This document shows positions 1-64,000 of a stretch of 64,000 nucleotides of DNA, in pieces. Source of the DNA: Ideonella sp. (lineage in GTDB: Bacteria > Pseudomonadota > Gammaproteobacteria > Burkholderiales > Burkholderiaceae_C). The position numbers and the translations under genes were made by a program. The notes under the pieces are model-generated. The model made no database searches. It had not been told where the DNA came from and saw only the letters and a list, made by a program, of their open reading frames with translations. The stretch covers positions 248,001-312,000 of the forward strand of contig JABTUC010000001.1 of NCBI GenBank assembly GCA_015075545.1, in the 5' to 3' direction. Each line of letters starts with the position of its first letter. Position 1 is the stretch's first letter.

Positions 1-165
1 CATGCTCTTCATCATCGCGAACAGCGGCGTCGGCTTGAAGCTTGCAAGCAGGCGCAGGCCCTGCCCGCTCTCGAGCTTGGCCACGGCCGACTTGATTTCA
101 CCGAGGGGCTCGCCGCCTGCTCGCAAGATCGGGCGTACGTCGAGTGTCCGAAGCGAAAGATCCAT
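1..165 (-). CDS. DUF2249 protein, partial (3' end outside window)
   Basis: Fifty-five codons are visible from an ATG at 165 downwards, and the gene runs off the window at base 1. The translation begins MDLSLRTLDVRPILRAGGEP and continues with GEIKSAVAKLESGQGLRLLASF, the LDVRPI...G.P...I.....L..GQ.LRL pattern of the small DUF2249 family. An AGGAG lies about ten bases upstream. The stop codon of the upstream membrane-protein gene is only three bases before this start, so the two genes are almost certainly one operon. DUF2249 proteins are often found near nitric-oxide, hemerythrin and denitrification genes; that role is inference here. The C-terminal half is not visible. Confidence 0.8.
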   Translation of the reverse strand, partial: MDLSLRTLDVRPILRAGGEPLGEIKSAVAKLESGQGLRLLASFKPTPLFAMMKSM

Positions 166-168
166 GTC

Positions 169-1584
169 TCATTCTCCTTGCCGATCGGTGCCCAACGGAG
201 GCGAGGCTGCCAACTTCGCGCTTGCACCGGGCGCAGCCTTCAACTTGGCCGCTGCAGACATCCCAGGCGGGCGCCCCAAGGTGGGTTTCAGGTTCGGATC
301 CGGATGGCGCGAACGCCAGAACTCGATGGCAATCAGCACCGTTGCCAGAGTCTGCAGCGATGCAGCGATCTCCCAGACGACGGCTTGTTCGCTCGCGATC
401 GCCGCGCTGGCCAGCAGGGTCGCCACGAAATACAGCGCAAAACCGGGCCTTGCCCGACGCTCGTTGACCAGGTCTTGCACACGCGGAACCGGCCCTTTGC
501 CCAGCCGTTTGCCGAACACTTCGAGCCAGGTCATGAAGGGGATGATCTTGTAGAGCTGGCTCAAGCCCAACCCGCTCAGGCCGCCGAAGACGAACAAGTA
601 GCCGATGGCGCCCGCATAGCGATCGAGCGTGCCCAGGGCCCAGCTCAGCGCGCCCAATGCAAGTGCCAGCGCAAAGATGGCCAGCGCAAAGCCCGCCGTG
701 ATGCTGTTGAGTTCGAGTTCGCGGCGTTTGCGCGTGCGATAGAAGTGCACGATGTCGGCAAGATAGAAAACAACGCCGATGCCGGCCAGTGCGGTGCCGA
801 GCGCAACGACAGCCGAGGTGGCGAGTTCCGTCCACACGCCGATCAGCCCGCTGACGAGCAGCACGGCCAGGCCTCCCGCGGTCAGCGTGAGTGCGGCCCA
901 GGTGCTGCGTCGAGGCTCGTCCGGCGCGAGCATGAACATAGTCAGCAAGCGGTAGCTCACGCCCATCACGGTCAGCGTGAACCAGCCTCCCAGACCGGCC
1001 GCCAGATGCATGCTCAAGCCGCGTCCTGTCAGCGCACGCAGGAAGCCCGGCGGGTCAGGCAGCCCCAGGAAGACGCCGAAACCCAGCCCGATCAAGCCGG
1101 TCAACACCAGGAACGCAAGACCGAACGCCACGAAGATCGCCGGATGCGGCAGCGGGCGAACGCGCCACAGCGTGGCAGCCAGGTTCACGACGACCAGCAC
1201 GAACCCGATGACCACGAGCGTGCCGCCGATCGGCAGCAAATCGGTGCTCAGTGCCGCGTTGCCGCCCAGGGCCGAGAAACCGGCGAGCATGGCCAGCAGG
1301 CCGAGCACGATCGCCACCAGCGCGTACAGAGCCAGACGTTGGCTGTGCAGCGTGGTGTTGCACATGACCGGCACGAACTGATAGAGCGCGCCCAGCATCA
1401 GCAGGCTCAACCAGCCGATCGTGATGAGGTGCACGCCGATCAGCGTGGCGGGAGCCCGCGGCGCGGCGAGCGGATCGGAATAGCCCGTCAGCAGCAGAAG
1501 CTGTGCAACGAAGAACGCGACGATGGCGCATGCGAAATGCGTCATCGTCCATTGCGAAACCTTGGAGCCGGTAGGTACTTGCAC
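169..1584 (-). CDS. Polytopic membrane protein, possible haem-copper oxidase subunit I-like
   Basis: A 471-residue protein made almost wholly of hydrophobic segments, about twelve predicted membrane helices. Conserved-looking helix motifs include GVHLITIGWLSLLMLGALYQ and MHLAAGLGGWFTL, each with a histidine placed inside a helix, as in small haem-copper-oxidase/NorB-like membrane proteins found beside DUF2249 genes. The loop KIIPFMTWLEVFGKR is another recognisable feature. The start used is GTG 1584; an in-frame ATG at 1545, just before the first helix, is an alternative and neither has a strong ribosome site. The gene ends three bases before the DUF2249 start. Haem binding and any link to nitric oxide are inferred from context and were not shown; it could simply be an uncharacterised membrane protein. 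Confidence 0.65.
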   Translation of the reverse strand: MQVPTGSKVSQWTMTHFACAIVAFFVAQLLLLTGYSDPLAAPRAPATLIGVHLITIGWLSLLMLGALYQFVPVMCNTTLHSQRLALYALVAIVLGLLAMLAGFSALGGNAALSTDLLPIGGTLVVIGFVLVVVNLAATLWRVRPLPHPAIFVAFGLAFLVLTGLIGLGFGVFLGLPDPPGFLRALTGRGLSMHLAAGLGGWFTLTVMGVSYRLLTMFMLAPDEPRRSTWAALTLTAGGLAVLLVSGLIGVWTELATSAVVALGTALAGIGVVFYLADIVHFYRTRKRRELELNSITAGFALAIFALALALGALSWALGTLDRYAGAIGYLFVFGGLSGLGLSQLYKIIPFMTWLEVFGKRLGKGPVPRVQDLVNERRARPGFALYFVATLLASAAIASEQAVVWEIAASLQTLATVLIAIEFWRSRHPDPNLKPTLGRPPGMSAAAKLKAAPGASAKLAASPPLGTDRQGE

Positions 1585-1767
1585 GGCAGGCTCTGCGCTT
1601 CGCTCGAAAGTACACGAAAACGCCGCGGTGACCCTAGCGGTGCCCCTTTTGACGGGGAGGGCTTGACGAGCGCTGCGGGTCGGTGGCGCTCGGCGCCGTC
1701 CACGTTTTCGCCGCGAGCCCGAACGTGAACTACGATGACGCAGCAGTCGTGTTCAATGGAGGCCAGG

Positions 1768-2514
1768 ATGAGCCAGTCCACCCGCGAAGCGCTCGATGTG
1801 CGCGTCTTCGTTCCGATCGAGCGTCATCGGATGCTGCTGAAGATGTTCGCCGAACTGCCGGTGGGCGACACCTTCAGCTTCATCAATGACCACGACCCGC
1901 TGCCGCTCTACTACGAATTCCGCTCGATTCATGGCGACGTGGTCGGCTGGGACTACATCGCCCGCGGCGGCATCGACTGGCACGTCAAGGTCACCCGACT
2001 GGAAGCATCCAAGGGGCGCGAGTTCAGCGATGTTTCCACGCTGATGGATCTGCGCAAGATCGCTCCTGCTGATCTGAAGCACGTGGTCTTCCATCGCTAC
2101 GGCATGATGGAAGAGGGTGGGACGATGGAGATCGTCGCCTGCGCCGAGCCGCTCGAGATTCGCGACGAGTTCCGGCAGAAGTACGCCGGTCAGCATGTCT
2201 GGGCCGTGCGCCAGAACGAACCCGGTGACTACGTCGCCCACATCGTCAAGCAGACTCGCGGCCCCGCCGGGCCCGGCAGCACCATCGTTGCCGAGCACGA
2301 TGCGCGGCCCTACGAACCGGCCGAGCGCCACGACATTTTCTTCAATGCGTTTGCTGCGCTTCGTCCGGGAGAGGCGTTCGTCTTTGTCAACGACCACGAT
2401 CCCAAGCCTCTGTACTACCAGATCGAGGCCGAAAGCAGCGAACCCTTCAGCTGGGAGTACCTCGAGAGTGGCCCTGAGAGATGGACGGTGAGAGTCGCCA
2501 AGCGAGTGGACTGA
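1768..2514 (+). CDS. Three-repeat DUF2249 protein
   Basis: The 248-residue protein holds DUF2249 units back to back. Unit 1 (about 1-75) and unit 3 (about 180-248) both carry the family core NDHDPxPLYY (DHDP at 41-44 and 209-212) followed by a W.Y....G..W.V.V segment. The middle stretch (about 95-170: MDLRKIAP, MEIVACAEPLEI, WAVRQNEPGDYVAHIVK) has the same layout but has lost the DHDP core, so it looks like a degenerate third unit. ATG 1768 was chosen because GGAGG lies five bases upstream; ATGs at 1735 and 1756 are in frame but poorer. The gene is divergent from the membrane protein/DUF2249 pair. No FNR-type box was found in the shared 1585-1767 region. Confidence 0.8.
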   Translation: MSQSTREALDVRVFVPIERHRMLLKMFAELPVGDTFSFINDHDPLPLYYEFRSIHGDVVGWDYIARGGIDWHVKVTRLEASKGREFSDVSTLMDLRKIAPADLKHVVFHRYGMMEEGGTMEIVACAEPLEIRDEFRQKYAGQHVWAVRQNEPGDYVAHIVKQTRGPAGPGSTIVAEHDARPYEPAERHDIFFNAFAALRPGEAFVFVNDHDPKPLYYQIEAESSEPFSWEYLESGPERWTVRVAKRVD

Positions 2515-2556
2515 AGGCGTGGCTGACAGCGTCGTGCGGGGCGCGCACGCCCGAGG

Positions 2557-3360
2557 TCAGCGCGGCCGCCAGCCCAACCCCGCCGAGGTGCCGCCTGCCG
2601 CCGCAGCGCGCCGCGGCCGGTACTCGCAGCCGAGCCAGCCGCTCCAGCCGCAGGCGGCCGACACCTCGTCGATCACGCCGAAGAGATACGCGTAGTTCAG
2701 CTCGCCGATGTCGGGCTCGTGGCGCTCGGGCACACCGGCGATCTGCAGGTGGCCGACGCGGCCGCTGGGCAGGTAGTGTCGGATCTTGGTCGCCACGTCG
2801 CCCTCGACGATCTGGCAGTGGTAGAGATCCATCTGCACCTGCAGGTTCGGCACGCCGACTTCCTGCACGATGCGGTGCGCCTCGTCCTGCCGGTTGAGCA
2901 CGTAGCCCGGCATGTCGCGCAGGTTGATCGGCTCGATCAGGCAGGCAACGCCGGCGCTCGCCGCTTGCTGCGCCGCTCGCGCCAGGTTGGCCCGGTAGGT
3001 CGCCAGCAGCTTCGCACGCTCGACGCCTGCCGGCGCCAACCCCGCCATCACGTGCACGCGCGGGCAGCGCAACGCCTGTGCGTAGGCCAGCGCAGTGTCG
3101 ATCGAGCGGTGGAACTCGCTCTCGCGGCCGGGCAGCGCGGCCAGGCCCCTCTCGCCGCGATCCGCGTCGCCCGGCGGCGCGTTGAACAGCACCTGCTGCA
3201 AACCGTGGTCGGCCAGGCGCGCGGCGAGCTCCGATGGCTCGTGGGCATAGGGGAAGAGGAACTCGACGGCCTCGAAGCCGTCGGCCGCCGCAGCGGCGAA
3301 GCGATCGAGGAACGCGTGCTCCGGATAGAGCATGCTCAGGTTGGCGGCAAAGCGCGGCAT
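2557..3360 (-). CDS. hyi: Hydroxypyruvate isomerase family protein
   Basis: A 267-residue TIM-barrel protein of the sugar-phosphate isomerase/epimerase superfamily, full length for Hyi/OtnI enzymes (about 260). It starts [14 protein letters not shown], keeps the metal-binding glutamates in [14 protein letters not shown] and the [14 protein letters not shown] strand typical of hydroxypyruvate isomerase, and ends with the YLFGVIDE...WLGCEYRP segment. The family interconverts hydroxypyruvate and tartronate semialdehyde, or 2-oxo-tetronate and 3-oxo-tetronate. It is the last gene of a minus-strand sugar-acid set with a HAD protein 48 bp upstream. Which substrate is used cannot be told from sequence. 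It converges on the DUF2249 gene with a 42-bp gap. Confidence 0.8.
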
Positions 3361-3408
3361 GGGTGCGCGTGGGCTGAGCGCTGTCGATCGAGTCGGCGCG
3401 GCGCGGAA

Positions 3409-4122
3409 TCAGTCGACGCTGGCGCCGAGTCGGTCGGCGAGGTCGAGCAGATCGCGCGCGGCGAGGTCCACCGCCACACTCGGCGCGTGCTCGCCACGGC
3501 CGGGGCCCGATTCGTCGGGTCGTGCGACGTGCGCGGTGCGCAGGCCGGCGCCGGCGGCGGCGGCGAGGTCGCTGGAGTGCGCGGCGACCATCAGCACCTC
3601 GTCCGGCGCGCAGTCGAACGCCGTGGCAGCCGACTGGTAGACCACCGCCTTGGGCTTGTAGTCGCGCGCGAACTCGGCGCCGAGGATCGCGTCCCACGGA
3701 AATCCATTGCGCCGCGCGAGGTCGACCATCAGCGAGACGTTGCCGTTGGAGCACGGCGCGATGCGATAGTGTTCGCGCAAGCGTCGCAGCCCCGGTGCCA
3801 CGTCGGGCCAGGCGTCGAGCCGATGCCAGGCGAGGTTGAGCTGCACCTTGGTTACTTCGTCGAGGTCGTCGATCGCGAACTCGCGCAACACCACCTCGAG
3901 GTTGCGCCGGTGCAGCACATCGAGCTTCGAGAACGGGATCTTGCCCGTGCGCACTTCTTCCATCGCCGGCTGGTACTGCGCGCGCCAGGCGTCGGCGAAC
4001 ACGTGCCAATCGATGCTCACACCGCGAGGCGCCAGCAACGCGCGCGCCTCGCGCGCGATCGAGCCGCGCCAGTCGACCAGCGTGCCGAAGACGTCGAAGA
4101 TGAGTGCGCGTAGGGGCATCAT
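3409..4122 (-). CDS. HAD hydrolase, type II haloacid dehalogenase-like
   Basis: The 237-residue protein has the HAD core: nucleophile motif LIFDVFGTLVDW near the N-terminus, SNGN (motif II), and KPKAVVYQSA with the motif III lysine. The last motif reads MVAAHSSDLAAAAGAGL. In characterised L-2-haloacid dehalogenases this segment is SSNAWDA, whose serine and asparagine help hold the substrate; here they are Ala and His, so a dehalogenase function is doubtful and a phosphatase acting on a sugar-acid product is as likely. Two adjacent ATGs (4122, 4119) could start it. It lies 17 bp after the RraA-like gene and 48 bp before hyi, in one operon. Confidence 0.75.
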   Translation of the reverse strand: MMPLRALIFDVFGTLVDWRGSIAREARALLAPRGVSIDWHVFADAWRAQYQPAMEEVRTGKIPFSKLDVLHRRNLEVVLREFAIDDLDEVTKVQLNLAWHRLDAWPDVAPGLRRLREHYRIAPCSNGNVSLMVDLARRNGFPWDAILGAEFARDYKPKAVVYQSAATAFDCAPDEVLMVAAHSSDLAAAAGAGLRTAHVARPDESGPGRGEHAPSVAVDLAARDLLDLADRLGASVD

Positions 4123-4139
4123 GTGGCGGTTCTTCAAGC

Positions 4140-4868
4140 TCACCGCCCGCGCGCCTTGCGCCACGCCGCGAACTCGTCGCGGCTGCGCTCGTCGGTGGGC
4201 GGGTACAGCCCGAGGATCGAGCGGCCTTCGTGCACCTTTTCGGCCACGAAGTCCTCGAACGCGGTCATCTCGGTCGCCTCGGCGGCCACCTCGTCGGCCA
4301 TCGCCGCCGGGATCACCACCACGCCCTCGGCGTCGCCGACGATCACGTCGCCCGGCCACACCGCGACGTCGCCGCAGCCGATCGGCACATCGATGTCGAG
4401 CGGCTGGTGCAGCGTGAGGTTGGTCGGTGCGCTCGGGCGGTTGTGGTACGCGGGGATCGCGAGCTGCGCGATCTCGGGCGAGTCGCGGAACCCGCCGTCG
4501 GTGACGACGCCGGCGACGCCGCGCTTCATCAGCCGCGTGACGAGGATCGAGCCGGCCGACGCCGCGCGCGGGTTCTTGCGGCTGTCGATCACCAGCACCG
4601 CGTCCGGCGGGCAGGTTTCCACCGCCTTGCGCTGCGGGTGCGCGCGGTCCTGGAACACGGTGATCGGGTTGAGGTCTTCGCGCGCGGGAATCGTGCGCAG
4701 CGTGAACGCCTCGCCCACCATGTTGGGCGCCTTGGGGTCGCGCTGCGGGTTGACCGGCCGCACGTCCTGGATGAACTGGTTGCGCAGGCCGCGCTTGAAG
4801 AGCGCGGTGCACAGCGTCGCGGTGCTCACGTGCGCGAGCCGGTCGCGGGTGGTGGGGTTCAACGCCAT
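4140..4868 (-). CDS. RraA family protein (possible 2-oxo acid aldolase)
   Basis: A 242-residue RraA-like protein. The signature GVAGVVTDGGFRDSPEI contains the R-D-x-x-E pattern that, with a preceding glycine, marks the catalytically active members (HMG/CHA aldolase, oxaloacetate decarboxylase), whereas RraA proper is an RNase E inhibitor without enzyme activity. Further landmarks are VLVIDSRKNPRAASAGSI, the CGDVAVWPGDVIVGDAEGVVVIP strand-turn and a C-terminal WRKARGR tail. It lies between the dehydratase (18 bp upstream) and the HAD gene (17 bp downstream). In this sugar-acid setting an aldolase/lyase role is more plausible than RNase control; this is inference. Confidence 0.8.
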   Translation of the reverse strand: MALNPTTRDRLAHVSTATLCTALFKRGLRNQFIQDVRPVNPQRDPKAPNMVGEAFTLRTIPAREDLNPITVFQDRAHPQRKAVETCPPDAVLVIDSRKNPRAASAGSILVTRLMKRGVAGVVTDGGFRDSPEIAQLAIPAYHNRPSAPTNLTLHQPLDIDVPIGCGDVAVWPGDVIVGDAEGVVVIPAAMADEVAAEATEMTAFEDFVAEKVHEGRSILGLYPPTDERSRDEFAAWRKARGR

Positions 4869-4886
4869 CGTCGGTCGCCCGCGGCG

Positions 4887-6632
4887 TCAATAGATCGCCG
4901 GCTCGCCGATCGGCGCGCCGAAGCTCGTCTCGAGAAAATCGAAGTCGCAGCCCTCGTGCGCCTGCAGGATGTGGCGGCTGAACATCCAGCCGTAGCCGCG
5001 CTCGAAGCGCGGCGCGGGCGGCTTCCAGGCTGCCTTGCGGCGCGCCAGCTCGTCGTCGCTCACTTCGAGGTGGATGCGCCGTGCCGGCACGTCGACGCTG
5101 ATGCGGTCGCCACTTCTCACCAGCGCCAGCGGGCCGCCCACGTAGGCCTCGGGCGAGCAGTGCAGCAGACAGCCGCCGTAGCTGGTGCCGCTCATGCGTG
5201 CATCGCTCAGGCGCAGCATGTCGGTGACGCCTTGCTTCAGCAGCTTGGTCGGGATCGGCAGCATGCCCCACTCGGGCATGCCCGGGCCACCCTGCGGGCC
5301 GGCGTAGCGCAGCACCAGGATGTCGTCGCCGGTGACGTCGAGGTCGGGGTCGTCGACGGCGCGCTTGAGCGCCGGGTAGTCGTCGAACACCAGCGCGCGG
5401 CCGCTGTGCTGCAGCAGCCGCGGCGCGCACGCGCTCGGCTTGATCACCACGCCGTCGGGCGCGAGGTTGCCGCGCAGCACCGCGAGCGCGCCCTCGGCGT
5501 AGATGGGCTTGTCCAGCGGTCGGATCACGTCGTCATCGAACACCTGCGCGCCTTCGATGTTCTCGCCCAGCGTCTTGCCGTTGACCGTCAGCGCGTTCAG
5601 CTTCAAGTGCGGCGCGATGCGCGCCATCAGCGCGCGCATGCCGCCGGCGTAGAAGAAGTCTTCCATCAGGTACTTGTCGCCACTGGGCCGGATGTTGGCC
5701 ACCACCGGCACCTTGCGGCTCATGGCGTCGAAGTCGTCGAGGTTCACCGCAAGCCCGGCGCGGCGCGAGATCGCCACCAGGTGGATGATCGCGTTGGTCG
5801 AACAACCTTCGGCCATCGCCACCGCGATGCCGTTGGCGAAGCTGTCGCGGCTCAGCATCCTCGCGGGGGTAAGGTCGTCCCACACCATCTGCACGATGCG
5901 GCGGCCGCACTCGGCGCTCATGCGGATGTGGCCGGCGTCGGCCGCGGGGATCGAGCTGGCGCCCGGCAGCGTGAAGCCGATCGCCTCGGCGATGCCCATC
6001 ATGGTGGACGCGGTGCCCATCGTCATGCAGGTGCCGTAGCTGCGCGCGATGCCGGCTTCCATCTCGAGCCACACCTCGTCGCTCAGGCGGCCGGCGCGGC
6101 GCTCGTCCCAGTACTTGAAGGCGTCCGACCCCGAGCCGAGCGCCTGGCCGCGCCAGTTGCCGCGCAGCATCGGCCCGGCGGGCAGGAAGATGCACGGCAG
6201 GCCCATCGAGATCGCGCCCATCAGCAGGCCAGGCGTGGTCTTGTCGCAGCCGCCCATCAGCACCGCGCCGTCGACCGGGTGCGAGCGCAGCAGCTCCTCG
6301 CACTCCATCGCCAGGAAGTTGCGGTACAGCATCGTCGTGGGCTTGACGATCGGCTCGCTCAGGCTGATCGCCGGCAGCTCGAGCGGAAAGCCGCCCGCCT
6401 GCAGCACGCCGCGCTTGACGTCTTCGACGCGCTGCTTGAAGTGCGAGTGGCACTGGTTGGCATCGCTCCAGGTGTTGACGATCGCGATCACCGGCTTGCC
6501 GGCGAACTCGGTGCTCGCGTAGCCCATCTGCAGCATGCGCGAGCGGTGGCCGAACGAGCGAAAGTCGTCGGGCGCGAACCAGCGCGCGCTGCGCAGCGAG
6601 TCGGGGGGCTTCGGTTGGGTCTGGCGGCTCAT
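4887..6632 (-). CDS. IlvD/Edd dehydratase, L-arabonate dehydratase type
   Basis: A 581-residue Fe-S sugar-acid dehydratase that removes water from an aldonate to give a 2-keto-3-deoxy acid. Three cysteines sit at 61 (NQCHSH), 129 (GGCDKTTPG) and 202 (GTCMTMGTAST), matching the spacing of the iron-sulfur ligands in L-arabinonate dehydratase, and the C-terminal SGTSYGG loop carries the likely catalytic serine. Length equals the arabonate/xylonate subgroup (about 580) rather than IlvD of valine biosynthesis (about 560 or 610). It is the first gene of a minus-strand operon with RraA-like, HAD and Hyi proteins. The true substrate (arabonate, xylonate, fuconate) cannot be decided here. Confidence 0.88.
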   Translation of the reverse strand: MSRQTQPKPPDSLRSARWFAPDDFRSFGHRSRMLQMGYASTEFAGKPVIAIVNTWSDANQCHSHFKQRVEDVKRGVLQAGGFPLELPAISLSEPIVKPTTMLYRNFLAMECEELLRSHPVDGAVLMGGCDKTTPGLLMGAISMGLPCIFLPAGPMLRGNWRGQALGSGSDAFKYWDERRAGRLSDEVWLEMEAGIARSYGTCMTMGTASTMMGIAEAIGFTLPGASSIPAADAGHIRMSAECGRRIVQMVWDDLTPARMLSRDSFANGIAVAMAEGCSTNAIIHLVAISRRAGLAVNLDDFDAMSRKVPVVANIRPSGDKYLMEDFFYAGGMRALMARIAPHLKLNALTVNGKTLGENIEGAQVFDDDVIRPLDKPIYAEGALAVLRGNLAPDGVVIKPSACAPRLLQHSGRALVFDDYPALKRAVDDPDLDVTGDDILVLRYAGPQGGPGMPEWGMLPIPTKLLKQGVTDMLRLSDARMSGTSYGGCLLHCSPEAYVGGPLALVRSGDRISVDVPARRIHLEVSDDELARRKAAWKPPAPRFERGYGWMFSRHILQAHEGCDFDFLETSFGAPIGEPAIY

Positions 6633-6759
6633 CGCGCGATTGTCGCCATTCGCAGCGGTGCCGCCACCGATTCGGCCTCATTGACGCCAGATCGGAGCCG
6701 GTTTACGGCTTGCACGCAACGTGCAGCCGGGCAGCGATGCGACGCGCATCGCGCCACTC

Positions 6760-9279
6760 TCAACCGGGCGATGCAAGCGCCGGAGAATCGGTCGCTTCCA
6801 GCGTCAGCGCGCACACCTGGTCTTCTCCGAGCGCAGCGCCTTCGTCGAGCAAGCGGCGCAGTTGCGCTGCGCCGAGGCTTGCCTCGAGTACGGCGCGCGC
6901 CTGCCGGGTCTGAACCTCGGCCATGCGCAGCGCCCTCACCTGGCACGCCTTGTGCTCGCTGTAGCCGAGCAGCCGGGCTGCGCTGCGCAAGCGACCTTCC
7001 CGCAACGCCAGCAGCGCATAGGCCTCATCCATGAGATTGAAGAACCACCAGTCGTCAGCGCGGCAGAGGCGGAAGAATTCGGCCAGCACCTCGCGCGCCT
7101 GCGTCGTCTCGCCTTTGAGCACCAGCCCGACGCCGAGGCAGCCGAGCGGGATCTCCGCGGGTGTCCCTGAGCGCCGAGGTTGCGCGGCGATGCACAGGCG
7201 CACGAGTCGAATGCCCTCGTCGATCTCGCCGACCGCGTAATGCGTCGTCGCGCGCATGCCGATCGGCATGGCTTCCATCCACGTCGGGCCAGCCGCTCTC
7301 GCGTGGGCGATGGCCGCGTCGAGGTCGCGGGCCGCTTCGGGGTAGCGTCGCGCGCGGTAGTGGTGTCGGCTCTGACCCATGCGGCCAACCACCAGCAGAC
7401 GCGGCGGCAGGCCGGGTTCCAGGGCTGCGGCTTCATCGGCCAACTGCCCCGCTTCGGAGGGCGGCACGTGGCCGCTCCACAGCCGGCAGCACAAGGCCCA
7501 GTACAGACCGGGTCGGCTTCCGGCCCCGCGGAACAGCGATTCGGCTCTGACGGCGAACTCATGCATCGCCGCCGTGTCGCGCGCGGCATGCGCTTGCGCC
7601 CGCGTGATCCAGTAGCGCCCTTCGATCGCCGCCGGTACCTGCACCGGTAACCGCGCGGCGGCGGCGTTGCTGCGGCGGATGAACTCGCCCACCTCGCCGA
7701 CGGAGCCGAAGAGGCGAAACGACGCGCCGATCAGCGCGACGTGCAGCGGCGCGGCGTGCACAGCGCTCCAGTCGAGCGCGGCGCGCACGTTGTCGACCTC
7801 GGGCGCCGCCTCCGCCAGCCAGGCCTCCTCGCTGGTCACCAGCGCAGCGACGGCCTGTTGCTCCATCCAAGCGGCCATCACCTGCGCATGCCGCTGGCGC
7901 AGCACCGGGCCCTCACCGGCGCGCTCGAGCTGCGCGAGCGCGTACTCGCGGGCGCTTTCGAGCAGGCGATAGCGCGGCGGATCGGCGTCGCCGGCCTCGA
8001 CAAGCGAACGGTCCACCAGAGCCGACAGCGCCTCGATGACGGCGTTGCTGTCGTGTGCCTCGTCCCGCGCCACGTCCGCCGCCAGCGCGAGCGTGAAGCC
8101 GCCGACGAAGACACCCAGCCGCCGGAACACCACTTGCTCGTCCGCCGCCAGCAGCGCATGGCTCCAGTCGAGCGCCGCGCGCAGCGTCTGCTGGCGTGTG
8201 GGCGCATCGCGTCGGGCGCCGCCGATCAGCTCGAGCCGCTCGGCCAGGCGCTGTGTCAGCCCGTGCAACCCGAGGAACGGCAGCCTCGCCGCGGCGAGCT
8301 TGATCGCCAGCGGCATGCCGTCGAGCTGGCGGCAGACCTCGATGACCGTCGCCACGTTGGCGGCATCGAGCGCGAAGCGCCGATCGGCTGCCGCGGCGAC
8401 CTCGGCGAACAGCGCCACTGCGCCGAAGGTCACGGCCTCGTCGAGCGCGGTGCCGGGCTCGGGCACCGCCAGCCCGTTGAGACGGAACACGCGCTCGCCG
8501 TCGATCTTCAGCGGAGTCTGGCTCGTGACGAGCAGGCGAATGCCTGGCGCCTTGCCCAGCAGCGCTGCGACCAGGTCGGCAACTGCACCCACCAAGTGCT
8601 CGGCGTTGTCGAGCACCAGCAGCGCCTGCACCGGCGCCAGCGCAGTGGCCAGCACGGGCACCGGATCAGCGCCGGCCAACGCCAGGCCGAAGCTCTGCGC
8701 CACGGTGCCCGGCAGCAAGGCGGGATCAAGGATCGGCGCGAGCTCGGCCCACACGACGTTGCCCGGCTGCGTCGATTCATGCGCATGTGCGGCAGCAAGC
8801 GCCAGGACCGTCTTGCCGATGCCGCCCGCGCCCACCACGCTCACCAGCCGGTGTCGCGCAAGCAGGCGGTCGAGGCCGGCCAAGTCGTCGTCGCGGCCGT
8901 GCAGCGCGCTGGTGGGCATCGGTGGAATTGCACAGACCTGCTTGGCCGCCTGTGAGGCAGCGCGCGCCGCAGCCGGCTGCGGCGCATCGTCGGCCGCGAG
9001 CGCGAAGCGGTAGCCGCGCCCGGGCACTGTCACCACGGCGCGCTCGCCCAGCAGCTTGCGCAGCGCATGCACCTGGACCGCCAGGTTGTTGTCCTCGACC
9101 ACGCGGCCGGCCCACACGGTGTCGTACAGCTCGGCACGACTGACGACGCGCTCACGCCGCTCGACCAGTGCGAGCAGGAGGTCGAACGCTTTGGCCTGCA
9201 GGGCGGCCGGCTGGCCGCCGACCAGCACCAGCCGTTCTGTCGGCCGGATCTCGACGTCCGCGAAGCGGTAGCCCTGCAT
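6760..9279 (-). CDS. Winged-helix regulator with NB-ARC-type ATPase
   Basis: An 839-residue cytoplasmic regulator. Residues 1-95 form an OmpR/PhoB-type winged helix ending in the typical VPGRGYRF wing. Residues about 125-400 form a P-loop ATPase with Walker A GAGGIGKT (150-157), a LLVLDNAEHL Walker B strand and a RQQTLRAALDWS segment typical of the AfsR/SARP-like and LuxR-like ATPase regulators. The remaining 400 residues are alpha-helical, probably TPR-like. ATG 9279 is preceded by GGAGGAG at good spacing; upstream in-frame codons have no such site. It is divergent from the secreted-protein gene at 9390, which may be a target. The ligand is unknown. Confidence 0.85.
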   Translation of the reverse strand: MQGYRFADVEIRPTERLVLVGGQPAALQAKAFDLLLALVERRERVVSRAELYDTVWAGRVVEDNNLAVQVHALRKLLGERAVVTVPGRGYRFALAADDAPQPAAARAASQAAKQVCAIPPMPTSALHGRDDDLAGLDRLLARHRLVSVVGAGGIGKTVLALAAAHAHESTQPGNVVWAELAPILDPALLPGTVAQSFGLALAGADPVPVLATALAPVQALLVLDNAEHLVGAVADLVAALLGKAPGIRLLVTSQTPLKIDGERVFRLNGLAVPEPGTALDEAVTFGAVALFAEVAAAADRRFALDAANVATVIEVCRQLDGMPLAIKLAAARLPFLGLHGLTQRLAERLELIGGARRDAPTRQQTLRAALDWSHALLAADEQVVFRRLGVFVGGFTLALAADVARDEAHDSNAVIEALSALVDRSLVEAGDADPPRYRLLESAREYALAQLERAGEGPVLRQRHAQVMAAWMEQQAVAALVTSEEAWLAEAAPEVDNVRAALDWSAVHAAPLHVALIGASFRLFGSVGEVGEFIRRSNAAAARLPVQVPAAIEGRYWITRAQAHAARDTAAMHEFAVRAESLFRGAGSRPGLYWALCCRLWSGHVPPSEAGQLADEAAALEPGLPPRLLVVGRMGQSRHHYRARRYPEAARDLDAAIAHARAAGPTWMEAMPIGMRATTHYAVGEIDEGIRLVRLCIAAQPRRSGTPAEIPLGCLGVGLVLKGETTQAREVLAEFFRLCRADDWWFFNLMDEAYALLALREGRLRSAARLLGYSEHKACQVRALRMAEVQTRQARAVLEASLGAAQLRRLLDEGAALGEDQVCALTLEATDSPALASPG

Positions 9280-9389
9280 CGAGCAACTCCTCCGAACTAA
9301 GAAGAATAAAGGTCGATTGAAGCCGCGGCAAAGGACTTCGCGGGCGGCGCGGCGCACGATGCCCCGCACCCACTATCAGGAGCCCCCCG

Positions 9390-9767
9390 GTGAAAGCGAC
9401 CCCCCTCTTCGTCCGCTGTGCCCTTGCCGTCCGGAAACCAGTGATGTGCGCGCTGCTGGGCACTGCCTTGAGCGCAGCAGCACAGCCGAGTCTGTCCGCA
9501 TGGACGGACCGTGACCTCATCCGGGCTCGCCTCGAGCGCCTGGCCGAGCCCGACCTCAAGATTGCCTACCTGCGCTGCAACGAGGCGGCGGCGGAGGGCT
9601 TGCTGACGTTCGAGGAAGCCACGTTCTGTTCGCTGACCCACGAGGTGCTCAAGCAGCGCGTGTTCGGCGGCGACTTCGAGGCGCTGCTGAGCTGGTGGCG
9701 CTTGCATCGAAGCGGGTCGAGCGCAGGCGGCACGGCGGCCGAACCTCGAGTCGCGCCTGCAAGGTGA
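9390..9767 (+). CDS. Small exported protein of unknown function
   Basis: A 125-residue protein with an N-terminal hydrophobic segment (about 19-31, ending ALSAAAQP) that looks like a signal peptide. The mature part contains LKIAYLRCNEAA, a CSLTHEVLKQRVFGGDFEALLSWW stretch (quoted here in pieces: CSLTHEVLK and FGGDFEALLSWW) and two cysteines, a pattern I recognise from unnamed secreted proteins of Burkholderiales. It begins with GTG at 9390 after an AGGAG seven bases upstream. It is divergent from the winged-helix ATPase regulator, with a 110-bp shared region. No function can be assigned. Confidence 0.65.
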   Translation: MKATPLFVRCALAVRKPVMCALLGTALSAAAQPSLSAWTDRDLIRARLERLAEPDLKIAYLRCNEAAAEGLLTFEEATFCSLTHEVLKQRVFGGDFEALLSWWRLHRSGSSAGGTAAEPRVAPAR

Positions 9768-10291
9768 CGCTGCGCCCGTTCGAGTGTGCTCCTATCGTGC
9801 AGCGCGCCGCCGCGATCATCGGTTCCGCGATCTTCCTGGTCATCGCTCCGGGCACGCTCGCCGTGGTCGTCCCTTGGACCCTCACGCACTGGCAGTTCGC
9901 GCCTGCGCTGTTCCCGATCGCGCGCGGGCTCGGCGTCGCCCTGATCGCCGCCGGGTTGCCCATCCTGCTCGATTCGTTCGCTCGCTTCGCGTTGCAGGGC
10001 CTCGGCACACCGGCGCCCGTGATGCCTCCCAAGCGCCTCGTCGTCACCGGGCTCTATCGCTACGTCCGCAATCCGATGTACGTCGCGGTCACGGCGTTGA
10101 TCGCCGGCCAGGGCTTGCTGTTCGGGAGCGTCGCGGTGCTGGAGTACGGCGCGATCCTGTGGGCCGGATTCTTCTTGTTCGTTGTCGCCTACGAAGAGCC
10201 TGTGCTGGGCGAACAGTTCGGCGACGAGTACCGGCGCTACCGGGCCAACGTGAGGCGATGGTTGCCGCGTGTCACCCCATGGCGCGGGTAG
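9764..10291 (+). CDS. Isoprenylcysteine carboxyl methyltransferase/PEMT family membrane protein
   Basis: A membrane methyltransferase-like protein with about four hydrophobic helices and the family signature GLYRYVRNPMYV followed, after two helices, by EEPVLGEQFGDEYRRYRANV. These are the S-adenosylmethionine and membrane-interface motifs of the ICMT/PEMT superfamily. The GTG at 9764 overlaps the TGA of the upstream gene (GTGA), which suggests translational coupling; a second GTG at 9797, directly before the first helix, is equally possible. Bacterial members are mostly uncharacterised and may methylate lipids, phenols or thiols, so no substrate is proposed. Confidence 0.75.
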   Translation: MTLRPFECAPIVQRAAAIIGSAIFLVIAPGTLAVVVPWTLTHWQFAPALFPIARGLGVALIAAGLPILLDSFARFALQGLGTPAPVMPPKRLVVTGLYRYVRNPMYVAVTALIAGQGLLFGSVAVLEYGAILWAGFFLFVVAYEEPVLGEQFGDEYRRYRANVRRWLPRVTPWRG

Positions 10292-10374
10292 CTGGTAAGG
10301 GGTAAGCGCAACCCTCGGGTTGCGGCAACGGGCCCACAATGCCTGTCCGCGCGCAAGCCACGCCCTCCGGCACC

Positions 10375-10875
10375 ATGACTCCGACGAATCCAACCGACGC
10401 CTTCGTGGCGCGCCTCGAACGCTTCGCTGCCGCGGTGGCCGCCGGCGACGCCGAGCGCTTCGCCGCGCTGTTCGCCACCGACGCCTGCTACGACGACGGC
10501 TTCTTCGGCGTGCACCGCGGCCGCGCGGCGATCGCGGCGATGCTCGAGCGCTTTCACGCCGGCGGCGAGGCGTTTGCCTGGCAGTTCGTCGAGCCGCTGG
10601 CCGACGAGCGCATCGGCTACGCACGCTACCTCTTCAGCTACCGCTCGAAGCAGCCCGAGAGCCCGGGCCGGCTGATCGTGTTCGAGGGCATGTCGCGCTT
10701 CGCGTTCGGCAGCGACGGGCTGATCGCCGACTATGCCGAGGTGTTCGACCGCGGCGTCGCGTTCGTGCGCCTGGGCTACGCCGAGCCGCGCGTCGCCAGG
10801 CTGCTCGCGCGCTACGCGCAGCCGAACGAGCGGGTGCGTGATCACCTGACCTGGCGCGAGCGCACCGGCGGGTGA
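10375..10875 (+). CDS. NTF2-like/SnoaL-like protein
   Basis: A 166-residue soluble protein with the cone-shaped NTF2/SnoaL fold pattern: helix FVARLERFAAAVAAGDAERF, then LFATDACYDDGFFGVHRGRAAIAAMLERF, then a set of beta strands (AWQFVEPL, GYARYLFSYRS, RLIVFEGMSRFAF, GLIADYAEVFDRG). This fold serves ketosteroid-isomerase-like enzymes, cyclases and many proteins of unknown role. ATG 10375 removes twelve unconserved residues from the longest frame. No catalytic residues can be named with confidence. It stands alone between the methyltransferase and the convergent large protein at 10966. Confidence 0.7.
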   Translation: MTPTNPTDAFVARLERFAAAVAAGDAERFAALFATDACYDDGFFGVHRGRAAIAAMLERFHAGGEAFAWQFVEPLADERIGYARYLFSYRSKQPESPGRLIVFEGMSRFAFGSDGLIADYAEVFDRGVAFVRLGYAEPRVARLLARYAQPNERVRDHLTWRERTGG

Positions 10876-10965
10876 GCAGCGGCTGCGCCGTTCGCTTGCC
10901 GGCCTGCCCGCGAGAGGTCGCGCCAGCGGCGGCACCCGTTGCGCGCGATTGCGCCGCTCGTGACC

Positions 10966-12633
10966 TCAGCGACGCGGTGCGAGGTAGCGCAACAGCGCCG
11001 CGTCGAGCCGCGGGTGCGCCTGCCAAGCGGCGACGAAATCGCGCTCGCTGCGCGCGGCCTTGGCGCGCGCCAGCTCGGGCAGCGCGCGGCGATCACGCAG
11101 CGGCCAGCGCTGCGGCGCCAGCAGCAGCACCAGCGGCGCCAGACGGCGCCAGGCCTCGCGCGCGGCGGCGTTCGGCAGCGCGCGCGGCGACGCATCGCAC
11201 AGCCGCAGCAATTCGGCTGCCGCGTCGCCGACGCCGCGCCTGCGATCCGACCCCGCGCGCGCGGTCAACGCCGCGCCGATCGCGTCGCCCACCGCGGCCG
11301 GCGTGACGAGCGGCCGCGCCGCGGCGGGGTCGAGGTCGAAGAACAGGTGCCGCTGCGCCAGTTGCCGCAGCATCGCGGGCGACGTGCGCAGCCCGGGCCG
11401 GCGCTGCGCCTGAGCGCGTTCGCGCGCAGCCAGCGCGCGTGTGGCTGCGTCGCGCGGCGCGAAGCCGAGCTTGGCGTAGAACCACCAGGCGCCCGAATCG
11501 ATCGCCTCGTCGTTGTCGCGGCCGAGCTGGTACGGCTCGAGCGTGAACGACGTGCAGCCGAAAAGCGCGCGCAGCGCCGCCAGCCAGCGCGCGAAGGCAT
11601 GCGCGGCCTCGGCGCCGCGAAAGCTGTCGAAGGTGTTGAACGACAAGGCGGCGCCGCGGCCGAGGACGTCGGCCTGGCCGTAGCCCACCGGCACGCCGTT
11701 GCGCAGCGTCAGGCTGCCGTAGCTGGCAAACACCGCGTGACGGCGCTCGGCCACCATGCCGGCGAACGCGTAGGCCAGGCCGTCGCCGTCGTCGACCAGC
11801 CAGGCGTCGTTCGCGTCGCCGAACGAGAACGCCTCGAGCGAACGCGCACGTGTGACCATCGCGGCGCGCGCCAGCTCGACGATGGCCTCGCCCTCGCTGC
11901 GCGACAGCCGACGCACGCGTTGCGGCGCGCGCGCCAGCTCGGCGCGCAGGTCGGGCCGCGCGCGCGGCGGCGGCTCACGGCGAAACACCCTCGGCGCCGC
12001 GGGCCAATAGGCCGCGCTGCGCGAGGGCGTGCCGCTGGCCGGCGCGAGCACGAAGCTGGCGTCGATGGCGTCGGAGACCGCCTCGCGCGTGAAGCCGTCG
12101 CCCGGCATGGCGGCGATCAGGCGCAGCAGGCACGTTGCATCGGTTTCGCCTCGCCCGCGCAGCGCATCGAGCGCCGCGTAGCCGGGGCGCGGCGCTTCGC
12201 GCAGCGCCACCGCTTCGGCGTGCGTCAGCAGCGGCGGCAGCGCGCGCGCGATGCGCTCCTGCGCGTCGCGGTCGCTGCGGTCGAGGCTGAGTTGCGCCGG
12301 CCAGCGCGCGGCCAGCCACTGCGCCTGACCGGCGAAGAAGCGGTAGCGGATCGCGGTGCCGGCGATGCCGCTGTCGGCGAGCGCGTCGCGATGCACGCGC
12401 AGATCGCCGCGCTGCGCGAAACCGTCGAGCATCGCGCGCGCCTGCGCCAGCACGCCGGCGTCGTCGGGGTAGGCGGCGATGAAGCACAGCGCTTCGTGCA
12501 GCCGCCGCACCGCGGCCGCGCTGGCGAGCCGGCGGCGAGCGAGCTGCCGCAGCAGCGCCCGCTTGCGCGCTGCGGCATCGGCGCCGAAGCGCATGCGCAG
12601 CCGCTCCAGCGCCGCCACCAGGCTCGTCGACAT
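10966..12633 (-). CDS. Large protein of unknown function with GNAT-like segment
   Basis: A 555-residue protein, very rich in Ala and Arg, without signal peptide or membrane helix. The stretch at about residues 330-410, reading LSFNTFDSFRGAEAAHAFARW, then FGCTSFTLEPYQLGRDN, then SGAWWFYAKLGFAPRD, has the look of an acyl-CoA N-acyltransferase (GNAT) core and occurs in unnamed proteobacterial proteins. The N-terminal 300 residues are helical. ATG 12633 (MSTSLVAALERL) was chosen over the upstream codons, which give an Arg-rich unconserved leader. It is followed in the same direction by nothing close; the MmgE/PrpD gene lies 75 bp upstream. No function assigned. Confidence 0.65.
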   Translation of the reverse strand: MSTSLVAALERLRMRFGADAAARKRALLRQLARRRLASAAAVRRLHEALCFIAAYPDDAGVLAQARAMLDGFAQRGDLRVHRDALADSGIAGTAIRYRFFAGQAQWLAARWPAQLSLDRSDRDAQERIARALPPLLTHAEAVALREAPRPGYAALDALRGRGETDATCLLRLIAAMPGDGFTREAVSDAIDASFVLAPASGTPSRSAAYWPAAPRVFRREPPPRARPDLRAELARAPQRVRRLSRSEGEAIVELARAAMVTRARSLEAFSFGDANDAWLVDDGDGLAYAFAGMVAERRHAVFASYGSLTLRNGVPVGYGQADVLGRGAALSFNTFDSFRGAEAAHAFARWLAALRALFGCTSFTLEPYQLGRDNDEAIDSGAWWFYAKLGFAPRDAATRALAARERAQAQRRPGLRTSPAMLRQLAQRHLFFDLDPAAARPLVTPAAVGDAIGAALTARAGSDRRRGVGDAAAELLRLCDASPRALPNAAAREAWRRLAPLVLLLAPQRWPLRDRRALPELARAKAARSERDFVAAWQAHPRLDAALLRYLAPRR

Positions 12634-12708
12634 GGCGCGCGATGGTAGACGATGGCCCGCGCGCCGCCGGCCCGATCGGTCACGGGCGCGTATACGCAGC
12701 ACGCCGGC

Positions 12709-14082
12709 TCAGGCCGCTTGCTGTGCCACCAGCAGCGACGCCAGCACGCGCGCGTCGGCGAGCGCTGCAGGGTCGGCGATCGCGGCGAGCAGGCGATCGA
12801 GCTGCGCGCCCGGCAACGCGTGCGGCGCATACGCCACGCAGTCGTCGAAGCGCGCGCGGTGCTGCGCGTCGTCGAGCTCGGCACCGGGGAAGCCCGGCGC
12901 GATGTCGAGCGCGCGCTGCAGCGTGCGGCCGTCGCCGGTGCGCACCTGCAGGTCGACCGCGGTGTGGCCGCGCGCATCGAGCGCCGCATCGGCGACGACC
13001 GCGATGCGCGCGATCAGCGCGTGCAACTGCGGGTCGGCCACCTGCGCCGGTGCAAAGTGCGCCAGCCGCGAGGCGCCGCGCTCGATCGCGCTGGCCACGC
13101 AGTACGCGGCGCTGAACTGCGCGTCGACGCGCGGGTTGCTGCCGATGCGAAAGGCGTGCCCCACCAGCTTGTGCGCGTACGGCGGCAGCCGCACCTGCGC
13201 CGCGGCCACCTGCCCGGCGCGCAGCCCCTCGTCGCGCACCAGCGCGAGCGCGAGCTCGGTCATGCCCTGCGTGAGACCGCAGCTCGGGTACTTCTTGAAC
13301 ACCACGCGCTGCAGCTGCCACTGGCGCCCCAGGTCGCGCAGCGCGGCGTCGGCGTCGAAGCGGTCGCGGCCGTAGAGGTGGGCATAGCCGTAGTGGCCGC
13401 CGATGAAGTTGGGCGGCCCGGTGACGCCGCGCTGCGCGAGCTGTGCGCAGTCGACGCCGGTCTCGGCGACCCAGCCCTGCACCATGCGCACCGCCAGCGA
13501 GCCGTCGACGTTGCTCTGGAAGCTGCCGCCGCAGCGGTTGAAGGCCAGCGCCAGCGCGTGCAGCGTCTGCTGCGGCGTCAACCGCAGCACCCGCGCCGCC
13601 GCCGCGGCGGCGGCGAACACCGTCACCACGCCGGTGGGGTCGAAGCCGTCGTATTGCGACTCGCTCAGGTTCAGGCGCGCGGCGAGCTCGGCGCCGGCGG
13701 CGAGCGCGGCGACGAACTCCTCGCCGCTGCAGCCGCCTGCCAGCTCGGCGGCCGCCAGCGCCGCAGGCAGCAGCGACGAGCCGATGTGCACCCCCGGCGC
13801 CATCGCGTCGCAATAGTCGAGCGCGCGGCACAGCGTGCCGTTGAAGCGCGCCGCGGCCGCAGCGGGCAGGCGCTCGCCGAACACCAAGGCGGTGGCCTGC
13901 GGCGCACCGCCGCGCTCGCGCAGCAGCTCGCGCAGCGCGCCGATGCCGTCTTCGCCGGCGCCGGCCAGCGCGCTGCCGGCCACCGCCAGCAGCATCTGGC
14001 GCAGCACGCGCTGCGCCTGCGGCGGCACGTCGCTTGCGCGCAGCGTGCAGACGAATTGCGCCAGTTCGCTTTCGACCTTCAC
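12709..14082 (-). CDS. MmgE/PrpD family protein
   Basis: A 457-residue MmgE/PrpD protein, full length. Recognisable family segments are ARFNGTLCRALDYCDA, HIGSSLLPAALAAAE, a helical GEEFVAALAAGAELAAR, FKKYPSCGLTQGMTE and RIGSNPRVDAQFSAAYCVA. Known members are 2-methylcitrate dehydratase and cis-aconitate decarboxylase; most paralogues beside transporter genes have unknown substrates. The start is GTG 14082, with GAGGAGG seven bases upstream. It is divergent from the dioxygenase/tct set with an 87-bp shared region, so it probably belongs to the same catabolic unit, acting on an unsaturated or hydroxylated organic acid. A second, unrelated-in-detail MmgE/PrpD gene lies at 61967. Confidence 0.85.
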   Translation of the reverse strand: MKVESELAQFVCTLRASDVPPQAQRVLRQMLLAVAGSALAGAGEDGIGALRELLRERGGAPQATALVFGERLPAAAAARFNGTLCRALDYCDAMAPGVHIGSSLLPAALAAAELAGGCSGEEFVAALAAGAELAARLNLSESQYDGFDPTGVVTVFAAAAAAARVLRLTPQQTLHALALAFNRCGGSFQSNVDGSLAVRMVQGWVAETGVDCAQLAQRGVTGPPNFIGGHYGYAHLYGRDRFDADAALRDLGRQWQLQRVVFKKYPSCGLTQGMTELALALVRDEGLRAGQVAAAQVRLPPYAHKLVGHAFRIGSNPRVDAQFSAAYCVASAIERGASRLAHFAPAQVADPQLHALIARIAVVADAALDARGHTAVDLQVRTGDGRTLQRALDIAPGFPGAELDDAQHRARFDDCVAYAPHALPGAQLDRLLAAIADPAALADARVLASLLVAQQAA

Positions 14083-14169
14083 CCGTGGCCTCCTCGGGCC
14101 GCAGTGTACGCAGCGGCGGCGACGCGCGGCTACGATGCGCAGCGCGCGCAACGACGAGCGGAGCCCACG

Positions 14170-15120
14170 ATGATCATCGCCACCCCCGACGACGTGACCG
14201 CCGCGGTGCTGGCCGAGGCGGCGCGCACGCCCGATGCGCGCACGCGCGAGATCCTCGCCGCCGGCATCGCGCACCTGCACGCGTTCGTGCGCGACGCGCG
14301 CCTGACCGAAAACGAGTTCCGCCACCTGTGCGGCGTGATCGCACGCCTCGGCCAGATGACCAGCGCGTCGCACAACGAGGTGATGCTCGCCGCGGGGTCG
14401 CTCGGCGTGTCGTCGCTGGTGTGCCTGCTCAACAACCGCGGCGGCAGCGCCGGTGAGGGCACCACGGCCAACCTGATGGGCCCGTTCTGGCGCGCCGGCG
14501 CGCCGATCACAGAGCAAGGCGGCTCGATCGTGCGCTCGCCCACGCCGGGCGAGCCGCTGTTCGTCACCGCGTGGGTGCGCGACCCGCAGGGCCGGCCGGT
14601 GGCCGACGCCGAGGTCGACGTCTGGCACGCGTCGCCCGAGGGCTTCTACGAGAACCAGGATCCGCAGCAGGCCGACATGAACCTGCGCGGCCGCTTCGTC
14701 ACCGATGCCGACGGCAGCATCGCGTTTCGCAGCGTCAAGCCCGCGGGCTACCCGGTGCCGGTGGACGGGCCGGTGGGCGACCTGCTGCGCGCGCAGGGGC
14801 GCCACAACATGCGGCCGGCGCACCTGCACTTCCTGATCCACAAGCCGGGCTGGAAGGCGCAGTTCTCGCAGGTGTACTCGGGCGACGACCCGCACCTCGA
14901 GACCGACTCGCAGTTCGGCGTCACGCGCGCGCTGGTCGCGCACTACGAGCGCCACGACGACGCGCGCGACGCCCCGGCGTCCGATGTCGGCGCGCCGTGG
15001 TTCTCGCTGCAGCGCACGTTCGTGATCGAGCCCGGCGACGCCGCGCTGCCCAAGCCGCCGATCAGCGGCAAGAGCACAGGCGAGCGCCCGGCACTCGCGG
15101 TGCTGCAGCGCCGCCCCTGA
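14170..15120 (+). CDS. Intradiol ring-cleavage dioxygenase (catechol/hydroxyquinol 1,2-dioxygenase type)
   Basis: A 316-residue non-haem Fe(III) dioxygenase that opens an aromatic diol between the hydroxyls to give a muconate or maleylacetate. The four iron ligands are visible as Tyr160 (GFYENQ), Tyr194 (AGYPVPVDGP), His218 and His220 (RPAHLHFLIH), in the order and spacing of catechol 1,2-dioxygenase. The N-terminal helical dimerisation domain (TENEFRHLCGVIARLGQMTS) and AGEGTTANLMGPFWR loop are those of the catechol/hydroxyquinol subgroup, not protocatechuate 3,4-dioxygenase. The TctC gene follows 113 bp later on the same strand, suggesting that the substrate or product is taken up by that transporter. 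Hydroxyquinol versus catechol cannot be settled. Confidence 0.88.
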   Translation: MIIATPDDVTAAVLAEAARTPDARTREILAAGIAHLHAFVRDARLTENEFRHLCGVIARLGQMTSASHNEVMLAAGSLGVSSLVCLLNNRGGSAGEGTTANLMGPFWRAGAPITEQGGSIVRSPTPGEPLFVTAWVRDPQGRPVADAEVDVWHASPEGFYENQDPQQADMNLRGRFVTDADGSIAFRSVKPAGYPVPVDGPVGDLLRAQGRHNMRPAHLHFLIHKPGWKAQFSQVYSGDDPHLETDSQFGVTRALVAHYERHDDARDAPASDVGAPWFSLQRTFVIEPGDAALPKPPISGKSTGERPALAVLQRRP

Positions 15121-15233
15121 GCCCGTCGGACCCCGTGGGTGCAAACACGGTGGCCGCACCGCGGCCCGCCGTGCATGATCGGTGCGAACGCCGCGCGACA
15201 TGCGCCGCGGCGACCTTCGGAAGGAGACGATCG

Positions 15234-16202
15234 ATGCACAAGTTCGCGAAGCGCCTGGCCGCGCTGTTGATGGGGTTGGTGCTGCTGCCGGCGGCGGCGC
15301 TGGCGGCGTACCCGGAGCGGCCGATCACCCTCATCGTGCCGTGGGGCGCCGGTGGCGGCACCGACGCAGTGGCGCGCATCCTGGCCACGCTGATGGAGAA
15401 GGATCTCGGCCAGCCGATCAACGTGGTCAACCGCACCGGCGGCTCGGGCGTCGTCGGCCACCAGGCGATCGCCGCCGCCGCGCCCGACGGCTACACGATC
15501 GGCATCATCACGGTGGAGATCGGCATGATGCACCACCAGGGTCTCACCGACCTGAGCGGCGCGTCGTACACGCCGATCGCGCTGGTCAACGCCGACCCGT
15601 CGGGCATCCAGGTGCGCGCCGACGCGCCGTACAAGAACGTCGGCGATCTGGTGGCCGCGATCAAAGCCAACCCGGGCAAGTACAAGGCCTCGGGCACCGG
15701 CCAGGGTGGCATCTGGCACCTGGCGATCGCCGGCTTCCTGCGCGACCAGAAGGTCGACCCGGCCGCGCTGCCGTGGGTGCCGAGCAACGGCGCGGCGCCG
15801 GGGCTGAACGACCTCGTCGCCGGCGGCGTCGAGGTGGTGCCGTGCTCGCTGCCCGAGGCGCGCGCGCTGATCGAAGCCGGCAAGGTCAAGAGCCTGGCGG
15901 TGATGGACGCGCACCCGGCGGCGCTGTTCCCGAAGGTGCCGACGCTGAAGGCCGACACCGGCAGCAACTGGACGATGGCGGCGTGGCGCGGCATCGCGGC
16001 GCCCAAGGGCCTGCCGGCCGACATCCAGTCCAAGCTGCTGGCGTCGCTGCAGAAGGCGCACCAGTCCAAGGAGTTCAAGGACTTCATGACCAACCGCGGC
16101 TTCGGCGTGCTGTGGGCGCCGCCGGCGGAGTTCGCGTCGTTCATGGCCAAGTCCGATGCCGACCTCGGCGCGACGATGAAGGCGGTGGGCATCGCGAAGT
16201 AG
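15234..16202 (+). CDS. tctC: Tripartite tricarboxylate transporter substrate-binding protein (TctC/Bug)
   Basis: A 322-residue periplasmic binding protein of the Bug family. A signal peptide ends at ALAAYPERPI (cleavage near residue 26). The typical TLIVPWGAGGGTDAVAR loop, GGSGVVGHQAIAAAAPDGY segment and C-terminal WAPPAEFASFMAKSDADLG are all present. GGAAGGAG precedes the ATG at 15234. Bug proteins bind carboxylates such as citrate, aromatic acids or dicarboxylates and pass them to TctB/TctA. The tctB gene starts 11 bp after the stop, confirming a functional transporter rather than an orphan Bug protein. Confidence 0.92.
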   Translation: MHKFAKRLAALLMGLVLLPAAALAAYPERPITLIVPWGAGGGTDAVARILATLMEKDLGQPINVVNRTGGSGVVGHQAIAAAAPDGYTIGIITVEIGMMHHQGLTDLSGASYTPIALVNADPSGIQVRADAPYKNVGDLVAAIKANPGKYKASGTGQGGIWHLAIAGFLRDQKVDPAALPWVPSNGAAPGLNDLVAGGVEVVPCSLPEARALIEAGKVKSLAVMDAHPAALFPKVPTLKADTGSNWTMAAWRGIAAPKGLPADIQSKLLASLQKAHQSKEFKDFMTNRGFGVLWAPPAEFASFMAKSDADLGATMKAVGIAK

Positions 16203-16213
16203 CCGTCGCTGCA

Positions 16214-16684
16214 GTGAAGCTCAACGACGCCGTCTTCGGCGCGCTGTTCCTCGCGCTGTCGCTGCTGGTGCTCTGGACGATCCAGGGCTACCCGAAGATC
16301 CCGGGCCAGAACATCGGCCCGGCGGCGTTCCCCGGCATGGTGGCGGCGGTGCTGGCGCTGTGTTCGCTGCTGCTGATCGTGCAAGGCATGCGCGCGCGCA
16401 ACGGCACGCCGTGGTTCCAGCGCGGCGAGTGGACGAGCCGGCCGCCGCAGCTGATCGCCTTCGCAATCACCGTCGCGGGCCTGCTGCTGTACGTGCTGGC
16501 CAGCGAACGCATCGGCTTCATCGTCACCGGCGTCGTGATGCTCGGCGCGCTGATGCTCGCGCTGCGCGTGCGCCCAGCCACCGCGCTGCTGGTGGCGGTG
16601 GCCAGCACGTTGGTGATCCACGTCGCCTTCTACAAGGGCCTGCGCGTGCCGCTGCCGTGGGGCGTGCTGCCGGTGCTGTATTGA
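16214..16684 (+). CDS. tctB: Tripartite tricarboxylate transporter small membrane subunit (TctB)
   Basis: A 156-residue protein with four hydrophobic helices, the size and shape of TctB. It opens VKLNDAVFGALFLALSLLVL, contains IGPAAFPGMVAAVLAL (the PxxFPxxxA motif near the end of helix 1 and in helix 2) and ends with a helix followed by FYKGLRVPLPWGVL. The start is GTG 16214. In nearly all tct operons tctA follows within a few bases; here 742 bp intervene. Confidence 0.88.
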   Translation: MKLNDAVFGALFLALSLLVLWTIQGYPKIPGQNIGPAAFPGMVAAVLALCSLLLIVQGMRARNGTPWFQRGEWTSRPPQLIAFAITVAGLLLYVLASERIGFIVTGVVMLGALMLALRVRPATALLVAVASTLVIHVAFYKGLRVPLPWGVLPVLY

Positions 16685-17426
16685 TGCCTTGTTCCGTGAG
16701 TGGGCGGTGCATGCGTAGAGTAGAGGATGCAAGGCTGCGGGCGGGCAGGCCGGCGCGCGCTACCACGGGCGCCTCGGCCCTGCGGGCCGAGGTCCCCTGC
16801 GCTGCTCGCGGCCCAAGGGCGGCTCCGCCCCTCGCCCTCGCATGGCCGGCACGGCGCTCGCGCGCGTGCCTATGCTCGGAGCTCGACATGCTGCCGTCGC
16901 GACGCGCTTGGGCGCGTCGCGATGCCCCTTTGGTCCGCTGCGCTGCTCGGCGCCCTCCAAGCGCGCCCGGTCTGCCCGCCCGCAGCCTTGCCGGCAACAC
17001 CGTGGCATGCGTCGACACAGACCACGAGCGCCGCTGCGCGGTGGGCGGTGCCCGGTGGGGGCGACTTGTGGGGCGGCGAGAAGGCGAGCCCGGACGCAAA
17101 CAGTCCGGGGGACTGTTTGCGCCTGGCGAGCGGCTCGGCCGCAAGGCCCAGCGCGGCCTGCAAGGCCAGCGGCATGAGGGGGAGTCCGGCGCCGCAGGCG
17201 ACGGACCGGCGAGGACGCCGTGAAGTTCGCGGCGCGTTCAGCGCCGCGGACGGCGGTACCGCAGCCGCCCTCGTGGCGCGAGCATCGCAGCGGAGTCGGC
17301 GCGCAGCGCCGACCGCCACAGTAGGAGCCCCCGCCAGGCACCGCCCATCGCGCCGCGCAGACGATCGCGGTAGCGACCGCATCGACCGCGCCGCTCGACC
17401 GCTACGTCGCGAAGGAAGGCGACCGC
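16685..17426. repeat. Hairpin-rich intergenic insert between tctB and tctA
   Basis: No convincing gene was found in these 742 bp; open frames exist on both strands only because stop codons are rare at this base composition. The stretch is packed with perfect inverted repeats: 16772-16792 (9-bp arms), 16899-16920 (9-bp arms), 17095-17121 (12-bp arms), 17228-17248 (8-bp arms) and 17295-17313 (8-bp arms). Part of it (17085-17170) is homologous to the repeat at 52695-52948. The position inside an otherwise compact transporter operon suggests an insertion of non-coding repeat DNA. Confidence 0.7.
17085..17170 (+). repeat. Hairpin repeat, copy A
   Basis: This segment reads GAGCCCGGA, a 12-bp stem (arms 17095-17106 and 17110-17121, loop GGG), CCTGGCGA, a second stem closed by a GCAA loop, then GCGGCCTGCAAGGC. 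The minus strand of copy C (52695-52948) has the same order, the same flanking words and the same loops, but five base pairs of the first stem differ and all five are compensated on the other arm. That pattern indicates conservation of a folded transcript rather than of sequence. It lies on the sense strand behind tctB. Confidence 0.75.
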
Positions 17427-18926
17427 ATGACCTGGGCCGTCATCAGCCAGGCCTTCGGGCTGGTGTTCGATCCCTACGTGCTGTGGATCATCCTGGCGTC
17501 GGCGCTGTTCGGGCTGTTCGTCGGCGCGGTGCCGGGGCTGACGGCGACGATGGCCACCGCGCTGCTGGTGCCGGTGACGTTCTTCATTCCGCCGGTGCCG
17601 GCGGTGGCGGCGATCGTGAGCTGCACGGCGATGGCGATCTTCGCCGGCGACATTCCCGGCGCGCTGCTGCGCATTCCGGGCACGCCGGCGTCGGCGGCGT
17701 ACACCGACGAGGCGTACGCGATGACCAAGAAGGGCCAGGCCGAGCTGGCGCTCGGCGCGGGGCTGGTGTTCTCGGCCATCGGCGGGCTGTTCGGCACCGC
17801 GGTGCTGATCGCGTTCGCACCCGTGCTGGCCGAGGTGGCGCTGAAGTTCTCGTCGTTCGAGTACTTCTGGCTGGTGGTGCTCGGGCTGTCGGGCGCGGTG
17901 TTCATCGGCGCGTCGAGCAAGCTCAAGGCGGTGATCTCGCTGATGCTCGGGCTGCTGATCGTCGCGTCGGTCGGGCTCGACAACCCGGGCGCGTATCCGC
18001 GCTTCACCTTCGGCAACGCCGAGCTGATGGGCGGCGTGTCGTTGATCCCGGTGATGGTGGGCATGTTCGCGGTGTCGGAGATCCTGCGCTACGTGACGTC
18101 GATCCACCCGCCGCCGAAGTTCGCCGCCGAGCACATCGGCAACGTCTTTCGCGGCATGTGGGAGCTGACCCGCAAGTACAAGGTGCAGTTGTTCCGCGGC
18201 AGCGCGATCGGCACCGCGATCGGCATCCAGCCCGGTGCCGGCGCCGACATCGCGTCGTGGATCACCTACGCGGCGAGCAAGCGCTTCTCGAAGGAGCCGG
18301 AGAAGTTCGGCACCGGGCACGTCGAGGGCATCGTCGAGTCGGGCGCGGCCAACAACTCGGCGCTGGCCGGCGCGTGGGTGCCGGCGCTGGTGTTCGGCAT
18401 CCCGGGCGACTCGATCACCGCGATCGCGATCGGCGTGCTCTACCTGAAGAACATGAACCCCGGGCCGACGCTGTTCATCAACAACCCGCAGAATATCTAC
18501 GCGATCTTCCTCGTCTTCATCCTCGCCAACATCATCATGGTGCCGCTCGGCTGGGCGGCGATCAAGGCGGCCAAGACGGTGCTGCGCGCGCCGCAGAACC
18601 TGCTGATGCCGGTGATCCTGCTGTTCTGCGCGGTGGGCGCGTTCGCGATCAACAACACGGTGTTCGGCGTGCTGCTGATCCTGCTGTTCGGGCTGTTCGC
18701 GTTCGTGATGGAGGAGAACGGCTTCCCCACGGCGCCGGCGATCCTCGGGGTGGTGCTCGGCGGCATGCTCGAGGAGAACTTCGTCACCTCGATGATCAAG
18801 GCCGACGGCAACGCGGCCGCGTTCCTCACGCGGCCGATCGCGGGCTTCCTGGCCGCGGCGACGCTGGTGATCCTGGCGTGGCCGCTGCTGGCGCGGTTGT
18901 GGCGCAGGCCGGCCGTGGCGCACTGA
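17427..18926 (+). CDS. tctA: Tripartite tricarboxylate transporter large permease (TctA)
   Basis: A 499-residue permease with about twelve hydrophobic segments. TctA landmarks are LFGLFVGAVPGLTATMATALL, GDIPGALLRIPGTPASAA (with the repeated PGTP motif), IGIQPGAGADIASWITYA and VFGIPGDSITAIAIGVL near the second half. An AAGGAAGG site precedes the ATG at 17427. It completes the TctCBA transporter that follows the dioxygenase gene. Because of the 742-bp spacer it may need its own promoter or be expressed at a different level from tctCB. Confidence 0.92.
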   Translation: MTWAVISQAFGLVFDPYVLWIILASALFGLFVGAVPGLTATMATALLVPVTFFIPPVPAVAAIVSCTAMAIFAGDIPGALLRIPGTPASAAYTDEAYAMTKKGQAELALGAGLVFSAIGGLFGTAVLIAFAPVLAEVALKFSSFEYFWLVVLGLSGAVFIGASSKLKAVISLMLGLLIVASVGLDNPGAYPRFTFGNAELMGGVSLIPVMVGMFAVSEILRYVTSIHPPPKFAAEHIGNVFRGMWELTRKYKVQLFRGSAIGTAIGIQPGAGADIASWITYAASKRFSKEPEKFGTGHVEGIVESGAANNSALAGAWVPALVFGIPGDSITAIAIGVLYLKNMNPGPTLFINNPQNIYAIFLVFILANIIMVPLGWAAIKAAKTVLRAPQNLLMPVILLFCAVGAFAINNTVFGVLLILLFGLFAFVMEENGFPTAPAILGVVLGGMLEENFVTSMIKADGNAAAFLTRPIAGFLAAATLVILAWPLLARLWRRPAVAH

Positions 18927-18929
18927 ATC

Positions 18930-18947
18930 GCCGCGCCGCGGCGCGGC
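18930..18947. terminator. Perfect 18-bp GC palindrome, possible bidirectional terminator
   Basis: The sequence GCCGCGCCGCGGCGCGGC is its own reverse complement and lies between the convergent ends of tctA (18926) and the small secreted-protein gene (18977). A second, weaker inverted repeat follows at about 18956-18973. There is no T-run on either side, so this is a candidate only. Confidence 0.35.
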
Positions 18948-18976
18948 CGTGGCGCGAGCCGGCCGCCTGCGGCCGA

Positions 18977-19204
18977 CTACAGCTTGCGCGCCGTTTCGGC
19001 AGCGGCCTTGCCGACCACTTCCTTGGTGGCTGGCGCCTTCTTCGACGCCACCGTCTTGGCCGCCGTGGTGCTGCTTTGCACCGGGGCCTTGGCCTGCGCC
19101 ACCGGCTGGGCCTGCGCTTCGGCCTGGGCATCCTTGACGTCGTCGGCCGGGCATGCCAGCGCACCGGCACCGACGAACGCGAGCGCAATCGACAACCACT
19201 TCAT
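18977..19204 (-). CDS. Small exported Ala/Lys-rich protein
   Basis: A 75-residue protein. Residues 1-18 form a clear signal peptide (MKWLSIALAFVGAGALA) followed by CPADDVKDAQ, then a low-complexity tail of Ala, Gln, Lys and Thr (AQAEAQAQPVAQAKAP). GGGGAGT lies before the ATG. The cysteine right after the signal region could make it a lipoprotein, but the residues before it (ALAC) fit both signal peptidases. It is divergent from hsp20 with a 178-bp gap. Function unknown. Confidence 0.6.
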   Translation of the reverse strand: MKWLSIALAFVGAGALACPADDVKDAQAEAQAQPVAQAKAPVQSSTTAAKTVASKKAPATKEVVGKAAAETARKL

Positions 19205-19382
19205 GGCAACTCCCCTTGCGAAATCCCGCAGGCTGCAGCGTAGGACGGATCTCGCTGAGGATCAAGGGGTCAATGCAAGCGAGCCTGCGGCGCGGTCGGA
19301 CTTGCGCAGAATCAACTCGGGCGGCGGCCGTCGCGCGAGGATTGGTCTGCTGGGCAGTCCGCCCGTATCTCAGGAGGAAGCA

Positions 19383-19808
19383 ATGAGCCAATTGCGAGTC
19401 AACCATCCATTCGATGTCGATCTGTTCGACGATGCGTTCCGCGGCTTTCTGCGGCCGTGGCGCACCGAGGTCGCCAACGTGGCCCCGACGATCAAGCTCG
19501 ACCTCACCGAGCACGACGACAACTACGTCGTCAAGGCCGAGATCCCCGGCGTGCGCAAGGAGGACATCGACGTGCGCATCGAAGGCAACCTGGTGACCAT
19601 CAGCGCCGAGGTCAAGAAGGACAAAGAGGAGAAGAAGGGTGGCCGCGTGCTGCGCGCCGAGCGCGAGTACGGCTACGCCAGCCGCAGCTTCACGCTGGCC
19701 AGCGCAGTCGACGAGAGCAAGGCCGACGCCAAGTACAACAGCGGCGTGCTGGAGCTGATGCTGCCCAAGAAGGCCGGCTCGGCGAGCAAGAAGCTGGCGA
19801 TCGGCTGA
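19383..19808 (+). CDS. Small heat-shock protein, Hsp20/alpha-crystallin family
   Basis: A 141-residue ATP-independent holdase chaperone of the cytoplasm. Domain order is a short N-terminal arm (FDVDLFDDAFRGFLRPW), an alpha-crystallin domain from about 35 to 125 (IKLDLTEHDDNYVVKAEIPG ... EDIDVRIEGNLVTISAEV) and the family's NSGVLELMLPKK strand, then a short tail. AGGAGG lies seven bases upstream of ATG 19383. The 178 bp before it was searched by eye for a sigma-32 promoter without a convincing match. Confidence 0.9.
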   Translation: MSQLRVNHPFDVDLFDDAFRGFLRPWRTEVANVAPTIKLDLTEHDDNYVVKAEIPGVRKEDIDVRIEGNLVTISAEVKKDKEEKKGGRVLRAEREYGYASRSFTLASAVDESKADAKYNSGVLELMLPKKAGSASKKLAIG

Positions 19809-19854
19809 CCGCGCGGGCCGCGGCGGCGCTCGCGCGTTGCTGTCGCCGGGTGCG

Positions 19855-20046
19855 ATGCCCTGGAACGAAGCGCGCCACCCGCCCTCGATGGCTCGGCTCG
19901 CGCCGCCGGTTCGTGCCAAGGCGATCGAGATCGCCAATGCGTTGCTCGCGGAGGGCATGGATGAAGGCATGGCGATACGGATCGCGATCGCCAAGGCCAA
20001 GCAATGGGCGCAGCGCCACCTGCCCGAAGCCCGCGAGCCGTGGTGA
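19855..20046 (+). CDS. YdaT-like small protein
   Basis: A 63-residue protein starting MPWNEARHPPSM and continuing VRAKAIEIANALLAEGMDEG and AIRIAIAKAKQWAQ. This is the conserved pattern of the short YdaT-type proteins (in Bacillus: MPW...YP.S...L...VR.KAIEIANALL.EG..EG.AI.IA.AKA..W), whose function is unknown but which are often stress-linked. ATG 19855 matches the family start; an upstream TTG at 19837 is not needed. It follows hsp20 by 46 bp and may be co-transcribed. Confidence 0.75.
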   Translation: MPWNEARHPPSMARLAPPVRAKAIEIANALLAEGMDEGMAIRIAIAKAKQWAQRHLPEAREPW

Positions 20047-20094
20047 CCCCGATCGCGACGCGTCGTCGACGCGGCCGCTCCGGCGGCACACGTC

Positions 20095-21321
20095 TCAACG
20101 CTCGCGCACCTTGACGCGCACGCCCTCGCCGACGCTGGGCGGCGGGTAGACGATCACGGTGTCGCCGGCGCGCGCGCCGTGCCGCACCCACGCCACCTGG
20201 GCGTTGCGCGCCTCGACCTGCACCGGGCGCAGCCGCGCGCGACCTTGCTCGAACGCGAACATCGCCATCGCGTCCGGTGCCTCGGCCATCGCGCCGCTGC
20301 CGTTGCCCGCCAGCGGGAACAGCGCGCTGGCCGGCACCAGCGTGACGTTGTCGGCCGCGCGCGTGACGATGCGCACGCCGACGCGGTAGCCGTCGCCGAG
20401 TGCCTGCCATTGATCGGCCGGGCTGTCGAGGTCGATCAGCACGCGCACCCGCTGCTCCTCGACGCCGAGCGCCGACACCTTGGTGAACGCGCCGGGCTCG
20501 ACGATCCGCACGTGCCCCGCCAGCGAGCGCGGGCCGCCCCAGCGCTCGATCACCACCGGCGCGCCGGGGCGCAGCGGCAGCGCCTCGGTGGTCAGCAGTT
20601 CGGCCACCACTTCGAGCTGCCGCGTGTCGCCGATCTCGATCAACGGCGCGCCGGCGGCCAGCGGCGTCTCGCTGGTCTGCGCCACGCGCAGCACGCGGCC
20701 GCTCGCCGGCGAGCGCAGCACGAAGCCCGCGCCGGGCGCGCCGCGCTCGACCGCCGCCAGCGCGGCCAGCGCCTGCTCGACCTCGTAGCCGGCGGCGCGG
20801 CGCGCGTTGATCGTCGACTCGACGTTCTTCTGCGCCGAGCGCACCAGCAGCGTGTCGTTGTCGAGCCGGTTGCGCGAGATGAAGCCGCCGCGCGCCAGCT
20901 CCTCGCTGCGCTCGAGCTCGTTGCGCGCCCTGGCAAGCTCGACCTCGGCAGCGCCGACCTGGGCCTGGGCGCGATCGGCCAGCGCGCGTGCGGTGGTGAC
21001 GCGCACGCGCAGCTCGCGCAGCGTGCGCTGGTCGTGCAGCGGCGGCAGCACCGGTTGCAGCGTGGCCACCACGGCGCCGGCCTCGACCGCATCGCCCTCG
21101 CGCAGCGCCACGCGCGACAGCACGCCGGCCAGCGGCGCCGCCACCACGTAGCGGTCGCGCAGCCGGGTCTTGCCGTCCTCCTCGACCGCGCTCTCGAAAT
21201 GCCCTTGCGTCACGCCAGCCACCTCGACCTCGATCGGCCGCGGCGCGAACGCCCAGACGAGCACCGCCAGCGTCGCCGCGGCACCCAGCCCGCTCAGCAC
21301 CCACGTGCGCTTGATCTTCAT
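20095..21321 (-). CDS. HlyD-family membrane fusion protein of an ABC exporter
   Basis: A 408-residue periplasmic adaptor: one N-terminal membrane helix (about 8-26, WVLSGLGAAATLAVLVWAF), a barrel-sandwich half-motif (RYVVAAPLAGVLSRVALREGD), a coiled-coil hairpin (about 95-175), the second lipoyl half (FVLRSPASGRVLRVAQ) and a beta-barrel domain. It starts two bases after the FtsX gene stop. With the ATPase and FtsX genes it makes a DevBCA/MacAB-like exporter. A TolC partner is not in the window, and the exported substrate is unknown. Confidence 0.88.
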   Translation of the reverse strand: MKIKRTWVLSGLGAAATLAVLVWAFAPRPIEVEVAGVTQGHFESAVEEDGKTRLRDRYVVAAPLAGVLSRVALREGDAVEAGAVVATLQPVLPPLHDQRTLRELRVRVTTARALADRAQAQVGAAEVELARARNELERSEELARGGFISRNRLDNDTLLVRSAQKNVESTINARRAAGYEVEQALAALAAVERGAPGAGFVLRSPASGRVLRVAQTSETPLAAGAPLIEIGDTRQLEVVAELLTTEALPLRPGAPVVIERWGGPRSLAGHVRIVEPGAFTKVSALGVEEQRVRVLIDLDSPADQWQALGDGYRVGVRIVTRAADNVTLVPASALFPLAGNGSGAMAEAPDAMAMFAFEQGRARLRPVQVEARNAQVAWVRHGARAGDTVIVYPPPSVGEGVRVKVRER

Positions 21322-21323
21322 CG

Positions 21324-23693
21324 TCAATCCTTCGCCTTCAATGCCGACACCATGTCCAGGCGGTCGATGCGCCGCCGCACCACCAGCGCGCTGGCCACAG
21401 CGGCCGCCACCACGATGAGGCCGGCCCAGGCATAGGTGCGCGCGGCGACCGCCACCGGAAAGTGGAACTGGTCGGACTTCATCAGCTCGACCACCAGGTG
21501 CGTCAGGCCCCAGCCGAGCACCATGCCCAGCGGCAGCGCGATGGCGATCGTGATCGCCAGCTCGCCCAGCAACAGGGTCGACACCTCGCCGCGGGTGAAG
21601 CCGAGCACGCGCAGGCTGGCCAGCTCCCACGCGCGCTCGGCCAGCGCGATGCGCGCGTTGTTGTAGACCACGCCCACCGCGATCACCACCGCGAAGGCGG
21701 TCAGCACGGCCCCCATGATGCGCACGTTGCGCGCGCTGACGTCTTCCATGTTGCGCAGCATCGTGGCCTTGCTCCAGGCGCCGGCGACGCGCGGCAGCTC
21801 GCGGCTGGCCTGCAGCAGCGCGGTCTCGCGGTCGCGCAGCGTGGCGACCACGAAGCCGCTGGACACGTCGCCGTCGCCGAGCAGGCGGTTCAGCTCGCGC
21901 CGGTCCATGTAGGCGTTCAGGCCCATCATCTCCGGCACGATCGCCGACACCGGCAGCTGCAGCGTCTGTCCGCGGCCCTCGAGCACCTCGACGCGCACGG
22001 TGTCGCCGCGGCGCGCGCCGAGCTTTTCGGCCAGGCGCTCGTTCAACACCAGGCCACGACCCTCGAGCAGCACCTCGCGCAGATCGCCGTCGATCAGCCG
22101 GTACAGCGCCGCGCGGCCGTGGTAGCCGCGGATGATGCTGCGTTCGCGACGGTGCCCGTGCACGAAGGTCACCGGCACGAAGCGCAGCGACTCGACCGCG
22201 GTGGCCCCGGGCAGGCGTGCCAGCTCGCGGCCGGCGCCGTCGCCGACCACCTCGGCCGTCCACAGCGTGACGTCGCCGCGCAGCACCAGGTTGAATTGGG
22301 TGTCGACGATGATGTCGATCGCGTCGCGCACGAAGTTGCCGAGCACGACGATCGCCACCGCCGCGGCAACGCCGACGATCGCGAGCCCCGAGCGCAGCGG
22401 CCGGCGCTCGAGGTTGCGGATGATCATGCGCAGCGCCGGCGGCACGCCGCCGATGCCCAGCCGCTCGAGCAGCATGCGACGGTAGCGGTCGGGCGCGGGC
22501 GGGCGCATCGCCTCGGCCGGCGCCAGCCGCACGCTGGCGACGATGGCGTTGAGCGTGCCGGCCGCCGCGGTGGCCACCGTGATGCCGCCGCTGACCGCCA
22601 GCAGCCACGGCGGCACGCTGTGCACGAACGACGGGAAGTGGAAGAAGTCGGCGTACAGGCCGGCGATCAGACCGCCCAGCCAGTCGCCCAGCACGACGCC
22701 GAGCGCCAGGCCGGCGGCAACGATCAGCAGCACCATCTTCAGGTAGTGCGCGGCGATGTAGCGGTTGCGGTAGCCCACCGCCTTGAGGGTGGCGATCTGC
22801 TCGCGCTGCGTGGCCACCAGGCGCGACACCACCACGTTGAGCAGGAACGCCGCCACCGCCAGGAAGATCACCGGCAGCACGGTGCCGAGCACGCGCTGCT
22901 CCTTGATCTCGTTGTCGAGCATCGCGTGCGAGGTCTGCTCGCTGCGCCCGTACGCCTCGCGTCCGCCGAACGGCGTCAGCAGCGGCCGCAGCCGCTCGGC
23001 GACGGCGCGCTCGCTCGCCCACGGCGCGAGCTGGATCGACAGGTGGTCGATCGCGCCCTTCATGTCGAAGGCGGCGGCGAGCGCGTCGTGGTCGACCCAG
23101 AAGACGCCGAAGCCGCGCAGGTCGGGCATGCCCCACATCCCGGCGAAGATGAACTCGGGCGACAAAGCGGTGCCCACCATCACCAGCGTGCGCCGCTTGC
23201 CGTTGATCAGCGCCGACAGGCGCGCCCCCGGCTGCAGGCCGTGCGCCTGCGCGAAGCCCACCGACGCCAGCGCCTCGATCGCACCGTCGCTGCGCGGCGT
23301 GTCGGCGTCGAGCGCGCGCCCGCCGGCCACCACCACCTGGTTCATGCGCCGCGGCACCTTGCGATCGACGCCGATCAGGTGGCCGATGATCGGATCGCTG
23401 CGGCCCTCGATGTCGACGCGCACGATGCGCTCGACGGTGCCCTGCACGTCGGCCACGCCCGGCACGACAAGCACGCGCTGCTGCAGCGACGCGGGCGCCC
23501 GCTTGACGACGGCGAACACCTCGGCGAAGCGGCCCTGCGAGTAGAAGCGGTCGCGCGCCGCGGCCAGCGACTCCACCGCCGACAGGCTGGCCACGAACCC
23601 GCCGATGCCGCTGGCGACCACCAGCGCGATGGTCGCCGCCTGGCTCCACATCCGCAGCAGGTCGCGCAGCAGTTTGCGGTCGAGCGCGCGCAT
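21324..23693 (-). CDS. FtsX-family ABC transporter permease
   Basis: A 789-residue permease with two FtsX units: an N-terminal helix (about 15-40), a large periplasmic domain, three helices at about 255-380 including VSRLVATQREQIATLKAVGY, a second N-terminal-type helix near 425-445, another periplasmic domain, and three C-terminal helices containing ELASLRVLGFTRGEVSTLLL. This doubled FtsX layout is typical of bacterial exporters of the LolCE/MacB superfamily. ATG 23693 is preceded by GGTGAGG; a GTG at 23705 overlapping the ATPase stop is an alternative start. It lies between the ATPase and HlyD genes. Confidence 0.88.
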   Translation of the reverse strand: MRALDRKLLRDLLRMWSQAATIALVVASGIGGFVASLSAVESLAAARDRFYSQGRFAEVFAVVKRAPASLQQRVLVVPGVADVQGTVERIVRVDIEGRSDPIIGHLIGVDRKVPRRMNQVVVAGGRALDADTPRSDGAIEALASVGFAQAHGLQPGARLSALINGKRRTLVMVGTALSPEFIFAGMWGMPDLRGFGVFWVDHDALAAAFDMKGAIDHLSIQLAPWASERAVAERLRPLLTPFGGREAYGRSEQTSHAMLDNEIKEQRVLGTVLPVIFLAVAAFLLNVVVSRLVATQREQIATLKAVGYRNRYIAAHYLKMVLLIVAAGLALGVVLGDWLGGLIAGLYADFFHFPSFVHSVPPWLLAVSGGITVATAAAGTLNAIVASVRLAPAEAMRPPAPDRYRRMLLERLGIGGVPPALRMIIRNLERRPLRSGLAIVGVAAAVAIVVLGNFVRDAIDIIVDTQFNLVLRGDVTLWTAEVVGDGAGRELARLPGATAVESLRFVPVTFVHGHRRERSIIRGYHGRAALYRLIDGDLREVLLEGRGLVLNERLAEKLGARRGDTVRVEVLEGRGQTLQLPVSAIVPEMMGLNAYMDRRELNRLLGDGDVSSGFVVATLRDRETALLQASRELPRVAGAWSKATMLRNMEDVSARNVRIMGAVLTAFAVVIAVGVVYNNARIALAERAWELASLRVLGFTRGEVSTLLLGELAITIAIALPLGMVLGWGLTHLVVELMKSDQFHFPVAVAARTYAWAGLIVVAAAVASALVVRRRIDRLDMVSALKAKD

Positions 23694-23698
23694 CGGCC

Positions 23699-24418
<720 letters not shown>

Positions 24419-24499
24419 CGGCACCACTGTAGGCCGCGCGTGGGCCCGCCCATTGCCTGCGATCAAGCTGGCGGCCGGTCCGGCGCGACGGGCCCGGCG

Positions 24500-25027
24500 T
24501 CACACGGCGGGCGGCAGGCCGCGCAGCCACGCCAGCGCGTCGCGCAGCTGGGCCGCGGGCTCGCGCGCTGCGTCGAGCGTCAACGCCAGTTCGCCGGGCT
24601 GCGGCGGCTCCAGCGTGGCCAACTGGCTTGCCAGCAGCGACGGCGGCATGTAGTGGCCCTGCCGAGCGGCCATGCGCTCACGCAGCAGTTCGGGAGCGCC
24701 GGACAGGTGCAGGAGTGCGAGGTCCGGCGCGTGCGTGCGCAGCGTATCGCGGTAGCTGCGCTTGAGCGCCGAGCACGACAGCACCACCGCGCGCCCGTCG
24801 CGCCGCGCGTTGCCGAGCAGGTCGGCCAAGGTGGCGAGCCAGCCTTGCCGGTCGGCGTCGCCCAGCGCGATGCCGGCGGCCATGCGCTCGACATTGGCCG
24901 GCGGATGGAACTCGTCGCCCTCGACGAAGCGGGCGCCGAGTTGCGCGGCGAGCGCGGCGCCGAGCGTGCTCTTGCCGCTGCCGCAGACGCCCATCACGAC
25001 GATCGGCCGCACCGGTCGCACCTTCAC
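24500..25027 (-). CDS. gntK: Gluconokinase
   Basis: A 175-residue kinase that phosphorylates D-gluconate to 6-phosphogluconate. It has Walker [27 protein letters not shown] with the substrate-binding loop, [11 protein letters not shown], and the [17 protein letters not shown] lid and C-terminal segment of the GntK family. The start GTG at 25027 overlaps the TGA of gnd (GTGA), so the two are translationally coupled. Together they move gluconate into the pentose phosphate pathway. Confidence 0.92.
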
Positions 25028-26016
25028 GGGTTCGTTCGACGCGCTGGTGCCTCGACGTGGCCGCCGAATTGCTTGCGCAGCGCCGACAGCATCTTGTCGG
25101 CGAAGCCGTGGTCCTGGCGCGAACGGAAACGCGCGTACAGCGCCGCGGTCAGCACCTGTGCCGGCACCGCGGTGTCGACCGCGGCCTGCACCGTCCAGCG
25201 GCCCTCGCCGGAGTCTTCCACCGCGCCGCCGTAACCCGACAGGTCGCGGTCTTCGGCCAGTGCCGCGGCCGCCAGGTCGAGCAGCCACGACGACACCACG
25301 CTGCCGCGGCGCCACACCTCGGCGATGTCGGCAAGGTCGAAGGCGTAGCGGTGCTCGGGGCCGAGCGACGACTTGCCGGCGTTGCGCAGGATGTCGAAGC
25401 CTTCGGCGAGCGCCTGCATCATTCCGTATTCGATGCCGTTGTGGATCATCTTCACGAAGTGGCCCGCGCCGGCCGGCCCGCAATGCAGCCAGCCGTGCTC
25501 GGCGCGGCGCACGGCGCCGTCGCTGCCGCGCGTGCGCGGCTGCGCCGCCAGCCCCGGCGCCAGCGTGTCGAACAGCGGCGCCAGGCGCTGCACCGCCGCC
25601 TCGGGCCCGCCGATCATCAGGCAGTAGCCGCGCTCGAGGCCCCACACGCCGCCGCTGGTGCCGACGTCGAGGTAGTCGATGCCGCGGGCGGCCAGCGTGC
25701 GCGCGCGCTGCACGTCGTCGTGATGGTGGCTGTTGCCGCCGTCGATCACCACGTCGCCGGCCGAGAGCTGGCGCCCCAGCTCGGCGACCGTCGTTGCGGT
25801 GGGCTCGCCGTGCGGCAGCATCACCCACACCGCGCGCGGTGCGCGCAACTGCGGCACCAGCTCGGGCAGCGAGCGCGCGGGCCGCGCACCCTCGCGCACC
25901 AGCGCGTCGACCGCCGCCGCGTCGCGGTCGAACACCACGCACTCATGGCCGCCGCGAATCAGTCGCCGCACCAGGTTGGCCCCCATGCGCCCCAAGCCCA
26001 CCATCGCCAGTTGCAT
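25024..26016 (-). CDS. gnd: 6-phosphogluconate dehydrogenase, decarboxylating (short GndA/YqeC type)
   Basis: A 330-residue enzyme that oxidises and decarboxylates 6-phosphogluconate to ribulose 5-phosphate. The N-terminal Rossmann motif is [13 protein letters not shown]; substrate and catalytic segments [30 protein letters not shown] and [17 protein letters not shown] (Lys, His, Asn, Glu) are intact. At 330 residues it belongs to the short NAD-preferring class, not the 470-residue NADP class. It sits upstream of gntK with overlapping stop/start codons. Confidence 0.92.
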
Positions 26017-26169
26017 CGTCGCACTCCTTCGCCGGCTCGCGACGCAAGCCTAGCGCAACGCGGCGCCCGCCTCGGCCGAGACCGGCGAGGCCATCGATCG
26101 AGTAAGCGTCGGCGCGTTCGTGACGGAATAGCGTCGGCGCGGTCGCTGGCAGCGGCCGCCGGCGACACA

Positions 26170-26481
26170 ATGGCCAGCACGATGAACGCGCTGACGTCGA
26201 TCGCCCTGTCCGGCCTGCAAGGCGCGCAACTGCGCGTGGGCAGTGCCGGCCACAACATCGCCAACGCGCTGACGCCGGGGTTTCGCCGCCAGGTGATCCA
26301 GCAGCAGACGATCGAGGGTGGCGGCGTCGCGACGACGATCGCGCGTTCGCCGGCGAGCGGCGAGGCGTTGGCCGAAGACCTGGTGGCGCTGAAGCTCGGC
26401 GAGCACCTGTTCGAGGCCAACCTGCAGGTGCTGCGCACGCACCACCGCATGCTCGGCACGCTGCTCGACGAAACCGTCTAG
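26170..26481 (+). CDS. Orphan flagellar basal-body rod-like protein
   Basis: A 103-residue protein that resembles the N-terminal region of FlgC/FlgG rod proteins: ALTSIALSGLQGAQLRVGSAGHNIANALTPGFRRQ carries (in pieces) the SGL.A...R....HNIAN..TPGFRR motif. The C-terminal helix (LFEANLQVLRTHHRMLGTLLDE) also resembles the rod-protein end, ..EAN..V...........LL. The central hook/rod domain is short, so the whole protein is essentially the coiled D0 part. No other flagellar gene is in the window. ATGs at 26170 and 26182 are both possible. Its TAG stop overlaps the stop of the convergent gene. Confidence 0.75.
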   Translation: MASTMNALTSIALSGLQGAQLRVGSAGHNIANALTPGFRRQVIQQQTIEGGGVATTIARSPASGEALAEDLVALKLGEHLFEANLQVLRTHHRMLGTLLDETV

Positions 26482-26879
26482 GGCAGCTCGCGCAGCAGCC
26501 GCTCGACCGCGGCTTGTACCGAAGCCCCGACCTGCACACCCAGCGCGATCGCTGCAGCGTTGACGTGCGACACCACGCCGTGCTGCCACGCATCGAGCGC
26601 ATCGCCGATGCGCGCACTGGTGTTCGCGACGGTGGCGCCGGCGATGCCGCGCGCCTGCAACATCGGCAGCGACGCGATGCCGGCATCGTCCTTGCCGACG
26701 CCGGCGTCGTTGAAGAACACCAGCCGCAGCGGCCACGCGGCGGCGATCGAGCCGGCGCTGCTGCCGCCGTGCGAGCCCGACACCACGATCGCACCCTCGT
26801 CGCCGGCGGCGAGCTGGCCGATCGAGTCGATCACGATCACGCGGCCGCCTGCGCCGCGCGCGACTTCCTGTTTGCGCAT
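26478..26879 (-). CDS. Conserved protein of unknown function
   Basis: A 133-residue soluble protein with a run of glycine-rich motifs: AIVVSGSHGGSSAGSIA, LVFFNDAGVGKDDAGIASL and SARIGDALDAWQHGVVSHVN. Conserved-looking SHGG, NDAG and GD residues suggest an enzyme or ligand-binding site, but I cannot name the family. It starts at ATG 26879, 127 bp from the divergent MFS gene, and its stop codon shares the CTAG tetranucleotide with the stop of the rod-like gene on the other strand. Confidence 0.6.
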   Translation of the reverse strand: MRKQEVARGAGGRVIVIDSIGQLAAGDEGAIVVSGSHGGSSAGSIAAAWPLRLVFFNDAGVGKDDAGIASLPMLQARGIAGATVANTSARIGDALDAWQHGVVSHVNAAAIALGVQVGASVQAAVERLLRELP

Positions 26880-27005
26880 CGGCCAATTGTCGCGCGTGTC
26901 GATCGACGGCCCGAATCGGTGACGCAGCGAAGCCCTTGGCCCGTTGCCTGCGCGGCTTGGGCGGGCGTGGTGCAATAGCAGCCTCTCCTTGCTTCGACCG
27001 GCCCC

Positions 27006-28193
27006 ATGTCGCCCCTCCCGCGCCCGGTATCGCTGCTGCTCAACGTGGCGCATGCGCTCGACCACCTGTTCCTGCTGGTGTTCGCCACCGCGGTGGCGAC
27101 GATCGCCGCCGAGTTCGGCTTCGCGCGCTGGGAGGATCTGATGCCCTACAGCGTCGGCGCGTTCGCGATGTTCGGCCTCGGCTCGCTGCCCGCGGGTCGG
27201 CTGGGCGACCTGTGGGGCCGGCGTCAGATGATGCTGGTGTTCTTCTTCGGCATGGGCGCGTCGGCGATCCTGGTGGCGCTCACCAGCGGGCCGTGGACGA
27301 TCGCCATCGCGCTCACGCTGCTGGGAACGTTCGCGGCGATCTATCACCCGGTGGGTATTCCGATGCTGGTGCAGAGCGCGGCGCGCCCCGGCGCGGTGAT
27401 CGGCGTAAACGGCCTGGCGGGCAACCTCGGTGTCGCGGGCGCGGCCATCGTCACCGGGTTTCTGGTCAAGCAGTTCGGCTGGCGCATGGCCTTCGTGGTG
27501 CCGGGCCTGGTGTCGATCGCCACCGGCCTCGTGTTTGCTCGCTTGGCGCCGAAGGAGACCGAACCGCCGTCGCAGCGCACGAAGAAGGCCGCGGTGTCGC
27601 TTTCGAGTTCGCTGCTCGCGCGCGCGTTCACCGTGATGACCGCCGCCAGCGTGACCGCGGGGCTGTTGTTCAACCTCACCACCAACGGCAACACGCAGTT
27701 CCTCGCCGAGCGGATGCAGGGCCGCGTCGACGACCCGGCCGTGCTCGGCGCGCTGCTGGCCGCGGTGTACGCGCTGGCGTCGCTGGCGCAGATCGTGGTC
27801 GGCCGACTGATCGACCGCATGCCGCTGAAGCGGCTGTATCTGGCGATCGCGTTGTCGCAGGTGCCGCTGCTGGCGCTGGCCGCGGTGGCGCAGGGCTGGT
27901 GGGTCTACGTGACGCTGTCGGGCGCAATGATGCTGATCTTCGGTGCCATTCCGTTCACCGACGCGATGATCGTGCGCTACGTCGACGACCGCATGCGCTC
28001 GCGCGTGGCCGGCATGCGGCTGGCGGTGTCGATCGGCATCAGCTCGCTGGCGGTGTGGCTGCTCGGCCCGCTGGTCAAGGCCGCCGGCTTCGACTCGCTG
28101 TTCGCGATCATGGCGTGCGTATCGCTGGTGACTGCGGCAATCGTCGCCTGGCTGCCGTCGGAGTCGCCGCAACCGCGGCCCGTGGCGGCGTGA
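27006..28193 (+). CDS. Major facilitator superfamily transporter
   Basis: A 395-residue permease with twelve hydrophobic helices. The loop between helices 2 and 3, AGRLGDLWGRRQMM, is the MFS signature, and its repeat in the second half is GRLIDRMPLKRLYL. Helix 4 region GTFAAIYHPVGIPML and GVNGLAGNLGVAGAA resemble the fosmidomycin-resistance-like subgroup, as does the second MFS gene at 35854. The substrate is unknown. The convergent PLP-enzyme gene ends 16 bp downstream. Confidence 0.88.
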   Translation: MSPLPRPVSLLLNVAHALDHLFLLVFATAVATIAAEFGFARWEDLMPYSVGAFAMFGLGSLPAGRLGDLWGRRQMMLVFFFGMGASAILVALTSGPWTIAIALTLLGTFAAIYHPVGIPMLVQSAARPGAVIGVNGLAGNLGVAGAAIVTGFLVKQFGWRMAFVVPGLVSIATGLVFARLAPKETEPPSQRTKKAAVSLSSSLLARAFTVMTAASVTAGLLFNLTTNGNTQFLAERMQGRVDDPAVLGALLAAVYALASLAQIVVGRLIDRMPLKRLYLAIALSQVPLLALAAVAQGWWVYVTLSGAMMLIFGAIPFTDAMIVRYVDDRMRSRVAGMRLAVSIGISSLAVWLLGPLVKAAGFDSLFAIMACVSLVTAAIVAWLPSESPQPRPVAA

Positions 28194-28209
28194 GTACCGC
28201 GCAGGCCGC

Positions 28210-29430
28210 TCATGCGGCCTGCAGCGCCTGCGCCAGATCGGCGCGCAGATCCTCGACCCCTTCGATGCCGACCGACAGCCGCACCGCGTTCGGCGCGATG
28301 CCGGCCACGCGCATCTGCTCGTCGTTCATCGTGCCGCGCCACATCGCCGCGGCGTGCACCACCAGGCTCTCGACGCCGCCCAGGCTCACCGCCTGGCGCG
28401 GCAGTGTCAGCGCGTGCACGAAGCGGCTGGCCGGCTCGTAGCCGCCGCGCACGAGGATGTTCATCACGCCGCCGAAGCCGTTCATCTGGCGGCGCGCCAG
28501 CGCGTGCTGCGGGTGCGACTCGAGGCCAGGGTAGAACACGCGCTCGACCTGCGGCTGCTGCTCGAGCCAGCGCGCCAGCTCGAGCGCACTGGCGTTGTGC
28601 TGGCGCACGCGCAGCGCCAGCGTGCGCACGCCGCGCAGCAGCAGCCAGGCGTCCATCGGGCTGAGCGTGGCGCCCAGGCAGATCTGCGTCGGCCACAGCG
28701 CATCGATCAGCGCGCGCGCGCCGATCACCGCGCCGGCGGTGAGATCGTGATGCCCGCCGAGATACTTGGTGGCGCTGTGCACGACGAGGTCGACGCCGAG
28801 CGCGAGCGGCTGCTGGTTCAGCGGGCAGGCGAAGGTGTTGTCGCACACGCTGATCGCGCCGGCGGCGCGCGCCAGCCGCGCCACCGCGGCGAGATCGGTC
28901 AGCGCGCAGGTCGGGTTGACCGGCGTCTCCATCACCACCAGCCGCGTGCCCGGTGCGATCGCACGCTCCCAGGCCGCGAGATCGGTCTGGTCGACCAAGG
29001 TGGCGCGCACGCCGAAGCGCGGCAGCAGCTCCGACAGGTGCTTGGCGGTGCCCATGTAGTGGTTGGTCTGCGCCACCACGTGGTCGCCGGCCTTCAGCAG
29101 ACCCAGCATGACGAGCGACACCGCGCCCATGCCCGACGCGGCGAGCAGCGCATCGTGCGTGCCGGCGTCGCCGCCTTCGAGCGCCACCAGTTGCGCGGCC
29201 ACCTGTTCGTGCAGCGGGTTGCCGTAGCGCGTGTAGTAGCGCGCGTGGCGCGGCTGGCTCGCCATGGCGGCGAACTCCTGCGCGTCGCGCGCGGCGAAGG
29301 TGGCGCTGTAGACGATCGGCGGCACCAGCGAGGAGGCCTCGCCCGGCGCGCGCGGAGGCTGCGCACACAGCGTCTCGGGGTTGGCTTGCGTCATCGTCGC
29401 CACCGTCTGGTCGTTGCTGGAGCTGCGCAT
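28210..29430 (-). CDS. Cys/Met metabolism PLP-dependent enzyme (trans-sulfuration family)
   Basis: A 406-residue fold-type I PLP enzyme. The cofactor lysine is in VVHSATKYLGGHHD; other family motifs are YYTRYGNPLHEQ, SGMGAVSLVML, ETPVNPTC, and CDNTFACPLNQQPL. The family contains cystathionine gamma-synthase, beta- and gamma-lyases and O-acetylhomoserine sulfhydrylase; sequence inspection does not separate them, though a lyase or gamma-synthase is most likely. The start may be ATG 29430/29433 or ATG 29394 (MTQANPETL); none has a strong ribosome site. It is divergent from the sensor kinase gene. Confidence 0.85.
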   Translation of the reverse strand: MRSSSNDQTVATMTQANPETLCAQPPRAPGEASSLVPPIVYSATFAARDAQEFAAMASQPRHARYYTRYGNPLHEQVAAQLVALEGGDAGTHDALLAASGMGAVSLVMLGLLKAGDHVVAQTNHYMGTAKHLSELLPRFGVRATLVDQTDLAAWERAIAPGTRLVVMETPVNPTCALTDLAAVARLARAAGAISVCDNTFACPLNQQPLALGVDLVVHSATKYLGGHHDLTAGAVIGARALIDALWPTQICLGATLSPMDAWLLLRGVRTLALRVRQHNASALELARWLEQQPQVERVFYPGLESHPQHALARRQMNGFGGVMNILVRGGYEPASRFVHALTLPRQAVSLGGVESLVVHAAAMWRGTMNDEQMRVAGIAPNAVRLSVGIEGVEDLRADLAQALQAA

Positions 29431-29527
29431 CATGCCGCGGCCGGCCGTGCGGCGCTGCCGCACAATGCGCCGCCGGCCCGCCCGCGAAGGCGGCCGCCGC
29501 GCTGGAACACGCGGCACGGAGGATCCC

Positions 29528-30586
29528 TTGAGCAGCCTCGCCCCTGCCCCATCGCCGATGCGCGGCCGCGCCGGCTGGCTGCTGGCGTGGGCGGCGTTCT
29601 GGCTGTTGATGATCACGGTGGCGGTACAGGACTATCTGCGCAACGAAGGGCCGCAGCATCTGTGGCGACCGCTGCTGTGGGAAGGCAGCGCCTGCCTGGT
29701 GGCCACCGCGATGCTCGGCTGGATGTGGACTCGCACCTCGCGCGACGACCACCGCCTCACCGAGCCGGTGCGCTGGTTCGCCCTGCAGTTGCGCTGGCTG
29801 CCGCTGCTGGCGCCGCTGTTCGTGGCCGCGGTGTACGCGCTGCGCCACGGCGTGTACGCGCTGCTCGGCCAGAGCTACGAGCACGCACCGTGGGGCCAGG
29901 TGCTGCTGTACGAGTGCACCAAGTTCGCGCTCTTCTTCGTGCTGTTCTCGGCGGTCGTGTTCGGTGTGCGCACGCACGCGGCGCTGGCGCAGGCGCGGCT
30001 GCGCACGCAGGCGGCGCAACTGGCGCAACTGACGCAACAGCTCGAGCCGCACTTCATGTTCAACGCGCTGAACACCATCGCCGCCGCCGTGCACGACAAG
30101 CCCGACGTCGCCGACTCGCTGCTGACCAAGCTGGCGGCGCTGCTGCGCGCCACCACCGACCTGACGCGCCGGCCGAGCTGCACGCTCGACGAGGAGCTGA
30201 AGCTCGTCGATGGCTACGCGGCGATCATGTGCGAGCGCTTCGCCGACCGCGTGCGCCTGCGCGTCGATGCGCCGGCCGATGCGCGTGCCTGCCGCGTGCC
30301 GACGCTGGCAGTGCAGCCGCTGCTCGAGAACGCATTTCGCCACGGCGTCGAGCGTTCGAGCGAGCCCACCGAGCTGACACTGCGCGCGCGACGCGCCGGC
30401 GATCGGCTGCGCGTCGAGGTCGAGCAAAGCCGCGGCGAGGCCGCGCCCGACGCCGCGCCCGGCGTCGGCCTGGGCACGCTGCGCGAGCGACTGCGCGCGC
30501 TGCACGGCGAGCGTGCGCAAGTGGGCCTCGACCCGCGCACCGGCGGCGGCGTGATCGCGTGGTTCGAACTGCCGGCGCAGGGTTGA
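29528..30586 (+). CDS. LytS/AlgZ-type sensor histidine kinase
   Basis: A 352-residue inner-membrane kinase. Four hydrophobic helices lie at about 17-37, 50-70, 85-108 and 127-150, followed by a short coiled coil and the His-kinase domain of the LytS class with phospho-acceptor His175 in LEPHFMFNALN and the N-box Asn268 in PLLENAFRHGVE; the GVGLGTLRERL G-box closes it. TTG 29528 was chosen because GGAGG lies five bases upstream; ATG 29558 is an alternative. The response-regulator gene starts three bases after the stop, so the two are a two-component pair. The signal is unknown. Confidence 0.88.
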   Translation: MSSLAPAPSPMRGRAGWLLAWAAFWLLMITVAVQDYLRNEGPQHLWRPLLWEGSACLVATAMLGWMWTRTSRDDHRLTEPVRWFALQLRWLPLLAPLFVAAVYALRHGVYALLGQSYEHAPWGQVLLYECTKFALFFVLFSAVVFGVRTHAALAQARLRTQAAQLAQLTQQLEPHFMFNALNTIAAAVHDKPDVADSLLTKLAALLRATTDLTRRPSCTLDEELKLVDGYAAIMCERFADRVRLRVDAPADARACRVPTLAVQPLLENAFRHGVERSSEPTELTLRARRAGDRLRVEVEQSRGEAAPDAAPGVGLGTLRERLRALHGERAQVGLDPRTGGGVIAWFELPAQG

Positions 30587-30588
30587 GC

Positions 30589-31365
30589 GTGACATCGCAC
30601 GAAGGCCGCCATCCCGCAGCACGCAGCCCGCATGCGCCGTCCCCCGAGCGCTCGTTGCGCGTGCTGCTGGTCGACGACGAGGCCCCGGCGCGCTCGCGGC
30701 TGCGCCGCTTGCTGCTGGCGCATCCGCAGATCGAGGTGGTGGCCGAGGCGCGCGACGGCCGCGAGGCGCTGGCGCTGGTGGACGCGCACGAGCCCGACGC
30801 GCTGTTTCTCGACGTGCAGATGCCCGAGGTCAACGGCCTCGACGTCGCCGCATCGCTGGCCGACCCGGCGCCGGCGGTGGTGTTCGTGACGGCGTTCGAC
30901 CACTATGCACTGCCCGCCTTCGACGCCGCGGCGATCGACTATCTGCTCAAGCCGGCCGACGCCGAGCGCGTGGCGCGCGCGGTGCAGCGCCTGCTGCAGC
31001 GCGGCGCAAGGCGCGCCGGCGCGCGGCCGTCGCCGCAGCGACTGATCGTGCACGAGCACGGGCGCACGCGAGTGATCGCCGTCGACACCATCGAGTGGCT
31101 CGAGGCGGCCGACAACTACGTGGCGCTGCACGGCGGCGGGCCGCACGCGCCGCTGCTGCGGCGCACGCTGCAGGCGTTGCTGGCCGACCTCGGCGACGGC
31201 TTCGTGCGCACCCAGCGCGGCGCCGCGGTGGCGCTGGCGCACGTGAGGGCCATCGAGCCGCTCACCAAGGGCGATGCGCAGGTTTGCATGCGCGGCGGCG
31301 CGCGCGTGCCGTGCTCGCGCCGCTACCGCCGCGCGCTGATGCAGCGGCTCGGCCACGACCGCTGA
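30589..31365 (+). CDS. LytTR-family response regulator
   Basis: A 258-residue response regulator. The receiver domain (about 23-140) has the acidic pair in LLVDDEAPARSRL, phospho-acceptor Asp75 in FLDVQMPEVNG, Thr in VFVTAFDHYA and Lys in YLLKPADAE. The C-terminal LytTR DNA-binding domain (about 155-255) includes EWLEAADNYVALH and FVRTQRGAAVALAHVRAIEP. It starts with GTG 30589, immediately after the kinase gene. The pair is of the AlgZ/AlgR or LytS/LytR type; targets are unknown. Confidence 0.88.
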   Translation: MTSHEGRHPAARSPHAPSPERSLRVLLVDDEAPARSRLRRLLLAHPQIEVVAEARDGREALALVDAHEPDALFLDVQMPEVNGLDVAASLADPAPAVVFVTAFDHYALPAFDAAAIDYLLKPADAERVARAVQRLLQRGARRAGARPSPQRLIVHEHGRTRVIAVDTIEWLEAADNYVALHGGGPHAPLLRRTLQALLADLGDGFVRTQRGAAVALAHVRAIEPLTKGDAQVCMRGGARVPCSRRYRRALMQRLGHDR

Positions 31366-31465
31366 GCCGCTTCGCCACGCCGGCGACCCGCGTCGCCCCA
31401 AATCGGTGGCGTGCCGCGGCGCGCGCATCTACGGTGGCGCGCTCCGAACGACCGAAGGGCCACCC

Positions 31466-32662
31466 GTGTCACCGAACCCCACCACCCCCGCGCCGCATCG
31501 TCTGCTCTTCCTCGACTGGCTGCGCATCGGCGCGTTCGCGCTGCTGGTGCTCTACCACGTGGGCATGTACTACGTGAGCTGGCCGTGGCACGTGAAGAGC
31601 CCGGCGGCCGGAGCATGGCTCGAACCGTGGATGCGACTGTCGTCGCCGTGGCGGCTGTCGCTGCTGTTCCTGATCTCCGGCGCCGCCACGTCGTTCATGC
31701 TGCAGCGTGGCGGTGCCAGCGTCGCGCTGCTCGCCTCGCGCAGCAAGCGGCTGCTGTGGCCGCTGTTGTTCGGCATGGCGGTGATCGTGCCGCCGCAGTC
31801 GTACTTCGAGGTCATTCACAGCCACGGCTACGCGGGCAGCTACCTCGACTTTCTGCGCCTGTACTTCAGTGGCTACGGCGGCTTCTGCGCGCGCGCCGGT
31901 CAGTGCCTGATCCTGCCGACCTGGAACCACCTGTGGTTCGTGGCCTACCTGCTGGTCTACACGCTGCTGCTGTGGCTGGTGGTGCGCCTGAGTCCGACGG
32001 TGCTCGACGCGCTGGCATCGCTGCAGGCGCGCGCGCTGCGCGGCGCTGCCCTGCTGTGGCTGCCGATCGCCGCGCTGGCGCTGGCGCGACTGGCGCTGAT
32101 CGATCGCTTTGCGCCTACGCACGCGCTGGTCGACGACTGGTACCTGCACGCCACCCACTTCGCACTCTTCGCGATCGGTGCGGCCTGGGCGCGCGATCCG
32201 GCGGCGTGGCAGCGCTGCGCCGAGCAGCGCTGGCCGGCGCTGGCGATCGCCGCGGCGGCCTGGTGCGCGCTGGCGCTGCTGCCGCAGCTCGCGGCGACAC
32301 CGGGCCCGTGGCGGACGCTTGCGCGCATCGCCTTCGCGGCCATGCAGTGGTCGGCCGTCGTCGCGGCAGTGGGTTTCGCCTGCGTGCACCTGAACCGCGA
32401 CCACCGCTGGCGCGCCACGCTGGCCGAAGCGGTGTTCCCCGTCTACATCGTGCACCAGACCCTGATCATCGTGTTCGCGATGGCGCTGGCCGGCCTGCGC
32501 TGGCCACCGATCGTCGAAGGGCCAGCGCTGGTGGGCCTGACCTTCGCCACCAGCTTCGCCGCCTACCTGGTCGCCCGACGAGTGCCGTGGCTGCGGCCGG
32601 CGCTCGGCCTCGGCGCGGCGGTGGTCGCGCCCCGGACGGCGCTGCGCGCCGCCGCGCGATGA
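31466..32662 (+). CDS. Membrane acyltransferase (acyltransferase 3 family)
   Basis: A 398-residue protein with about ten membrane helices. It opens with FLDWLRIGAFALLVLYHVGM, the family's R and H catalytic-type motif, and contains WNHLWFVAYLLVYTLLL and VFPVYIVHQTLII, both typical of acyltransferase 3/OpgC-like proteins that move acyl or succinyl groups onto periplasmic glycans. GTG 31466 follows an AAGGG site. Its stop overlaps the start of the next gene (ATGA), so the lipoprotein hydrolase is co-translated. Confidence 0.85.
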   Translation: MSPNPTTPAPHRLLFLDWLRIGAFALLVLYHVGMYYVSWPWHVKSPAAGAWLEPWMRLSSPWRLSLLFLISGAATSFMLQRGGASVALLASRSKRLLWPLLFGMAVIVPPQSYFEVIHSHGYAGSYLDFLRLYFSGYGGFCARAGQCLILPTWNHLWFVAYLLVYTLLLWLVVRLSPTVLDALASLQARALRGAALLWLPIAALALARLALIDRFAPTHALVDDWYLHATHFALFAIGAAWARDPAAWQRCAEQRWPALAIAAAAWCALALLPQLAATPGPWRTLARIAFAAMQWSAVVAAVGFACVHLNRDHRWRATLAEAVFPVYIVHQTLIIVFAMALAGLRWPPIVEGPALVGLTFATSFAAYLVARRVPWLRPALGLGAAVVAPRTALRAAAR

Positions 32663-33468
32663 GAGGCCCGTCGAGCGGGGTCGCGCTCGTCGCCGCGCTC
32701 GTCGCCGCACTCGTAGCGGCCTGCGCCGGTCTGCCGTCTGCGCCGGTCGACGGCCAGGCAACGCGGGTGGTGCGGGCGGGGCGCGGTGCGCCGACGATCG
32801 TGCTGCAGTCGGGCCTCGGCGACGGCGCGGCACCGTGGCGCGCGGTGTTCGACACCCTGTCGCGCGAGCACGAAGTGATCGCGATCGAGCGGCCGGGCTA
32901 CGGCAGCGCCGCAGCGGCAACCGCTGCGCGCGACCCGTGCACCATCGCGGCGGAGCAGCGTGCACTGCTGCAGCGCCTGGGCATCGTGCCGCCGTATCTG
33001 CTGGTGGGCCATTCGCTGGGCGGCCGCTATCAGTGGGTGTATGCAGCGCTGTATCCCGACGAAGTGGCGGGGCTGGTGCTGGTCGAGGCCACCGCCCCCG
33101 ACCACTGGCAGCGCCTGCAGCGCGAAGTGCCGGCGATGGCCGCCACCGTGTCGGCGCTGCGCGTGGCGTTCAGCGCGACGATGAAGCGCGAGTTCGACGA
33201 CCAGGACCGCTGCGTCGCGCAGCGCATCGGCGCCGGGCAGCGCGCGGCATTGAAGCGCATCCCTGCGCGGGTGCTGGTGCGCGAGACTTACTCGCTGCCC
33301 GAGCGCGGCGCGTTCGCGGCGATGCACCGCCGCAGCCAGCGCGACTGGCTGGAACTGACGGCGGCGAGCGAACTGCAGCCGGTACCCGGCAGCGGCCACT
33401 ACGTGCAGCGCGAGCGCCCCGACGCGGTGGCCCAGGCGGTGAACGCGTTGCTGCGCAACGCTCGCTGA
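32659..33468 (+). CDS. Alpha/beta hydrolase, probable lipoprotein
   Basis: A 269-residue hydrolase. The N-terminus has a lipoprotein signal with lipobox LVAAC (Cys22). The hydrolase fold follows: IVLQSGLGDGAAPWRAVFD with the oxyanion region, nucleophile elbow GHSLGGRYQW, an acid residue near LVRETYSLPERG, and catalytic histidine in PGSGHYVQRERP. Its ATG overlaps the acyltransferase stop. A role in trimming or exchanging acyl groups in the envelope, together with the acyltransferase, is plausible but unproved. Confidence 0.8.
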   Translation: MRGPSSGVALVAALVAALVAACAGLPSAPVDGQATRVVRAGRGAPTIVLQSGLGDGAAPWRAVFDTLSREHEVIAIERPGYGSAAAATAARDPCTIAAEQRALLQRLGIVPPYLLVGHSLGGRYQWVYAALYPDEVAGLVLVEATAPDHWQRLQREVPAMAATVSALRVAFSATMKREFDDQDRCVAQRIGAGQRAALKRIPARVLVRETYSLPERGAFAAMHRRSQRDWLELTAASELQPVPGSGHYVQRERPDAVAQAVNALLRNAR

Positions 33469-33638
33469 TCGCCCGCCCTCCTCGCGCGCCGCTGCCTCGG
33501 GGGCACACCGATGGTGCGGCGCGCCGTGCACTATTGCGCAGGCGACACCCAACGAAACACTGTCGATCGCCGCCCTGGGCTATGTTGCCCGGAGCGCCTG
33601 CGCGCACCCGTTCTTGCATCAATCGAGGGAGCGACGAC

Positions 33639-34298
33639 ATGACCATTCAGTCCAGCCGCAGCATCGCCCGCGCTGCGATCGTCCTCTGCGCGGCGTCGGC
33701 ATTGGCCGCCTGCCAGAGCATGAGCGAGCGCGAGAAGGGCACCGCCACCGGCGCCGGCATCGGCGCGATTCTCGGCGCGATCATCGGCTCCAACAGCGGC
33801 AACGCCGGCAAGGGTGCGGCGATCGGCGCGGTCGGCGGCGCGGTGGCCGGCAACCTGTGGTCCAAGCACATGGAGGAGAAGCGCCAGTCGATGGAGAAGG
33901 CCACCGAAGGCACCGGCATCGTGGTGGCACGCACCGACGACAACCAGCTGAAGGTCAACGTGCCGAGCGACTTCTCGTTCGACGTCGGCCGCAGCGACGT
34001 CAAGTCGAACATGCGCCCGGTGCTCGACGAGTTCGCCAAGGGGCTCGACCCCAACATGCAGGTGCGCATCGTCGGCCACACCGACTCCACCGGCAACGAC
34101 GCGATCAACAACCCGCTGTCGGTGCGGCGCGCCGAATCGGTGCGCGACTACATGGCGACCAAGGGGGTCACCGGCGGCCGCGTGATCACCGAAGGCCAGG
34201 GTTCGCACATGCCGGTGGCGAGCAACGAAACCGTCGCCGGCCGCGCGCAGAACCGGCGCGTCGAGATCTTCCTGCGCGAGCCCGCCGGCGGGAAGTAG
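33639..34298 (+). CDS. OmpA-family lipoprotein with glycine-zipper
   Basis: A 219-residue outer-membrane lipoprotein. Lipobox ALAAC gives Cys25. Residues about 38-75 are a glycine zipper (GTATGAGIGAILGAIIGSNS and GAAIGAVGGAVAGNLW). Residues about 105-215 form the peptidoglycan-binding OmpA C-terminal domain with VRIVGHTDSTGND, SVRRAESVRDY and the AGRAQNRRVEIFL arginine motif. A GAGGGAG site precedes the ATG. This YiaD-like architecture anchors the outer membrane to the cell wall. It is the last plus-strand gene before the repeat at 34370. Confidence 0.9.
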   Translation: MTIQSSRSIARAAIVLCAASALAACQSMSEREKGTATGAGIGAILGAIIGSNSGNAGKGAAIGAVGGAVAGNLWSKHMEEKRQSMEKATEGTGIVVARTDDNQLKVNVPSDFSFDVGRSDVKSNMRPVLDEFAKGLDPNMQVRIVGHTDSTGNDAINNPLSVRRAESVRDYMATKGVTGGRVITEGQGSHMPVASNETVAGRAQNRRVEIFLREPAGGK

Positions 34299-34369
34299 CC
34301 CGCCGAAGGCGCGCAGCAAGCGACGCCTGAGGCGGTCACTTCGCATCGACCCCGGCGTTGCACGACAGC

Positions 34370-34457
34370 CAAGCGGACACCGCGGATCCGGCTTCGCCGG
34401 TCCGCTGGTGTCGCCCCCTGTAAGGGGGAGGCGGCCGCCAGGCCGCTTCGGGGGTGG
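34370..34457 (-). repeat. Hairpin repeat, copy B (short form), behind hpaH
   Basis: This segment shares AAGCGGACACCGCGGATCCG and the end GCGGCC-GCCA-GGCCGCTTCGGG with copy C but lacks the long middle. It folds into three hairpins: 34376-34412 (a roughly 16-bp stem with small bulges around a TTC loop), 34414-34428 (CCCCCT/AGGGGG) and 34431-34446 (GCGGCC/GGCCGC). It starts directly after the hpaH stop codon (minus strand) and could act as a transcription end or mRNA-stabilising structure for both hpaH and the convergent OmpA gene. Confidence 0.7.
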
Positions 34458-35270
34458 TCAGGTAAACCGGAACGCCACGCTGCCCAGTGGCCCGTAGTCG
34501 GCGTGCAGCGTGTCGCCGCGCGCGGCGAACACCGGCCGCGTGAACGAGCCGGCGAGCACGATCTGCCCGGCTTCGAGCGATTCGCCGTACGGGGCGATCT
34601 TGTTGGCCAGCCAGGCGATGCCGTTGGCCGGGTGGTTGAGCACGCCGGCAGCCAGCCCCGTCTCCTCGACGATGCCGTTCTTGTGCAGCAGCGCGCCGAC
34701 CCAGCGCAGGTCGACGTCGTGCGGCCGCACCGGGCGGCCGCCGGTGACGATGCCGGCGTTGGCGGCGAAGTCGGAGATGGTGTCGAACACCTTGCGCATC
34801 TGCCTGGTCTCGCGGTCGAGCTGCTCGATGCGCGCGTCGATGATCTCGATCGCCGGCGTCACCACCTCGGTGGCGGCGAGCACGTCGAACATCGTGACCC
34901 CGGGCCCCTTCAGCGGCTTGCCGAGGACGAACGCCAGCTCGACTTCGATGCGCGGCGCGATGAAGCGCTCGATCGCGATGTCGGCACCGGCGGCGAACAC
35001 CATGTCGCTCATCAGCGGCGCGAAGTCGGGCTCGTCGATCTGGCTGGCCTGCTGCATCGCGCGCGAGGTGAGGCCGATCTTGCGGCCGACGATCGCGTGG
35101 CCGTCGGCCTGCTCGAGCTTGACCCAGGCGCGCTGGATCGCGTAGCCGTCGTCGATCGTCATCGACGGGTACTGCTTCGAGAAGTGGCGCAGTTGCGTGC
35201 GCGACTTGCGCGCGCCGTAGAGCTGCCTGGCGAGCGTTTGAATCGTGCGGTCGTCGAGGGTCGCGGTCAT
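34458..35270 (-). CDS. hpaH: 2-oxo-hept-3-ene-1,7-dioate hydratase (HpaH)
   Basis: A 270-residue hydratase of the homoprotocatechuate meta pathway, which adds water to 2-oxohept-3-enedioate before the aldolase step. The [20 protein letters not shown] opening, [26 protein letters not shown] (metal-binding glutamates) and [20 protein letters not shown] segments are those of the HpaH/MhpD group. The ATG overlaps the hpaF stop (ATGA). The aldolase gene hpaI that usually follows is not here; instead the repeat copy B begins at the stop codon. Confidence 0.9.
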
Positions 35271-35698
35271 TGCTTTTCGAACAGGGGATGCAGGTTGCCG
35301 AACTTGCCGTCGAATGCCTCCTGGCCTTCGTCGACCTGCAGCGTCAGGCCCACGGGCCGGCGCGCCAGCACCGGCGCGAGGTGCTCGCGCGCCACCGCCA
35401 CCAGCGCCTCGCCGGCGCGCTGCTTCACCGCATCGCTGCGGCCGCGCCCCATGCGCAGGTTGAAGTAGGCGAACGCGCAATCCTCGCCCTTGCCTTGCGC
35501 GCGCGCGGCGGCACCGCCGTCGGCCACCGCGAAGTGCGCGGCGGGATACGCGAGCACGCGCGTGCCGCCGAGCGGGAACACCGCCTTGCCGGCCTCGTCG
35601 CGCTGCGCGATCATGGTGTCGGCGAGCTTGCGGCACAGCGCACGCATGTCGGTCTCGCGGTCGAGCTGCGGGGTGTAGAGGATCACGAGGTGCGGCAT
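35267..35698 (-). CDS. hpaF: 5-carboxymethyl-2-hydroxymuconate isomerase (HpaF)
   Basis: A 143-residue tautomerase-superfamily enzyme. After Met1 removal the catalytic amino-terminal proline is exposed ([10 protein letters not shown]). Later landmarks are the [20 protein letters not shown] and [15 protein letters not shown] segments typical of HpaF/CHMI, and an [17 protein letters not shown] tail. It isomerises the product of HpaD/HpaE to feed HpaG and is coupled to hpaH by an ATGA overlap. It is separated from the main hpa operon by three unrelated genes. Confidence 0.9.
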
Positions 35699-35853
35699 GG
35701 CGGCGCCGGTGGTCGGGCTGCGGTGGCGAGGGTCGCCATTGTTCCATCATCGACGACGCCGCGCAGCGGGCGCGCAAGGTTTTCCCGGCGCACGGCGACG
35801 CATCGCGCGGCGCCATGCCATGATGGCCGGCCCTGCCTGCACCGCCACAGCCG

Positions 35854-37077
35854 ATGACCGCCGGCGTCACCACCAGCCCCGCCACCCCCGCCTTCGCGAT
35901 CGAGCACCGCCCTGCGGCGCTGCGCGTGCTCGGCGCGGTCAGCGCGTCGCACCTGATCAACGACATGATGCAGTCGTTGATCCTGGCGATCTACCCGATC
36001 CTGCAGGGCCGCTTCAGCCTGAGCTTCGCGCAGATCGGCGCCATCACGCTGACCTACCAGCTCACCGCGTCGCTGTTCCAGCCGGTAATCGGCACCTTCA
36101 CCGACCGCAAGCCGCGGCCCTATCTGCTGCCCGTGGGCATGACCTCGACGCTGTGCGGCCTGCTGCTGCTGGCGGTGGCACCGAGCTACGCAGCGGTGCT
36201 GCTGGCCGCCGCGCTGGTGGGCCTGGGCTCGGCGGTGTTCCACCCCGAATCGTCGCGCGTCGCGCGCCTGGCGTCGGGCGGGCGGCATGGCCTGGCGCAA
36301 TCGATCTTCCAGGTCGGCGGCAACACCGGCAGCTCGATCGGCCCGCTGCTGGCCGCCGCGGTGATCGTGCCGTACGGCCAGCGCAGCGTCGCCTGGTTCG
36401 CGCTGCCAGCGCTGCTGGGCATCGTGCTGCTGCTGCAGGTGGGGCGCTGGCACGCGCGGCAGCAGCACGGCACGGCGGTGCGCCGCGCGGCGGCGACTGC
36501 GGCATCGCCGTTCCCGAAGCGCGTGGTGGTCGGCGCGATCGCGGTGCTGCTGACGCTGATCTTCTCGAAGTACTTCTACGTCGCCGGCATCAGCACCTTC
36601 TACACCTTCTTCCTGATCGAGAAGTTCGGCCTCTCGGTGGGCAGCGCGCAGGTGCACCTGTTCGTCTTCCTGTTCGCGTCGGCGCTCGGCACGCTGGTGG
36701 GCGGGCCGCTGGGCGACCGCATCGGCCGCAAGCCGGTGATCTGGGTGTCGATCCTCGGCGTGGCGCCGTTCGCACTGCTGCTGCCGCATGCGAACCTGTT
36801 CTGGACCACCGTGCTCACGGTGGTGATCGGCCTCGTGCTGTCGTCGGCGTTCTCGGCGATCGTGGTCTACGCGCAGGAGCTGATCCCGGGCAAGGTCGGC
36901 ATGGTGTCGGGCCTGTTCTTCGGCTTCGCCTTCGGCATGGGCGGCCTCGGTGCCGCGGTGCTCGGCGTGCTGGCCGACCACACCAGCATCGACTTCGTCT
37001 ACCGCACGATCGCCTGGCTGCCGCTGCTGGGCATCGTGGCGGCGCTGCTGCCACGCACGGCGCCGCCGGCTCGCTGA
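35854..37077 (+). CDS. fsr: MFS transporter, fosmidomycin-resistance (Fsr) type
   Basis: A 407-residue permease with twelve helices. The Fsr subgroup is recognised by [54 protein letters not shown] and [19 protein letters not shown]. Fsr of E. coli exports fosmidomycin; the physiological substrate in other bacteria is unknown. The gene is divergent from hpaFH with a 155-bp gap, and convergent with the methyltransferase gene at 37118. Confidence 0.85.
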
Positions 37078-37117
37078 GCCTCGCCGTCGCGAGGCGGCCG
37101 ACGCTGCAGCGCCCGCT

Positions 37118-37963
37118 TCAGCTCGGCGCCTTGCGCGCCAGCACCTCGATCGGATCGATGCGCCCTTCGCCCAGCGCGCGTGCGGAGTTGCGCATCGCCG
37201 AGACCGCGAGGTCGCTGTGTATCAGCATCACCGCGCGATGCGGCGGCTTCTCGCCGCGCGCCACCGCCTCCCGCGAGCGCGCCGCGAAGGCGAGTGCCTG
37301 CGCCCGCGTGCTCTCCAGGCGAACCCCCTCGAAGCCGGCGGCGATCAGGCCGTCGCGAGTCTGCTGCGCGGTGGCGAGAAAGCTCGTCGCGGCGGTGGCG
37401 GCCCACGGCATCGGGTAATCGGGCTCGGGCCCGTCGCCACGCGCAACCTCCGACAGCAGCAGCCAGCCGCCCGGTTTCAGCACGCGGCGAAGCTCGCGGT
37501 ACAGCGCCGCCTTGTCGGCGATGTTCATCGACACGTTCATCGAATAGGCGCCGTCGAACGCGGCGTCGCCGAACGGCAGCGCGAGCGCATCGCCGACCTC
37601 GAACTCGACCGACGAGGCCATGCCGGTGCGCCGCGCGAGGTCGCTCGCGACGGTGCAGAACTCCGGCGTCAGGTCGACACCGGTCACGTGGCAGCCGAAG
37701 CGCCGTGCGAACCAGCGCGCCGGGCCGCCGATGCCGCTGCCCACGTCGAGCAGGCGGTCGCCCGGCCGTACCGGCATCAGCGCGGCCGCTTCGTCGGTGG
37801 CCTCTGCGCCGCGGCCGTGAAACTGGTCGTACGGTGCGAGTTGCTCGAGCGTCGGCCGCGCCGGATCGACGCCGTCGTCGCGCAGCGCGTCGGCCAGACG
37901 ATCGAGCAGATCGCCGCGGCTGTAGTGCGCCACGACCGTTGCGGCGCTCGGGGTGAGGCTCAT
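37118..37963 (-). CDS. SAM-dependent methyltransferase
   Basis: A 281-residue class I methyltransferase. The SAM-binding motif I is RLLDVGSGIGGPARWFARRF, followed by VTGVDLTPEFC (motif post I), VGDALALPFGDAAFDGAYSM and the RVLKPGGWLLLSEV motif. It resembles the sarcosine/dimethylglycine, tocopherol and sterol methyltransferase cluster but no substrate can be named. AAAGGAG lies nine bases before ATG 37963. It is probably monocistronic: the flanking gene at 38053 on the same strand is 90 bp upstream. Confidence 0.82.
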   Translation of the reverse strand: MSLTPSAATVVAHYSRGDLLDRLADALRDDGVDPARPTLEQLAPYDQFHGRGAEATDEAAALMPVRPGDRLLDVGSGIGGPARWFARRFGCHVTGVDLTPEFCTVASDLARRTGMASSVEFEVGDALALPFGDAAFDGAYSMNVSMNIADKAALYRELRRVLKPGGWLLLSEVARGDGPEPDYPMPWAATAATSFLATAQQTRDGLIAAGFEGVRLESTRAQALAFAARSREAVARGEKPPHRAVMLIHSDLAVSAMRNSARALGEGRIDPIEVLARKAPS

Positions 37964-38052
37964 CGGGGGTGCTCCTTTGGCGTGCCTCGACACTGGCACG
38001 GGCTTTTCGGCCGATCCTATCGGCGCGGCCGCAACCCCGCTGGGCCCCGCGA

Positions 38053-38448
38053 CTACTGTCGCGTCAACTGCACCTTGAAGCCGTTGCTCAGGGCGCCCTC
38101 GAAGCGGGCGTCGTCGACGCGCTTGAGAGGGACCTGAAAATCCGGGCAGCCGGTCATCACCTTGGAGCGCATGACGCGGAACTCCAGTTGCTCGGGCGTT
38201 GCGGTGCGCACCACGATCGGCGCATCGCGGCCGGCGCAGATGTCGCGGCTGTCGCGAGCCACCGTATGCCAGTTGCCGCCGCTGTCCTTTACCTCGACGA
38301 CGCCTTCCACGTAGGCGGTCCTGGGGGTCTGGATCAACAGCTTCCAGGTGCCGTTGTGCGGGTTGGCCCCCTGCGCCCAGGCAACGGCGCCCTGCGCGAA
38401 GAGCACAAGGATGGCGAGACGGGCTATCGAAACAGCGACTCCGTGCAT
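38053..38448 (-). CDS. Exported protein of unknown function
   Basis: A 131-residue protein with a signal peptide ending near AVAWAQ (about residue 25). The mature part starts ANPHNGTWKLLIQTPRTA, a beta-rich pattern with two cysteines (ICAGRD, TGCPDF), which may form a disulfide. I recognise similar short periplasmic proteins in Burkholderiales but no named family. Genes on either side (methyltransferase, hpaD) seem unrelated. Confidence 0.6.
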   Translation of the reverse strand: MHGVAVSIARLAILVLFAQGAVAWAQGANPHNGTWKLLIQTPRTAYVEGVVEVKDSGGNWHTVARDSRDICAGRDAPIVVRTATPEQLEFRVMRSKVMTGCPDFQVPLKRVDDARFEGALSNGFKVQLTRQ

Positions 38449-38560
38449 GATCCCCTCCGGTCGGCTTGTTGGGTGGCACCGTGCGTGGTGCCGGCTGACA
38501 TCACTCCGCCAGCCTTATACCGCACAAGCTCAACGCCGGTCCACCGACCTGCCGCCCAGG

Positions 38561-38581
38561 GCATGCCGTCGCCGGGCATGC
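38561..38581 (-). terminator. Weak hairpin downstream of hpaD
   Basis: GCATGCC and GGCATGC form a 7-bp stem around a 7-base loop, about 45 bp after the hpaD stop. There is no T-run on the minus strand, so it is only a possible operon end. Confidence 0.3.
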
Positions 38582-38625
38582 ACACCGGCCAATCGCGTCC
38601 GCAGCCTGACGGCCGCGCAAGACCC

Positions 38626-39549
38626 TTACAGCCGCGCGAACTCGCGGTAGCCCTTGGCGGCCGACGCCTGCGCTACCGGGACCGCCGCGCCGCTTTGCGG
38701 CGTGACCGGCAGCACCGCGTTCAACTGTCCGGTGCCCGAGGCGCCGAAGTACGGGGTGATGATCTCGGCCTCGCCGCGGTAGTCGGACCAGCCCAGTGCG
38801 CCGAGCAGCATCGCGGTGTCGTGCATGAAGCCCTCGCCGTGGCCCTTGGCGGCGTACTCGGGCAGCATCTCGCAGAACTCGGCCCACTGGCCCTGCTGCC
38901 ACATCTCGATCACGCGGTGGTCGAAGGTCTCGAGGTATGGGCTCCAGATCTTGAACGCGAACTCCGGCGCCAGGCCGTTCTGCGCGAAGCGGTGGCTCAG
39001 GCTGCCGCTGGCGAAGAACGCGACCGTGCCGTCGTAGTGATCCTCGACCGCCTTGCGCATCGCCCAGCCCAGGCGCGCGCTGTCGTTGAGGTAGTGCACC
39101 GTGCACAGCGCCGACACCGACACCACCTTGAAGTGCTGGTCGGTGTTCATGTAGCGCATCGGCACCAGCGTGCCGTACTCGGGCGCCAGCGAGGTGGCGT
39201 CGTGCGCCAGCGTCTCCACGTGATGCTCGTTGCACACCCGCGCCAGCAGCTTGCCGAGCGCCGGGTTGCCCGGGAACTCGTAGCCCATGTTGGTGATGAA
39301 GTGCGGCAGCTCGTTGCTGGTGTAGATGCCCTTGAAGTGCGGCGCACAGTTGACGTGGTAGTTGGCGTTGACCAGCCAGTGGGTGTCGAACACCACGATG
39401 GTGTCGACCCCGAGCGCGCGGCAGCGGCGGCCGATCTCGATGTGGCCGTCGATGGCGTCCTGCCGGCTGCCCTTGCGCTCACCCGGCATTTCGCTCAGGT
39501 ACATCGACGGCACGTGGGTGATCTTGGCCGCCAGTGCGAGCTTGCCCAT
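38626..39549 (-). CDS. hpaD: 3,4-dihydroxyphenylacetate 2,3-dioxygenase (HpaD)
   Basis: A 307-residue class III (LigB-type) extradiol dioxygenase that opens the homoprotocatechuate ring. Family landmarks are AAKITHVPSMYLSE near the N-terminus, FDTHWLVNANYHVN with likely iron-binding histidines, GSLSHRFAQNG, and WSDYRGEAEIITPYFGASGT at the C-terminus. The ATG (39549) overlaps the nitrilase stop by one base (TGATG). It is the last gene of the hpaG1-G2-E-nitrilase-D operon. Confidence 0.9.
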   Translation of the reverse strand: MGKLALAAKITHVPSMYLSEMPGERKGSRQDAIDGHIEIGRRCRALGVDTIVVFDTHWLVNANYHVNCAPHFKGIYTSNELPHFITNMGYEFPGNPALGKLLARVCNEHHVETLAHDATSLAPEYGTLVPMRYMNTDQHFKVVSVSALCTVHYLNDSARLGWAMRKAVEDHYDGTVAFFASGSLSHRFAQNGLAPEFAFKIWSPYLETFDHRVIEMWQQGQWAEFCEMLPEYAAKGHGEGFMHDTAMLLGALGWSDYRGEAEIITPYFGASGTGQLNAVLPVTPQSGAAVPVAQASAAKGYREFARL

Positions 39550-40490
39550 CAGGAGTCTCCCAGTTTCACCGCGCACTGCGCGGCGGTGTTGACTTGCAGC
39601 GAGAACACGTCGGGCCGCGCATAGTGGCCGACCACGTCGAAGTCCATCTGGCCCATCGGTATCAGCGACAGATCCAGCTCTGCGACGAGCAACGCGTCTT
39701 CGTTGAACACCGGCCCCGCGAGCACCTTGCCCAGCGGGTCGATGATGACGCTGCCGCCTCGCATCAGCGCGGCGTCGGCTGTCGAAGGCAGGCGATTGTG
39801 CAGTCGCTCGGCGGGGAACTGGTCGCGGCGCAGATGCTGGCAGGCCGACAGCACGAAGCAGCGGCCCTCGAGCGCGATGTGCTGCATCGTCGATTGCCAG
39901 GTATCGCGGTCGTCGGCGGTCGGCGCGCAGTAGATCGCCACGCGCTGCTGGTACATCGCCATGCGCAGCATCGGCATGTAGTTTTCCCAGCAGATCACCG
40001 CGCCCAGCCGCCCCCAGGGCGTGTCGACGGCCTGCAGCGTCGAGCCGTCGCCGAAACCCCAGACCAGACGCTCCAGCGCGGTGGGCATCAGCTTGCGGTG
40101 CTTGCCCAGGACCGCGCCGTCGGCACCCAGGTAGACCGCGGTGCAGTACAGCGTGCCGCCGTCGCGCTCGATGATGCCCACCACCACGTGCAGCTTGTGC
40201 CGGGCGGCAACCTCGGCCAGGGCGGCGATCTCCGGGCCGTCGATCGTCACCGCGGCATCGAAGTAGGCCTTGAATTCGGCGCGCCCTTGCGGCGTGCGGC
40301 CGCCGAGGTAGATGTGGAAATCCGCGCCCTTCGGGTAGCCGCCGATGAACGCCTCCGGAAAGACGAGCAGGCGCGCTTCCTTGGCGGCCGCGTCGGCCAT
40401 CAGGCTCGACGCGCGCGCAATGGTGGCGGGCGTGTCGAGCAGGACCGACGAGGTCTGGGCAACGGCGGCGACGAGTCGGCGATCGTTCAC
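39549..40490 (-). CDS. Nitrilase (carbon-nitrogen hydrolase) in the hpa operon
   Basis: A 313-residue carbon-nitrogen hydrolase. The catalytic triad is visible: Glu46 (VFPEAFIGGYP), Lys133 (KHRKLMPT) and Cys167 (ICWENYMP). The CWENYMP motif is that of true nitrilases, which convert a nitrile to a carboxylic acid and ammonia, rather than of omega-amidases or ureidopropionases. GTG 40490 follows GGAGG and lies just two bases after the hpaE stop; its own stop overlaps the hpaD start. Standard hpa operons have no nitrilase. Location suggests that 4-hydroxyphenyl- or 3,4-dihydroxyphenyl-acetonitrile is turned into the pathway's entry acid; this is inference. Confidence 0.88.
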   Translation of the reverse strand: MNDRRLVAAVAQTSSVLLDTPATIARASSLMADAAAKEARLLVFPEAFIGGYPKGADFHIYLGGRTPQGRAEFKAYFDAAVTIDGPEIAALAEVAARHKLHVVVGIIERDGGTLYCTAVYLGADGAVLGKHRKLMPTALERLVWGFGDGSTLQAVDTPWGRLGAVICWENYMPMLRMAMYQQRVAIYCAPTADDRDTWQSTMQHIALEGRCFVLSACQHLRRDQFPAERLHNRLPSTADAALMRGGSVIIDPLGKVLAGPVFNEDALLVAELDLSLIPMGQMDFDVVGHYARPDVFSLQVNTAAQCAVKLGDS

Positions 40491-40492
40491 GC

Positions 40493-41950
40493 TCACCCTC
40501 CCCAATGCGGAATGTGGTGCGAGCCGAGCGACACCGCGACGTTCTTCGGCTCGAGGAACACCTCGTAGCTCCAGGTGCCGCCTTCGCGGCCGGTGCCGCT
40601 GGCCTTGGTACCGCCGAACGGCTGGCGCAGATCGCGCACGTTCTGGCTGTTGACGAAGCACATGCCAGCCTCGATCGCCGCGGCCACGCGGTGCGCGCGG
40701 CCGAGGTTCTCGCTCCACACGTAGCTGGAGAGGCCGTAGGCGATGTCGTTGGCGATGCGGATCGCGTCGGCTTCGTCGGCGAACGGAATCAGGCACGCCA
40801 CCGGGCCGAAGATCTCGTCCTGCGCGATTCGCATGCGGTTGTCGACGTCGGCGAACACCGTGGGCTGCACGTAGTTGCCCTTGCGCAGGTGCGCGGGCAG
40901 GGCCGGCGCGTCGAGCCCGCCGGTGAGCAGCGTCGCGCCTTCGCTCGGGCCCAGCTCGATGTAGCGGCGCACCTTCTGCAGGTGCTGCGGGCTGACCATC
41001 GGGCCGATGATGGTCTTGTCGTCGAGCGGGTCGCCCACCGCGATGCGGCGGGCGCGCTCGGCGAACTTGGCGGCGAAGTCGGCGTAGATCGACTTCTGCA
41101 CCAGGATGCGGCTGCCGGCGGTGCAGCGCTCGCCGTTGTTGGAGAAGATCATGAACACCGCGGCGTCGAGGGCGCGGTTCAGGTCGGCATCGTCGAACAC
41201 GACGAACGGGCTCTTGCCGCCGAGCTCCATGCTGAACTTCTTCAGCCCCGCGGTCTGCACGATGCGGTTGCCGGTGGCGGTGGAGCCGGTGAACGAGATG
41301 GCGCGCACGTCGGGGTGCGCGCACAGCGGCTCGCCGGCGCCCTTGCCCATGCCGTGCACGACGTTGAAAACGCCCTTGGGGACGCCGGCCTCGAGGATCA
41401 GCTCGCCCAGCCGCGCCGCGGTCAGCGGCGACAGCTCGCTCATCTTCAGCACCGCGGTGTTGCCGAACGCCAGGCACGGCGCGGTCTTCCAGGTGGCCGT
41501 CATGAACGGCACGTTCCACGGGCTGATCAGCGCGCACACGCCCACCGGGTGGTACAGCGTGTAGTTCAGGTGCGTCGGCGTCGGGTAGGTGTGCCCGTCG
41601 ACGCGCGTGCACATCTCGGCGAAGTAGGTGAAGTTGTCGGCCGCGCGCGGCACCAGTTGCTTGCCGGTCTGCGCGATCGGCTGGCCGGTGTCCTGCGTCT
41701 CGGTGCGCGCGAGCTCGGGCACGTGCTTGGCGATCAGCTCGCCCACCTTGCGCATCAGCGCGGCGCGCTCGCTGGCCGGGCGCCCGGCCCACGCGGGGAA
41801 CGCCGCCTTGGCCGCCGCCACCGCGGCGTTGACCTCGTCGGCGCCGCCGTCGGCCACCTCGGCGAGCACTTCTTGCGTGGCCGGGTTGATCGTTTCGAAG
41901 GTCTTCTTGCTGTCGACCGGACGGCCGTCGATCAGGTGTTGGATTCGCAT
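40493..41950 (-). CDS. hpaE: 5-carboxymethyl-2-hydroxymuconate semialdehyde dehydrogenase (HpaE)
   Basis: A 485-residue NAD-dependent aldehyde dehydrogenase that oxidises the HpaD ring-cleavage product. The ISPWNVPFMTATWKTAP cofactor region, FTGSTATGNRIVQ, MELGGKSPFVVFDDA (catalytic Glu) and NNGERCTAGSRI (catalytic Cys) are intact, and the sequence has the HpaE hallmark DGRPVDSKKTFETINPAT at the start. It lies 27 bp after hpaG2 and 2 bp before the nitrilase, fixing its role in the pathway. Confidence 0.92.
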   Translation of the reverse strand: MRIQHLIDGRPVDSKKTFETINPATQEVLAEVADGGADEVNAAVAAAKAAFPAWAGRPASERAALMRKVGELIAKHVPELARTETQDTGQPIAQTGKQLVPRAADNFTYFAEMCTRVDGHTYPTPTHLNYTLYHPVGVCALISPWNVPFMTATWKTAPCLAFGNTAVLKMSELSPLTAARLGELILEAGVPKGVFNVVHGMGKGAGEPLCAHPDVRAISFTGSTATGNRIVQTAGLKKFSMELGGKSPFVVFDDADLNRALDAAVFMIFSNNGERCTAGSRILVQKSIYADFAAKFAERARRIAVGDPLDDKTIIGPMVSPQHLQKVRRYIELGPSEGATLLTGGLDAPALPAHLRKGNYVQPTVFADVDNRMRIAQDEIFGPVACLIPFADEADAIRIANDIAYGLSSYVWSENLGRAHRVAAAIEAGMCFVNSQNVRDLRQPFGGTKASGTGREGGTWSYEVFLEPKNVAVSLGSHHIPHWGG

Positions 41951-41977
41951 GGGTGCAGTCTCGGTTCGATGCGTCGC

Positions 41978-42733
41978 TCAGCGGCCGAAGGCTGCGTCGT
42001 CGACGATGGTATTGAGCAGGCGGCCGATGCCTTCGATCTCGGTGATCACCTCGTCGCCGACGTCGACGTTGACCACCCCCTCGGGCGTGCCAGTGAGGAT
42101 CACGTCGCCGGGGTTCAGCGTCATGAAGGCGCTCAGGTACTCGACCAGCGACGGGATGTCGTGCACCAGGTCGCGCGTGTTGCCGTTCTGGGTCTGCCGG
42201 CCGTTGACGAAGGTGCGCAGGTCGAGCTGCACCGGGGTGGCGATGTCGGACGCGTCGACGAACCAGGGGCCGAGCACGGTGCCGCCGTCGCGGTTCTTGA
42301 CGCGCGCGTTCGGGCGGTACCAGTTCTCGAGGTAGTCGCGGATCGCGTAGTCGTTGGCCACCGTGTAGCCGGCCACGTGCGCCATCGCGTCGGCCTTGCG
42401 GATCTGCCTGCCCGGCGCGCCGATCACCACCGCCAGCTCGCACTCGTAGTGCATGAAGGTGACGTCCTTCGGGCGGCGCGTCTGGCCGCGGTGGCCGACG
42501 ACCGAGCCCGAGGTCTTGAGAAACACCAGCGGCTCTTCCTGCTTGCCGAACGACAGCTCCTTGGCGTGGTCGGCGTAGTTCAGCCCGAGCGCGATGATGG
42601 TGCCGACCTCGAACGGCGCCAGCCAGACCACCGCGTCTTCGGCGACGACGCGCCCGTCGGCGAGCTGCAGCCCGCGCGCATGCGGCACGGCCTCGTGGAT
42701 CGCGCCCGCGTAGGCGACCCGCGCGCGCTTCAT
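41978..42733 (-). CDS. hpaG2: HpaG2: homoprotocatechuate isomerase/decarboxylase, metal-binding half
   Basis: A 251-residue fumarylacetoacetate-hydrolase-fold protein, equal to the C-terminal half of the fused E. coli HpaG. It carries the divalent-metal site MHYECELAVVIG and the ANDYAIRDYLENWYRPN, VNGRQTQNGNTRDLVHDIPS and LTPGTPEGV-like GDVILTGTPEGVVNVDVGD segments. It decarboxylates 5-oxopent-3-ene-1,2,5-tricarboxylate and isomerises the product. A separate gene (hpaG1) encodes the other half, 25 bp upstream. Confidence 0.9.
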   Translation of the reverse strand: MKRARVAYAGAIHEAVPHARGLQLADGRVVAEDAVVWLAPFEVGTIIALGLNYADHAKELSFGKQEEPLVFLKTSGSVVGHRGQTRRPKDVTFMHYECELAVVIGAPGRQIRKADAMAHVAGYTVANDYAIRDYLENWYRPNARVKNRDGGTVLGPWFVDASDIATPVQLDLRTFVNGRQTQNGNTRDLVHDIPSLVEYLSAFMTLNPGDVILTGTPEGVVNVDVGDEVITEIEGIGRLLNTIVDDAAFGR

Positions 42734-42758
42734 GCGCGTGCCTCCTGCTGCGCGCGCT

Positions 42759-43490
42759 TCATGCGTGCGGCTCCATCGGGTGATCGTGCGCTGCAGCCGC
42801 CGCGAGGCCGAACGACAGACGACCGAGACCTTCGACCTCGATCGCCACGCGCTGGCCGGCGCGCGCCAGCGGCGCGCCGTGCGATGCGCCGAGCAGCACG
42901 ACGTCGCCGGCGGCCAGCGTCATGAAATCGGTGATGTCGGCAAGCAGCCGTGCCAGCGGGCGCACGCGCTGCGCGGTGTCGGTGCGCTGCACGAGTTCGC
43001 CGTCGACGAACACGCGCACCGCCAGCGCGTCGGGGTCGGCCACCGCCGCGCGCGCCACCGGCGCGCCGACCACGCAACTGCCGTCGAGCGCCTTGAAGCG
43101 TACCGACGGACGGTAGAAGCTCTGATGCGGCACGCTCAGATCGGCCACGATCGCGTAGCCGGCGACGAACGCAAGGGCGTCGGACGCCGCGACGCGGCAC
43201 GCGCCGCGGCCGATCACGACGCCGAGGTTGGCGCCGATCTGCAGCGCCTCGACGCCCGGCGGCACCTCGCACGCCGAGCCCGCCGGCGCCAACGTGTTGC
43301 GTGGCTTGACGAAGAGCACCGGGGCCTTAGGCGGCGCCTTGTACGGCGCAGCGTTCACCGCGTCGCCGAGCGCGGCCAGCGCGCTCGTGTGGTTGAGCAG
43401 CACGCCCAGCACCGTGCCGCTCAGGCGGTACGGTGCGAACGCGAAGCCCGCGGCCGCGAAGCCAAGAGGGGCAAGACCGGCAGCAGCCAC
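42759..43490 (-). CDS. hpaG1: HpaG1: FAH-fold half, metal ligands lost
   Basis: A 243-residue FAH-fold protein, equal to the N-terminal half of fused HpaG. Motifs are TVLGVLLNHTSALAALGD, PVLFVKPRNTLA, and DFMTLAAGDVVLLGASHGAP. Where HpaG2 has ECE, this protein reads QIGANLGVVIG, so the metal-binding glutamates are absent, as in the N-terminal domain of the fused enzyme. The start is uncertain: GTG 43490 is the best codon, but homologous-looking residues continue a little upstream without a usable start. It is the first gene of the operon, facing the palindrome at 43514 and hpaR. Confidence 0.82.
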   Translation of the reverse strand: MAAAGLAPLGFAAAGFAFAPYRLSGTVLGVLLNHTSALAALGDAVNAAPYKAPPKAPVLFVKPRNTLAPAGSACEVPPGVEALQIGANLGVVIGRGACRVAASDALAFVAGYAIVADLSVPHQSFYRPSVRFKALDGSCVVGAPVARAAVADPDALAVRVFVDGELVQRTDTAQRVRPLARLLADITDFMTLAAGDVVLLGASHGAPLARAGQRVAIEVEGLGRLSFGLAAAAAHDHPMEPHA

Positions 43491-43513
43491 GGCGCAGCGT
43501 TTCGCTCGTTGAT

Positions 43514-43531
43514 TTACTAAGATGTTAGCAA
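43514..43531. promoter_or_regulatory. Probable HpaR operator palindrome
   Basis: The 18-bp TTACTAAGATGTTAGCAA is an imperfect palindrome (CTAA-N4-TTAG core, extended by TT/AA) in the AT-rich gap between the divergent hpaG1 and hpaR genes, in a region otherwise above 65% GC. MarR-family regulators such as HpaR bind AT-rich palindromes of this size overlapping divergent promoters. Confidence 0.65.
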
Positions 43532-43546
43532 TATAGTCAGCGCACG

Positions 43547-44137
43547 ATGACGCGTCAAGGCGCCGCACCGACAACCCCTGCTGCCCCAGCCCCCGTGGCC
43601 GTCGCGGTCGCCGCCGATGCGGGCTTCGCGCACCGCAATCTGCCGATGCTGCTGCTGCGCGCACGCGAGGGAGTGCTGGCGCACTTTCGGCCGCTGCTCA
43701 AGGCGCATGGCGTCACCGAGCAGCAGTGGCGCATCGTTCGCGTGCTGGTCGAGCGCGGGGCGCTCGAGCCGCGCGAGCTGGTCGAGCTGTGCTGCATCTC
43801 GAGCCCGAGCCTGGCCGGCATCCTGGCGCGCATGGACCAGCTCGGCCTCGTGGCGCGCGAGCGCGTCGGCCACGACCAGCGCCGCGTGCGGGTGTCGCTC
43901 ACGCCCGCCGGCCGTCGACTGGCGGCGCGCATGGCGCCGCGCATCGAGGCGGTCTATCGCGACCTCGAGGCGCACATCGGCGCCGGGTTCACGACGCGCT
44001 TCTACCGCACGCTCGATGAGCTGATCACGATGATGGACGAGCCGGCGCTGGCAGCTGGCTCGCCGCAGCGCGTGGCGACGCGCAGGCCGGCCGTGGCGCA
44101 TGCGCCGGCGGCGGCAAGGCCCGCACGGGCCGCCTGA
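43547..44137 (+). CDS. hpaR: HpaR, MarR-family regulator of homoprotocatechuate catabolism
   Basis: A 196-residue MarR protein. The winged-helix core is at about residues 35-160: NLPMLLLRAREGVLAHFRPL, EQQWRIVRVLVERGALEPRE, SSPSLAGILARMDQLGLVAR and the wing VGHDQRRVRVSLTPAGRRL. The N-terminal 28 residues and the last 30 (Ala/Pro/Arg-rich) are extra compared with typical HpaR (about 150). It is divergent from the hpa operon across an AT-rich palindrome, the usual arrangement for repression relieved by the aromatic substrate. It converges on the TonB-like gene with 16 bp between. Confidence 0.88.
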   Translation: MTRQGAAPTTPAAPAPVAVAVAADAGFAHRNLPMLLLRAREGVLAHFRPLLKAHGVTEQQWRIVRVLVERGALEPRELVELCCISSPSLAGILARMDQLGLVARERVGHDQRRVRVSLTPAGRRLAARMAPRIEAVYRDLEAHIGAGFTTRFYRTLDELITMMDEPALAAGSPQRVATRRPAVAHAPAAARPARAA

Positions 44138-44153
44138 TCAGGCGCTTCGCCGG

Positions 44154-45239
44154 CTACGACGGCAGGAAGTCGACCGGCCAGGACACGACCATCACGTCGA
44201 CGTCCTTGTTGCCGAAGTCGAACTGCCGGATGCGTGCCAGCAGCTTGCGCTCGAGCTCCGAGGCCTTCAGCTCGCTGGACAGCACGCGAACGTCGACCAC
44301 CTCGCCCGACGGCGCGATCTTGAGCTCGACCACCACCTTGCCCTGCAGCGACGGATCGTCGCGCAGCGCGCGGTTGTAGAGCGCGTAGATCGCGCCCTTG
44401 TTGCGCTCGAACACGAGCTTGATCTCTTCGATCGAGCGGCTGGCCTTGCCGCTGCCGCTCTTGTGCAGCGTGCCGCCGCGGCCGGCGCCCTTGCCGTCGC
44501 CCTTGACGCCGCCGCCGCCCGCGCCACCGCCACCGCCGCCGCCGGCCACCCCCTCGACCAGCGTGGTGGCGCGGCCCGCGAGGCCGCCGCCGCCGGTGTT
44601 GCGGCTGTAGGCCGCGGTGTTGATGCCGCCGGAGCCGTTGGTGGCGTTGGAGGTGATGAGCGCGCGCACCGGGATGCCGGCTTCGTTGCCGGGGCCCACG
44701 CCCGGGCCGACGCCCGTACCGACGCCCTTGCCCTGCTTGATCTCCTGATTGAGCTGCACCGCCACCGGCGCGCCGCGGATCTCGGCGATCTGCTCCTTCA
44801 TCGCCAGCAGGCCGACGCCGGCGGCCCTGCGGCGCGCACCGTCGACCTCGCCGGGCGGCTTGTTCGGCACCGGCCGCCGCGCCTCGGGCACCGGCTGCTT
44901 CACCGTCTCGGGCTTCGGATCGTCTGGCTTCTTCGGGTGCGCTGCCGCCGGCTGCTCCTCGGCCTTATTCTCGACCTTGACCGGCGGCGGTGGCGGCGCC
45001 ACCTCGCGCTCGAGCACGATCTTGGCCAATTGCGGCGGCAGCTCGGCGACCTGCGTGCGGTCGTGCTCCGGCTTGGGCAACAGCAGGAACAGCAGGCACA
45101 GCAGCGTGCTTGCGATCAGCACGCGGTTGCGGATGCGCCTGAAGCGCGCGTTGTCGGCCAGCGACTCGGCCCACGGCAGCACCGAGACGCGGAACGAGAT
45201 CGCGTGGCTGCCGGCGCCGGCAGCGGCAAGGGCCCTCAT
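44154..45239 (-). CDS. TonB-like protein with AgmX/PglI C-terminal domain
   Basis: A 361-residue inner-membrane protein: cytoplasmic N-terminus, one helix (about 40-56, VLIASTLLCLLFLLLPK), a Pro-rich periplasmic stretch (PPPPPVKVEN), a Gly-rich linker with a run of GGGGGGGAGGGG near residues 230-241, and a C-terminal domain (about 270-360: IEEIKLVFERNKGAIYALYN ... FDFGNKDVDVMVVSWPVDF) of the AgmX/PglI type, which is TonB-like and in Myxococcus belongs to gliding-machine proteins. The ATG overlaps the stop of exbD (ATGA). It is the last gene of the large operon and would reach from the motor to envelope partners. Confidence 0.85.
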   Translation of the reverse strand: MRALAAAGAGSHAISFRVSVLPWAESLADNARFRRIRNRVLIASTLLCLLFLLLPKPEHDRTQVAELPPQLAKIVLEREVAPPPPPVKVENKAEEQPAAAHPKKPDDPKPETVKQPVPEARRPVPNKPPGEVDGARRRAAGVGLLAMKEQIAEIRGAPVAVQLNQEIKQGKGVGTGVGPGVGPGNEAGIPVRALITSNATNGSGGINTAAYSRNTGGGGLAGRATTLVEGVAGGGGGGGAGGGGVKGDGKGAGRGGTLHKSGSGKASRSIEEIKLVFERNKGAIYALYNRALRDDPSLQGKVVVELKIAPSGEVVDVRVLSSELKASELERKLLARIRQFDFGNKDVDVMVVSWPVDFLPS

Positions 45240-45730
45240 GTCTCGAACCTCTGCCGCACCGCGAACGAGACGTCGGTGAAGTTGGCGCGCGCGCTGGTGA
45301 CCATCACCTTGCGCAGCAGGCGGTAGGGGATGTCCTTGTCGCCCATGATCGTGACGGCGGCCTTGCTGGCCTGGTTCTTCTCGCGGATCACCTGCCGCTT
45401 GGACAGCAGCTCGAGCTCGGCCTTCAGCGCCGGGATCACGTCGTCGCCGGTCTTCATCACGTCGGCGACGTCGGCCACCTTGCGGCCCTCGACGATGATC
45501 TCGGCGCCGCTGATGGTAACCACGATGGTCTCGCGCGGGTGCGTCTCGGCGGTCGACTCGGGCAGTTTGACGGCCTTGTAGCTCGGCAGCGTCTCGACTT
45601 CGGTGGCGCTCGACAACAGGAAGAAGATCAGGATCGTGAAGATGTCGATCAGCGACACCAGGTTCAGGTCGAGCTGCTGCTTGTTGCGCTCCTTGCGGGC
45701 GGCGCGCTTCTGGATCGGCGTGAGGTTCAT
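45236..45730 (-). CDS. ExbD/TolR-family protein 1 (keeps membrane Asp)
   Basis: A 164-residue stator subunit with a short cytoplasmic N-terminus, one helix (NLVSLIDIFTILIFFLLSS, about 23-41) and a periplasmic domain. Asp29 inside the helix is the proton-carrying residue of ExbD/TolR/MotB-type proteins. The periplasmic part (AETHPRETIVVTISGAEIIV, VTIMGDKDIPYRLLRKVM) follows the TolR fold. It lies 7 bp after the second ExbD gene and is coupled to the TonB-like gene. Known of the family: with TolQ/ExbB it converts proton flow into motion of a partner protein. Confidence 0.88.
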   Translation of the reverse strand: MNLTPIQKRAARKERNKQQLDLNLVSLIDIFTILIFFLLSSATEVETLPSYKAVKLPESTAETHPRETIVVTISGAEIIVEGRKVADVADVMKTGDDVIPALKAELELLSKRQVIREKNQASKAAVTIMGDKDIPYRLLRKVMVTSARANFTDVSFAVRQRFET

Positions 45731-45737
45731 CGCGCGC

Positions 45738-46268
45738 TCACCCCTGGCTGCGTCCGTTGGACGCCGCGGCGCCCTTGGTGCGCAGCGGCGCGTCGCCCAC
45801 CGACACCTCGGGGAAGAGATCGACTCGCACCAGCTTGGGCCCGCCGTTGGCGCTGCGGCCGCTGCGCACGGCGTCCATCACGTGCACCAGCACCTCGTAC
45901 GAGGTATCGGGCTCCGACAGCACGGTGGCGGTGCGCGTGTCGGGAAACTTCTGCTTGATGCTCTGCATCAGCACGTTCAGCGCCTTGAAGTCGTGATGGC
46001 CTTCCTTGTTGTCGATGCGCTGGATCAGCCCGCCGATGCGGTCGCCGACCTCGAGTGCCTCGGGCCGGATCACGATCTCGAGCTTGAGGTCGTTGCCCTT
46101 GAGCTGCTCGAGCTTGCTGTTCGATTGCGCGGGCAAGGTGAGGTCCATCACCGCCAGCCGGGTGAACACCGCGGTCGACAGCAGGAACGGTACCAGCACC
46201 ACGATCAGGTTGATGAACGCGGTGACCTCGAGCGCGGCCACTTCCTTGCGCAGGCGTCTGACTCGCAT
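45738..46268 (-). CDS. ExbD/TolR-family protein 2 (membrane Asp replaced by Asn)
   Basis: A 176-residue TolR-like subunit. Its helix reads EVTAFINLIVVLVPFLLSTA (about 14-33), where the position of the conserved Asp is Asn20. The periplasmic domain is longer than in protein 1 (SKLEQLKGNDLKLEIVIR, FPDTRTATVLSEPDTSYEVL). Two different TolR-type genes behind one TolQ gene is also the arrangement of aglR-aglQ-aglS in Myxococcus. The missing Asp means this subunit probably cannot carry protons itself. It lies 37 bp after the TolQ-like gene. Confidence 0.85.
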   Translation of the reverse strand: MRVRRLRKEVAALEVTAFINLIVVLVPFLLSTAVFTRLAVMDLTLPAQSNSKLEQLKGNDLKLEIVIRPEALEVGDRIGGLIQRIDNKEGHHDFKALNVLMQSIKQKFPDTRTATVLSEPDTSYEVLVHVMDAVRSGRSANGGPKLVRVDLFPEVSVGDAPLRTKGAAASNGRSQG

Positions 46269-46305
46269 GGCGGTCTCGCGATGAGCCGAAGTTAGCTTGC
46301 GTCGC

Positions 46306-46962
46306 TCAGCGCGCGGCCGGCACCGCTTCGGACTTCAGGCGCTGCACCAGGTTCAGGAAGCTGATCTTGGCGGCCTCGAGGCCGTCGACGATCTCGGCCG
46401 TGCGCGCCTGCAGGAAGGCGTGGATCAGCAGGAACGGAATCGCCACCATCAGCGCGAACGCGGTGTTGTTCATGGCGATCGAGATCGACGCCGACAGCAT
46501 CTCGGCCTTCTCGGCCGGGTTGACCTGCGCCACCGCGGTGAAACCCTTGATCAGGCCGATGATCGTGCCCAGCAGGCCCACCAGCGTGATCACGTTGGCG
46601 AAGGTCGCGATGTAGTGGGTTCGCTTCTCCAGCCGCGGCACGATCTCCATCATGCCCTCTTCCATCGCGGCGTCGATGTCCTCGCGGCGCGCCGGGCTCT
46701 GCATGCGCTGCAGGCCGTTGGCGACGATCTTGCCGATCGCCGCGTCGGACTTGCCCGACACGTGCTGCGCCTCCTTGAACTTGCCGTTCTGCAGCATCGG
46801 CAGCATGTGCTCCCACAGCTTGCGGTTCTCGGCGCGAGCACGGTTGAGGAAGACGAAGCGCTCGATCGCGATCGCCAGGCCCAGCGCCATGATCAGGATG
46901 CTGGGGTAGATGAACAGGCCGCTGTCCTGGAAGAACTTCACCGCGGTGTCGAACGCACTCAT
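46306..46962 (-). CDS. MotA/TolQ/ExbB proton channel family protein
   Basis: A 218-residue three-helix inner-membrane protein. Helix 1 is about 13-32 (GLFIYPSILIMALGLAIAI), followed by a long cytoplasmic loop with the RREDIDAAMEEGMMEIVPRL segment, then helix 2 (IATFANVITLVGLLGTIIGL, about 120-140) and helix 3 (AMNNTAFALMVAIPFLLIHA, about 162-182) with the conserved Thr. These are the TolQ/ExbB signatures. ATG 46962 has AGGAG eight bases upstream; a GTG at 46965 is adjacent. It forms the channel with the two ExbD proteins downstream. Confidence 0.9.
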   Translation of the reverse strand: MSAFDTAVKFFQDSGLFIYPSILIMALGLAIAIERFVFLNRARAENRKLWEHMLPMLQNGKFKEAQHVSGKSDAAIGKIVANGLQRMQSPARREDIDAAMEEGMMEIVPRLEKRTHYIATFANVITLVGLLGTIIGLIKGFTAVAQVNPAEKAEMLSASISIAMNNTAFALMVAIPFLLIHAFLQARTAEIVDGLEAAKISFLNLVQRLKSEAVPAAR

Positions 46963-47026
46963 CACTCACTCTCCTGTCGTCGATCTGCTGGGCAGTCTGA
47001 GAATCCGATGGCTGAAGCGGTTGCGA

Positions 47027-47305
47027 TCACTTCGGCGCCGTCGTCGGCTGCAGCATCGCGTCGTAGCGCACCTGGCGGCGGAACACGTCGCGGTCGACCG
47101 GCGCCAGCACCTCGTCGAGCACGCCGCCGGGGGCACGGCCCGACAAGTCGCCCGGCAACGGCTTCTTCCACGGCACGATGTAGAGCACCTTGGGCAGTTC
47201 GCGGTTGCCGATGATCTGCGTGCGGTCGATGTCGGCACGGTCCTGCGCCAGCACGGGCAGCGCAGCCACGGCGATCGACGCGACGAGCGGATGCACTCGC
47301 ATCAT
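47027..47305 (-). CDS. Small exported protein of the TolQ/TolR operon
   Basis: A 92-residue protein with a signal peptide (MMRVHPLVASIAVAALPVLA, cleavage about residue 21) and a mature part containing DRTQIIGNRELPKVLYIVPW and DRDVFRRQVRYD. I know this pattern only as an unnamed protein beside TPR and TolQ/TolR genes. Its ATG overlaps the stop of the TPR lipoprotein gene (ATGA). Its conserved IIGNRELPK core and position suggest a fixed part of the machine. Confidence 0.7.
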   Translation of the reverse strand: MMRVHPLVASIAVAALPVLAQDRADIDRTQIIGNRELPKVLYIVPWKKPLPGDLSGRAPGGVLDEVLAPVDRDVFRRQVRYDAMLQPTTAPK

Positions 47306-48027
47306 TGCTGCTCCTTCAGGCTGAGCGCGACGCGGTCGTCCTTGCGGTTCTTGAGGTCGACCACCCACTTGGCGACGGCGGCATCGCTGCCGGCCAGCAC
47401 GAGGTACTGGTCGTACAGCGCCAGCGCGCGCTTGCGATCCTGCAGGTAGAGGTCGTTCAGGATGCCGAGGTTGAGCAGCGGCGCCGCATAGGTCGCATCG
47501 AGCGCGATGGCGCGCTCGTAAGCGTCGCGCGCCTTCGCGAACTGGCCCTGCTGGCGATACGTGATGCCGAGCTGGTTGTGGAACACCGCCTGGCGCGGGC
47601 TCACCTGCACCGCCTTCTCGAGTGCGGCGGCCGATTCCGGCAGCTTGCCGGCCTGGCGATAGAGCAGCCCGAGGTTGGCGTGCACGCCGCCGAGCTCGGG
47701 GTTCGATTGCACCAACGCCTTCAACTGCGCGGCCGCCTCGTCGTTGCGGCCGGCGCGCATCGCACGGCGCGCGTTGTCGAACGCCGCCTGCGCGCGCGGG
47801 TCCACCGGCGGCTCGGCTTGGACTTGCGCCTGGGCCGCCGCCGATGCGGCGGGCGCGGCCGTCGCCGCCGCCTGCGCCGGCGCAGCGGCGGGCTCTGCCT
47901 GCGCGCCGACCGCCTGCTTGACCGCGGCGATCGGGTCGGGCAGCGACGCGCAGCCCGACAACGCCGCCAGCGCCGCGGGCAGTGCCAGCACGGCGAGGCG
48001 GGGTCCGATCGGGTCAACGAATCGCAT
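47302..48027 (-). CDS. TPR lipoprotein
   Basis: A 241-residue lipoprotein: lipobox ALSGC gives Cys26, then an Ala/Gln-rich linker (about 45-75) and three to four TPR units (about 80-205) such as ARRAMRAGRNDEAAAQLKAL, GVHANLGLLYRQAGKLPESA and NQLGITYRQQGQFAKARDAY. TPR lipoproteins of this kind serve as outer-membrane scaffolds, for example GltE in the Myxococcus gliding machine. It overlaps the upstream TPR gene by 14 bp. Confidence 0.85.
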   Translation of the reverse strand: MRFVDPIGPRLAVLALPAALAALSGCASLPDPIAAVKQAVGAQAEPAAAPAQAAATAAPAASAAAQAQVQAEPPVDPRAQAAFDNARRAMRAGRNDEAAAQLKALVQSNPELGGVHANLGLLYRQAGKLPESAAALEKAVQVSPRQAVFHNQLGITYRQQGQFAKARDAYERAIALDATYAAPLLNLGILNDLYLQDRKRALALYDQYLVLAGSDAAVAKWVVDLKNRKDDRVALSLKEQQ

Positions 48028-50830
48028 CGATCACGCTCTCACTGCGTTCCAACTTGCCGTAACGCACCGGCCTCAGCGCGGCCAGCGACTTGAAGCTCTC
48101 CTGCACCCACTTGTCGTAGATGCCCGAGGCGGCGCGCTTGGCGTTGACCTCGTGCAGTTCGGTGGCCTTCTCTTCGAACGGGAACGCCTGCTCCTCGAGC
48201 ATCACGTTGTACTGTTCGAGCTCGGCCTTATTCAACTTTTTCGGCCGCTGCGAGGAGAGCATAGCTTTGCCGAAGTCCTGATACAGCGCGGCGGTGTGAT
48301 AAGTCGCTGCCGTCGTGATGTCGGCCACGCCGTAGTTGGCGGCCGCGGCATAGGCCTGCAGCGCTTGTTCCATCTTTGTTTTCTTCAGTTTCAGGTTCTT
48401 CGCCAGCGGCTCGACCAACGCTACTTTTCGATACGCCTCGGCCACCGGCTCGGCCATCGCCAGCGCCGCGGTGCCGCCGAGGTAGCGCGTGCGATCGGTG
48501 CGCTTGGCGCCACCCGCGAGATCGAGCTGATGGATCTCCTTCATCAGCGCGAACTCGCGCGCATGGTTGCCGTCGGCCTTGGCCATCTGCGCCAGCCGCC
48601 AGCGCACCTCGACGCTGGTTTCGAGCGAGCCGGGGTAGAGCTTCAGGTAGCGTTCGTACGCGCGCGCCGCGCTGCTGCGCGAGCCGCTCTTTTCGTACAG
48701 CTCGGCGGCCTGCCACAGCGACGACTGCGCGAGCTTCGGATCCTTGCTGTTGGCCGCCAGGCGTTCGAACTCGACGGCTGCCTGCGCGCCCTGGCCCTTT
48801 TCCAGATACGCCAGCGCCAGCTTGGGGCCGACCTCGGCGGCCAGCGGGTGGTTGGGGTTGGCGCGACGAAACTCCTCGAGCGCGCGGATCGCGGCGTCCC
48901 AATCCTTCAGCGCGATCAGCGCCGCGGCGGCGTCGTACTGCGCCGTGACGCGGATGCTCGAGGTTGGCGCGACCGCGGCCACGCGGTCGAAATGACCGAC
49001 CGCCCCGCGCAGATTGCCCGCGGCGCGCGCCTGCTCGCCCTGCTTGTAGACCGAGGCGGCGAGGCGTTCGACCAGCTCGTTGCGCTTGGCGTCGCGCTCG
49101 GGCGTCAGCGCGAGCACTTCGCGGTAGCCCTTCTCGGCGTCGGCGAATGCCGCCTTGTCGAAGGCGGTGTGCGAGATCACCGTCCAGGCAACGCGGCGCT
49201 GCTCGGGTGCCGCCGGCGGGTCGAGCTTCAGCACCATCTGCGCGACCTCGGTGGCGCGTGCGCCGTCCTTCAACGTGAACAGTTTTTCCGACGCGTTGGT
49301 CAGCACCGCGCCCGTGCGCGGGTCGGCGGGGAAGGCCTTGGCGAAGCGCAGTGCGCTGTCGATGCCGCTGCGCTGCAAGGCCGGCAGCTCGGCGGCACCC
49401 GCCGCCTTCTCGAGGCCGGCGTAGGCGAGCAGCGCCGAGTAGCCGGCGTCGGCGCTCTTGGCGTGCGCCGGGTAGCCGTAGGCGGTCTTCTCGTACTCGG
49501 TGGCCGCTTCGAGCAACTGTTTGTCCTCGAACAGCAGCTCGGCGAGCAGGAAGTTGTTCTGCGCGGTGTCGGGGTCGTCCGGGAACGAACCGATGTACGC
49601 GCGGTACCAGCGCACCGCCTCCTGGTAATCGGCCGACGCCTTGCTCTTCTGCGCCAGCGCGTGATAGTGGCGCGCCAGCTCGGTGAGGTGGGCCTTGACC
49701 AGCGGCCGCGCGCGCTCCCAGCCCTCGGGGTTGGCCTTGCGGAACTCGCTGTCGATGCCGTAGCGCGAGACGTAGTCCTTCTTCGCCTCGAGCGCCAGCG
49801 TCGCGAAGCCGTTGGCCTGGTAGATCTCGATCACCCGCGCCTGCAGTTGCGGTGCCTGCGCGTGCAGCGGCTGCTGCTTGACGAAGGCGCCGAAGGTGTC
49901 GGCGGCATCCTTGACGCGGTCTTGCTTGATGTACAGCTCGCCGAGCTGCTGGTAGACGCGGAACTCGTAGCCGCGGCGCACGTCGTCGGTGATGTACGGC
50001 GGGATCGACGCCGCGCCCTGCAGGTTCTGCAGGCTGATGCTCATGACGCGGAAGGTGTCGTCGACCAGCTCGCGGTCGGCGCGCGTCAGCTCCTGGATGT
50101 CGGCCAGCTCGGTGGCGTCGCTGCGCAGCGTGCTCTTGCGGTCGAGCACGCCGAAGAACGAATGCAGCGCCTCCTCGAGCCGCGCCTGCTTGAACAGCGA
50201 CCAGCCGTGCATGTACAGCGCGCGCTCCTGGAACGGCGTGCCCGAGTCGGCCTTCATCACCGCGGCGAAAGCGGCTTCGGCGCGCGGGTAGTCGCGCGTC
50301 GCGAACAGGATCTCGCCGCGGCGGAACTGCGCCTCGTCGAGATACTGGGTCTGCGGGTACTCGGCCACCAGCCGGTCGAGCGTCTTGATCGCCGCTTCGA
50401 GCTTGCCGTCTTGCTCCTGCGCGCGCGCGAGCTGGTAGAGCACACGGTCGTTGCCCGGATCCTGCGGGTGCTCCTTCAGGAACTCCTGGTAGCGCGCCAC
50501 CGCGAGGCTGTAGTCGGGGCTCGCGGTCGCGCCGCTCAGCACGCGGCTGTCGGCGGCGTCCATCTCCAGGTCGCCGAGCCGTCGCATCGCCTCGGCGCGC
50601 TGCTGCGCCTTCGGCGCGATCTCGAGGAACTTGCGGTAGGCGACGATCGCGTCGCCGACGTCGGCCTTGATGCCCTTGTCGTCGGGCACGTCGGCCTCGC
50701 GGCCCGACATCGTCTTCAGCGTCGGCGCCTGGTCGTCGTCGTTCGCGCGCTTGCTGGCGCAGCCGGCCAGCGCCAGCGCCGCAGCGAGCGCCAGCAGGCG
50801 CAGCGTGCGGGCCTCAGGGCTTGGCCACAT
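48014..50830 (-). CDS. Large TPR lipoprotein
   Basis: A 938-residue protein with lipobox ALAGC (Cys24) and a nearly continuous array of TPR-like helices, for example YSLAVARYQEFLKEHPQDPG, AAIKTLDRLVAEYPQTQYLD and AARAYERYLKLYPGSLETSV. The C-terminal 250 residues (EIHQLDLAGGAKRTDRTRYL onward) are less repetitive. It has the size and layout of the large TPR scaffold proteins (AgmU/GltD-like) next to TolQ/TolR genes. Its start overlaps the preceding gene by 17 bp and its end overlaps the next by 14 bp, so synthesis of the three TPR proteins is coupled. Confidence 0.85.
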   Translation of the reverse strand: MWPSPEARTLRLLALAAALALAGCASKRANDDDQAPTLKTMSGREADVPDDKGIKADVGDAIVAYRKFLEIAPKAQQRAEAMRRLGDLEMDAADSRVLSGATASPDYSLAVARYQEFLKEHPQDPGNDRVLYQLARAQEQDGKLEAAIKTLDRLVAEYPQTQYLDEAQFRRGEILFATRDYPRAEAAFAAVMKADSGTPFQERALYMHGWSLFKQARLEEALHSFFGVLDRKSTLRSDATELADIQELTRADRELVDDTFRVMSISLQNLQGAASIPPYITDDVRRGYEFRVYQQLGELYIKQDRVKDAADTFGAFVKQQPLHAQAPQLQARVIEIYQANGFATLALEAKKDYVSRYGIDSEFRKANPEGWERARPLVKAHLTELARHYHALAQKSKASADYQEAVRWYRAYIGSFPDDPDTAQNNFLLAELLFEDKQLLEAATEYEKTAYGYPAHAKSADAGYSALLAYAGLEKAAGAAELPALQRSGIDSALRFAKAFPADPRTGAVLTNASEKLFTLKDGARATEVAQMVLKLDPPAAPEQRRVAWTVISHTAFDKAAFADAEKGYREVLALTPERDAKRNELVERLAASVYKQGEQARAAGNLRGAVGHFDRVAAVAPTSSIRVTAQYDAAAALIALKDWDAAIRALEEFRRANPNHPLAAEVGPKLALAYLEKGQGAQAAVEFERLAANSKDPKLAQSSLWQAAELYEKSGSRSSAARAYERYLKLYPGSLETSVEVRWRLAQMAKADGNHAREFALMKEIHQLDLAGGAKRTDRTRYLGGTAALAMAEPVAEAYRKVALVEPLAKNLKLKKTKMEQALQAYAAAANYGVADITTAATYHTAALYQDFGKAMLSSQRPKKLNKAELEQYNVMLEEQAFPFEEKATELHEVNAKRAASGIYDKWVQESFKSLAALRPVRYGKLERSESVIDAIR

Positions 50831-52688
50831 CGTCGGGGTTCCGGGCCAGCGCCGCGCGGTCGACCAGTTGCGCCATCGCGAATCGGGCCTGCGTGGTGTA
50901 GGCGACGAGGCGCTCCTTCTGGCGCGCGAGCTCGGCCACCGCCAGCTCCTGCACCTGCCCCTGCTGCTCGCGCGTCAGCGCCGCGACGCGCGGGATCAGG
51001 CCGCGCACCGCGGCTTCGAGCTCGGCGATACGCTGCGCGAACTGCTGCTGCCGCGCCGGCTCGTCGCGCTGCGCCTGCGCCAGCGCGTCGTCGCGCGCGC
51101 GCGCGAGTTCGAGCTCGGTGTCGATCGTGCGCAGCGCCTTGCGCGCGTTCCACAGGCGGTCGGGGTGCTCCTGCGCCAGTTGCCAGGTGAGCGCGCCGGC
51201 GACGCGGCGCACGCGCTCGGCCGCGGCGGCGACCTCGGGATCGTTGCCCGAGCGCTCGACGATCGAGCGCATGTCGGCCACGCGGTCGAGCTGCGCGCGT
51301 CGCGCGGCATCGGCCAGCGCGGCGTGGTCGCCCTCGGCCTCGGCCTTGTCGACCGCCGCGGTCATCTCGTCGCGGCGGCGCGTCATCTCTGCGATGCCGG
51401 CCTCGCCCTGCGTGGCGCGCTCGCGCACCTTGGGCAGCCGATCGGCGTAGGCCTGGCGGCGGTTGGCGAGCATCTCCTTGTAGACCCCGAGCGCATCGGC
51501 CCAGCCGTGCAGGTTCTTGTCGAGGTAGCGCAGGTCGCGCCAGTTCTTGAACGCCTCCTGGAACTCGTGGCGCGCCAGCACCTGCGTCAGGTGGCCGGCG
51601 TGCGGCAGGTCGGGCAGTTCGCCGATGTTCCAGAACCAGCCCATCTCGTCGCCCGGGTTCTTCTCGAGCAGGCCCTCGACCAGCTTGCCGGCGCGGATGG
51701 CGGCGATCGATTCGTCGAGCGCGGTGTTCTCGCGCTCGAACGCGGCGAGCGCCTGCTGGTAGCGGTCGAGCGCCCGGCCGTCGGCACCGACCTCGCCGTA
51801 GGCGAAGGCCACCGCGATGCGCGCCTCGAGCACCGCGGCGTCGCTGGCGTCGCGGTGGTCGGTGAGCTCGCTCCATGGCACCAGCGCCTGCCTGGGCTGC
51901 TTCAGCGCCGCCGCGGCCCAGCCGAACCCGAGCAGCGCCTTGGTGGCCAGCATGCTCGTGAGCCGCACGCGCTCGAGGTAGGTCTGCGCCGCCTCGGGCT
52001 TGTCGTCGGCGAGCGCGGCGAAGCCGAGCGCGACGTTGGCCTTGTCGCGCAGCGCCTTGAACTCCTCGGTTGGGGCGCTGGCCTTGCCGACTTCGTCGAG
52101 GATCGCCATGCCGCCGGCGATGTCGCCCGAACGCACCAGCGCGACGCCGAGGTTGTAGCGCGCGTAGAGCCCCAGGCCGCTGCCCTTGGCCAGCGCGCCG
52201 AGCACCTGCGCGGCGCCGGCGTAGTCGGCGCGCGCCATCAGCAGTTGCGCCTGCAGCAACACGCGTTCTTCCTGCAGATCGGGCGGCAGGTGGTTCTCGA
52301 TGCGCGCCATCGCCTCTTCGGCCTGGTCGATGAAGCCGCGCTGGTAGCGGATCTTGGCCAGGTAGAACCAGGCGCGGTCGCGTACCGGCGGCGGCGCACC
52401 CTGGTCGATCAGCCGCGCGAACACCTCGCCGGCCTCCTTGTGCATGCCGTACGACAGCAGCATGCCGCCGCGCAGCAGCTCGGCCTCGTCGGCGTGCTGC
52501 GACACGCGGCCGAAGTGCTGCGAGGTCATCAGGCTGGTGATCGCGGTGAAGTAGCGGTCCTGGAAGAACTGGAACAGCGCGTCGCCGTAGTACGGGTCGA
52601 CGATGATGTGCGGCTTCGGCGGCTCGGCAGCGTGCGCGGGAGCAGTCAGAGTACTCGATACCAGCCACGCCGCACCAAGCCAGCGCAC
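50814..52688 (-). CDS. TPR/coiled-coil exported protein
   Basis: A 624-residue exported protein. A signal peptide (about 1-22, ending APAHA) is followed by the helical-repeat half (about 40-340), including HADEAELLRGGMLLSYGMHK, DRAWFYLAKIRYQRGFIDQA and ARYNLGVALVRSGDIAGGMA, and a C-terminal long coiled coil (about 430-590: RLPKVRERATQGEAGIAEMT, RQQQFAQRIAELEAAVRGLI). GTG 52688 is the best start (MRWLGAAWLV after the change to Met); TTG 52697 is possible. The frame stays open upstream through the hairpin repeat at 52695, so the true start was fixed by the signal peptide. No strong ribosome site is present, perhaps because the repeat replaced it. Confidence 0.8.
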   Translation of the reverse strand: MRWLGAAWLVSSTLTAPAHAAEPPKPHIIVDPYYGDALFQFFQDRYFTAITSLMTSQHFGRVSQHADEAELLRGGMLLSYGMHKEAGEVFARLIDQGAPPPVRDRAWFYLAKIRYQRGFIDQAEEAMARIENHLPPDLQEERVLLQAQLLMARADYAGAAQVLGALAKGSGLGLYARYNLGVALVRSGDIAGGMAILDEVGKASAPTEEFKALRDKANVALGFAALADDKPEAAQTYLERVRLTSMLATKALLGFGWAAAALKQPRQALVPWSELTDHRDASDAAVLEARIAVAFAYGEVGADGRALDRYQQALAAFERENTALDESIAAIRAGKLVEGLLEKNPGDEMGWFWNIGELPDLPHAGHLTQVLARHEFQEAFKNWRDLRYLDKNLHGWADALGVYKEMLANRRQAYADRLPKVRERATQGEAGIAEMTRRRDEMTAAVDKAEAEGDHAALADAARRAQLDRVADMRSIVERSGNDPEVAAAAERVRRVAGALTWQLAQEHPDRLWNARKALRTIDTELELARARDDALAQAQRDEPARQQQFAQRIAELEAAVRGLIPRVAALTREQQGQVQELAVAELARQKERLVAYTTQARFAMAQLVDRAALARNPDDVAKP

Positions 52689-52694
52689 GGCGGT

Positions 52695-52948
52695 CAAGCG
52701 GACACCGCGGATCCGGCTTTGGCTGCGGCCGGCGCTACGCGCCTTCCCGTCCGCTTCGCGGACAGGAGCCTTCGCCGCAACCGCGCCGCTTCGCGGCTTG
52801 TTGTGCCGGTCCGCTGGTGTGCCTTGCAGGCCGCGCCGGGTCTTGCGACCCGGCCCTTCGCCAGGCATGAAGGGTCCACCGGACCCTTCATGTCCGGGCT
52901 CAGCCCCCCTGGGGGGCAGGCGGCCTCCAGGCCGCTTCGGGAGGGAGA
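52695..52948 (-). repeat. Hairpin repeat, copy C (long form)
   Basis: Between the stop of the gene at 52949 and the start of the TPR gene lie 254 bp of hairpins: 52835-52854 (8-bp stem, closed by GCAA on the minus strand), 52866-52892 (perfect 12-bp stem), a CCCCCC/GGGGGG stem at about 52905-52918, and GCGGCC/GGCCGC near 52920-52936. The end next to the TPR gene shares AAGCGGACACCGCGGATCCG with copy B; the middle is homologous to copy A. It sits directly behind a stop codon, like copy B. Confidence 0.75.
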
Positions 52949-53578
52949 TCACTGCCACACTTTGACGTCGAACTCGGGCTGCAGCTTGCCGGTGGAATCC
53001 TTGATCCGCAGCTCGATGTACTTGGGGTCGGTGCCCTTGTCGAACTTGATCGTGGTGCCGCGCTTGTAGTCGCGCGCGTGCGGGCCGCCACCGGTGAAGA
53101 ACGCCACGATCTCGTGCGGGCCGGCCTTCAGGTTGCCGAGGTAGGCGCGCTGCACGCCGCCGCGGTGCAGCGCCTGCACTTCGAGCGGCGTGTACAGGTA
53201 GTTGGTGACGACCTTGTCATCGAGCTTGATCTGCACCGAATCGAGATCGAACATCTTGCCGACGTCCATCGAGACGAACACCGCCACCTGCGTGTTGGCC
53301 GGGAACAGCAGTTCCTCCTCGAGCACCAGCAGGTCGCGATTGAGGCGGATCACGTCGCCCTTGAGATCCTGGATTCGGTTGTCGAGGCTGGCTGGGGCGG
53401 CGGCGGCAGGCGCCGCCTCCTTGGGTTCGGCCGCCGCGGCAGCGGGAGCAGCGCTGGGCGTCGGCGCCACTGGCGAAGGCACTGCGGGCTGCGGCGGCGG
53501 CTCGGCGCTCCAGGCAGCGGCGTGCAGCAGCAGCGCAAGCGCGGCCGAGGCGATCAGCGAAGGGATGCGTGCGGACAT
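52949..53578 (-). CDS. Periplasmic coiled-coil protein of unknown function
   Basis: A 209-residue exported protein. Signal peptide about 1-25 (SLIASAALALLLHAAAWSA), a Pro/Ala-rich linker (26-64), a short coiled coil (LDNRIQDLKGDVIRLNRDLL) and a beta-rich domain (about 90-209) with VQIKLDDKVVTNYLYTPLEV and YLGNLKAGPHEIVAFFTGGG. The last domain looks like an immunoglobulin-like or carbohydrate-binding sandwich, but I cannot name it. It is followed by repeat copy C and then the TPR genes in the same direction; upstream is DUF3570, 24 bp away. Confidence 0.75.
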   Translation of the reverse strand: MSARIPSLIASAALALLLHAAAWSAEPPPQPAVPSPVAPTPSAAPAAAAAEPKEAAPAAAAPASLDNRIQDLKGDVIRLNRDLLVLEEELLFPANTQVAVFVSMDVGKMFDLDSVQIKLDDKVVTNYLYTPLEVQALHRGGVQRAYLGNLKAGPHEIVAFFTGGGPHARDYKRGTTIKFDKGTDPKYIELRIKDSTGKLQPEFDVKVWQ

Positions 53579-53602
53579 GGCGCTCTCTCGGGTGAATCAG
53601 GG

Positions 53603-54763
53603 TCAGAACGTGGCGCTCACCATCAACTGCAGCACGTGCGCGCCATACGAGTAGAGCCGGCCGCTGCGCAGGTCGGTGAAGTCGCTGAACTTGTAGCGCT
53701 GGTACTCGTAGTTCAGGTGAGCCTTGATCTCGTACTGGCCTGGCACCTGCTTGTACTGGTAGGTCACGCGCACGCCCGGGGTGATGTCGTCGTAGCTGCT
53801 GAGCTGTCGGTTGCGCGAGACGTAGGTCGTCTCGGCCTGCGCGTTGTCGAAGTAGAACAGCGCCTTGCTCTGCTTGTAGTAGCGCAGATAGGCATCGATC
53901 AGGAACGACTCGCCGACGTGGCGGCTGCCGCCGACCTCGAGCGTGTGCGCCTTGATGTCCCAGGTATCCCAGAAGTAGCGATAGTCGGCTCGGATCGAGG
54001 TGCGCGGCATGACCTCGCCGACGACGCCGAGCTTGACCGAGCGGCTCGAGCGGGTGCGCGGGTTGCGCTCGGGCACCAGTGCGCCGAACACCTGCGCCGC
54101 ACGGTACGGACTACCGAGATAGCCCTCGTCGGACACCGCCTCCAGGTTGAGCGTGGCCAGCCAGCTCGGGGTCAGGATCTGCGTCACCCCGAGCCGGTAG
54201 CGCCAGTGCTTGGCGTAGTCGAAGAACCCCTCGCCCTTCCTGCCGACGTCGTCCTTGCCGCGCGTGAAGCCGAGCTTGATCGTCGTCATGCTGCCGAACA
54301 CTTCCTGCGAGGCGTCGATGCTCAGGCCCTGCGCCTTGTAGTCGGGCTCGTCGCTGCTGGAGAAGTTGACGCTGAGCATCGCGTCGCGGTAGACGTAGTC
54401 GGCGCCGACGCCGTACTCGTTGCGCGTCTCCTTGAACGGGCTGGCGGTGGTGACGACGTCGATCGACGCGTTGCTGACCATGTCGACGTAGTAGCTGCCG
54501 GTCAGCGACACCTTGTCGAACAGGCTCTTGCGCACGAGCAGCGCCGGCCCCTGCGCGGTGACTCCGCCGCCGTCGTACACGTGGTAGAGCGCCTCGCCGG
54601 TGTCTTCGGGCAGCGTCATCGCGGTGGCAGGCGCCGACGGCAGCGCCCCGCCGAGCGCGCCGGCCAGCGGCGCGGCCCAACGCGTCCAGCGCGCGCGGAC
54701 AGCGCCGGCCGCCACGCGCGCCAGACGCTGCAGTGCCGCGCGCCAGGCGTCAGTTGCAGCCAC
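53603..54763 (-). CDS. DUF3570 outer-membrane protein
   Basis: A 386-residue beta-barrel-type protein of the DUF3570 family. The conserved start of the mature region is TLPEDTGEALYHVYDGGGVT; then come alternating strands such as SLTGSYYVDMVSNASIDVVT, EYGVGADYVYRDAMLSVNFS and TSIRADYRYFWDTWDIKAHT, and the C-terminus ends in the outer-membrane signal LMVSATF. GTG 54763 has GGAGG five bases upstream; this site lies inside the codons for the GGG of the DUF4266 tail, and the gene overlaps it by 14 bp. An ATG at 54790 is an alternative. The family is repeatedly seen with DUF4266, TlpA and ApbE genes; function unknown. Confidence 0.85.
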   Translation of the reverse strand: MAATDAWRAALQRLARVAAGAVRARWTRWAAPLAGALGGALPSAPATAMTLPEDTGEALYHVYDGGGVTAQGPALLVRKSLFDKVSLTGSYYVDMVSNASIDVVTTASPFKETRNEYGVGADYVYRDAMLSVNFSSSDEPDYKAQGLSIDASQEVFGSMTTIKLGFTRGKDDVGRKGEGFFDYAKHWRYRLGVTQILTPSWLATLNLEAVSDEGYLGSPYRAAQVFGALVPERNPRTRSSRSVKLGVVGEVMPRTSIRADYRYFWDTWDIKAHTLEVGGSRHVGESFLIDAYLRYYKQSKALFYFDNAQAETTYVSRNRQLSSYDDITPGVRVTYQYKQVPGQYEIKAHLNYEYQRYKFSDFTDLRSGRLYSYGAHVLQLMVSATF

Positions 54764-54977
54764 AGCCGCCTCCCTGCACGCCGTTGGCACCGCGTGCGCC
54801 TTCGCGCACCTCGCGCACGTGCTCGTTGTGCTTGGCCGCCATCGCCTGGCGCTGCGCCTGCATGATCGGGTCGGCCAGGCGCTCGCGCTCGTAGGGCTTG
54901 ACCCACGGCTCGGGGAACGCGCAGCCGGCGAGCGCGCACACCGCGCCGGCGCACACCAGCAGTCGAGGCAGTTTCAT
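54750..54977 (-). CDS. DUF4266 small lipoprotein
   Basis: A 75-residue lipoprotein: lipobox ALAGC (Cys19), FPEPWVKPYERERLADPIM motif, a helical QAQRQAMAAKHNEHVREVRE stretch and the invariant tail GGGCGCN. These features define the DUF4266 family, which is nearly always next to DUF3570. The tail with two cysteines in a Gly context could be a metal- or haem-interaction or modification site. Its start overlaps the TlpA stop (ATGA). Confidence 0.88.
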   Translation of the reverse strand: MKLPRLLVCAGAVCALAGCAFPEPWVKPYERERLADPIMQAQRQAMAAKHNEHVREVREGARGANGVQGGGCGCN

Positions 54978-55498
54978 TCTTTGAGCAACTCCCGGATCTG
55001 TCGGTCGTAGGTGTTCTCGTAGCCGCTCTGGTAGCCGCGGTGCAGGTAGCGCACGCGGCCGTCGCGGTCGATCAGCACGGTCGACGGCATCGCGCTCAGG
55101 TCGTACTGGCGGCTGACGCGCTTGTCGGCGTCGGGCAGCACCGGGAAGGTGACGCCGAGCTTGCTGGCCACACCGGCGGCCTGCGCCGTGTCGTCGTCGA
55201 CATTGACGCCCAGCAGCACGAAGCCAGAGGCCTTGTACTTCTCGTACAGCTTGTTCAGATGCGGCATCTCCTGGCGGCACGGCCCGCACCAGGTGGCCCA
55301 GAAGTTGACCAGCACGACGCTCCCGCGCTGCTCGCCCAGGCGCAGCTTCTGGCCGTCGAGCGTGCGCAGCGTGAAGTCCGGCGCCGGTGCCGAGGGCGCC
55401 AGCGGCGCCGCGACGGCCAGCGTCACGCCGCCGGCCAATGCCAGCGCCAGCGCCGTGCGCCACGGTCGAGGAAGTGCTTTCGAAGTGCTGTGCATCAT
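54974..55498 (-). CDS. TlpA-like periplasmic thioredoxin
   Basis: A 174-residue exported thioredoxin. A signal peptide (about 13-31) leads into the AhpC/TSA-redoxin domain with PAPDFTLRTLDGQKLRL, the active-site VNFWATWCGPCRQEMPHL (CGPC), LLGVNVDDD and the cis-proline in SAMPSTVLID. The family reduces cysteines in the periplasm, often to allow haem attachment at CXnCH motifs. That matches the two CXnCH lipoprotein genes upstream and the Cys-rich DUF4266 tail downstream. Confidence 0.9.
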   Translation of the reverse strand: MMHSTSKALPRPWRTALALALAGGVTLAVAAPLAPSAPAPDFTLRTLDGQKLRLGEQRGSVVLVNFWATWCGPCRQEMPHLNKLYEKYKASGFVLLGVNVDDDTAQAAGVASKLGVTFPVLPDADKRVSRQYDLSAMPSTVLIDRDGRVRYLHRGYQSGYENTYDRQIRELLKE

Positions 55499-55515
55499 GG
55501 GTTGGTCAGCGATAG

Positions 55516-56169
55516 TCAGAAATAGAAGCTCACCCCGCCGGTCCACTCGAGGTTCTTGGTGCTCTCGTTCTTGCCGAGGATGTCGAGGTCGAACAGATGC
55601 TGGCGCATGTCCATCTGCACCGAGAAGCGGTCGTGGAACAGCACGCGGATGCCGGCGCCGTAGTTGATCGTCTGGCGGTTGCGATGGTTGACCTTGTCGC
55701 TGGCGATGAAGTTGGTGTTGCCGATGCCCGCGATCACGTACAGCGACGACGCGAACGCGGTGTTGCGGCCCCAGAACACCTCGCCGGGCAGGATGTTGTA
55801 GCCCGCCGAGAGGTTGTAGTACTTCAGCGTCTCCTGCGGCTGCGCGAAGATGCCGCCGGGCAGGATCTGGCGGAAGTTCTCGTCGCTGACCTTGGTCTGT
55901 GCGTACACCGCCTGCACGAAGATGTCTTCGCTGACGTGGTAGCCCAGGCGCACGCCGGTGACCAGGCTGGAGCCGAAGTTCTGCATCGAGTAGGTGCCGA
56001 CGTAGGCGCCGATCTCGAAATCCTTCGACGGGTACTTCGGCAGCTTGACCTCGCGCCGGTCGACCTGCGGCTGGATCACCTGCTCGTTGGCCGGCTGTGC
56101 CGGGGTGGTCTGGGCAGCGCACCAGGTACAGACGGTGGCGAGGGCAAGGGCGATGACGTGGGTGCGCAT
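55516..56169 (-). CDS. Outer-membrane beta-barrel protein 1
   Basis: A 217-residue outer-membrane protein with a signal peptide (ends CAAQ, about residue 20), a short basic linker (VIQPQVDRREVKLPKYPSKD) and about eight beta strands, from FEIGAYVGTYSMQNFGSSLV to the C-terminal WTGGVSFYF ending in Phe. The VRLGYHVSEDIFVQAVYAQT and SVQMDMRQHLFDLDI segments fit the outer-membrane beta-barrel domain seen in myxobacteria and relatives of that type. It is 10 bp from the SH3/barrel gene upstream and forms a pair with it. Confidence 0.85.
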   Translation of the reverse strand: MRTHVIALALATVCTWCAAQTTPAQPANEQVIQPQVDRREVKLPKYPSKDFEIGAYVGTYSMQNFGSSLVTGVRLGYHVSEDIFVQAVYAQTKVSDENFRQILPGGIFAQPQETLKYYNLSAGYNILPGEVFWGRNTAFASSLYVIAGIGNTNFIASDKVNHRNRQTINYGAGIRVLFHDRFSVQMDMRQHLFDLDILGKNESTKNLEWTGGVSFYF

Positions 56170-56179
56170 GGCGGTCAGC

Positions 56180-56968
56180 TCAGAAGAAGAAGGCCAGGCC
56201 GAGCGTCCAGGCTCGGTACTCGCCAGTGCGCGTGTCGCCGACGAAGGCGGTGTACAAGGAGTAGTCGGCACGCGCGATGAAACGGTCGGTCAGGTGGTAG
56301 CGCACCCCGACCGAGGCGTTGGACAGGTTGGCGTTGGTCGGCAGCGCCCCCACCAGCGTGGGGTTGGGCAGGTTCTTGAACTTGCCCACGCCGATCGCGA
56401 AGAACGGCGACAGCCGCACATCGGACAACGGCTCGGCCAGCAGGTTGACGTGCCAGATGTCGGTACCCGAGAAGGTGCCCTGCACCTGGCCGATCGTGCC
56501 CTCGACATGCAGCGTCTCCGACAGCCGATAGCTGGTCCACAACTTGAGCATCGGCTCCTTCTTGAACTTGCCCCACGCCGCGCCCATCTGCAACCGCCGC
56601 GCCAGGTAGTCGTCGAGCGCGATGTCGCGGAAGGTCTTCTGCACCCCGGCCGCAGTGAAGGTGTTGGCCAGTTGCGAGCGGTGCACCCAGCCCTCCTTGC
56701 CGCCGTCGGTGCGCACCTTGAACCAGTCGGTCGAGCGCAGTTCCACCTGCACCCACTCGTCGCGCGCCACTACGAAGAAGACCGGAAAGCCCCTTCCGGG
56801 GCCTGTGTGCAGTTCGAGGTACGGGTCGGCCACGCGCAGCCGCTCGGGCTCGTCGGCCGCCTGCGCGGGCGGCGAACCCAGCAGCCCGAACATCAGGATC
56901 GCGAGGCATGCGGTGATGAAGGTCACAAGCGCCCGGTCCAGGGCCCGGTTCGCCGGCAGCCGGTTCAT
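56180..56968 (-). CDS. SH3-domain outer-membrane beta-barrel protein 2
   Basis: A 262-residue exported protein. Signal peptide ends at AQA (about residue 37); residues about 45-105 form a bacterial SH3 domain (VADPYLELHTGPGRGFPVFF, WVQVELRSTDWFKVRTDGGK, GWVHRSQL), and residues about 110-262 form an outer-membrane barrel like the one in the next gene, with VGVRYHLTDRFIARADYSLY and terminal WTLGLAFFF. SH3 domains bind peptidoglycan or peptides, so this barrel could be anchored to the wall. Its ATG overlaps the stop of the CX4CH lipoprotein gene. Confidence 0.85.
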   Translation of the reverse strand: MNRLPANRALDRALVTFITACLAILMFGLLGSPPAQAADEPERLRVADPYLELHTGPGRGFPVFFVVARDEWVQVELRSTDWFKVRTDGGKEGWVHRSQLANTFTAAGVQKTFRDIALDDYLARRLQMGAAWGKFKKEPMLKLWTSYRLSETLHVEGTIGQVQGTFSGTDIWHVNLLAEPLSDVRLSPFFAIGVGKFKNLPNPTLVGALPTNANLSNASVGVRYHLTDRFIARADYSLYTAFVGDTRTGEYRAWTLGLAFFF

Positions 56969-57606
56969 TGCGTCCTGCAGTTGCTCGAACTCGGCGGCGT
57001 CGCCGTGAACATGCCGTAGGTGGCGGTGCTGAACTCGTCGCTGCCGCTCGGTGCGGGGTTGTTGATCCAGTACTGGATCGGCAGCGAGTTCGGATCCTGC
57101 GCACTGGCGAAGATCTGCCCGCCGCCGTGCAGCACGCCGTTGACCATCGGCTTGACCAGGATGCGCGACGTCAACGGGGCGCCGAACACCACCTCACCCT
57201 GAGCGGAGTAGAAGTTCTTGTACATGTCGCTGGCCCGGATGATGTCCGCTGTGTTGGCCGCATTGGCGAGGTCGATCGGCTGCGCGTTGCCTATGACACG
57301 AAATGCGCCGCCGGTGCCGTTGGTGTTGTCGTGGCAACCCGACGCGGCGCAGGTGTTGGTCGCCGTGCTGCCGTCTTCGAAACGGATCGGCAGCGGCCTG
57401 ATCAGCACCGGAAACACGCAGTACTGGAAGTAGGCGAAGGCGAGCTTCTGGCTGCCGGTGAGGCCGGGGTTCTGGATCGAGGCCGGGTTGTCCAGCGGGT
57501 TACTGCCGCCGCCGCACGAGGCCAGGGCCCAAACGGCAGCGGCCGCTGCGACGGTGCGGCGCACCGTCGCAGCGGACCGCCGGGTCCGCTGCGTGTTCTT
57601 CGTCAT
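56965..57606 (-). CDS. Cytochrome-like lipoprotein with a CX4CH motif
   Basis: A 213-residue lipoprotein: lipobox ALASC (Cys31), then a single CAASGCH motif (86-92). CX4CH is a known variant haem-attachment motif (for example in cytochrome c3). A later VNGVLHGGGQIF supplies histidine as a possible distal ligand, and the order C..CH, SRILVKP, HGGG, IQYWI matches the C-terminal module of the large haem protein upstream, so the two are probably paralogous modules. Its ATG overlaps the stop of that gene. Confidence 0.7.
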   Translation of the reverse strand: MTKNTQRTRRSAATVRRTVAAAAAVWALASCGGGSNPLDNPASIQNPGLTGSQKLAFAYFQYCVFPVLIRPLPIRFEDGSTATNTCAASGCHDNTNGTGGAFRVIGNAQPIDLANAANTADIIRASDMYKNFYSAQGEVVFGAPLTSRILVKPMVNGVLHGGGQIFASAQDPNSLPIQYWINNPAPSGSDEFSTATYGMFTATPPSSSNCRTQ

Positions 57607-60600
57607 CGTCTGTTGGCCCTCGCGTTGGCGGTCTGCACACTGCAGCCGGCGGCGATCCACGCACTGATGGTGTTGTAGTTGGCGCTGCCTGCCGGCAGCG
57701 GTGCCGGTGCCGACGACGCACCCGACGGGTGCGGCGCGGTCGACGGCCGCGACAGCAGGTAGTTCGACGCCGGGTTGCAGGTGTCGGAGATCATCGTCAG
57801 CGTGACGTTGAGGTCGCCCTCGGGGCTGCCGGTCAGCACGTAGCGGTTGCCCTGGAACGACGTGCCCGGGGTCACCGTCGAGCCCGTGATGCCGCCGGCC
57901 TGGTGGCAGCTCGCCGCGCAGGTGCTCATCAGGATCGGGTGCACCGATTGGTTGAACACGTCTTCGCTCAGCGGGCTGGCAGCCATCGCACCGCTGTCGA
58001 ACGGATCGTTGAAGTACTGGCCGCCGAGGTCCATCCATTCGGTGACCAGGCGCAGCTCGGCCTTGTTCAGCATCCCCGCGTGGTTGATGCTGGGGTTCGG
58101 GTGCGCGGCCAGCGCCTCCGCACCAGCCTTCAACACTTCGCCCCACAGGATCTCGCCGAGCCGGCTGGCGCGCGTCATGCCCAGCGCGTTGTCAGGGTCG
58201 GTGATCACCAGCGGCACGCCGCGCACCACCTCAGGCTCGCCTTCGCGCACACGGATCTGCGGCAGCCCGGTGGCGGAATCGATCACCGGGTCGCCGACCA
58301 GCAGTTCCTCGTACGAGGTCATGCGGCCGGTGCCCGAGGTGGTCGAGCGCAGGTCGAGCTTGGCCGGGTCGTTGTGGCAGTTGGTGCAGGTGTTGGCGCC
58401 GCGGTTGCGCGTCCAGATCGGCGCGATGTGCTGCTCGTAGTTGATCAGGCCTCTCACCGGCGGTGTCATCGAAGGATCGAGGTCGTCGGCCGGGTTGGCG
58501 TTGCCGGTGTAGCGGATCTCGATCGACGGGCGCGCCACGCCGCCATTGGCCGTGTCGGCCCAGATGTCGCTGGACACCATGTTGGGCTGCACTTGCAGCG
58601 CGGCCGGGAACAGGCGCGTGCGCGCCGAGGCCATGGTCTCGCCCTGCAGCGTGGTCATGCTCGCCAGCCATGCTGTGGGGCGGTTGGTCGGATCGACGAG
58701 CGAGCCCGAGTTCAGCGACGCGCCACGGCGCGGGCTGTGGCAGCCGTCGCAGGTGCGGCGTTCGCCCGGGCGCACCTGGATCCAGTTGAAGTGGGTCTGG
58801 ATCGCGCGGCCCTTGGAGTCGACGATCGCCAGGCCGAGCGGCGTGTCGGCCGGCACGTGCAGCTTGAACGAACCGTCGGGCTCGACCGGCGCATAGCCGA
58901 GGATCTGCTGCTGCTCGAACTCGGTCTCGCCGATCGCCTCGCGGCCGCCCATCATGTTCGACGGCGGCGCTACCGCGCGGAACGCGCGCACGAAGCGCGC
59001 CGGCGCGCACTGGTAGGCCGGGTCGGCCGGGTTGCGGATGCGGCGCAGGTCGGCCACCGACGCGCGCGTTTCGGTGGCTTCGCTCGACGGCGTGGTCTGC
59101 ACGATGGCGGTGTTGCCGCACGCCGCGGGCTTCTCGGCCGCGGTGTCGGCCAGCATCGGGTTGCCCATGCGGTTCAGGCCGTCGGTGTCGTAGACGCTAC
59201 GCACCTCGATCAGGCCCACGTTGGCCGCGGCCAGTTGCTCGTCCACCGCGGTCGCCTGCGCCACCTGCGGCACGGGCCGCGCCTGCAGCGCGATCGGGTC
59301 GACGTACATGGAGCCAGACGGCGGCGAGGCGACCAACTGCTGGGTGCCGCGCTGCGGGTCGAACATGTAGACGGCATACGACGCCGGCACGTTGTCGTTC
59401 ACCGAGACGCCGTTGGGCAGCACGGCGGGTGCGCCGCGCATGCGGTCATCCTCTCCCAGCGCGTCGATCTCCGCCTGCGTCAGCGTGGCGCACGACACCA
59501 CCACCGTCGGCTTGCCCGGCTCGGTGCGCTCGACCTCGCACGGGCGGTACGACGCCAGCACGCGGTTGGTGCCGTCCCACAGCGGGTACGGCGTCGTCAC
59601 GCGGCCGTAGCGCGAGAAGCCACGCTCGTCGTTGAGCGCCTGCAGCGTCACCTGGCGCTGGCCGGCGTTGGCCGGCAGGCCGGTGTGCGCGGGCGTGCCG
59701 TACTCGGAATAGTTGGCGGCGTCGATCATCATCAGCGCGCCGCCTTCCTGAGTGCGCGACAGCGGCATCAGCGACGACGTGAGCTGGCCGTTGTATGGGC
59801 CGGCGACGTCCATCTCGCGCGGGTGCAGGAAGCTGTTGCCCGGGCTCAACGCGCCGTAGAAAACGAACATGTCGGTGCCGTCGGGCTTGACCTGGAACAC
59901 CGCGAAGCGGTTCTTCTGGCCCACGTGCTCCCAGCGCGAGAACATGATGTTGCCGTTGTCGCGCACCACCGGGTTGCGGTCGTGGCTCTGGTTGACCGAG
60001 ATCTGGCGGATGTCGGTGCCGTCGTCCTTCATCGTGTGCAGGTTCAGCACGCGCTCGCGCTCGTACTCGTCGGTTGCGAAGTACGGCTGTGCACGGCCGA
60101 TCGCCTGGGCCTGCAGCGCCGCGCTCGTGGTCTGGCGGTTCGACGCGAACACGAAGCCGCCGCCCGGCAGGTAGTACGGGTCGACGTCGTCGGCGGTGGT
60201 CGAGCTGGTGACGCGGCGCAGCGTGCCGCCTGCGAAGCCGCCGGCCGGCAGCGCGTACTCCCAGATGTTCCAGCGCCCGGTGCACTGCGCGTTGTTGGCC
60301 GGCGGGCAGTTCATCGCGAAGACGATCTTCTTGCCGTCGTACGACACCTCGGGGTCCGACACGTCGCCGGTGCCACGGGTGTAGCCCGCGGTGATGTTGT
60401 GCTCCGGCGCCGCCGGCGAGGACTTCTCGCGCACGATGAGGTCGCCGCCAGGCGCGAACGGCGTGCCGTCGGTCGGGTTCTGGCTCAGCGTGTTGGCGCG
60501 CTTGGCATACACGATCGCCACGTCGCCGTTGACGGCCAGCGTGTCGTTGCTGTCGCCCGAGCCCGAGCACCCTGCCAGCCACAGCGACGCTGCCAGGGTG

Positions 60601-60641
60601 CACAGCACCGGTTGGATCGTTTTCTCGATTTGCACTCGCAT
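57603..60641 (-). CDS. Hydrazine-synthase-alpha-like multihaem lipoprotein
   Basis: A 1012-residue lipoprotein (lipobox WLAGC, Cys25). Residues about 35-450 form a beta-propeller of TolB-like blades, for example DPEVSYDGKKIVFAMN and DVDPYYLPGGGFVFASN, with the HzsA middle-domain motif GNIMFSRWEHVGQKNRFAVF. The C-terminal half carries two CXXCH haem motifs (CDGCH 631-635; CTNCH 752-756) and one CAASCH (908-913, one residue longer than canonical). Many non-anammox proteobacteria have such HzsA-like proteins with unknown activity; the beta and gamma hydrazine synthase subunits are absent here. ATG 60641 follows apbE by 44 bp. Confidence 0.82.
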   Translation of the reverse strand: MRVQIEKTIQPVLCTLAASLWLAGCSGSGDSNDTLAVNGDVAIVYAKRANTLSQNPTDGTPFAPGGDLIVREKSSPAAPEHNITAGYTRGTGDVSDPEVSYDGKKIVFAMNCPPANNAQCTGRWNIWEYALPAGGFAGGTLRRVTSSTTADDVDPYYLPGGGFVFASNRQTTSAALQAQAIGRAQPYFATDEYERERVLNLHTMKDDGTDIRQISVNQSHDRNPVVRDNGNIMFSRWEHVGQKNRFAVFQVKPDGTDMFVFYGALSPGNSFLHPREMDVAGPYNGQLTSSLMPLSRTQEGGALMMIDAANYSEYGTPAHTGLPANAGQRQVTLQALNDERGFSRYGRVTTPYPLWDGTNRVLASYRPCEVERTEPGKPTVVVSCATLTQAEIDALGEDDRMRGAPAVLPNGVSVNDNVPASYAVYMFDPQRGTQQLVASPPSGSMYVDPIALQARPVPQVAQATAVDEQLAAANVGLIEVRSVYDTDGLNRMGNPMLADTAAEKPAACGNTAIVQTTPSSEATETRASVADLRRIRNPADPAYQCAPARFVRAFRAVAPPSNMMGGREAIGETEFEQQQILGYAPVEPDGSFKLHVPADTPLGLAIVDSKGRAIQTHFNWIQVRPGERRTCDGCHSPRRGASLNSGSLVDPTNRPTAWLASMTTLQGETMASARTRLFPAALQVQPNMVSSDIWADTANGGVARPSIEIRYTGNANPADDLDPSMTPPVRGLINYEQHIAPIWTRNRGANTCTNCHNDPAKLDLRSTTSGTGRMTSYEELLVGDPVIDSATGLPQIRVREGEPEVVRGVPLVITDPDNALGMTRASRLGEILWGEVLKAGAEALAAHPNPSINHAGMLNKAELRLVTEWMDLGGQYFNDPFDSGAMAASPLSEDVFNQSVHPILMSTCAASCHQAGGITGSTVTPGTSFQGNRYVLTGSPEGDLNVTLTMISDTCNPASNYLLSRPSTAPHPSGASSAPAPLPAGSANYNTISAWIAAGCSVQTANARANRR

Positions 60642-60685
60642 GACCGTCTCCCTGACGCTTGTTGAATGACTTGTCGAATGCGGAT

Positions 60686-61693
60686 TCACGCCACGCGCTG
60701 CCGCTGGGCAGCGGCGCTGCCCGCGGCCGCCAATCCGGCCGAGAAGTGCAGCGCTCCGGTGGCGTCGACGACGACCGCATCGGCGCCCGGCTGCGACTGC
60801 ACGAGTCGCATGCCGCGCGCCAGGCCCATCACGAACACGCACTTCGAGAGGGCTTCGGCGGTCAGGCCGTCGGCAGCGAGGATCGTCACGCTGTGCAGCG
60901 CACGCGGCGACGTCCCCGTCTTGGGATCGATCAGATGGTGGTGGCGCACGCCGTCGCGCTCGAAGTAGCGCTCGTAGTCGCCCGAGGTCGAGATCGAGGT
61001 GTCCTGCAGCGGCAGCACCGCCACCACGCGCTGGCGCTCGCGCGGGTCGCGCACCGCGATCGACCACGGGCGGCCGCGGCGGTCGCCCAGCACGTGGCTG
61101 TCGCCGCCGGCGGCAACGACCGCGTGCTCGACACCCAGGTGCTTGAGGATCTTGATGCAGTTGTCGACCGCGTGCCCCTTGGCGAAGCCGCCGAGGTCGA
61201 TGCGCATGCCCTCGCGCGCGAAGCCGATCGTGCGCTCGCGCGGCTCGAGCACCAGGTGCTGCCAGCCGATCTGGCCGCGCGCGCGCTCGATCGCCGCGGC
61301 GTCGGGCGCGATGCCCTCGCGGTAGTCGTAGAGATGACCGACCGCCGCGTAGCTGATATCGAACGCGCCGTCGGACAGGCGCGAGAAGTGCAGCGAGCGC
61401 TCGATCAGGTCGAACATCTCGCCGCAGATCGGCACCGCGCGGTCGGCCGCTTCGCGGTTGATCAGCGACAGCTCCGACTCGGGCTTGAACGGGCTCATCA
61501 AGTGATCGATACGGTGCATCTCGGCCATCACCGCCGCGATCGCCTGTTCGGCCAGCGCCTCGTCCTCGCTCCACAACTCGGCGTGGATCGCGGTGCCCAT
61601 GATCGCCTCGTCGCGACTGAACCAGCGGCCATGCGCGGCCGCCGCCGGGGGACCGGCGGGGCGCGGGCGCAACAGGGGCAGGTTCAAACGCAT
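60686..61693 (-). CDS. apbE: FAD:protein FMN transferase (ApbE)
   Basis: A 335-residue ApbE-family protein that attaches FMN to Ser/Thr residues of extracytoplasmic proteins or makes Mg-FAD chemistry in the periplasm. Family motifs: MGTAIHAELWSEDEALAEQA, SLINREAADRAVPIC, SDGAFDISYAAVGHLYDYRE, IDLGGFAKGHAVDNCIKIL, VVAAGGDSHVLGDRRGRPW and TSTSGDYERYFERDG with HHHLIDPKTGTSPRALHSVT. No clear export signal or lipobox is visible at the N-terminus. It is the first gene of the 17-gene operon; no obvious flavinylation target motif was found in the neighbours. Confidence 0.88.
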   Translation of the reverse strand: MRLNLPLLRPRPAGPPAAAAHGRWFSRDEAIMGTAIHAELWSEDEALAEQAIAAVMAEMHRIDHLMSPFKPESELSLINREAADRAVPICGEMFDLIERSLHFSRLSDGAFDISYAAVGHLYDYREGIAPDAAAIERARGQIGWQHLVLEPRERTIGFAREGMRIDLGGFAKGHAVDNCIKILKHLGVEHAVVAAGGDSHVLGDRRGRPWSIAVRDPRERQRVVAVLPLQDTSISTSGDYERYFERDGVRHHHLIDPKTGTSPRALHSVTILAADGLTAEALSKCVFVMGLARGMRLVQSQPGADAVVVDATGALHFSAGLAAAGSAAAQRQRVA

Positions 61694-61781
61694 CGCGGAA
61701 GACTCGATTCGGTTGCTCGTGCGGCGCGCACCCGGAACAGCCGGGAGCGCGAGGCGGGCGCATCATCACCGAGCGCTTTCC

Positions 61782-61795
61782 TTGAAGTGCGTCAA
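61782..61795. promoter_or_regulatory. FNR/DNR-type half-site palindrome upstream of apbE
   Basis: TTGAAGTGCGTCAA (minus strand TTGACGCACTTCAA) is a TTGA-N6-TCAA palindrome, the form bound by FNR/CRP-family regulators. It lies 88 to 102 bp upstream of the apbE start, in the 273-bp gap before the operon. A clear -10 element at the expected spacing could not be seen. Confidence 0.45.
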
Positions 61796-61966
61796 GAAGT
61801 TCGCAAGCGGCTGCCGCCTTACGTGAAGTCGCACAAGAAACTGGCGTCCCCGTGAACGGGAGGTACCCGCGCCGTCGGCGCACCAAGGCAGCGCGCGACG
61901 CGCCGCGTCAGCTATGTGTGCGAACGTGTCGCGCCCTGCCGGGCAGCGTCCGGCGCAGTGCGAGCG

Positions 61967-63328
61967 TCAGCGCAGCAGCCGAGCCACTGCAGGCGCCTGT
62001 GCCATCGCCCACACGCGCTGCGCGAGCGCGCGCATCTCGGCTGCGCTGGCTGCGCCACCGTAGGCCGCCAGCCGGATCGCCTTGTCCTCGATCTCGTCGC
62101 GCGTCAGCGTGTTGCCGGGGTCGCCCTTGGGCTCGTCGACACGCGCCGCGAACTGCCGGCCATCGCGCGCGGTGACACTGACCTTGCCGATCCAGCGCGC
62201 CGGGTAGGCGGCGTCGACCTCGGCGTCGAGCACCATCCGCACGCGATCGCGAAACGCGATGGTCGCCGGGTCGCGGAAGTGGGCGTCGAACTCGGCCAGC
62301 CCCGCACGGCCGTGCAGCGCGATCATGGCCAGCACCGTGCCCATCGAGAACTTCGACTGGTGCACCGTCTGCGGGTCGGTGACCGGCCCCAGAACATCGA
62401 TCGCACCCTGATGCACGTGCGCGGTGACGGTGGCGAGGTCGGACGCCGCCAGCCGATGCTCGCGCATCGCCTGCGCCAGCGCATCGGCGGCCGGGTGCGT
62501 GTGGCGGCACGACGCGTGGAACTTGAACGACGTCTCGGCGCTGGCCCAGCGCGCACCCAACCCAGCGGTCAAGCGCGCCGGATCGGCGTCGCTCGACATG
62601 CCGGCAGCCATGCCACGCGTGCCTTCGAGAATGCGGCTGGCGCCGGTGAAGCCGTCGGCGGCCAGGTAGGCCGCGGTGAGCCCCGCGGCGGCGGCGTGCG
62701 CGGTGTGCAGTTGCTTGGAGTCGGCCGCCTCGCGCAGGAACTCCCACAGCCCCGCCGATTGCGTGCCGGCCGACCCGAAGGCGTGAACCATCTGCGCGGG
62801 CGTCAGGCGCAGCAGGTGGCCGGTGGCCGCGGCAGCGGCCAGCGTGCCCGCGGTGCCGGTGGTGTGGAACACCTTGTAGTGCGAGCGGCCGAGGAACTCG
62901 CCGACGCGGATGCCGACCTCGTAGCCGGCCACCGCGGCGGTCAGCAGTTCGCGGCCCGATCGCTGCAGCGCCTGCGCCACTGCCAGCGCCGGCGGAAACA
63001 CCACCGCCGCCGGATGGAATACCGAGCCGTTGTGCACGTCGTCCTGCTCGGCCACGTGCGACGCCGCGGCGTTGACCGCCGCGGCCACCAGCGGGCTCGA
63101 GCCGCGGCGGTGGATCAGCACCTCGCTCGGCCCGTCGAGCGGGCCCTGTGCGAGCATGAAGCTGGCGATCGACTCCACCGGCCGCGCACCCTTGCCGGCC
63201 AGCGTAGAGCCGATCCAGTCGAGCAGCAGATCCTGCGTGCGCTCGATCACCGCGCTGGGGATATCGTCGAAGCGCAGCCCCGCCGCGAAGTGTGCGAGCG
63301 TGACGCCGGGCGAGTCGGGAGCGGGCAT
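61967..63328 (-). CDS. MmgE/PrpD family protein 2
   Basis: A 453-residue MmgE/PrpD protein. Landmarks: TQDLLLDWIGSTLAGKGARP, AASHVAEQDDVHNGSVFHPA (the conserved DDxH region), GTAGTLAAAAATGHLLRLTP, FKFHASCRHTHPAADALAQA and the RDEIEDKAIRLAAYGGA tail. An AGGAGG site precedes ATG 63328. The family includes aconitate decarboxylase and 2-methylcitrate dehydratase. The upstream CoA-transferase gene ends 16 bp before it, so the two form one operon, possibly for itaconate-like or methylcitrate-like acids; the substrate is not known. Confidence 0.87.
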   Translation of the reverse strand: MPAPDSPGVTLAHFAAGLRFDDIPSAVIERTQDLLLDWIGSTLAGKGARPVESIASFMLAQGPLDGPSEVLIHRRGSSPLVAAAVNAAASHVAEQDDVHNGSVFHPAAVVFPPALAVAQALQRSGRELLTAAVAGYEVGIRVGEFLGRSHYKVFHTTGTAGTLAAAAATGHLLRLTPAQMVHAFGSAGTQSAGLWEFLREAADSKQLHTAHAAAAGLTAAYLAADGFTGASRILEGTRGMAAGMSSDADPARLTAGLGARWASAETSFKFHASCRHTHPAADALAQAMREHRLAASDLATVTAHVHQGAIDVLGPVTDPQTVHQSKFSMGTVLAMIALHGRAGLAEFDAHFRDPATIAFRDRVRMVLDAEVDAAYPARWIGKVSVTARDGRQFAARVDEPKGDPGNTLTRDEIEDKAIRLAAYGGAASAAEMRALAQRVWAMAQAPAVARLLR

Positions 63329-63344
63329 GCGAACCTCCTGCGCT

Positions 63345-64000
63345 TCAGACCACGCCGTCGGCGTGCCAGCGCGCGACCGTGGCGGCGTCGAACCCCAGCT
63401 CGGCGAGCAGCGCATCGGTGTGCTGCCCGAGGGCAGGAATCGCCCCCATGCACGCGTCGAACGATGCCGGCAGCGCCGGCGGCTGCAGCGCGGGAAGCGG
63501 CCCCGCGGGCGAGCCCACCTCGCTCCAGCGCCGGCGCGCGGCCAGTTGCGGATGCGACCACACCTCGGCCATGCCGTTGACGCGCGCGTTGGCGATCTGC
63601 GCGTCTTCCAGCCGCTGCACCACCTGCTCGCTGCCGAGCTTGGAGAACACCTCTTCGATGATCGCCGCCAGCGCGTCGCGCGCGGCGACGCGGCGCGCGT
63701 TGCTGTCGAAGCGCGGGTCGCTCGCCAGCTCGGGCCGCTGCAGCACCTTGGCGCAGAAGGCCTGCCACTCGCGTTCGTTCTGCAGCCCGAGCATCACCGA
63801 GTGCCCGTCGCCGGCGGGGAACGGCCCGTACGGGAAGATCGTCGCGTGCGCGGCGCCGGCGCGCGGCGGCGGCGCCGCGCCGTCGAACGCGTAGTACAGC
63901 GGAAAACTCATCCACTCGACCATCGACTCGAGCATCGACACGTCGAGCCGCACGCCGCGCCCCGTCTTGCCGCGCTCGATCAGCGCCGCCAGGATCGCGC
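63345..64000 (-). CDS. CaiB/BaiF-type (family III) CoA-transferase, partial (5' end outside window)
   Basis: The visible 217 codons are the C-terminal part of a family III CoA-transferase. The frame is open to the window end (…AALIERGKTGRGVRLDVSML…), so the start lies beyond 64000. The LDVSMLESMVEWMSFPLYYA segment, FPYGPFPAGDGHSVMLGLQN, WQAFCAKVLQRPELASDPRF and the C-terminal GQHTDALLAELGFDAATVAR are typical. The enzyme moves CoA between carboxylic acids. It precedes the MmgE/PrpD gene by 16 bp on the same strand. Confidence 0.88.
   Translation of the reverse strand, partial: AILAALIERGKTGRGVRLDVSMLESMVEWMSFPLYYAFDGAAPPPRAGAAHATIFPYGPFPAGDGHSVMLGLQNEREWQAFCAKVLQRPELASDPRFDSNARRVAARDALAAIIEEVFSKLGSEQVVQRLEDAQIANARVNGMAEVWSHPQLAARRRWSEVGSPAGPLPALQPPALPASFDACMGAIPALGQHTDALLAELGFDAATVARWHADGVV

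What the first reader, a model, noticed from the sequence alone, without database searches (positions are those of the whole stretch)
44154..61693. 17-gene envelope machine: Agl-Glt-like stator joined to haem, thioredoxin and ApbE genes
One TolQ/ExbB, two TolR/ExbD, an AgmX/PglI-type TonB-like protein, TPR lipoproteins and two outer-membrane barrels match the parts list of the Myxococcus gliding/transport machine (AglRQS plus Glt proteins). Here the same strand also holds DUF3570, DUF4266, TlpA, two CXnCH lipoproteins (one HzsA-like) and ApbE, with overlapping or very close gene ends throughout. Seen: gene order, domains, overlaps. Known: TolQ/TolR pairs drive partners with the proton gradient. 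Inferred: an energised machine working on, or fed by, extracytoplasmic redox proteins, in an organism with no other gliding genes in view.
Basis: partly seen in the sequence, partly recalled or inferred. Interest (0 to 1): 0.9.

Follow-up and report, generated by a model that had tools for sequence, protein, structure and literature searches.

The report
Proton-driven envelope machine with redox proteins
A 17-gene block in a Burkholderiales bacterium joins genes for a proton-powered cell-envelope motor, of the kind Myxococcus uses to glide, to genes for outer-membrane flavin, haem and thiol proteins, and the same pairing recurs in many bacterial families, which gives a lead on what this motor does in bacteria not known to glide.

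Summary
All 17 genes are on the minus strand (44154-61693) with the stated domains, and the block is conserved. In a sample of 369 genomes of the window's class (Gammaproteobacteria in GTDB, by inference), the core-specific gene at 52949-53578 scores 170 bits or more in 54 genomes of 29 families. DUF4266 is in 52 of those 54, within 25 kb in 40 (30 same strand, 10 divergent). An HZS_alpha protein of 50 bits or more is in 47 of the 54, against 4 of the other 315.

Nine genes resemble the known "core complex" of Agl-Glt/Nfs machines, of unknown function outside Myxococcus relatives (Luciano 2011). The two small barrels resemble GltB/GltA in layout. DUF3570, DUF4266, TlpA and ApbE are a known flavinylation set (Méheust 2021). 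Their union with an HzsA-like multihaem lipoprotein was not found in the held papers. Cores without these redox genes also exist.

Best reading: a proton-driven trans-envelope machine whose outer-membrane platform is a thiol-flavin-haem redox complex. Substrate and direction of electron flow are unknown. Unlikely: hydrazine synthase (tyrosine ligand missing), complete gliding system. New variant of a known kind.

The parts
60686..61693 (-). ApbE, FAD:protein FMN transferase; the only full-length ApbE found in the window's genome assembly
   Evidence: PF02424 5.7e-79; own genome gives this copy and one fragment
57603..60641 (-). HzsA-like multihaem lipoprotein (HZS_alpha middle domain with CDGCH, then CTNCH, then CX3CH)
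   Evidence: PF18582 4.4e-21; PDB 5c2v_A profile match 1.1e-21; first two CXXCH motifs invariant in 19 aligned rows
56965..57606 (-). Small lipoprotein with one CX3CH motif (213 aa)
   Evidence: sequence; no Pfam family; found in 49 of 80 related loci
56180..56968 (-). SH3 domain plus outer-membrane beta-barrel, GltB-like place and layout
   Evidence: PF08239 over cut-off, OMP_b-brl and TIGR04565 below cut-off; profile match to the next barrel, hhalign 97.8%, 7.3e-13
55516..56169 (-). Outer-membrane beta-barrel, OMP_myx_plus family, GltA-like place
   Evidence: TIGR04565 1.2e-40, 139 bits over cut-off 60
54974..55498 (-). TlpA/ResA-like thioredoxin
   Evidence: PF08534 5.3e-33; ResA model 3.7e-36, below cut-off
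54750..54977 (-). DUF4266 small lipoprotein ending GGGCGCN
   Evidence: PF14086 7.4e-21
53603..54763 (-). DUF3570 protein, candidate FMN acceptor with DMVSNAS and TTAS sites; start codon uncertain
   Evidence: PF12094 3.2e-35; motif in relatives
52949..53578 (-). 209-aa secreted protein of no known family, hallmark of the core (here called g209)
   Evidence: no family over cut-off; 66% mean column identity over 14 rows
52704..52948 (-). 245-bp non-coding gap with GC-rich inverted repeats between g209 and the first TPR gene
50814..52703 (-). TPR protein 1 (about 629 aa, start codon uncertain), GltC-like in size and place
   Evidence: PF14559; start chosen
48014..50830 (-). TPR lipoprotein 2 (938 aa), GltD-like in size and place
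   Evidence: TPR families; over YbgF and BamD model cut-offs
47302..48027 (-). TPR lipoprotein 3 (241 aa), GltE-like
   Evidence: NF033758 GltE 1e-13, below cut-off
47027..47305 (-). 92-aa secreted protein (GltF-like place and size)
   Evidence: no family
46306..46962 (-). TolQ/ExbB/AglR-type stator
   Evidence: PF01618 4.4e-26
45738..46268 (-). ExbD-like protein 1, Asn in place of the membrane Asp
   Evidence: PF02472 1.5e-10; column counts
45236..45730 (-). ExbD-like protein 2, membrane Asp conserved
   Evidence: PF02472 4.6e-15; Asp in 97 of 97 rows
44154..45239 (-). TonB-like protein with AgmX/PglI tail (GltG/GltJ-like)
   Evidence: NF033768 3.4e-17, 62 bits over cut-off 40; TIGR01352 28.5 bits over 27.1

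Best explanation
The 17 genes encode one envelope-spanning machine of the Agl-Glt/Nfs class that carries an outer-membrane redox complex. The stator (TolQ/ExbB-like protein plus two unequal ExbD-like proteins) uses the proton gradient. The AgmX-tail protein passes the force through the periplasm. The 92-aa protein, three TPR proteins and g209 form the periplasmic scaffold. The force acts on an outer-membrane platform made of two paralogous small barrels (GltB/GltA-like) and the DUF3570 protein. ApbE attaches FMN to DUF3570. TlpA and the C-terminal Cys-Gly-Cys of DUF4266 pass electrons between periplasmic thiols and that flavin, and the HzsA-like and CX3CH lipoproteins carry them over c-type haems at or near the cell surface. 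Shown here: gene content, domains, conserved linkage, conserved redox motifs, relation of the two barrels to each other. Inferred: that the complex is physically one, that the flavin and haems are attached, that the redox proteins sit at the outer membrane, and that force and redox chemistry serve one task (most likely moving, opening or loading a surface redox complex, or handling a metal or polymer at the surface).
For: All 17 genes in 27 of 80 related loci, 26 on one strand. In 369 class genomes g209 reaches 170 bits in 54 genomes, 29 families; DUF4266 in 52 of 54 against 38 of 315 others; within 25 kb in 40, 10 of these divergent, so the neighbourhood survives rearrangement. HZS_alpha of 50 bits or more in 47 of 54 against 4 of 315; three of those four (G056, G193, G076) carry a lower-scoring g209, and in G056 it lies beside the HzsA gene (L155). 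All 27 long DUF4266 loci lie in genomes with strong g209; 1 of 13 short ones does. The labels 'with' and 'without' redox half change 3 times over 59 rows of a quick core tree. DUF3570 keeps D-x-x-[ST]-x-A-[ST] in most long loci. The window's genome (85% complete) gave no FMN_bind gene, an apparently broken DUF2271 and one full-length ApbE. The barrels are paralogs, as GltB and GltA are (PMC4488436, passages).
Against: No interaction, flavin, haem or motion was measured. 11 of 54 genomes have DUF4266 on another contig and 2 lack a match; some may be real separations, some contig ends. Cores without redox genes exist (17 of 19 lower-scoring loci), so the motor can do without them. The 170-bit limit was set after seeing the scores. 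The G of the published [ST]GA[ST] motif is mostly S or N here, and the tested DUF3570 came from Chlorobium. Window ApbE shows no clear signal peptide (by eye). L155 lacks TlpA and DUF4266, so the proposed thiol step is not always there. G017 keeps barrels, TlpA and DUF3570 but has no HZS_alpha match and has lost the flavin motif. Relation to AglRQS was not tested by a tree. The AgmX protein is also over the general TonB C-terminal model.
Confidence: 0.6

Rival explanations
1. Two functional units that are only co-regulated: the redox genes serve assembly or repair (disulfide reduction, haem loading) of the motor's outer-membrane parts, and pass no electrons to anything outside.
For: TlpA/ResA-type thioredoxins commonly serve cytochrome c maturation or disulfide reduction (established knowledge, not from a call). 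TlpA and DUF4266 are missing together in L155. Motor cores exist without the redox half.
Against: Three haem motifs in one protein, a dedicated ApbE and a member of an ApbE-substrate family are more than assembly would seem to need; none of the 27 long loci lies in a genome without strong g209.
Confidence: 0.2
2. A TonB-like uptake system in which the redox proteins reduce a metal (iron, copper) at the surface and the motor drives its import.
For: 25 DUF3570 clusters carry a VIT1 iron transporter (PMC8238504, passages). The AgmX protein is over the general TonB C-terminal model TIGR01352 (28.5 of 27.1 bits) and close to Pfam TonB_C (20.8 of 24.6).
Against: None of the 17 proteins hits a TonB-dependent receptor family in the listed matches; stator proteins fall far below ExbB, ExbD, TolQ and TolR cut-offs.
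Confidence: 0.15
3. A gliding motility machine, as in Myxococcus.
For: Most Glt/Agl counterparts have a candidate by order, size or partial profile hit.
Against: No Robl_LC7 (MglB-type) match in the 85% complete own genome; none of the 17 proteins hits a GltH, GltI, GltK or CglB model (the rest of the genome was not searched for these); Luciano 2011 argues that the core alone does not drive motility (PMC3169522, section 12).
Confidence: 0.03
4. A nitrogen enzyme: hydrazine synthase or a near relative.
For: HZS_alpha domain 4.4e-21 and 5c2v_A match.
Against: Full hydrazine_alpha model 59 bits against cut-off 800. The tyrosine ligand four residues after the CXXCH histidine (His587/Tyr591, PMC12607021, passages) is Arg in the window and not Tyr in any of the 19 rows (by eye). 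None of the 17 proteins hits a beta or gamma subunit family.
Confidence: 0.02

Closest known systems
Agl-Glt / Agl-Nfs machines of Myxococcus and their stand-alone 'core complex' (Luciano 2011 PMC3169522; Wartel 2013 PMC3858216)
   Same: One TolQ-type, two ExbD-type, TonB-like AgmX/GltG tail, TPR proteins, two paralogous barrels and a GltC-sized TPR protein; gene order can be read along gltB-gltA-gltC / gltD-gltE-gltF / aglRQS / gltG
   Different: Adds HzsA-like and CX3CH lipoproteins, TlpA, DUF4266, DUF3570, ApbE and g209; no MglB-type match in the genome; single operon-like block; first ExbD mostly without the membrane Asp
ApbE-DUF3570-thioredoxin-DUF4266 flavinylation clusters (Méheust 2021 PMC8238504)
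   Same: Same four families; CXC end of DUF4266; two [ST]xA[ST]-type sites in DUF3570
   Different: DUF3570 and DUF4266 are far closer to each other among long loci than to those of short loci, and are linked to a motor, HzsA-like protein and barrels; no DsbD in the block; middle G of the flavin motif mostly replaced
Hydrazine synthase alpha subunit (PDB 5C2V)
   Same: Middle domain aligns well, C-terminal motifs weakly
   Different: Tyr ligand absent, no beta/gamma partner found, lipoprotein, third haem motif in most Burkholderiales relatives
ExbBD-TonB and Tol-Pal
   Same: Proton-channel stator class; AgmX tail over the general TonB C-terminal model; large TPR protein over the YbgF model
   Different: Stator proteins far below the ExbB, ExbD, TolQ and TolR cut-offs; no TonB-dependent receptor, TolB or Pal match among the 17 proteins

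Membership tests
Agl-Glt/Nfs class (core complex) | One AglR-type and two AglQ/S-type stator genes with an AgmX/GltG-type TonB-like gene | tested here: met
   PF01618, PF02472 twice, NF033768 over cut-off; full GltG model NF033760 1.6e-9, 37 bits against cut-off 650
Agl-Glt/Nfs class (core complex) | Stator in the same clade as AglR/Q/S | not testable with these tools
Agl-Glt/Nfs class (core complex) | GltC, GltD, GltE TPR proteins | tested here: inconclusive
   GltE model 1e-13 under cut-off; GltC and GltD by size and order only (table in Luciano 2011)
Agl-Glt/Nfs class (outer-membrane platform) | Two paralogous OM barrels like GltB/GltA | tested here: inconclusive
   Barrels are paralogs, one is in TIGR04565 over cut-off; direct match to GltA/GltB not tested
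Myxococcus gliding system | MglA/MglB polarity module | tested here: not met
   Robl_LC7: 0 matches in the 85% complete own genome; MglA not searched
DUF3570-type flavinylation system | ApbE, DUF3570, DUF4266, thioredoxin-like genes together | tested here: met
DUF3570-type flavinylation system | Two [ST]GA[ST] sites in DUF3570 | tested here: not met
   Window has SNAS and TTAS; A-[ST] is kept, the G is not
ExbBD-TonB / Tol-Pal | Stator over ExbB or TolQ equivalog cut-off | tested here: not met
   TolQ 55 of 221 bits, ExbB 34 of 206
ExbBD-TonB / Tol-Pal | TonB-type C-terminal domain | tested here: met
   TIGR01352 28.5 bits, cut-off 27.1; Pfam TonB_C below cut-off. The AgmX/PglI tail model scores higher
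Hydrazine synthase | Tyr ligand at haem alpha-I and beta/gamma subunits | tested here: not met
   Arg at that place (ligand; numbering register inferred); no partner family among the 17 proteins

The most novel reading that the evidence does not exclude
A motor-driven redox organelle of the outer membrane: a 5:2-type proton motor mechanically moves or gates a surface complex that carries electrons from periplasmic thiols through a covalent flavin to surface haems, so that force and electron transfer are coupled. This would be a main, perhaps early, job of the Agl-Glt core in Gammaproteobacteria, with gliding and spore-coat building as other uses.
Probability: 0.28. Interest if true: 0.88.

Novelty: new variant of a known kind. 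Interest (0 to 1): 0.72.

Why it matters
Luciano 2011 and Wartel 2013 describe the Agl-Glt core as a complex of unknown function in Gammaproteobacteria, and Méheust 2021 calls the role of DUF3570-based electron transfer uncertain. Tying the two together, within 25 kb in 40 genomes of 25 families, gives each a concrete partner and makes the function testable in cultured Burkholderiales. If force and surface redox are coupled, it would be a new use of proton-driven envelope motors.

Tried and rejected
Rejected: ordinary TonB/Tol system, hydrazine synthase, gliding machine (see rivals). Chance neighbourhood: rejected. 'Every DUF4266 locus belongs here': rejected, 13 of 40 fetched DUF4266 loci are short clusters without barrels or HzsA. 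'Every core has these redox genes': rejected. One stand-alone core, L152, lies downstream of a molybdopterin/4Fe-4S/cytochrome b operon; its family mate L159 does not show this, so I did not read it as a second redox link. Relation of the CX3CH lipoprotein to the HzsA C-terminus: blastp 0.13, not supported. Solved relatives of g209 and DUF3570: none convincing (best 0.13 and 0.11). Tree: the first script failed on unequal row lengths and was repeated. There, five rows were labelled 'with' by hand because the other half was seen elsewhere in the genome or only in part; small partial HzsA hits at locus ends also counted; 12 rows were unlabelled, 2 set apart, and 25 'with' rows of L072-L125 left out (99 to 74). 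Taken against all other rows, label A needs 4 changes. Literature searches for the combined locus; none found in the held library, which lacks most subscription papers; supplements of Luciano 2011 were not read.
Full report
WHAT IS THERE. The minus strand from 61693 down to 44154 holds 17 open frames in a row. One search gives 16 junctions: 8 overlaps of 4-17 bp, 5 gaps of 7-37 bp, and gaps of 44, 64 and 245 bp. The 245-bp gap (52704-52948) lies between the 209-aa gene and the first TPR gene and is rich in inverted repeats. In 131 relatives the distance from the end of the 209-aa frame to the first residue that aligns with the TPR profile is at most 231 bp (median 105), so the window's gap is wider than in all of these. 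Lipobox-type ends are visible by eye in the HzsA-like, CX3CH, DUF4266 and two TPR proteins.

DOMAINS. ApbE 5.7e-79; HZS_alpha 4.4e-21; SH3 plus weak barrel; barrel TIGR04565 OMP_myx_plus 139 bits over cut-off 60; TlpA/ResA; DUF4266 7.4e-21; DUF3570 3.2e-35; a 209-aa protein with no family; three TPR proteins (the third hits the GltE model at 1e-13, below cut-off; the second is over the YbgF and BamD models, probably by summed repeats); a 92-aa protein with no family; MotA_ExbB 4.4e-26; ExbD twice; AgmX/PglI tail 62 bits over cut-off 40 and general TonB C-terminus 28.5 over 27.1. TolQ, ExbB, ExbD and TolR equivalog models are hit far below cut-off.

THE BLOCK IS OLD AND COHERENT. DUF4266 occurs in 90 of 369 class genomes, 123 matches (counted). 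The g209 profile (alignment A1, 14 rows) matches 82 of 369. At 170 bits or more, a limit set after seeing the scores, it marks 54 genomes in 29 families. Of these, 30 have DUF4266 within 25 kb on the same strand, 10 within 25 kb divergent, 1 at 29 kb, 11 on another contig, 2 nowhere. The two are G186, 81% complete, which still has HZS_alpha, and G017, whose core lies beside SH3-barrel, barrel, TlpA and a DUF3570 that has lost the flavin motif, without HZS_alpha (L171). DUF4266 is in 38 of the 315 other genomes. HZS_alpha of 50 bits or more: 47 of 54 against 4 of 315; at any score 47 against 10. Fisher values are tiny, but genomes are related, so family counts matter more: 25 families with the two halves within 25 kb, 8 of them with a divergent form. 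Of the 50 lower-scoring g209 matches, 1 has DUF4266 within 25 kb.

TWO KINDS OF DUF4266 LOCUS. I fetched about 10 kb on each side, where the contig allowed, of 40 of the 123 matches. 27 are long (HzsA, both barrels, DUF4266 and DUF3570 in all, TlpA in 25) and 13 short (DUF4266, DUF3570, TlpA; ApbE in 12). In 13 of the 27 the core lies in the same fetched stretch. All 27 long loci lie in genomes with strong g209; 1 of 13 short ones does, G044, which has a separate long locus.

TWO KINDS OF CORE. Of 19 lower-scoring g209 loci fetched, 17 show the core without HzsA, barrels, DUF3570 or DUF4266; one of these, L166, ends 1.4 kb upstream of g209, and L164 has a TlpA gene next door. Their upstream neighbours differ from locus to locus (read by eye, many look like housekeeping genes). 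L152 has a molybdopterin oxidoreductase, 4Fe-4S and cytochrome b set upstream, which L159 of the same family does not show. Two loci (G056, G193) have redox-half genes; L155 of G056 has HzsA, CX3CH, both barrels and DUF3570 but no TlpA or DUF4266. On a quick IQ-TREE of five core proteins, 74 rows, the labels 'with' and 'without' change 3 times over 59 labelled rows; long branches are flagged there, so this is indicative only.

NAMED RELATIVES. The genome-contig scan kept the best 80 of 542 confirmed hits, mostly Burkholderiales (Rhizobacter, Piscinibacter, Rubrivivax, Ideonella, Methylibium, Caldimonas, Sapientia) with some other Gammaproteobacteria (Steroidobacteraceae, Thiodiazotropha, Thiogranum). 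27 of 80 have all 17 genes, 65 at least one redox-half gene besides TlpA; all 44 loci of at least 19 kb do; of the 15 without, 14 have under 4.4 kb upstream of g209, and L146 has 8 kb with TlpA only. Within the window's own family 20 of 150 genomes have g209, so the block is patchy; in a phylum sample 9 of 249, all in the same class.

MATCH TO AGL-GLT. Luciano 2011 (PMC3169522: outline, passages, section 12) tabulates gltK-gltB-gltA-gltC, gltD-gltE-gltF-gltG and aglRQS, and describes a core of aglRQS + gltC, D, E, G plus one additional gene, clustered in Gammaproteobacteria, one Betaproteobacterium, Geobacter and Fibrobacteres, of unknown function. [quoted passage not shown] PMC4488436 (passages) shows that GltB and GltA are paralogous OM barrels that bind the TPR protein GltC, with about 80 and 45 N-terminal residues left out of the barrel prediction. 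In the window the two barrels are also paralogs (hhalign 97.8%, 7.3e-13), the first with an N-terminal SH3 domain, and a GltC-sized TPR protein lies four genes further on. Order and size then follow GltD, GltE, GltF (89 aa there, 92 aa here), AglR/Q/S, GltG. This gene-by-gene reading is inference from order, size and partial profile hits.

STATOR DETAIL. ExbD-like protein 2 has the membrane Asp in 97 of 97 rows; protein 1 has Asn in 86 of 99, Asp in 12, Ser in 1 (85, 12 and 1 of 98 without the window). So in most of these motors only one of the two ExbD partners has the residue expected to carry protons. PMC9389320 (passages) describes a conserved Asp in both AglQ and AglS, so this differs.

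REDOX DETAIL. Méheust 2021 (PMC8238504, passages) showed that a Chlorobium DUF3570 is flavinylated by ApbE at two [ST]GA[ST] sites, and described clusters with thioredoxin-like and DUF4266 proteins. The window protein has DMVSNAS and TTAS; most long-locus relatives keep D-x-x-[ST]-x-A-[ST] with S, N or G in the middle. The window's genome (85% complete) has one full-length ApbE, no FMN_bind match, and a partial DUF2271 with a stop inside beside an ApbE fragment, which leaves DUF3570 as the only intact candidate acceptor among the three families searched. All 34 genomes searched for ApbE have one; I chose these 34 from genomes with g209. The HzsA-like protein aligns with PDB 5c2v_A over the haem alpha-I region; two CXXCH are invariant in 19 rows, a third CX2-3CH is in 17 (by eye). 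The Tyr ligand of hydrazine synthase (PMC12607021, passages) has no counterpart. PMC12758564 (passages) reports more than 600 structural hits to HZS alpha, with no other experimentally confirmed function among the top hits.

MECHANISM. My commitment and its rivals are in the fields above. Shown: content, linkage, motifs. Inferred: one physical complex, electron path thiol to flavin to haem, location at the outer membrane, coupling of force to redox.

NOVELTY. Both halves are in print separately. I found no account of their union in the held library, which is not the whole literature; PMC12204202 (passages) discusses other unexplained tolQ/tolR loci.

Noticed in passing
window 52704-52948: 245-bp non-coding gap inside the block with several GC-rich inverted repeats (predicted fold about -158 kcal/mol), wider than the spacing in 131 relatives (42-231 bp); could be a repeat insertion, terminator or attenuator.
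   Followed up: partly
window 60686-61693 and relatives in L073-L131: By eye, ApbE of the Burkholderiales loci shows no clear signal peptide, while ApbE of other Gammaproteobacteria loci (e.g. L064, L110) does.
   Followed up: no
window 45738-46268: One ExbD-like protein has Asn where the membrane Asp is expected, in 86 of 99 rows; Asp is kept in 12 loci, L130-L151 subset and L171.
   Followed up: partly
L155, L153 (G056, G193): A variant with barrels and DUF3570 (and HzsA, CX3CH in L155) but without TlpA and DUF4266; its DUF3570 shows only one A-S site in place of two.
   Followed up: partly
L152 2779-9380: A core without the redox half lies downstream of a molybdopterin oxidoreductase / 4Fe-4S / cytochrome b561 gene set on the same strand.
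   Followed up: partly
G000:C1:1070376-1070825 (L192): Partial DUF2271 match with a stop inside, next to an ApbE fragment, in the window's genome.
   Followed up: no
G323 (same order): Four HZS_alpha matches in one genome with no g209 match.
   Followed up: no
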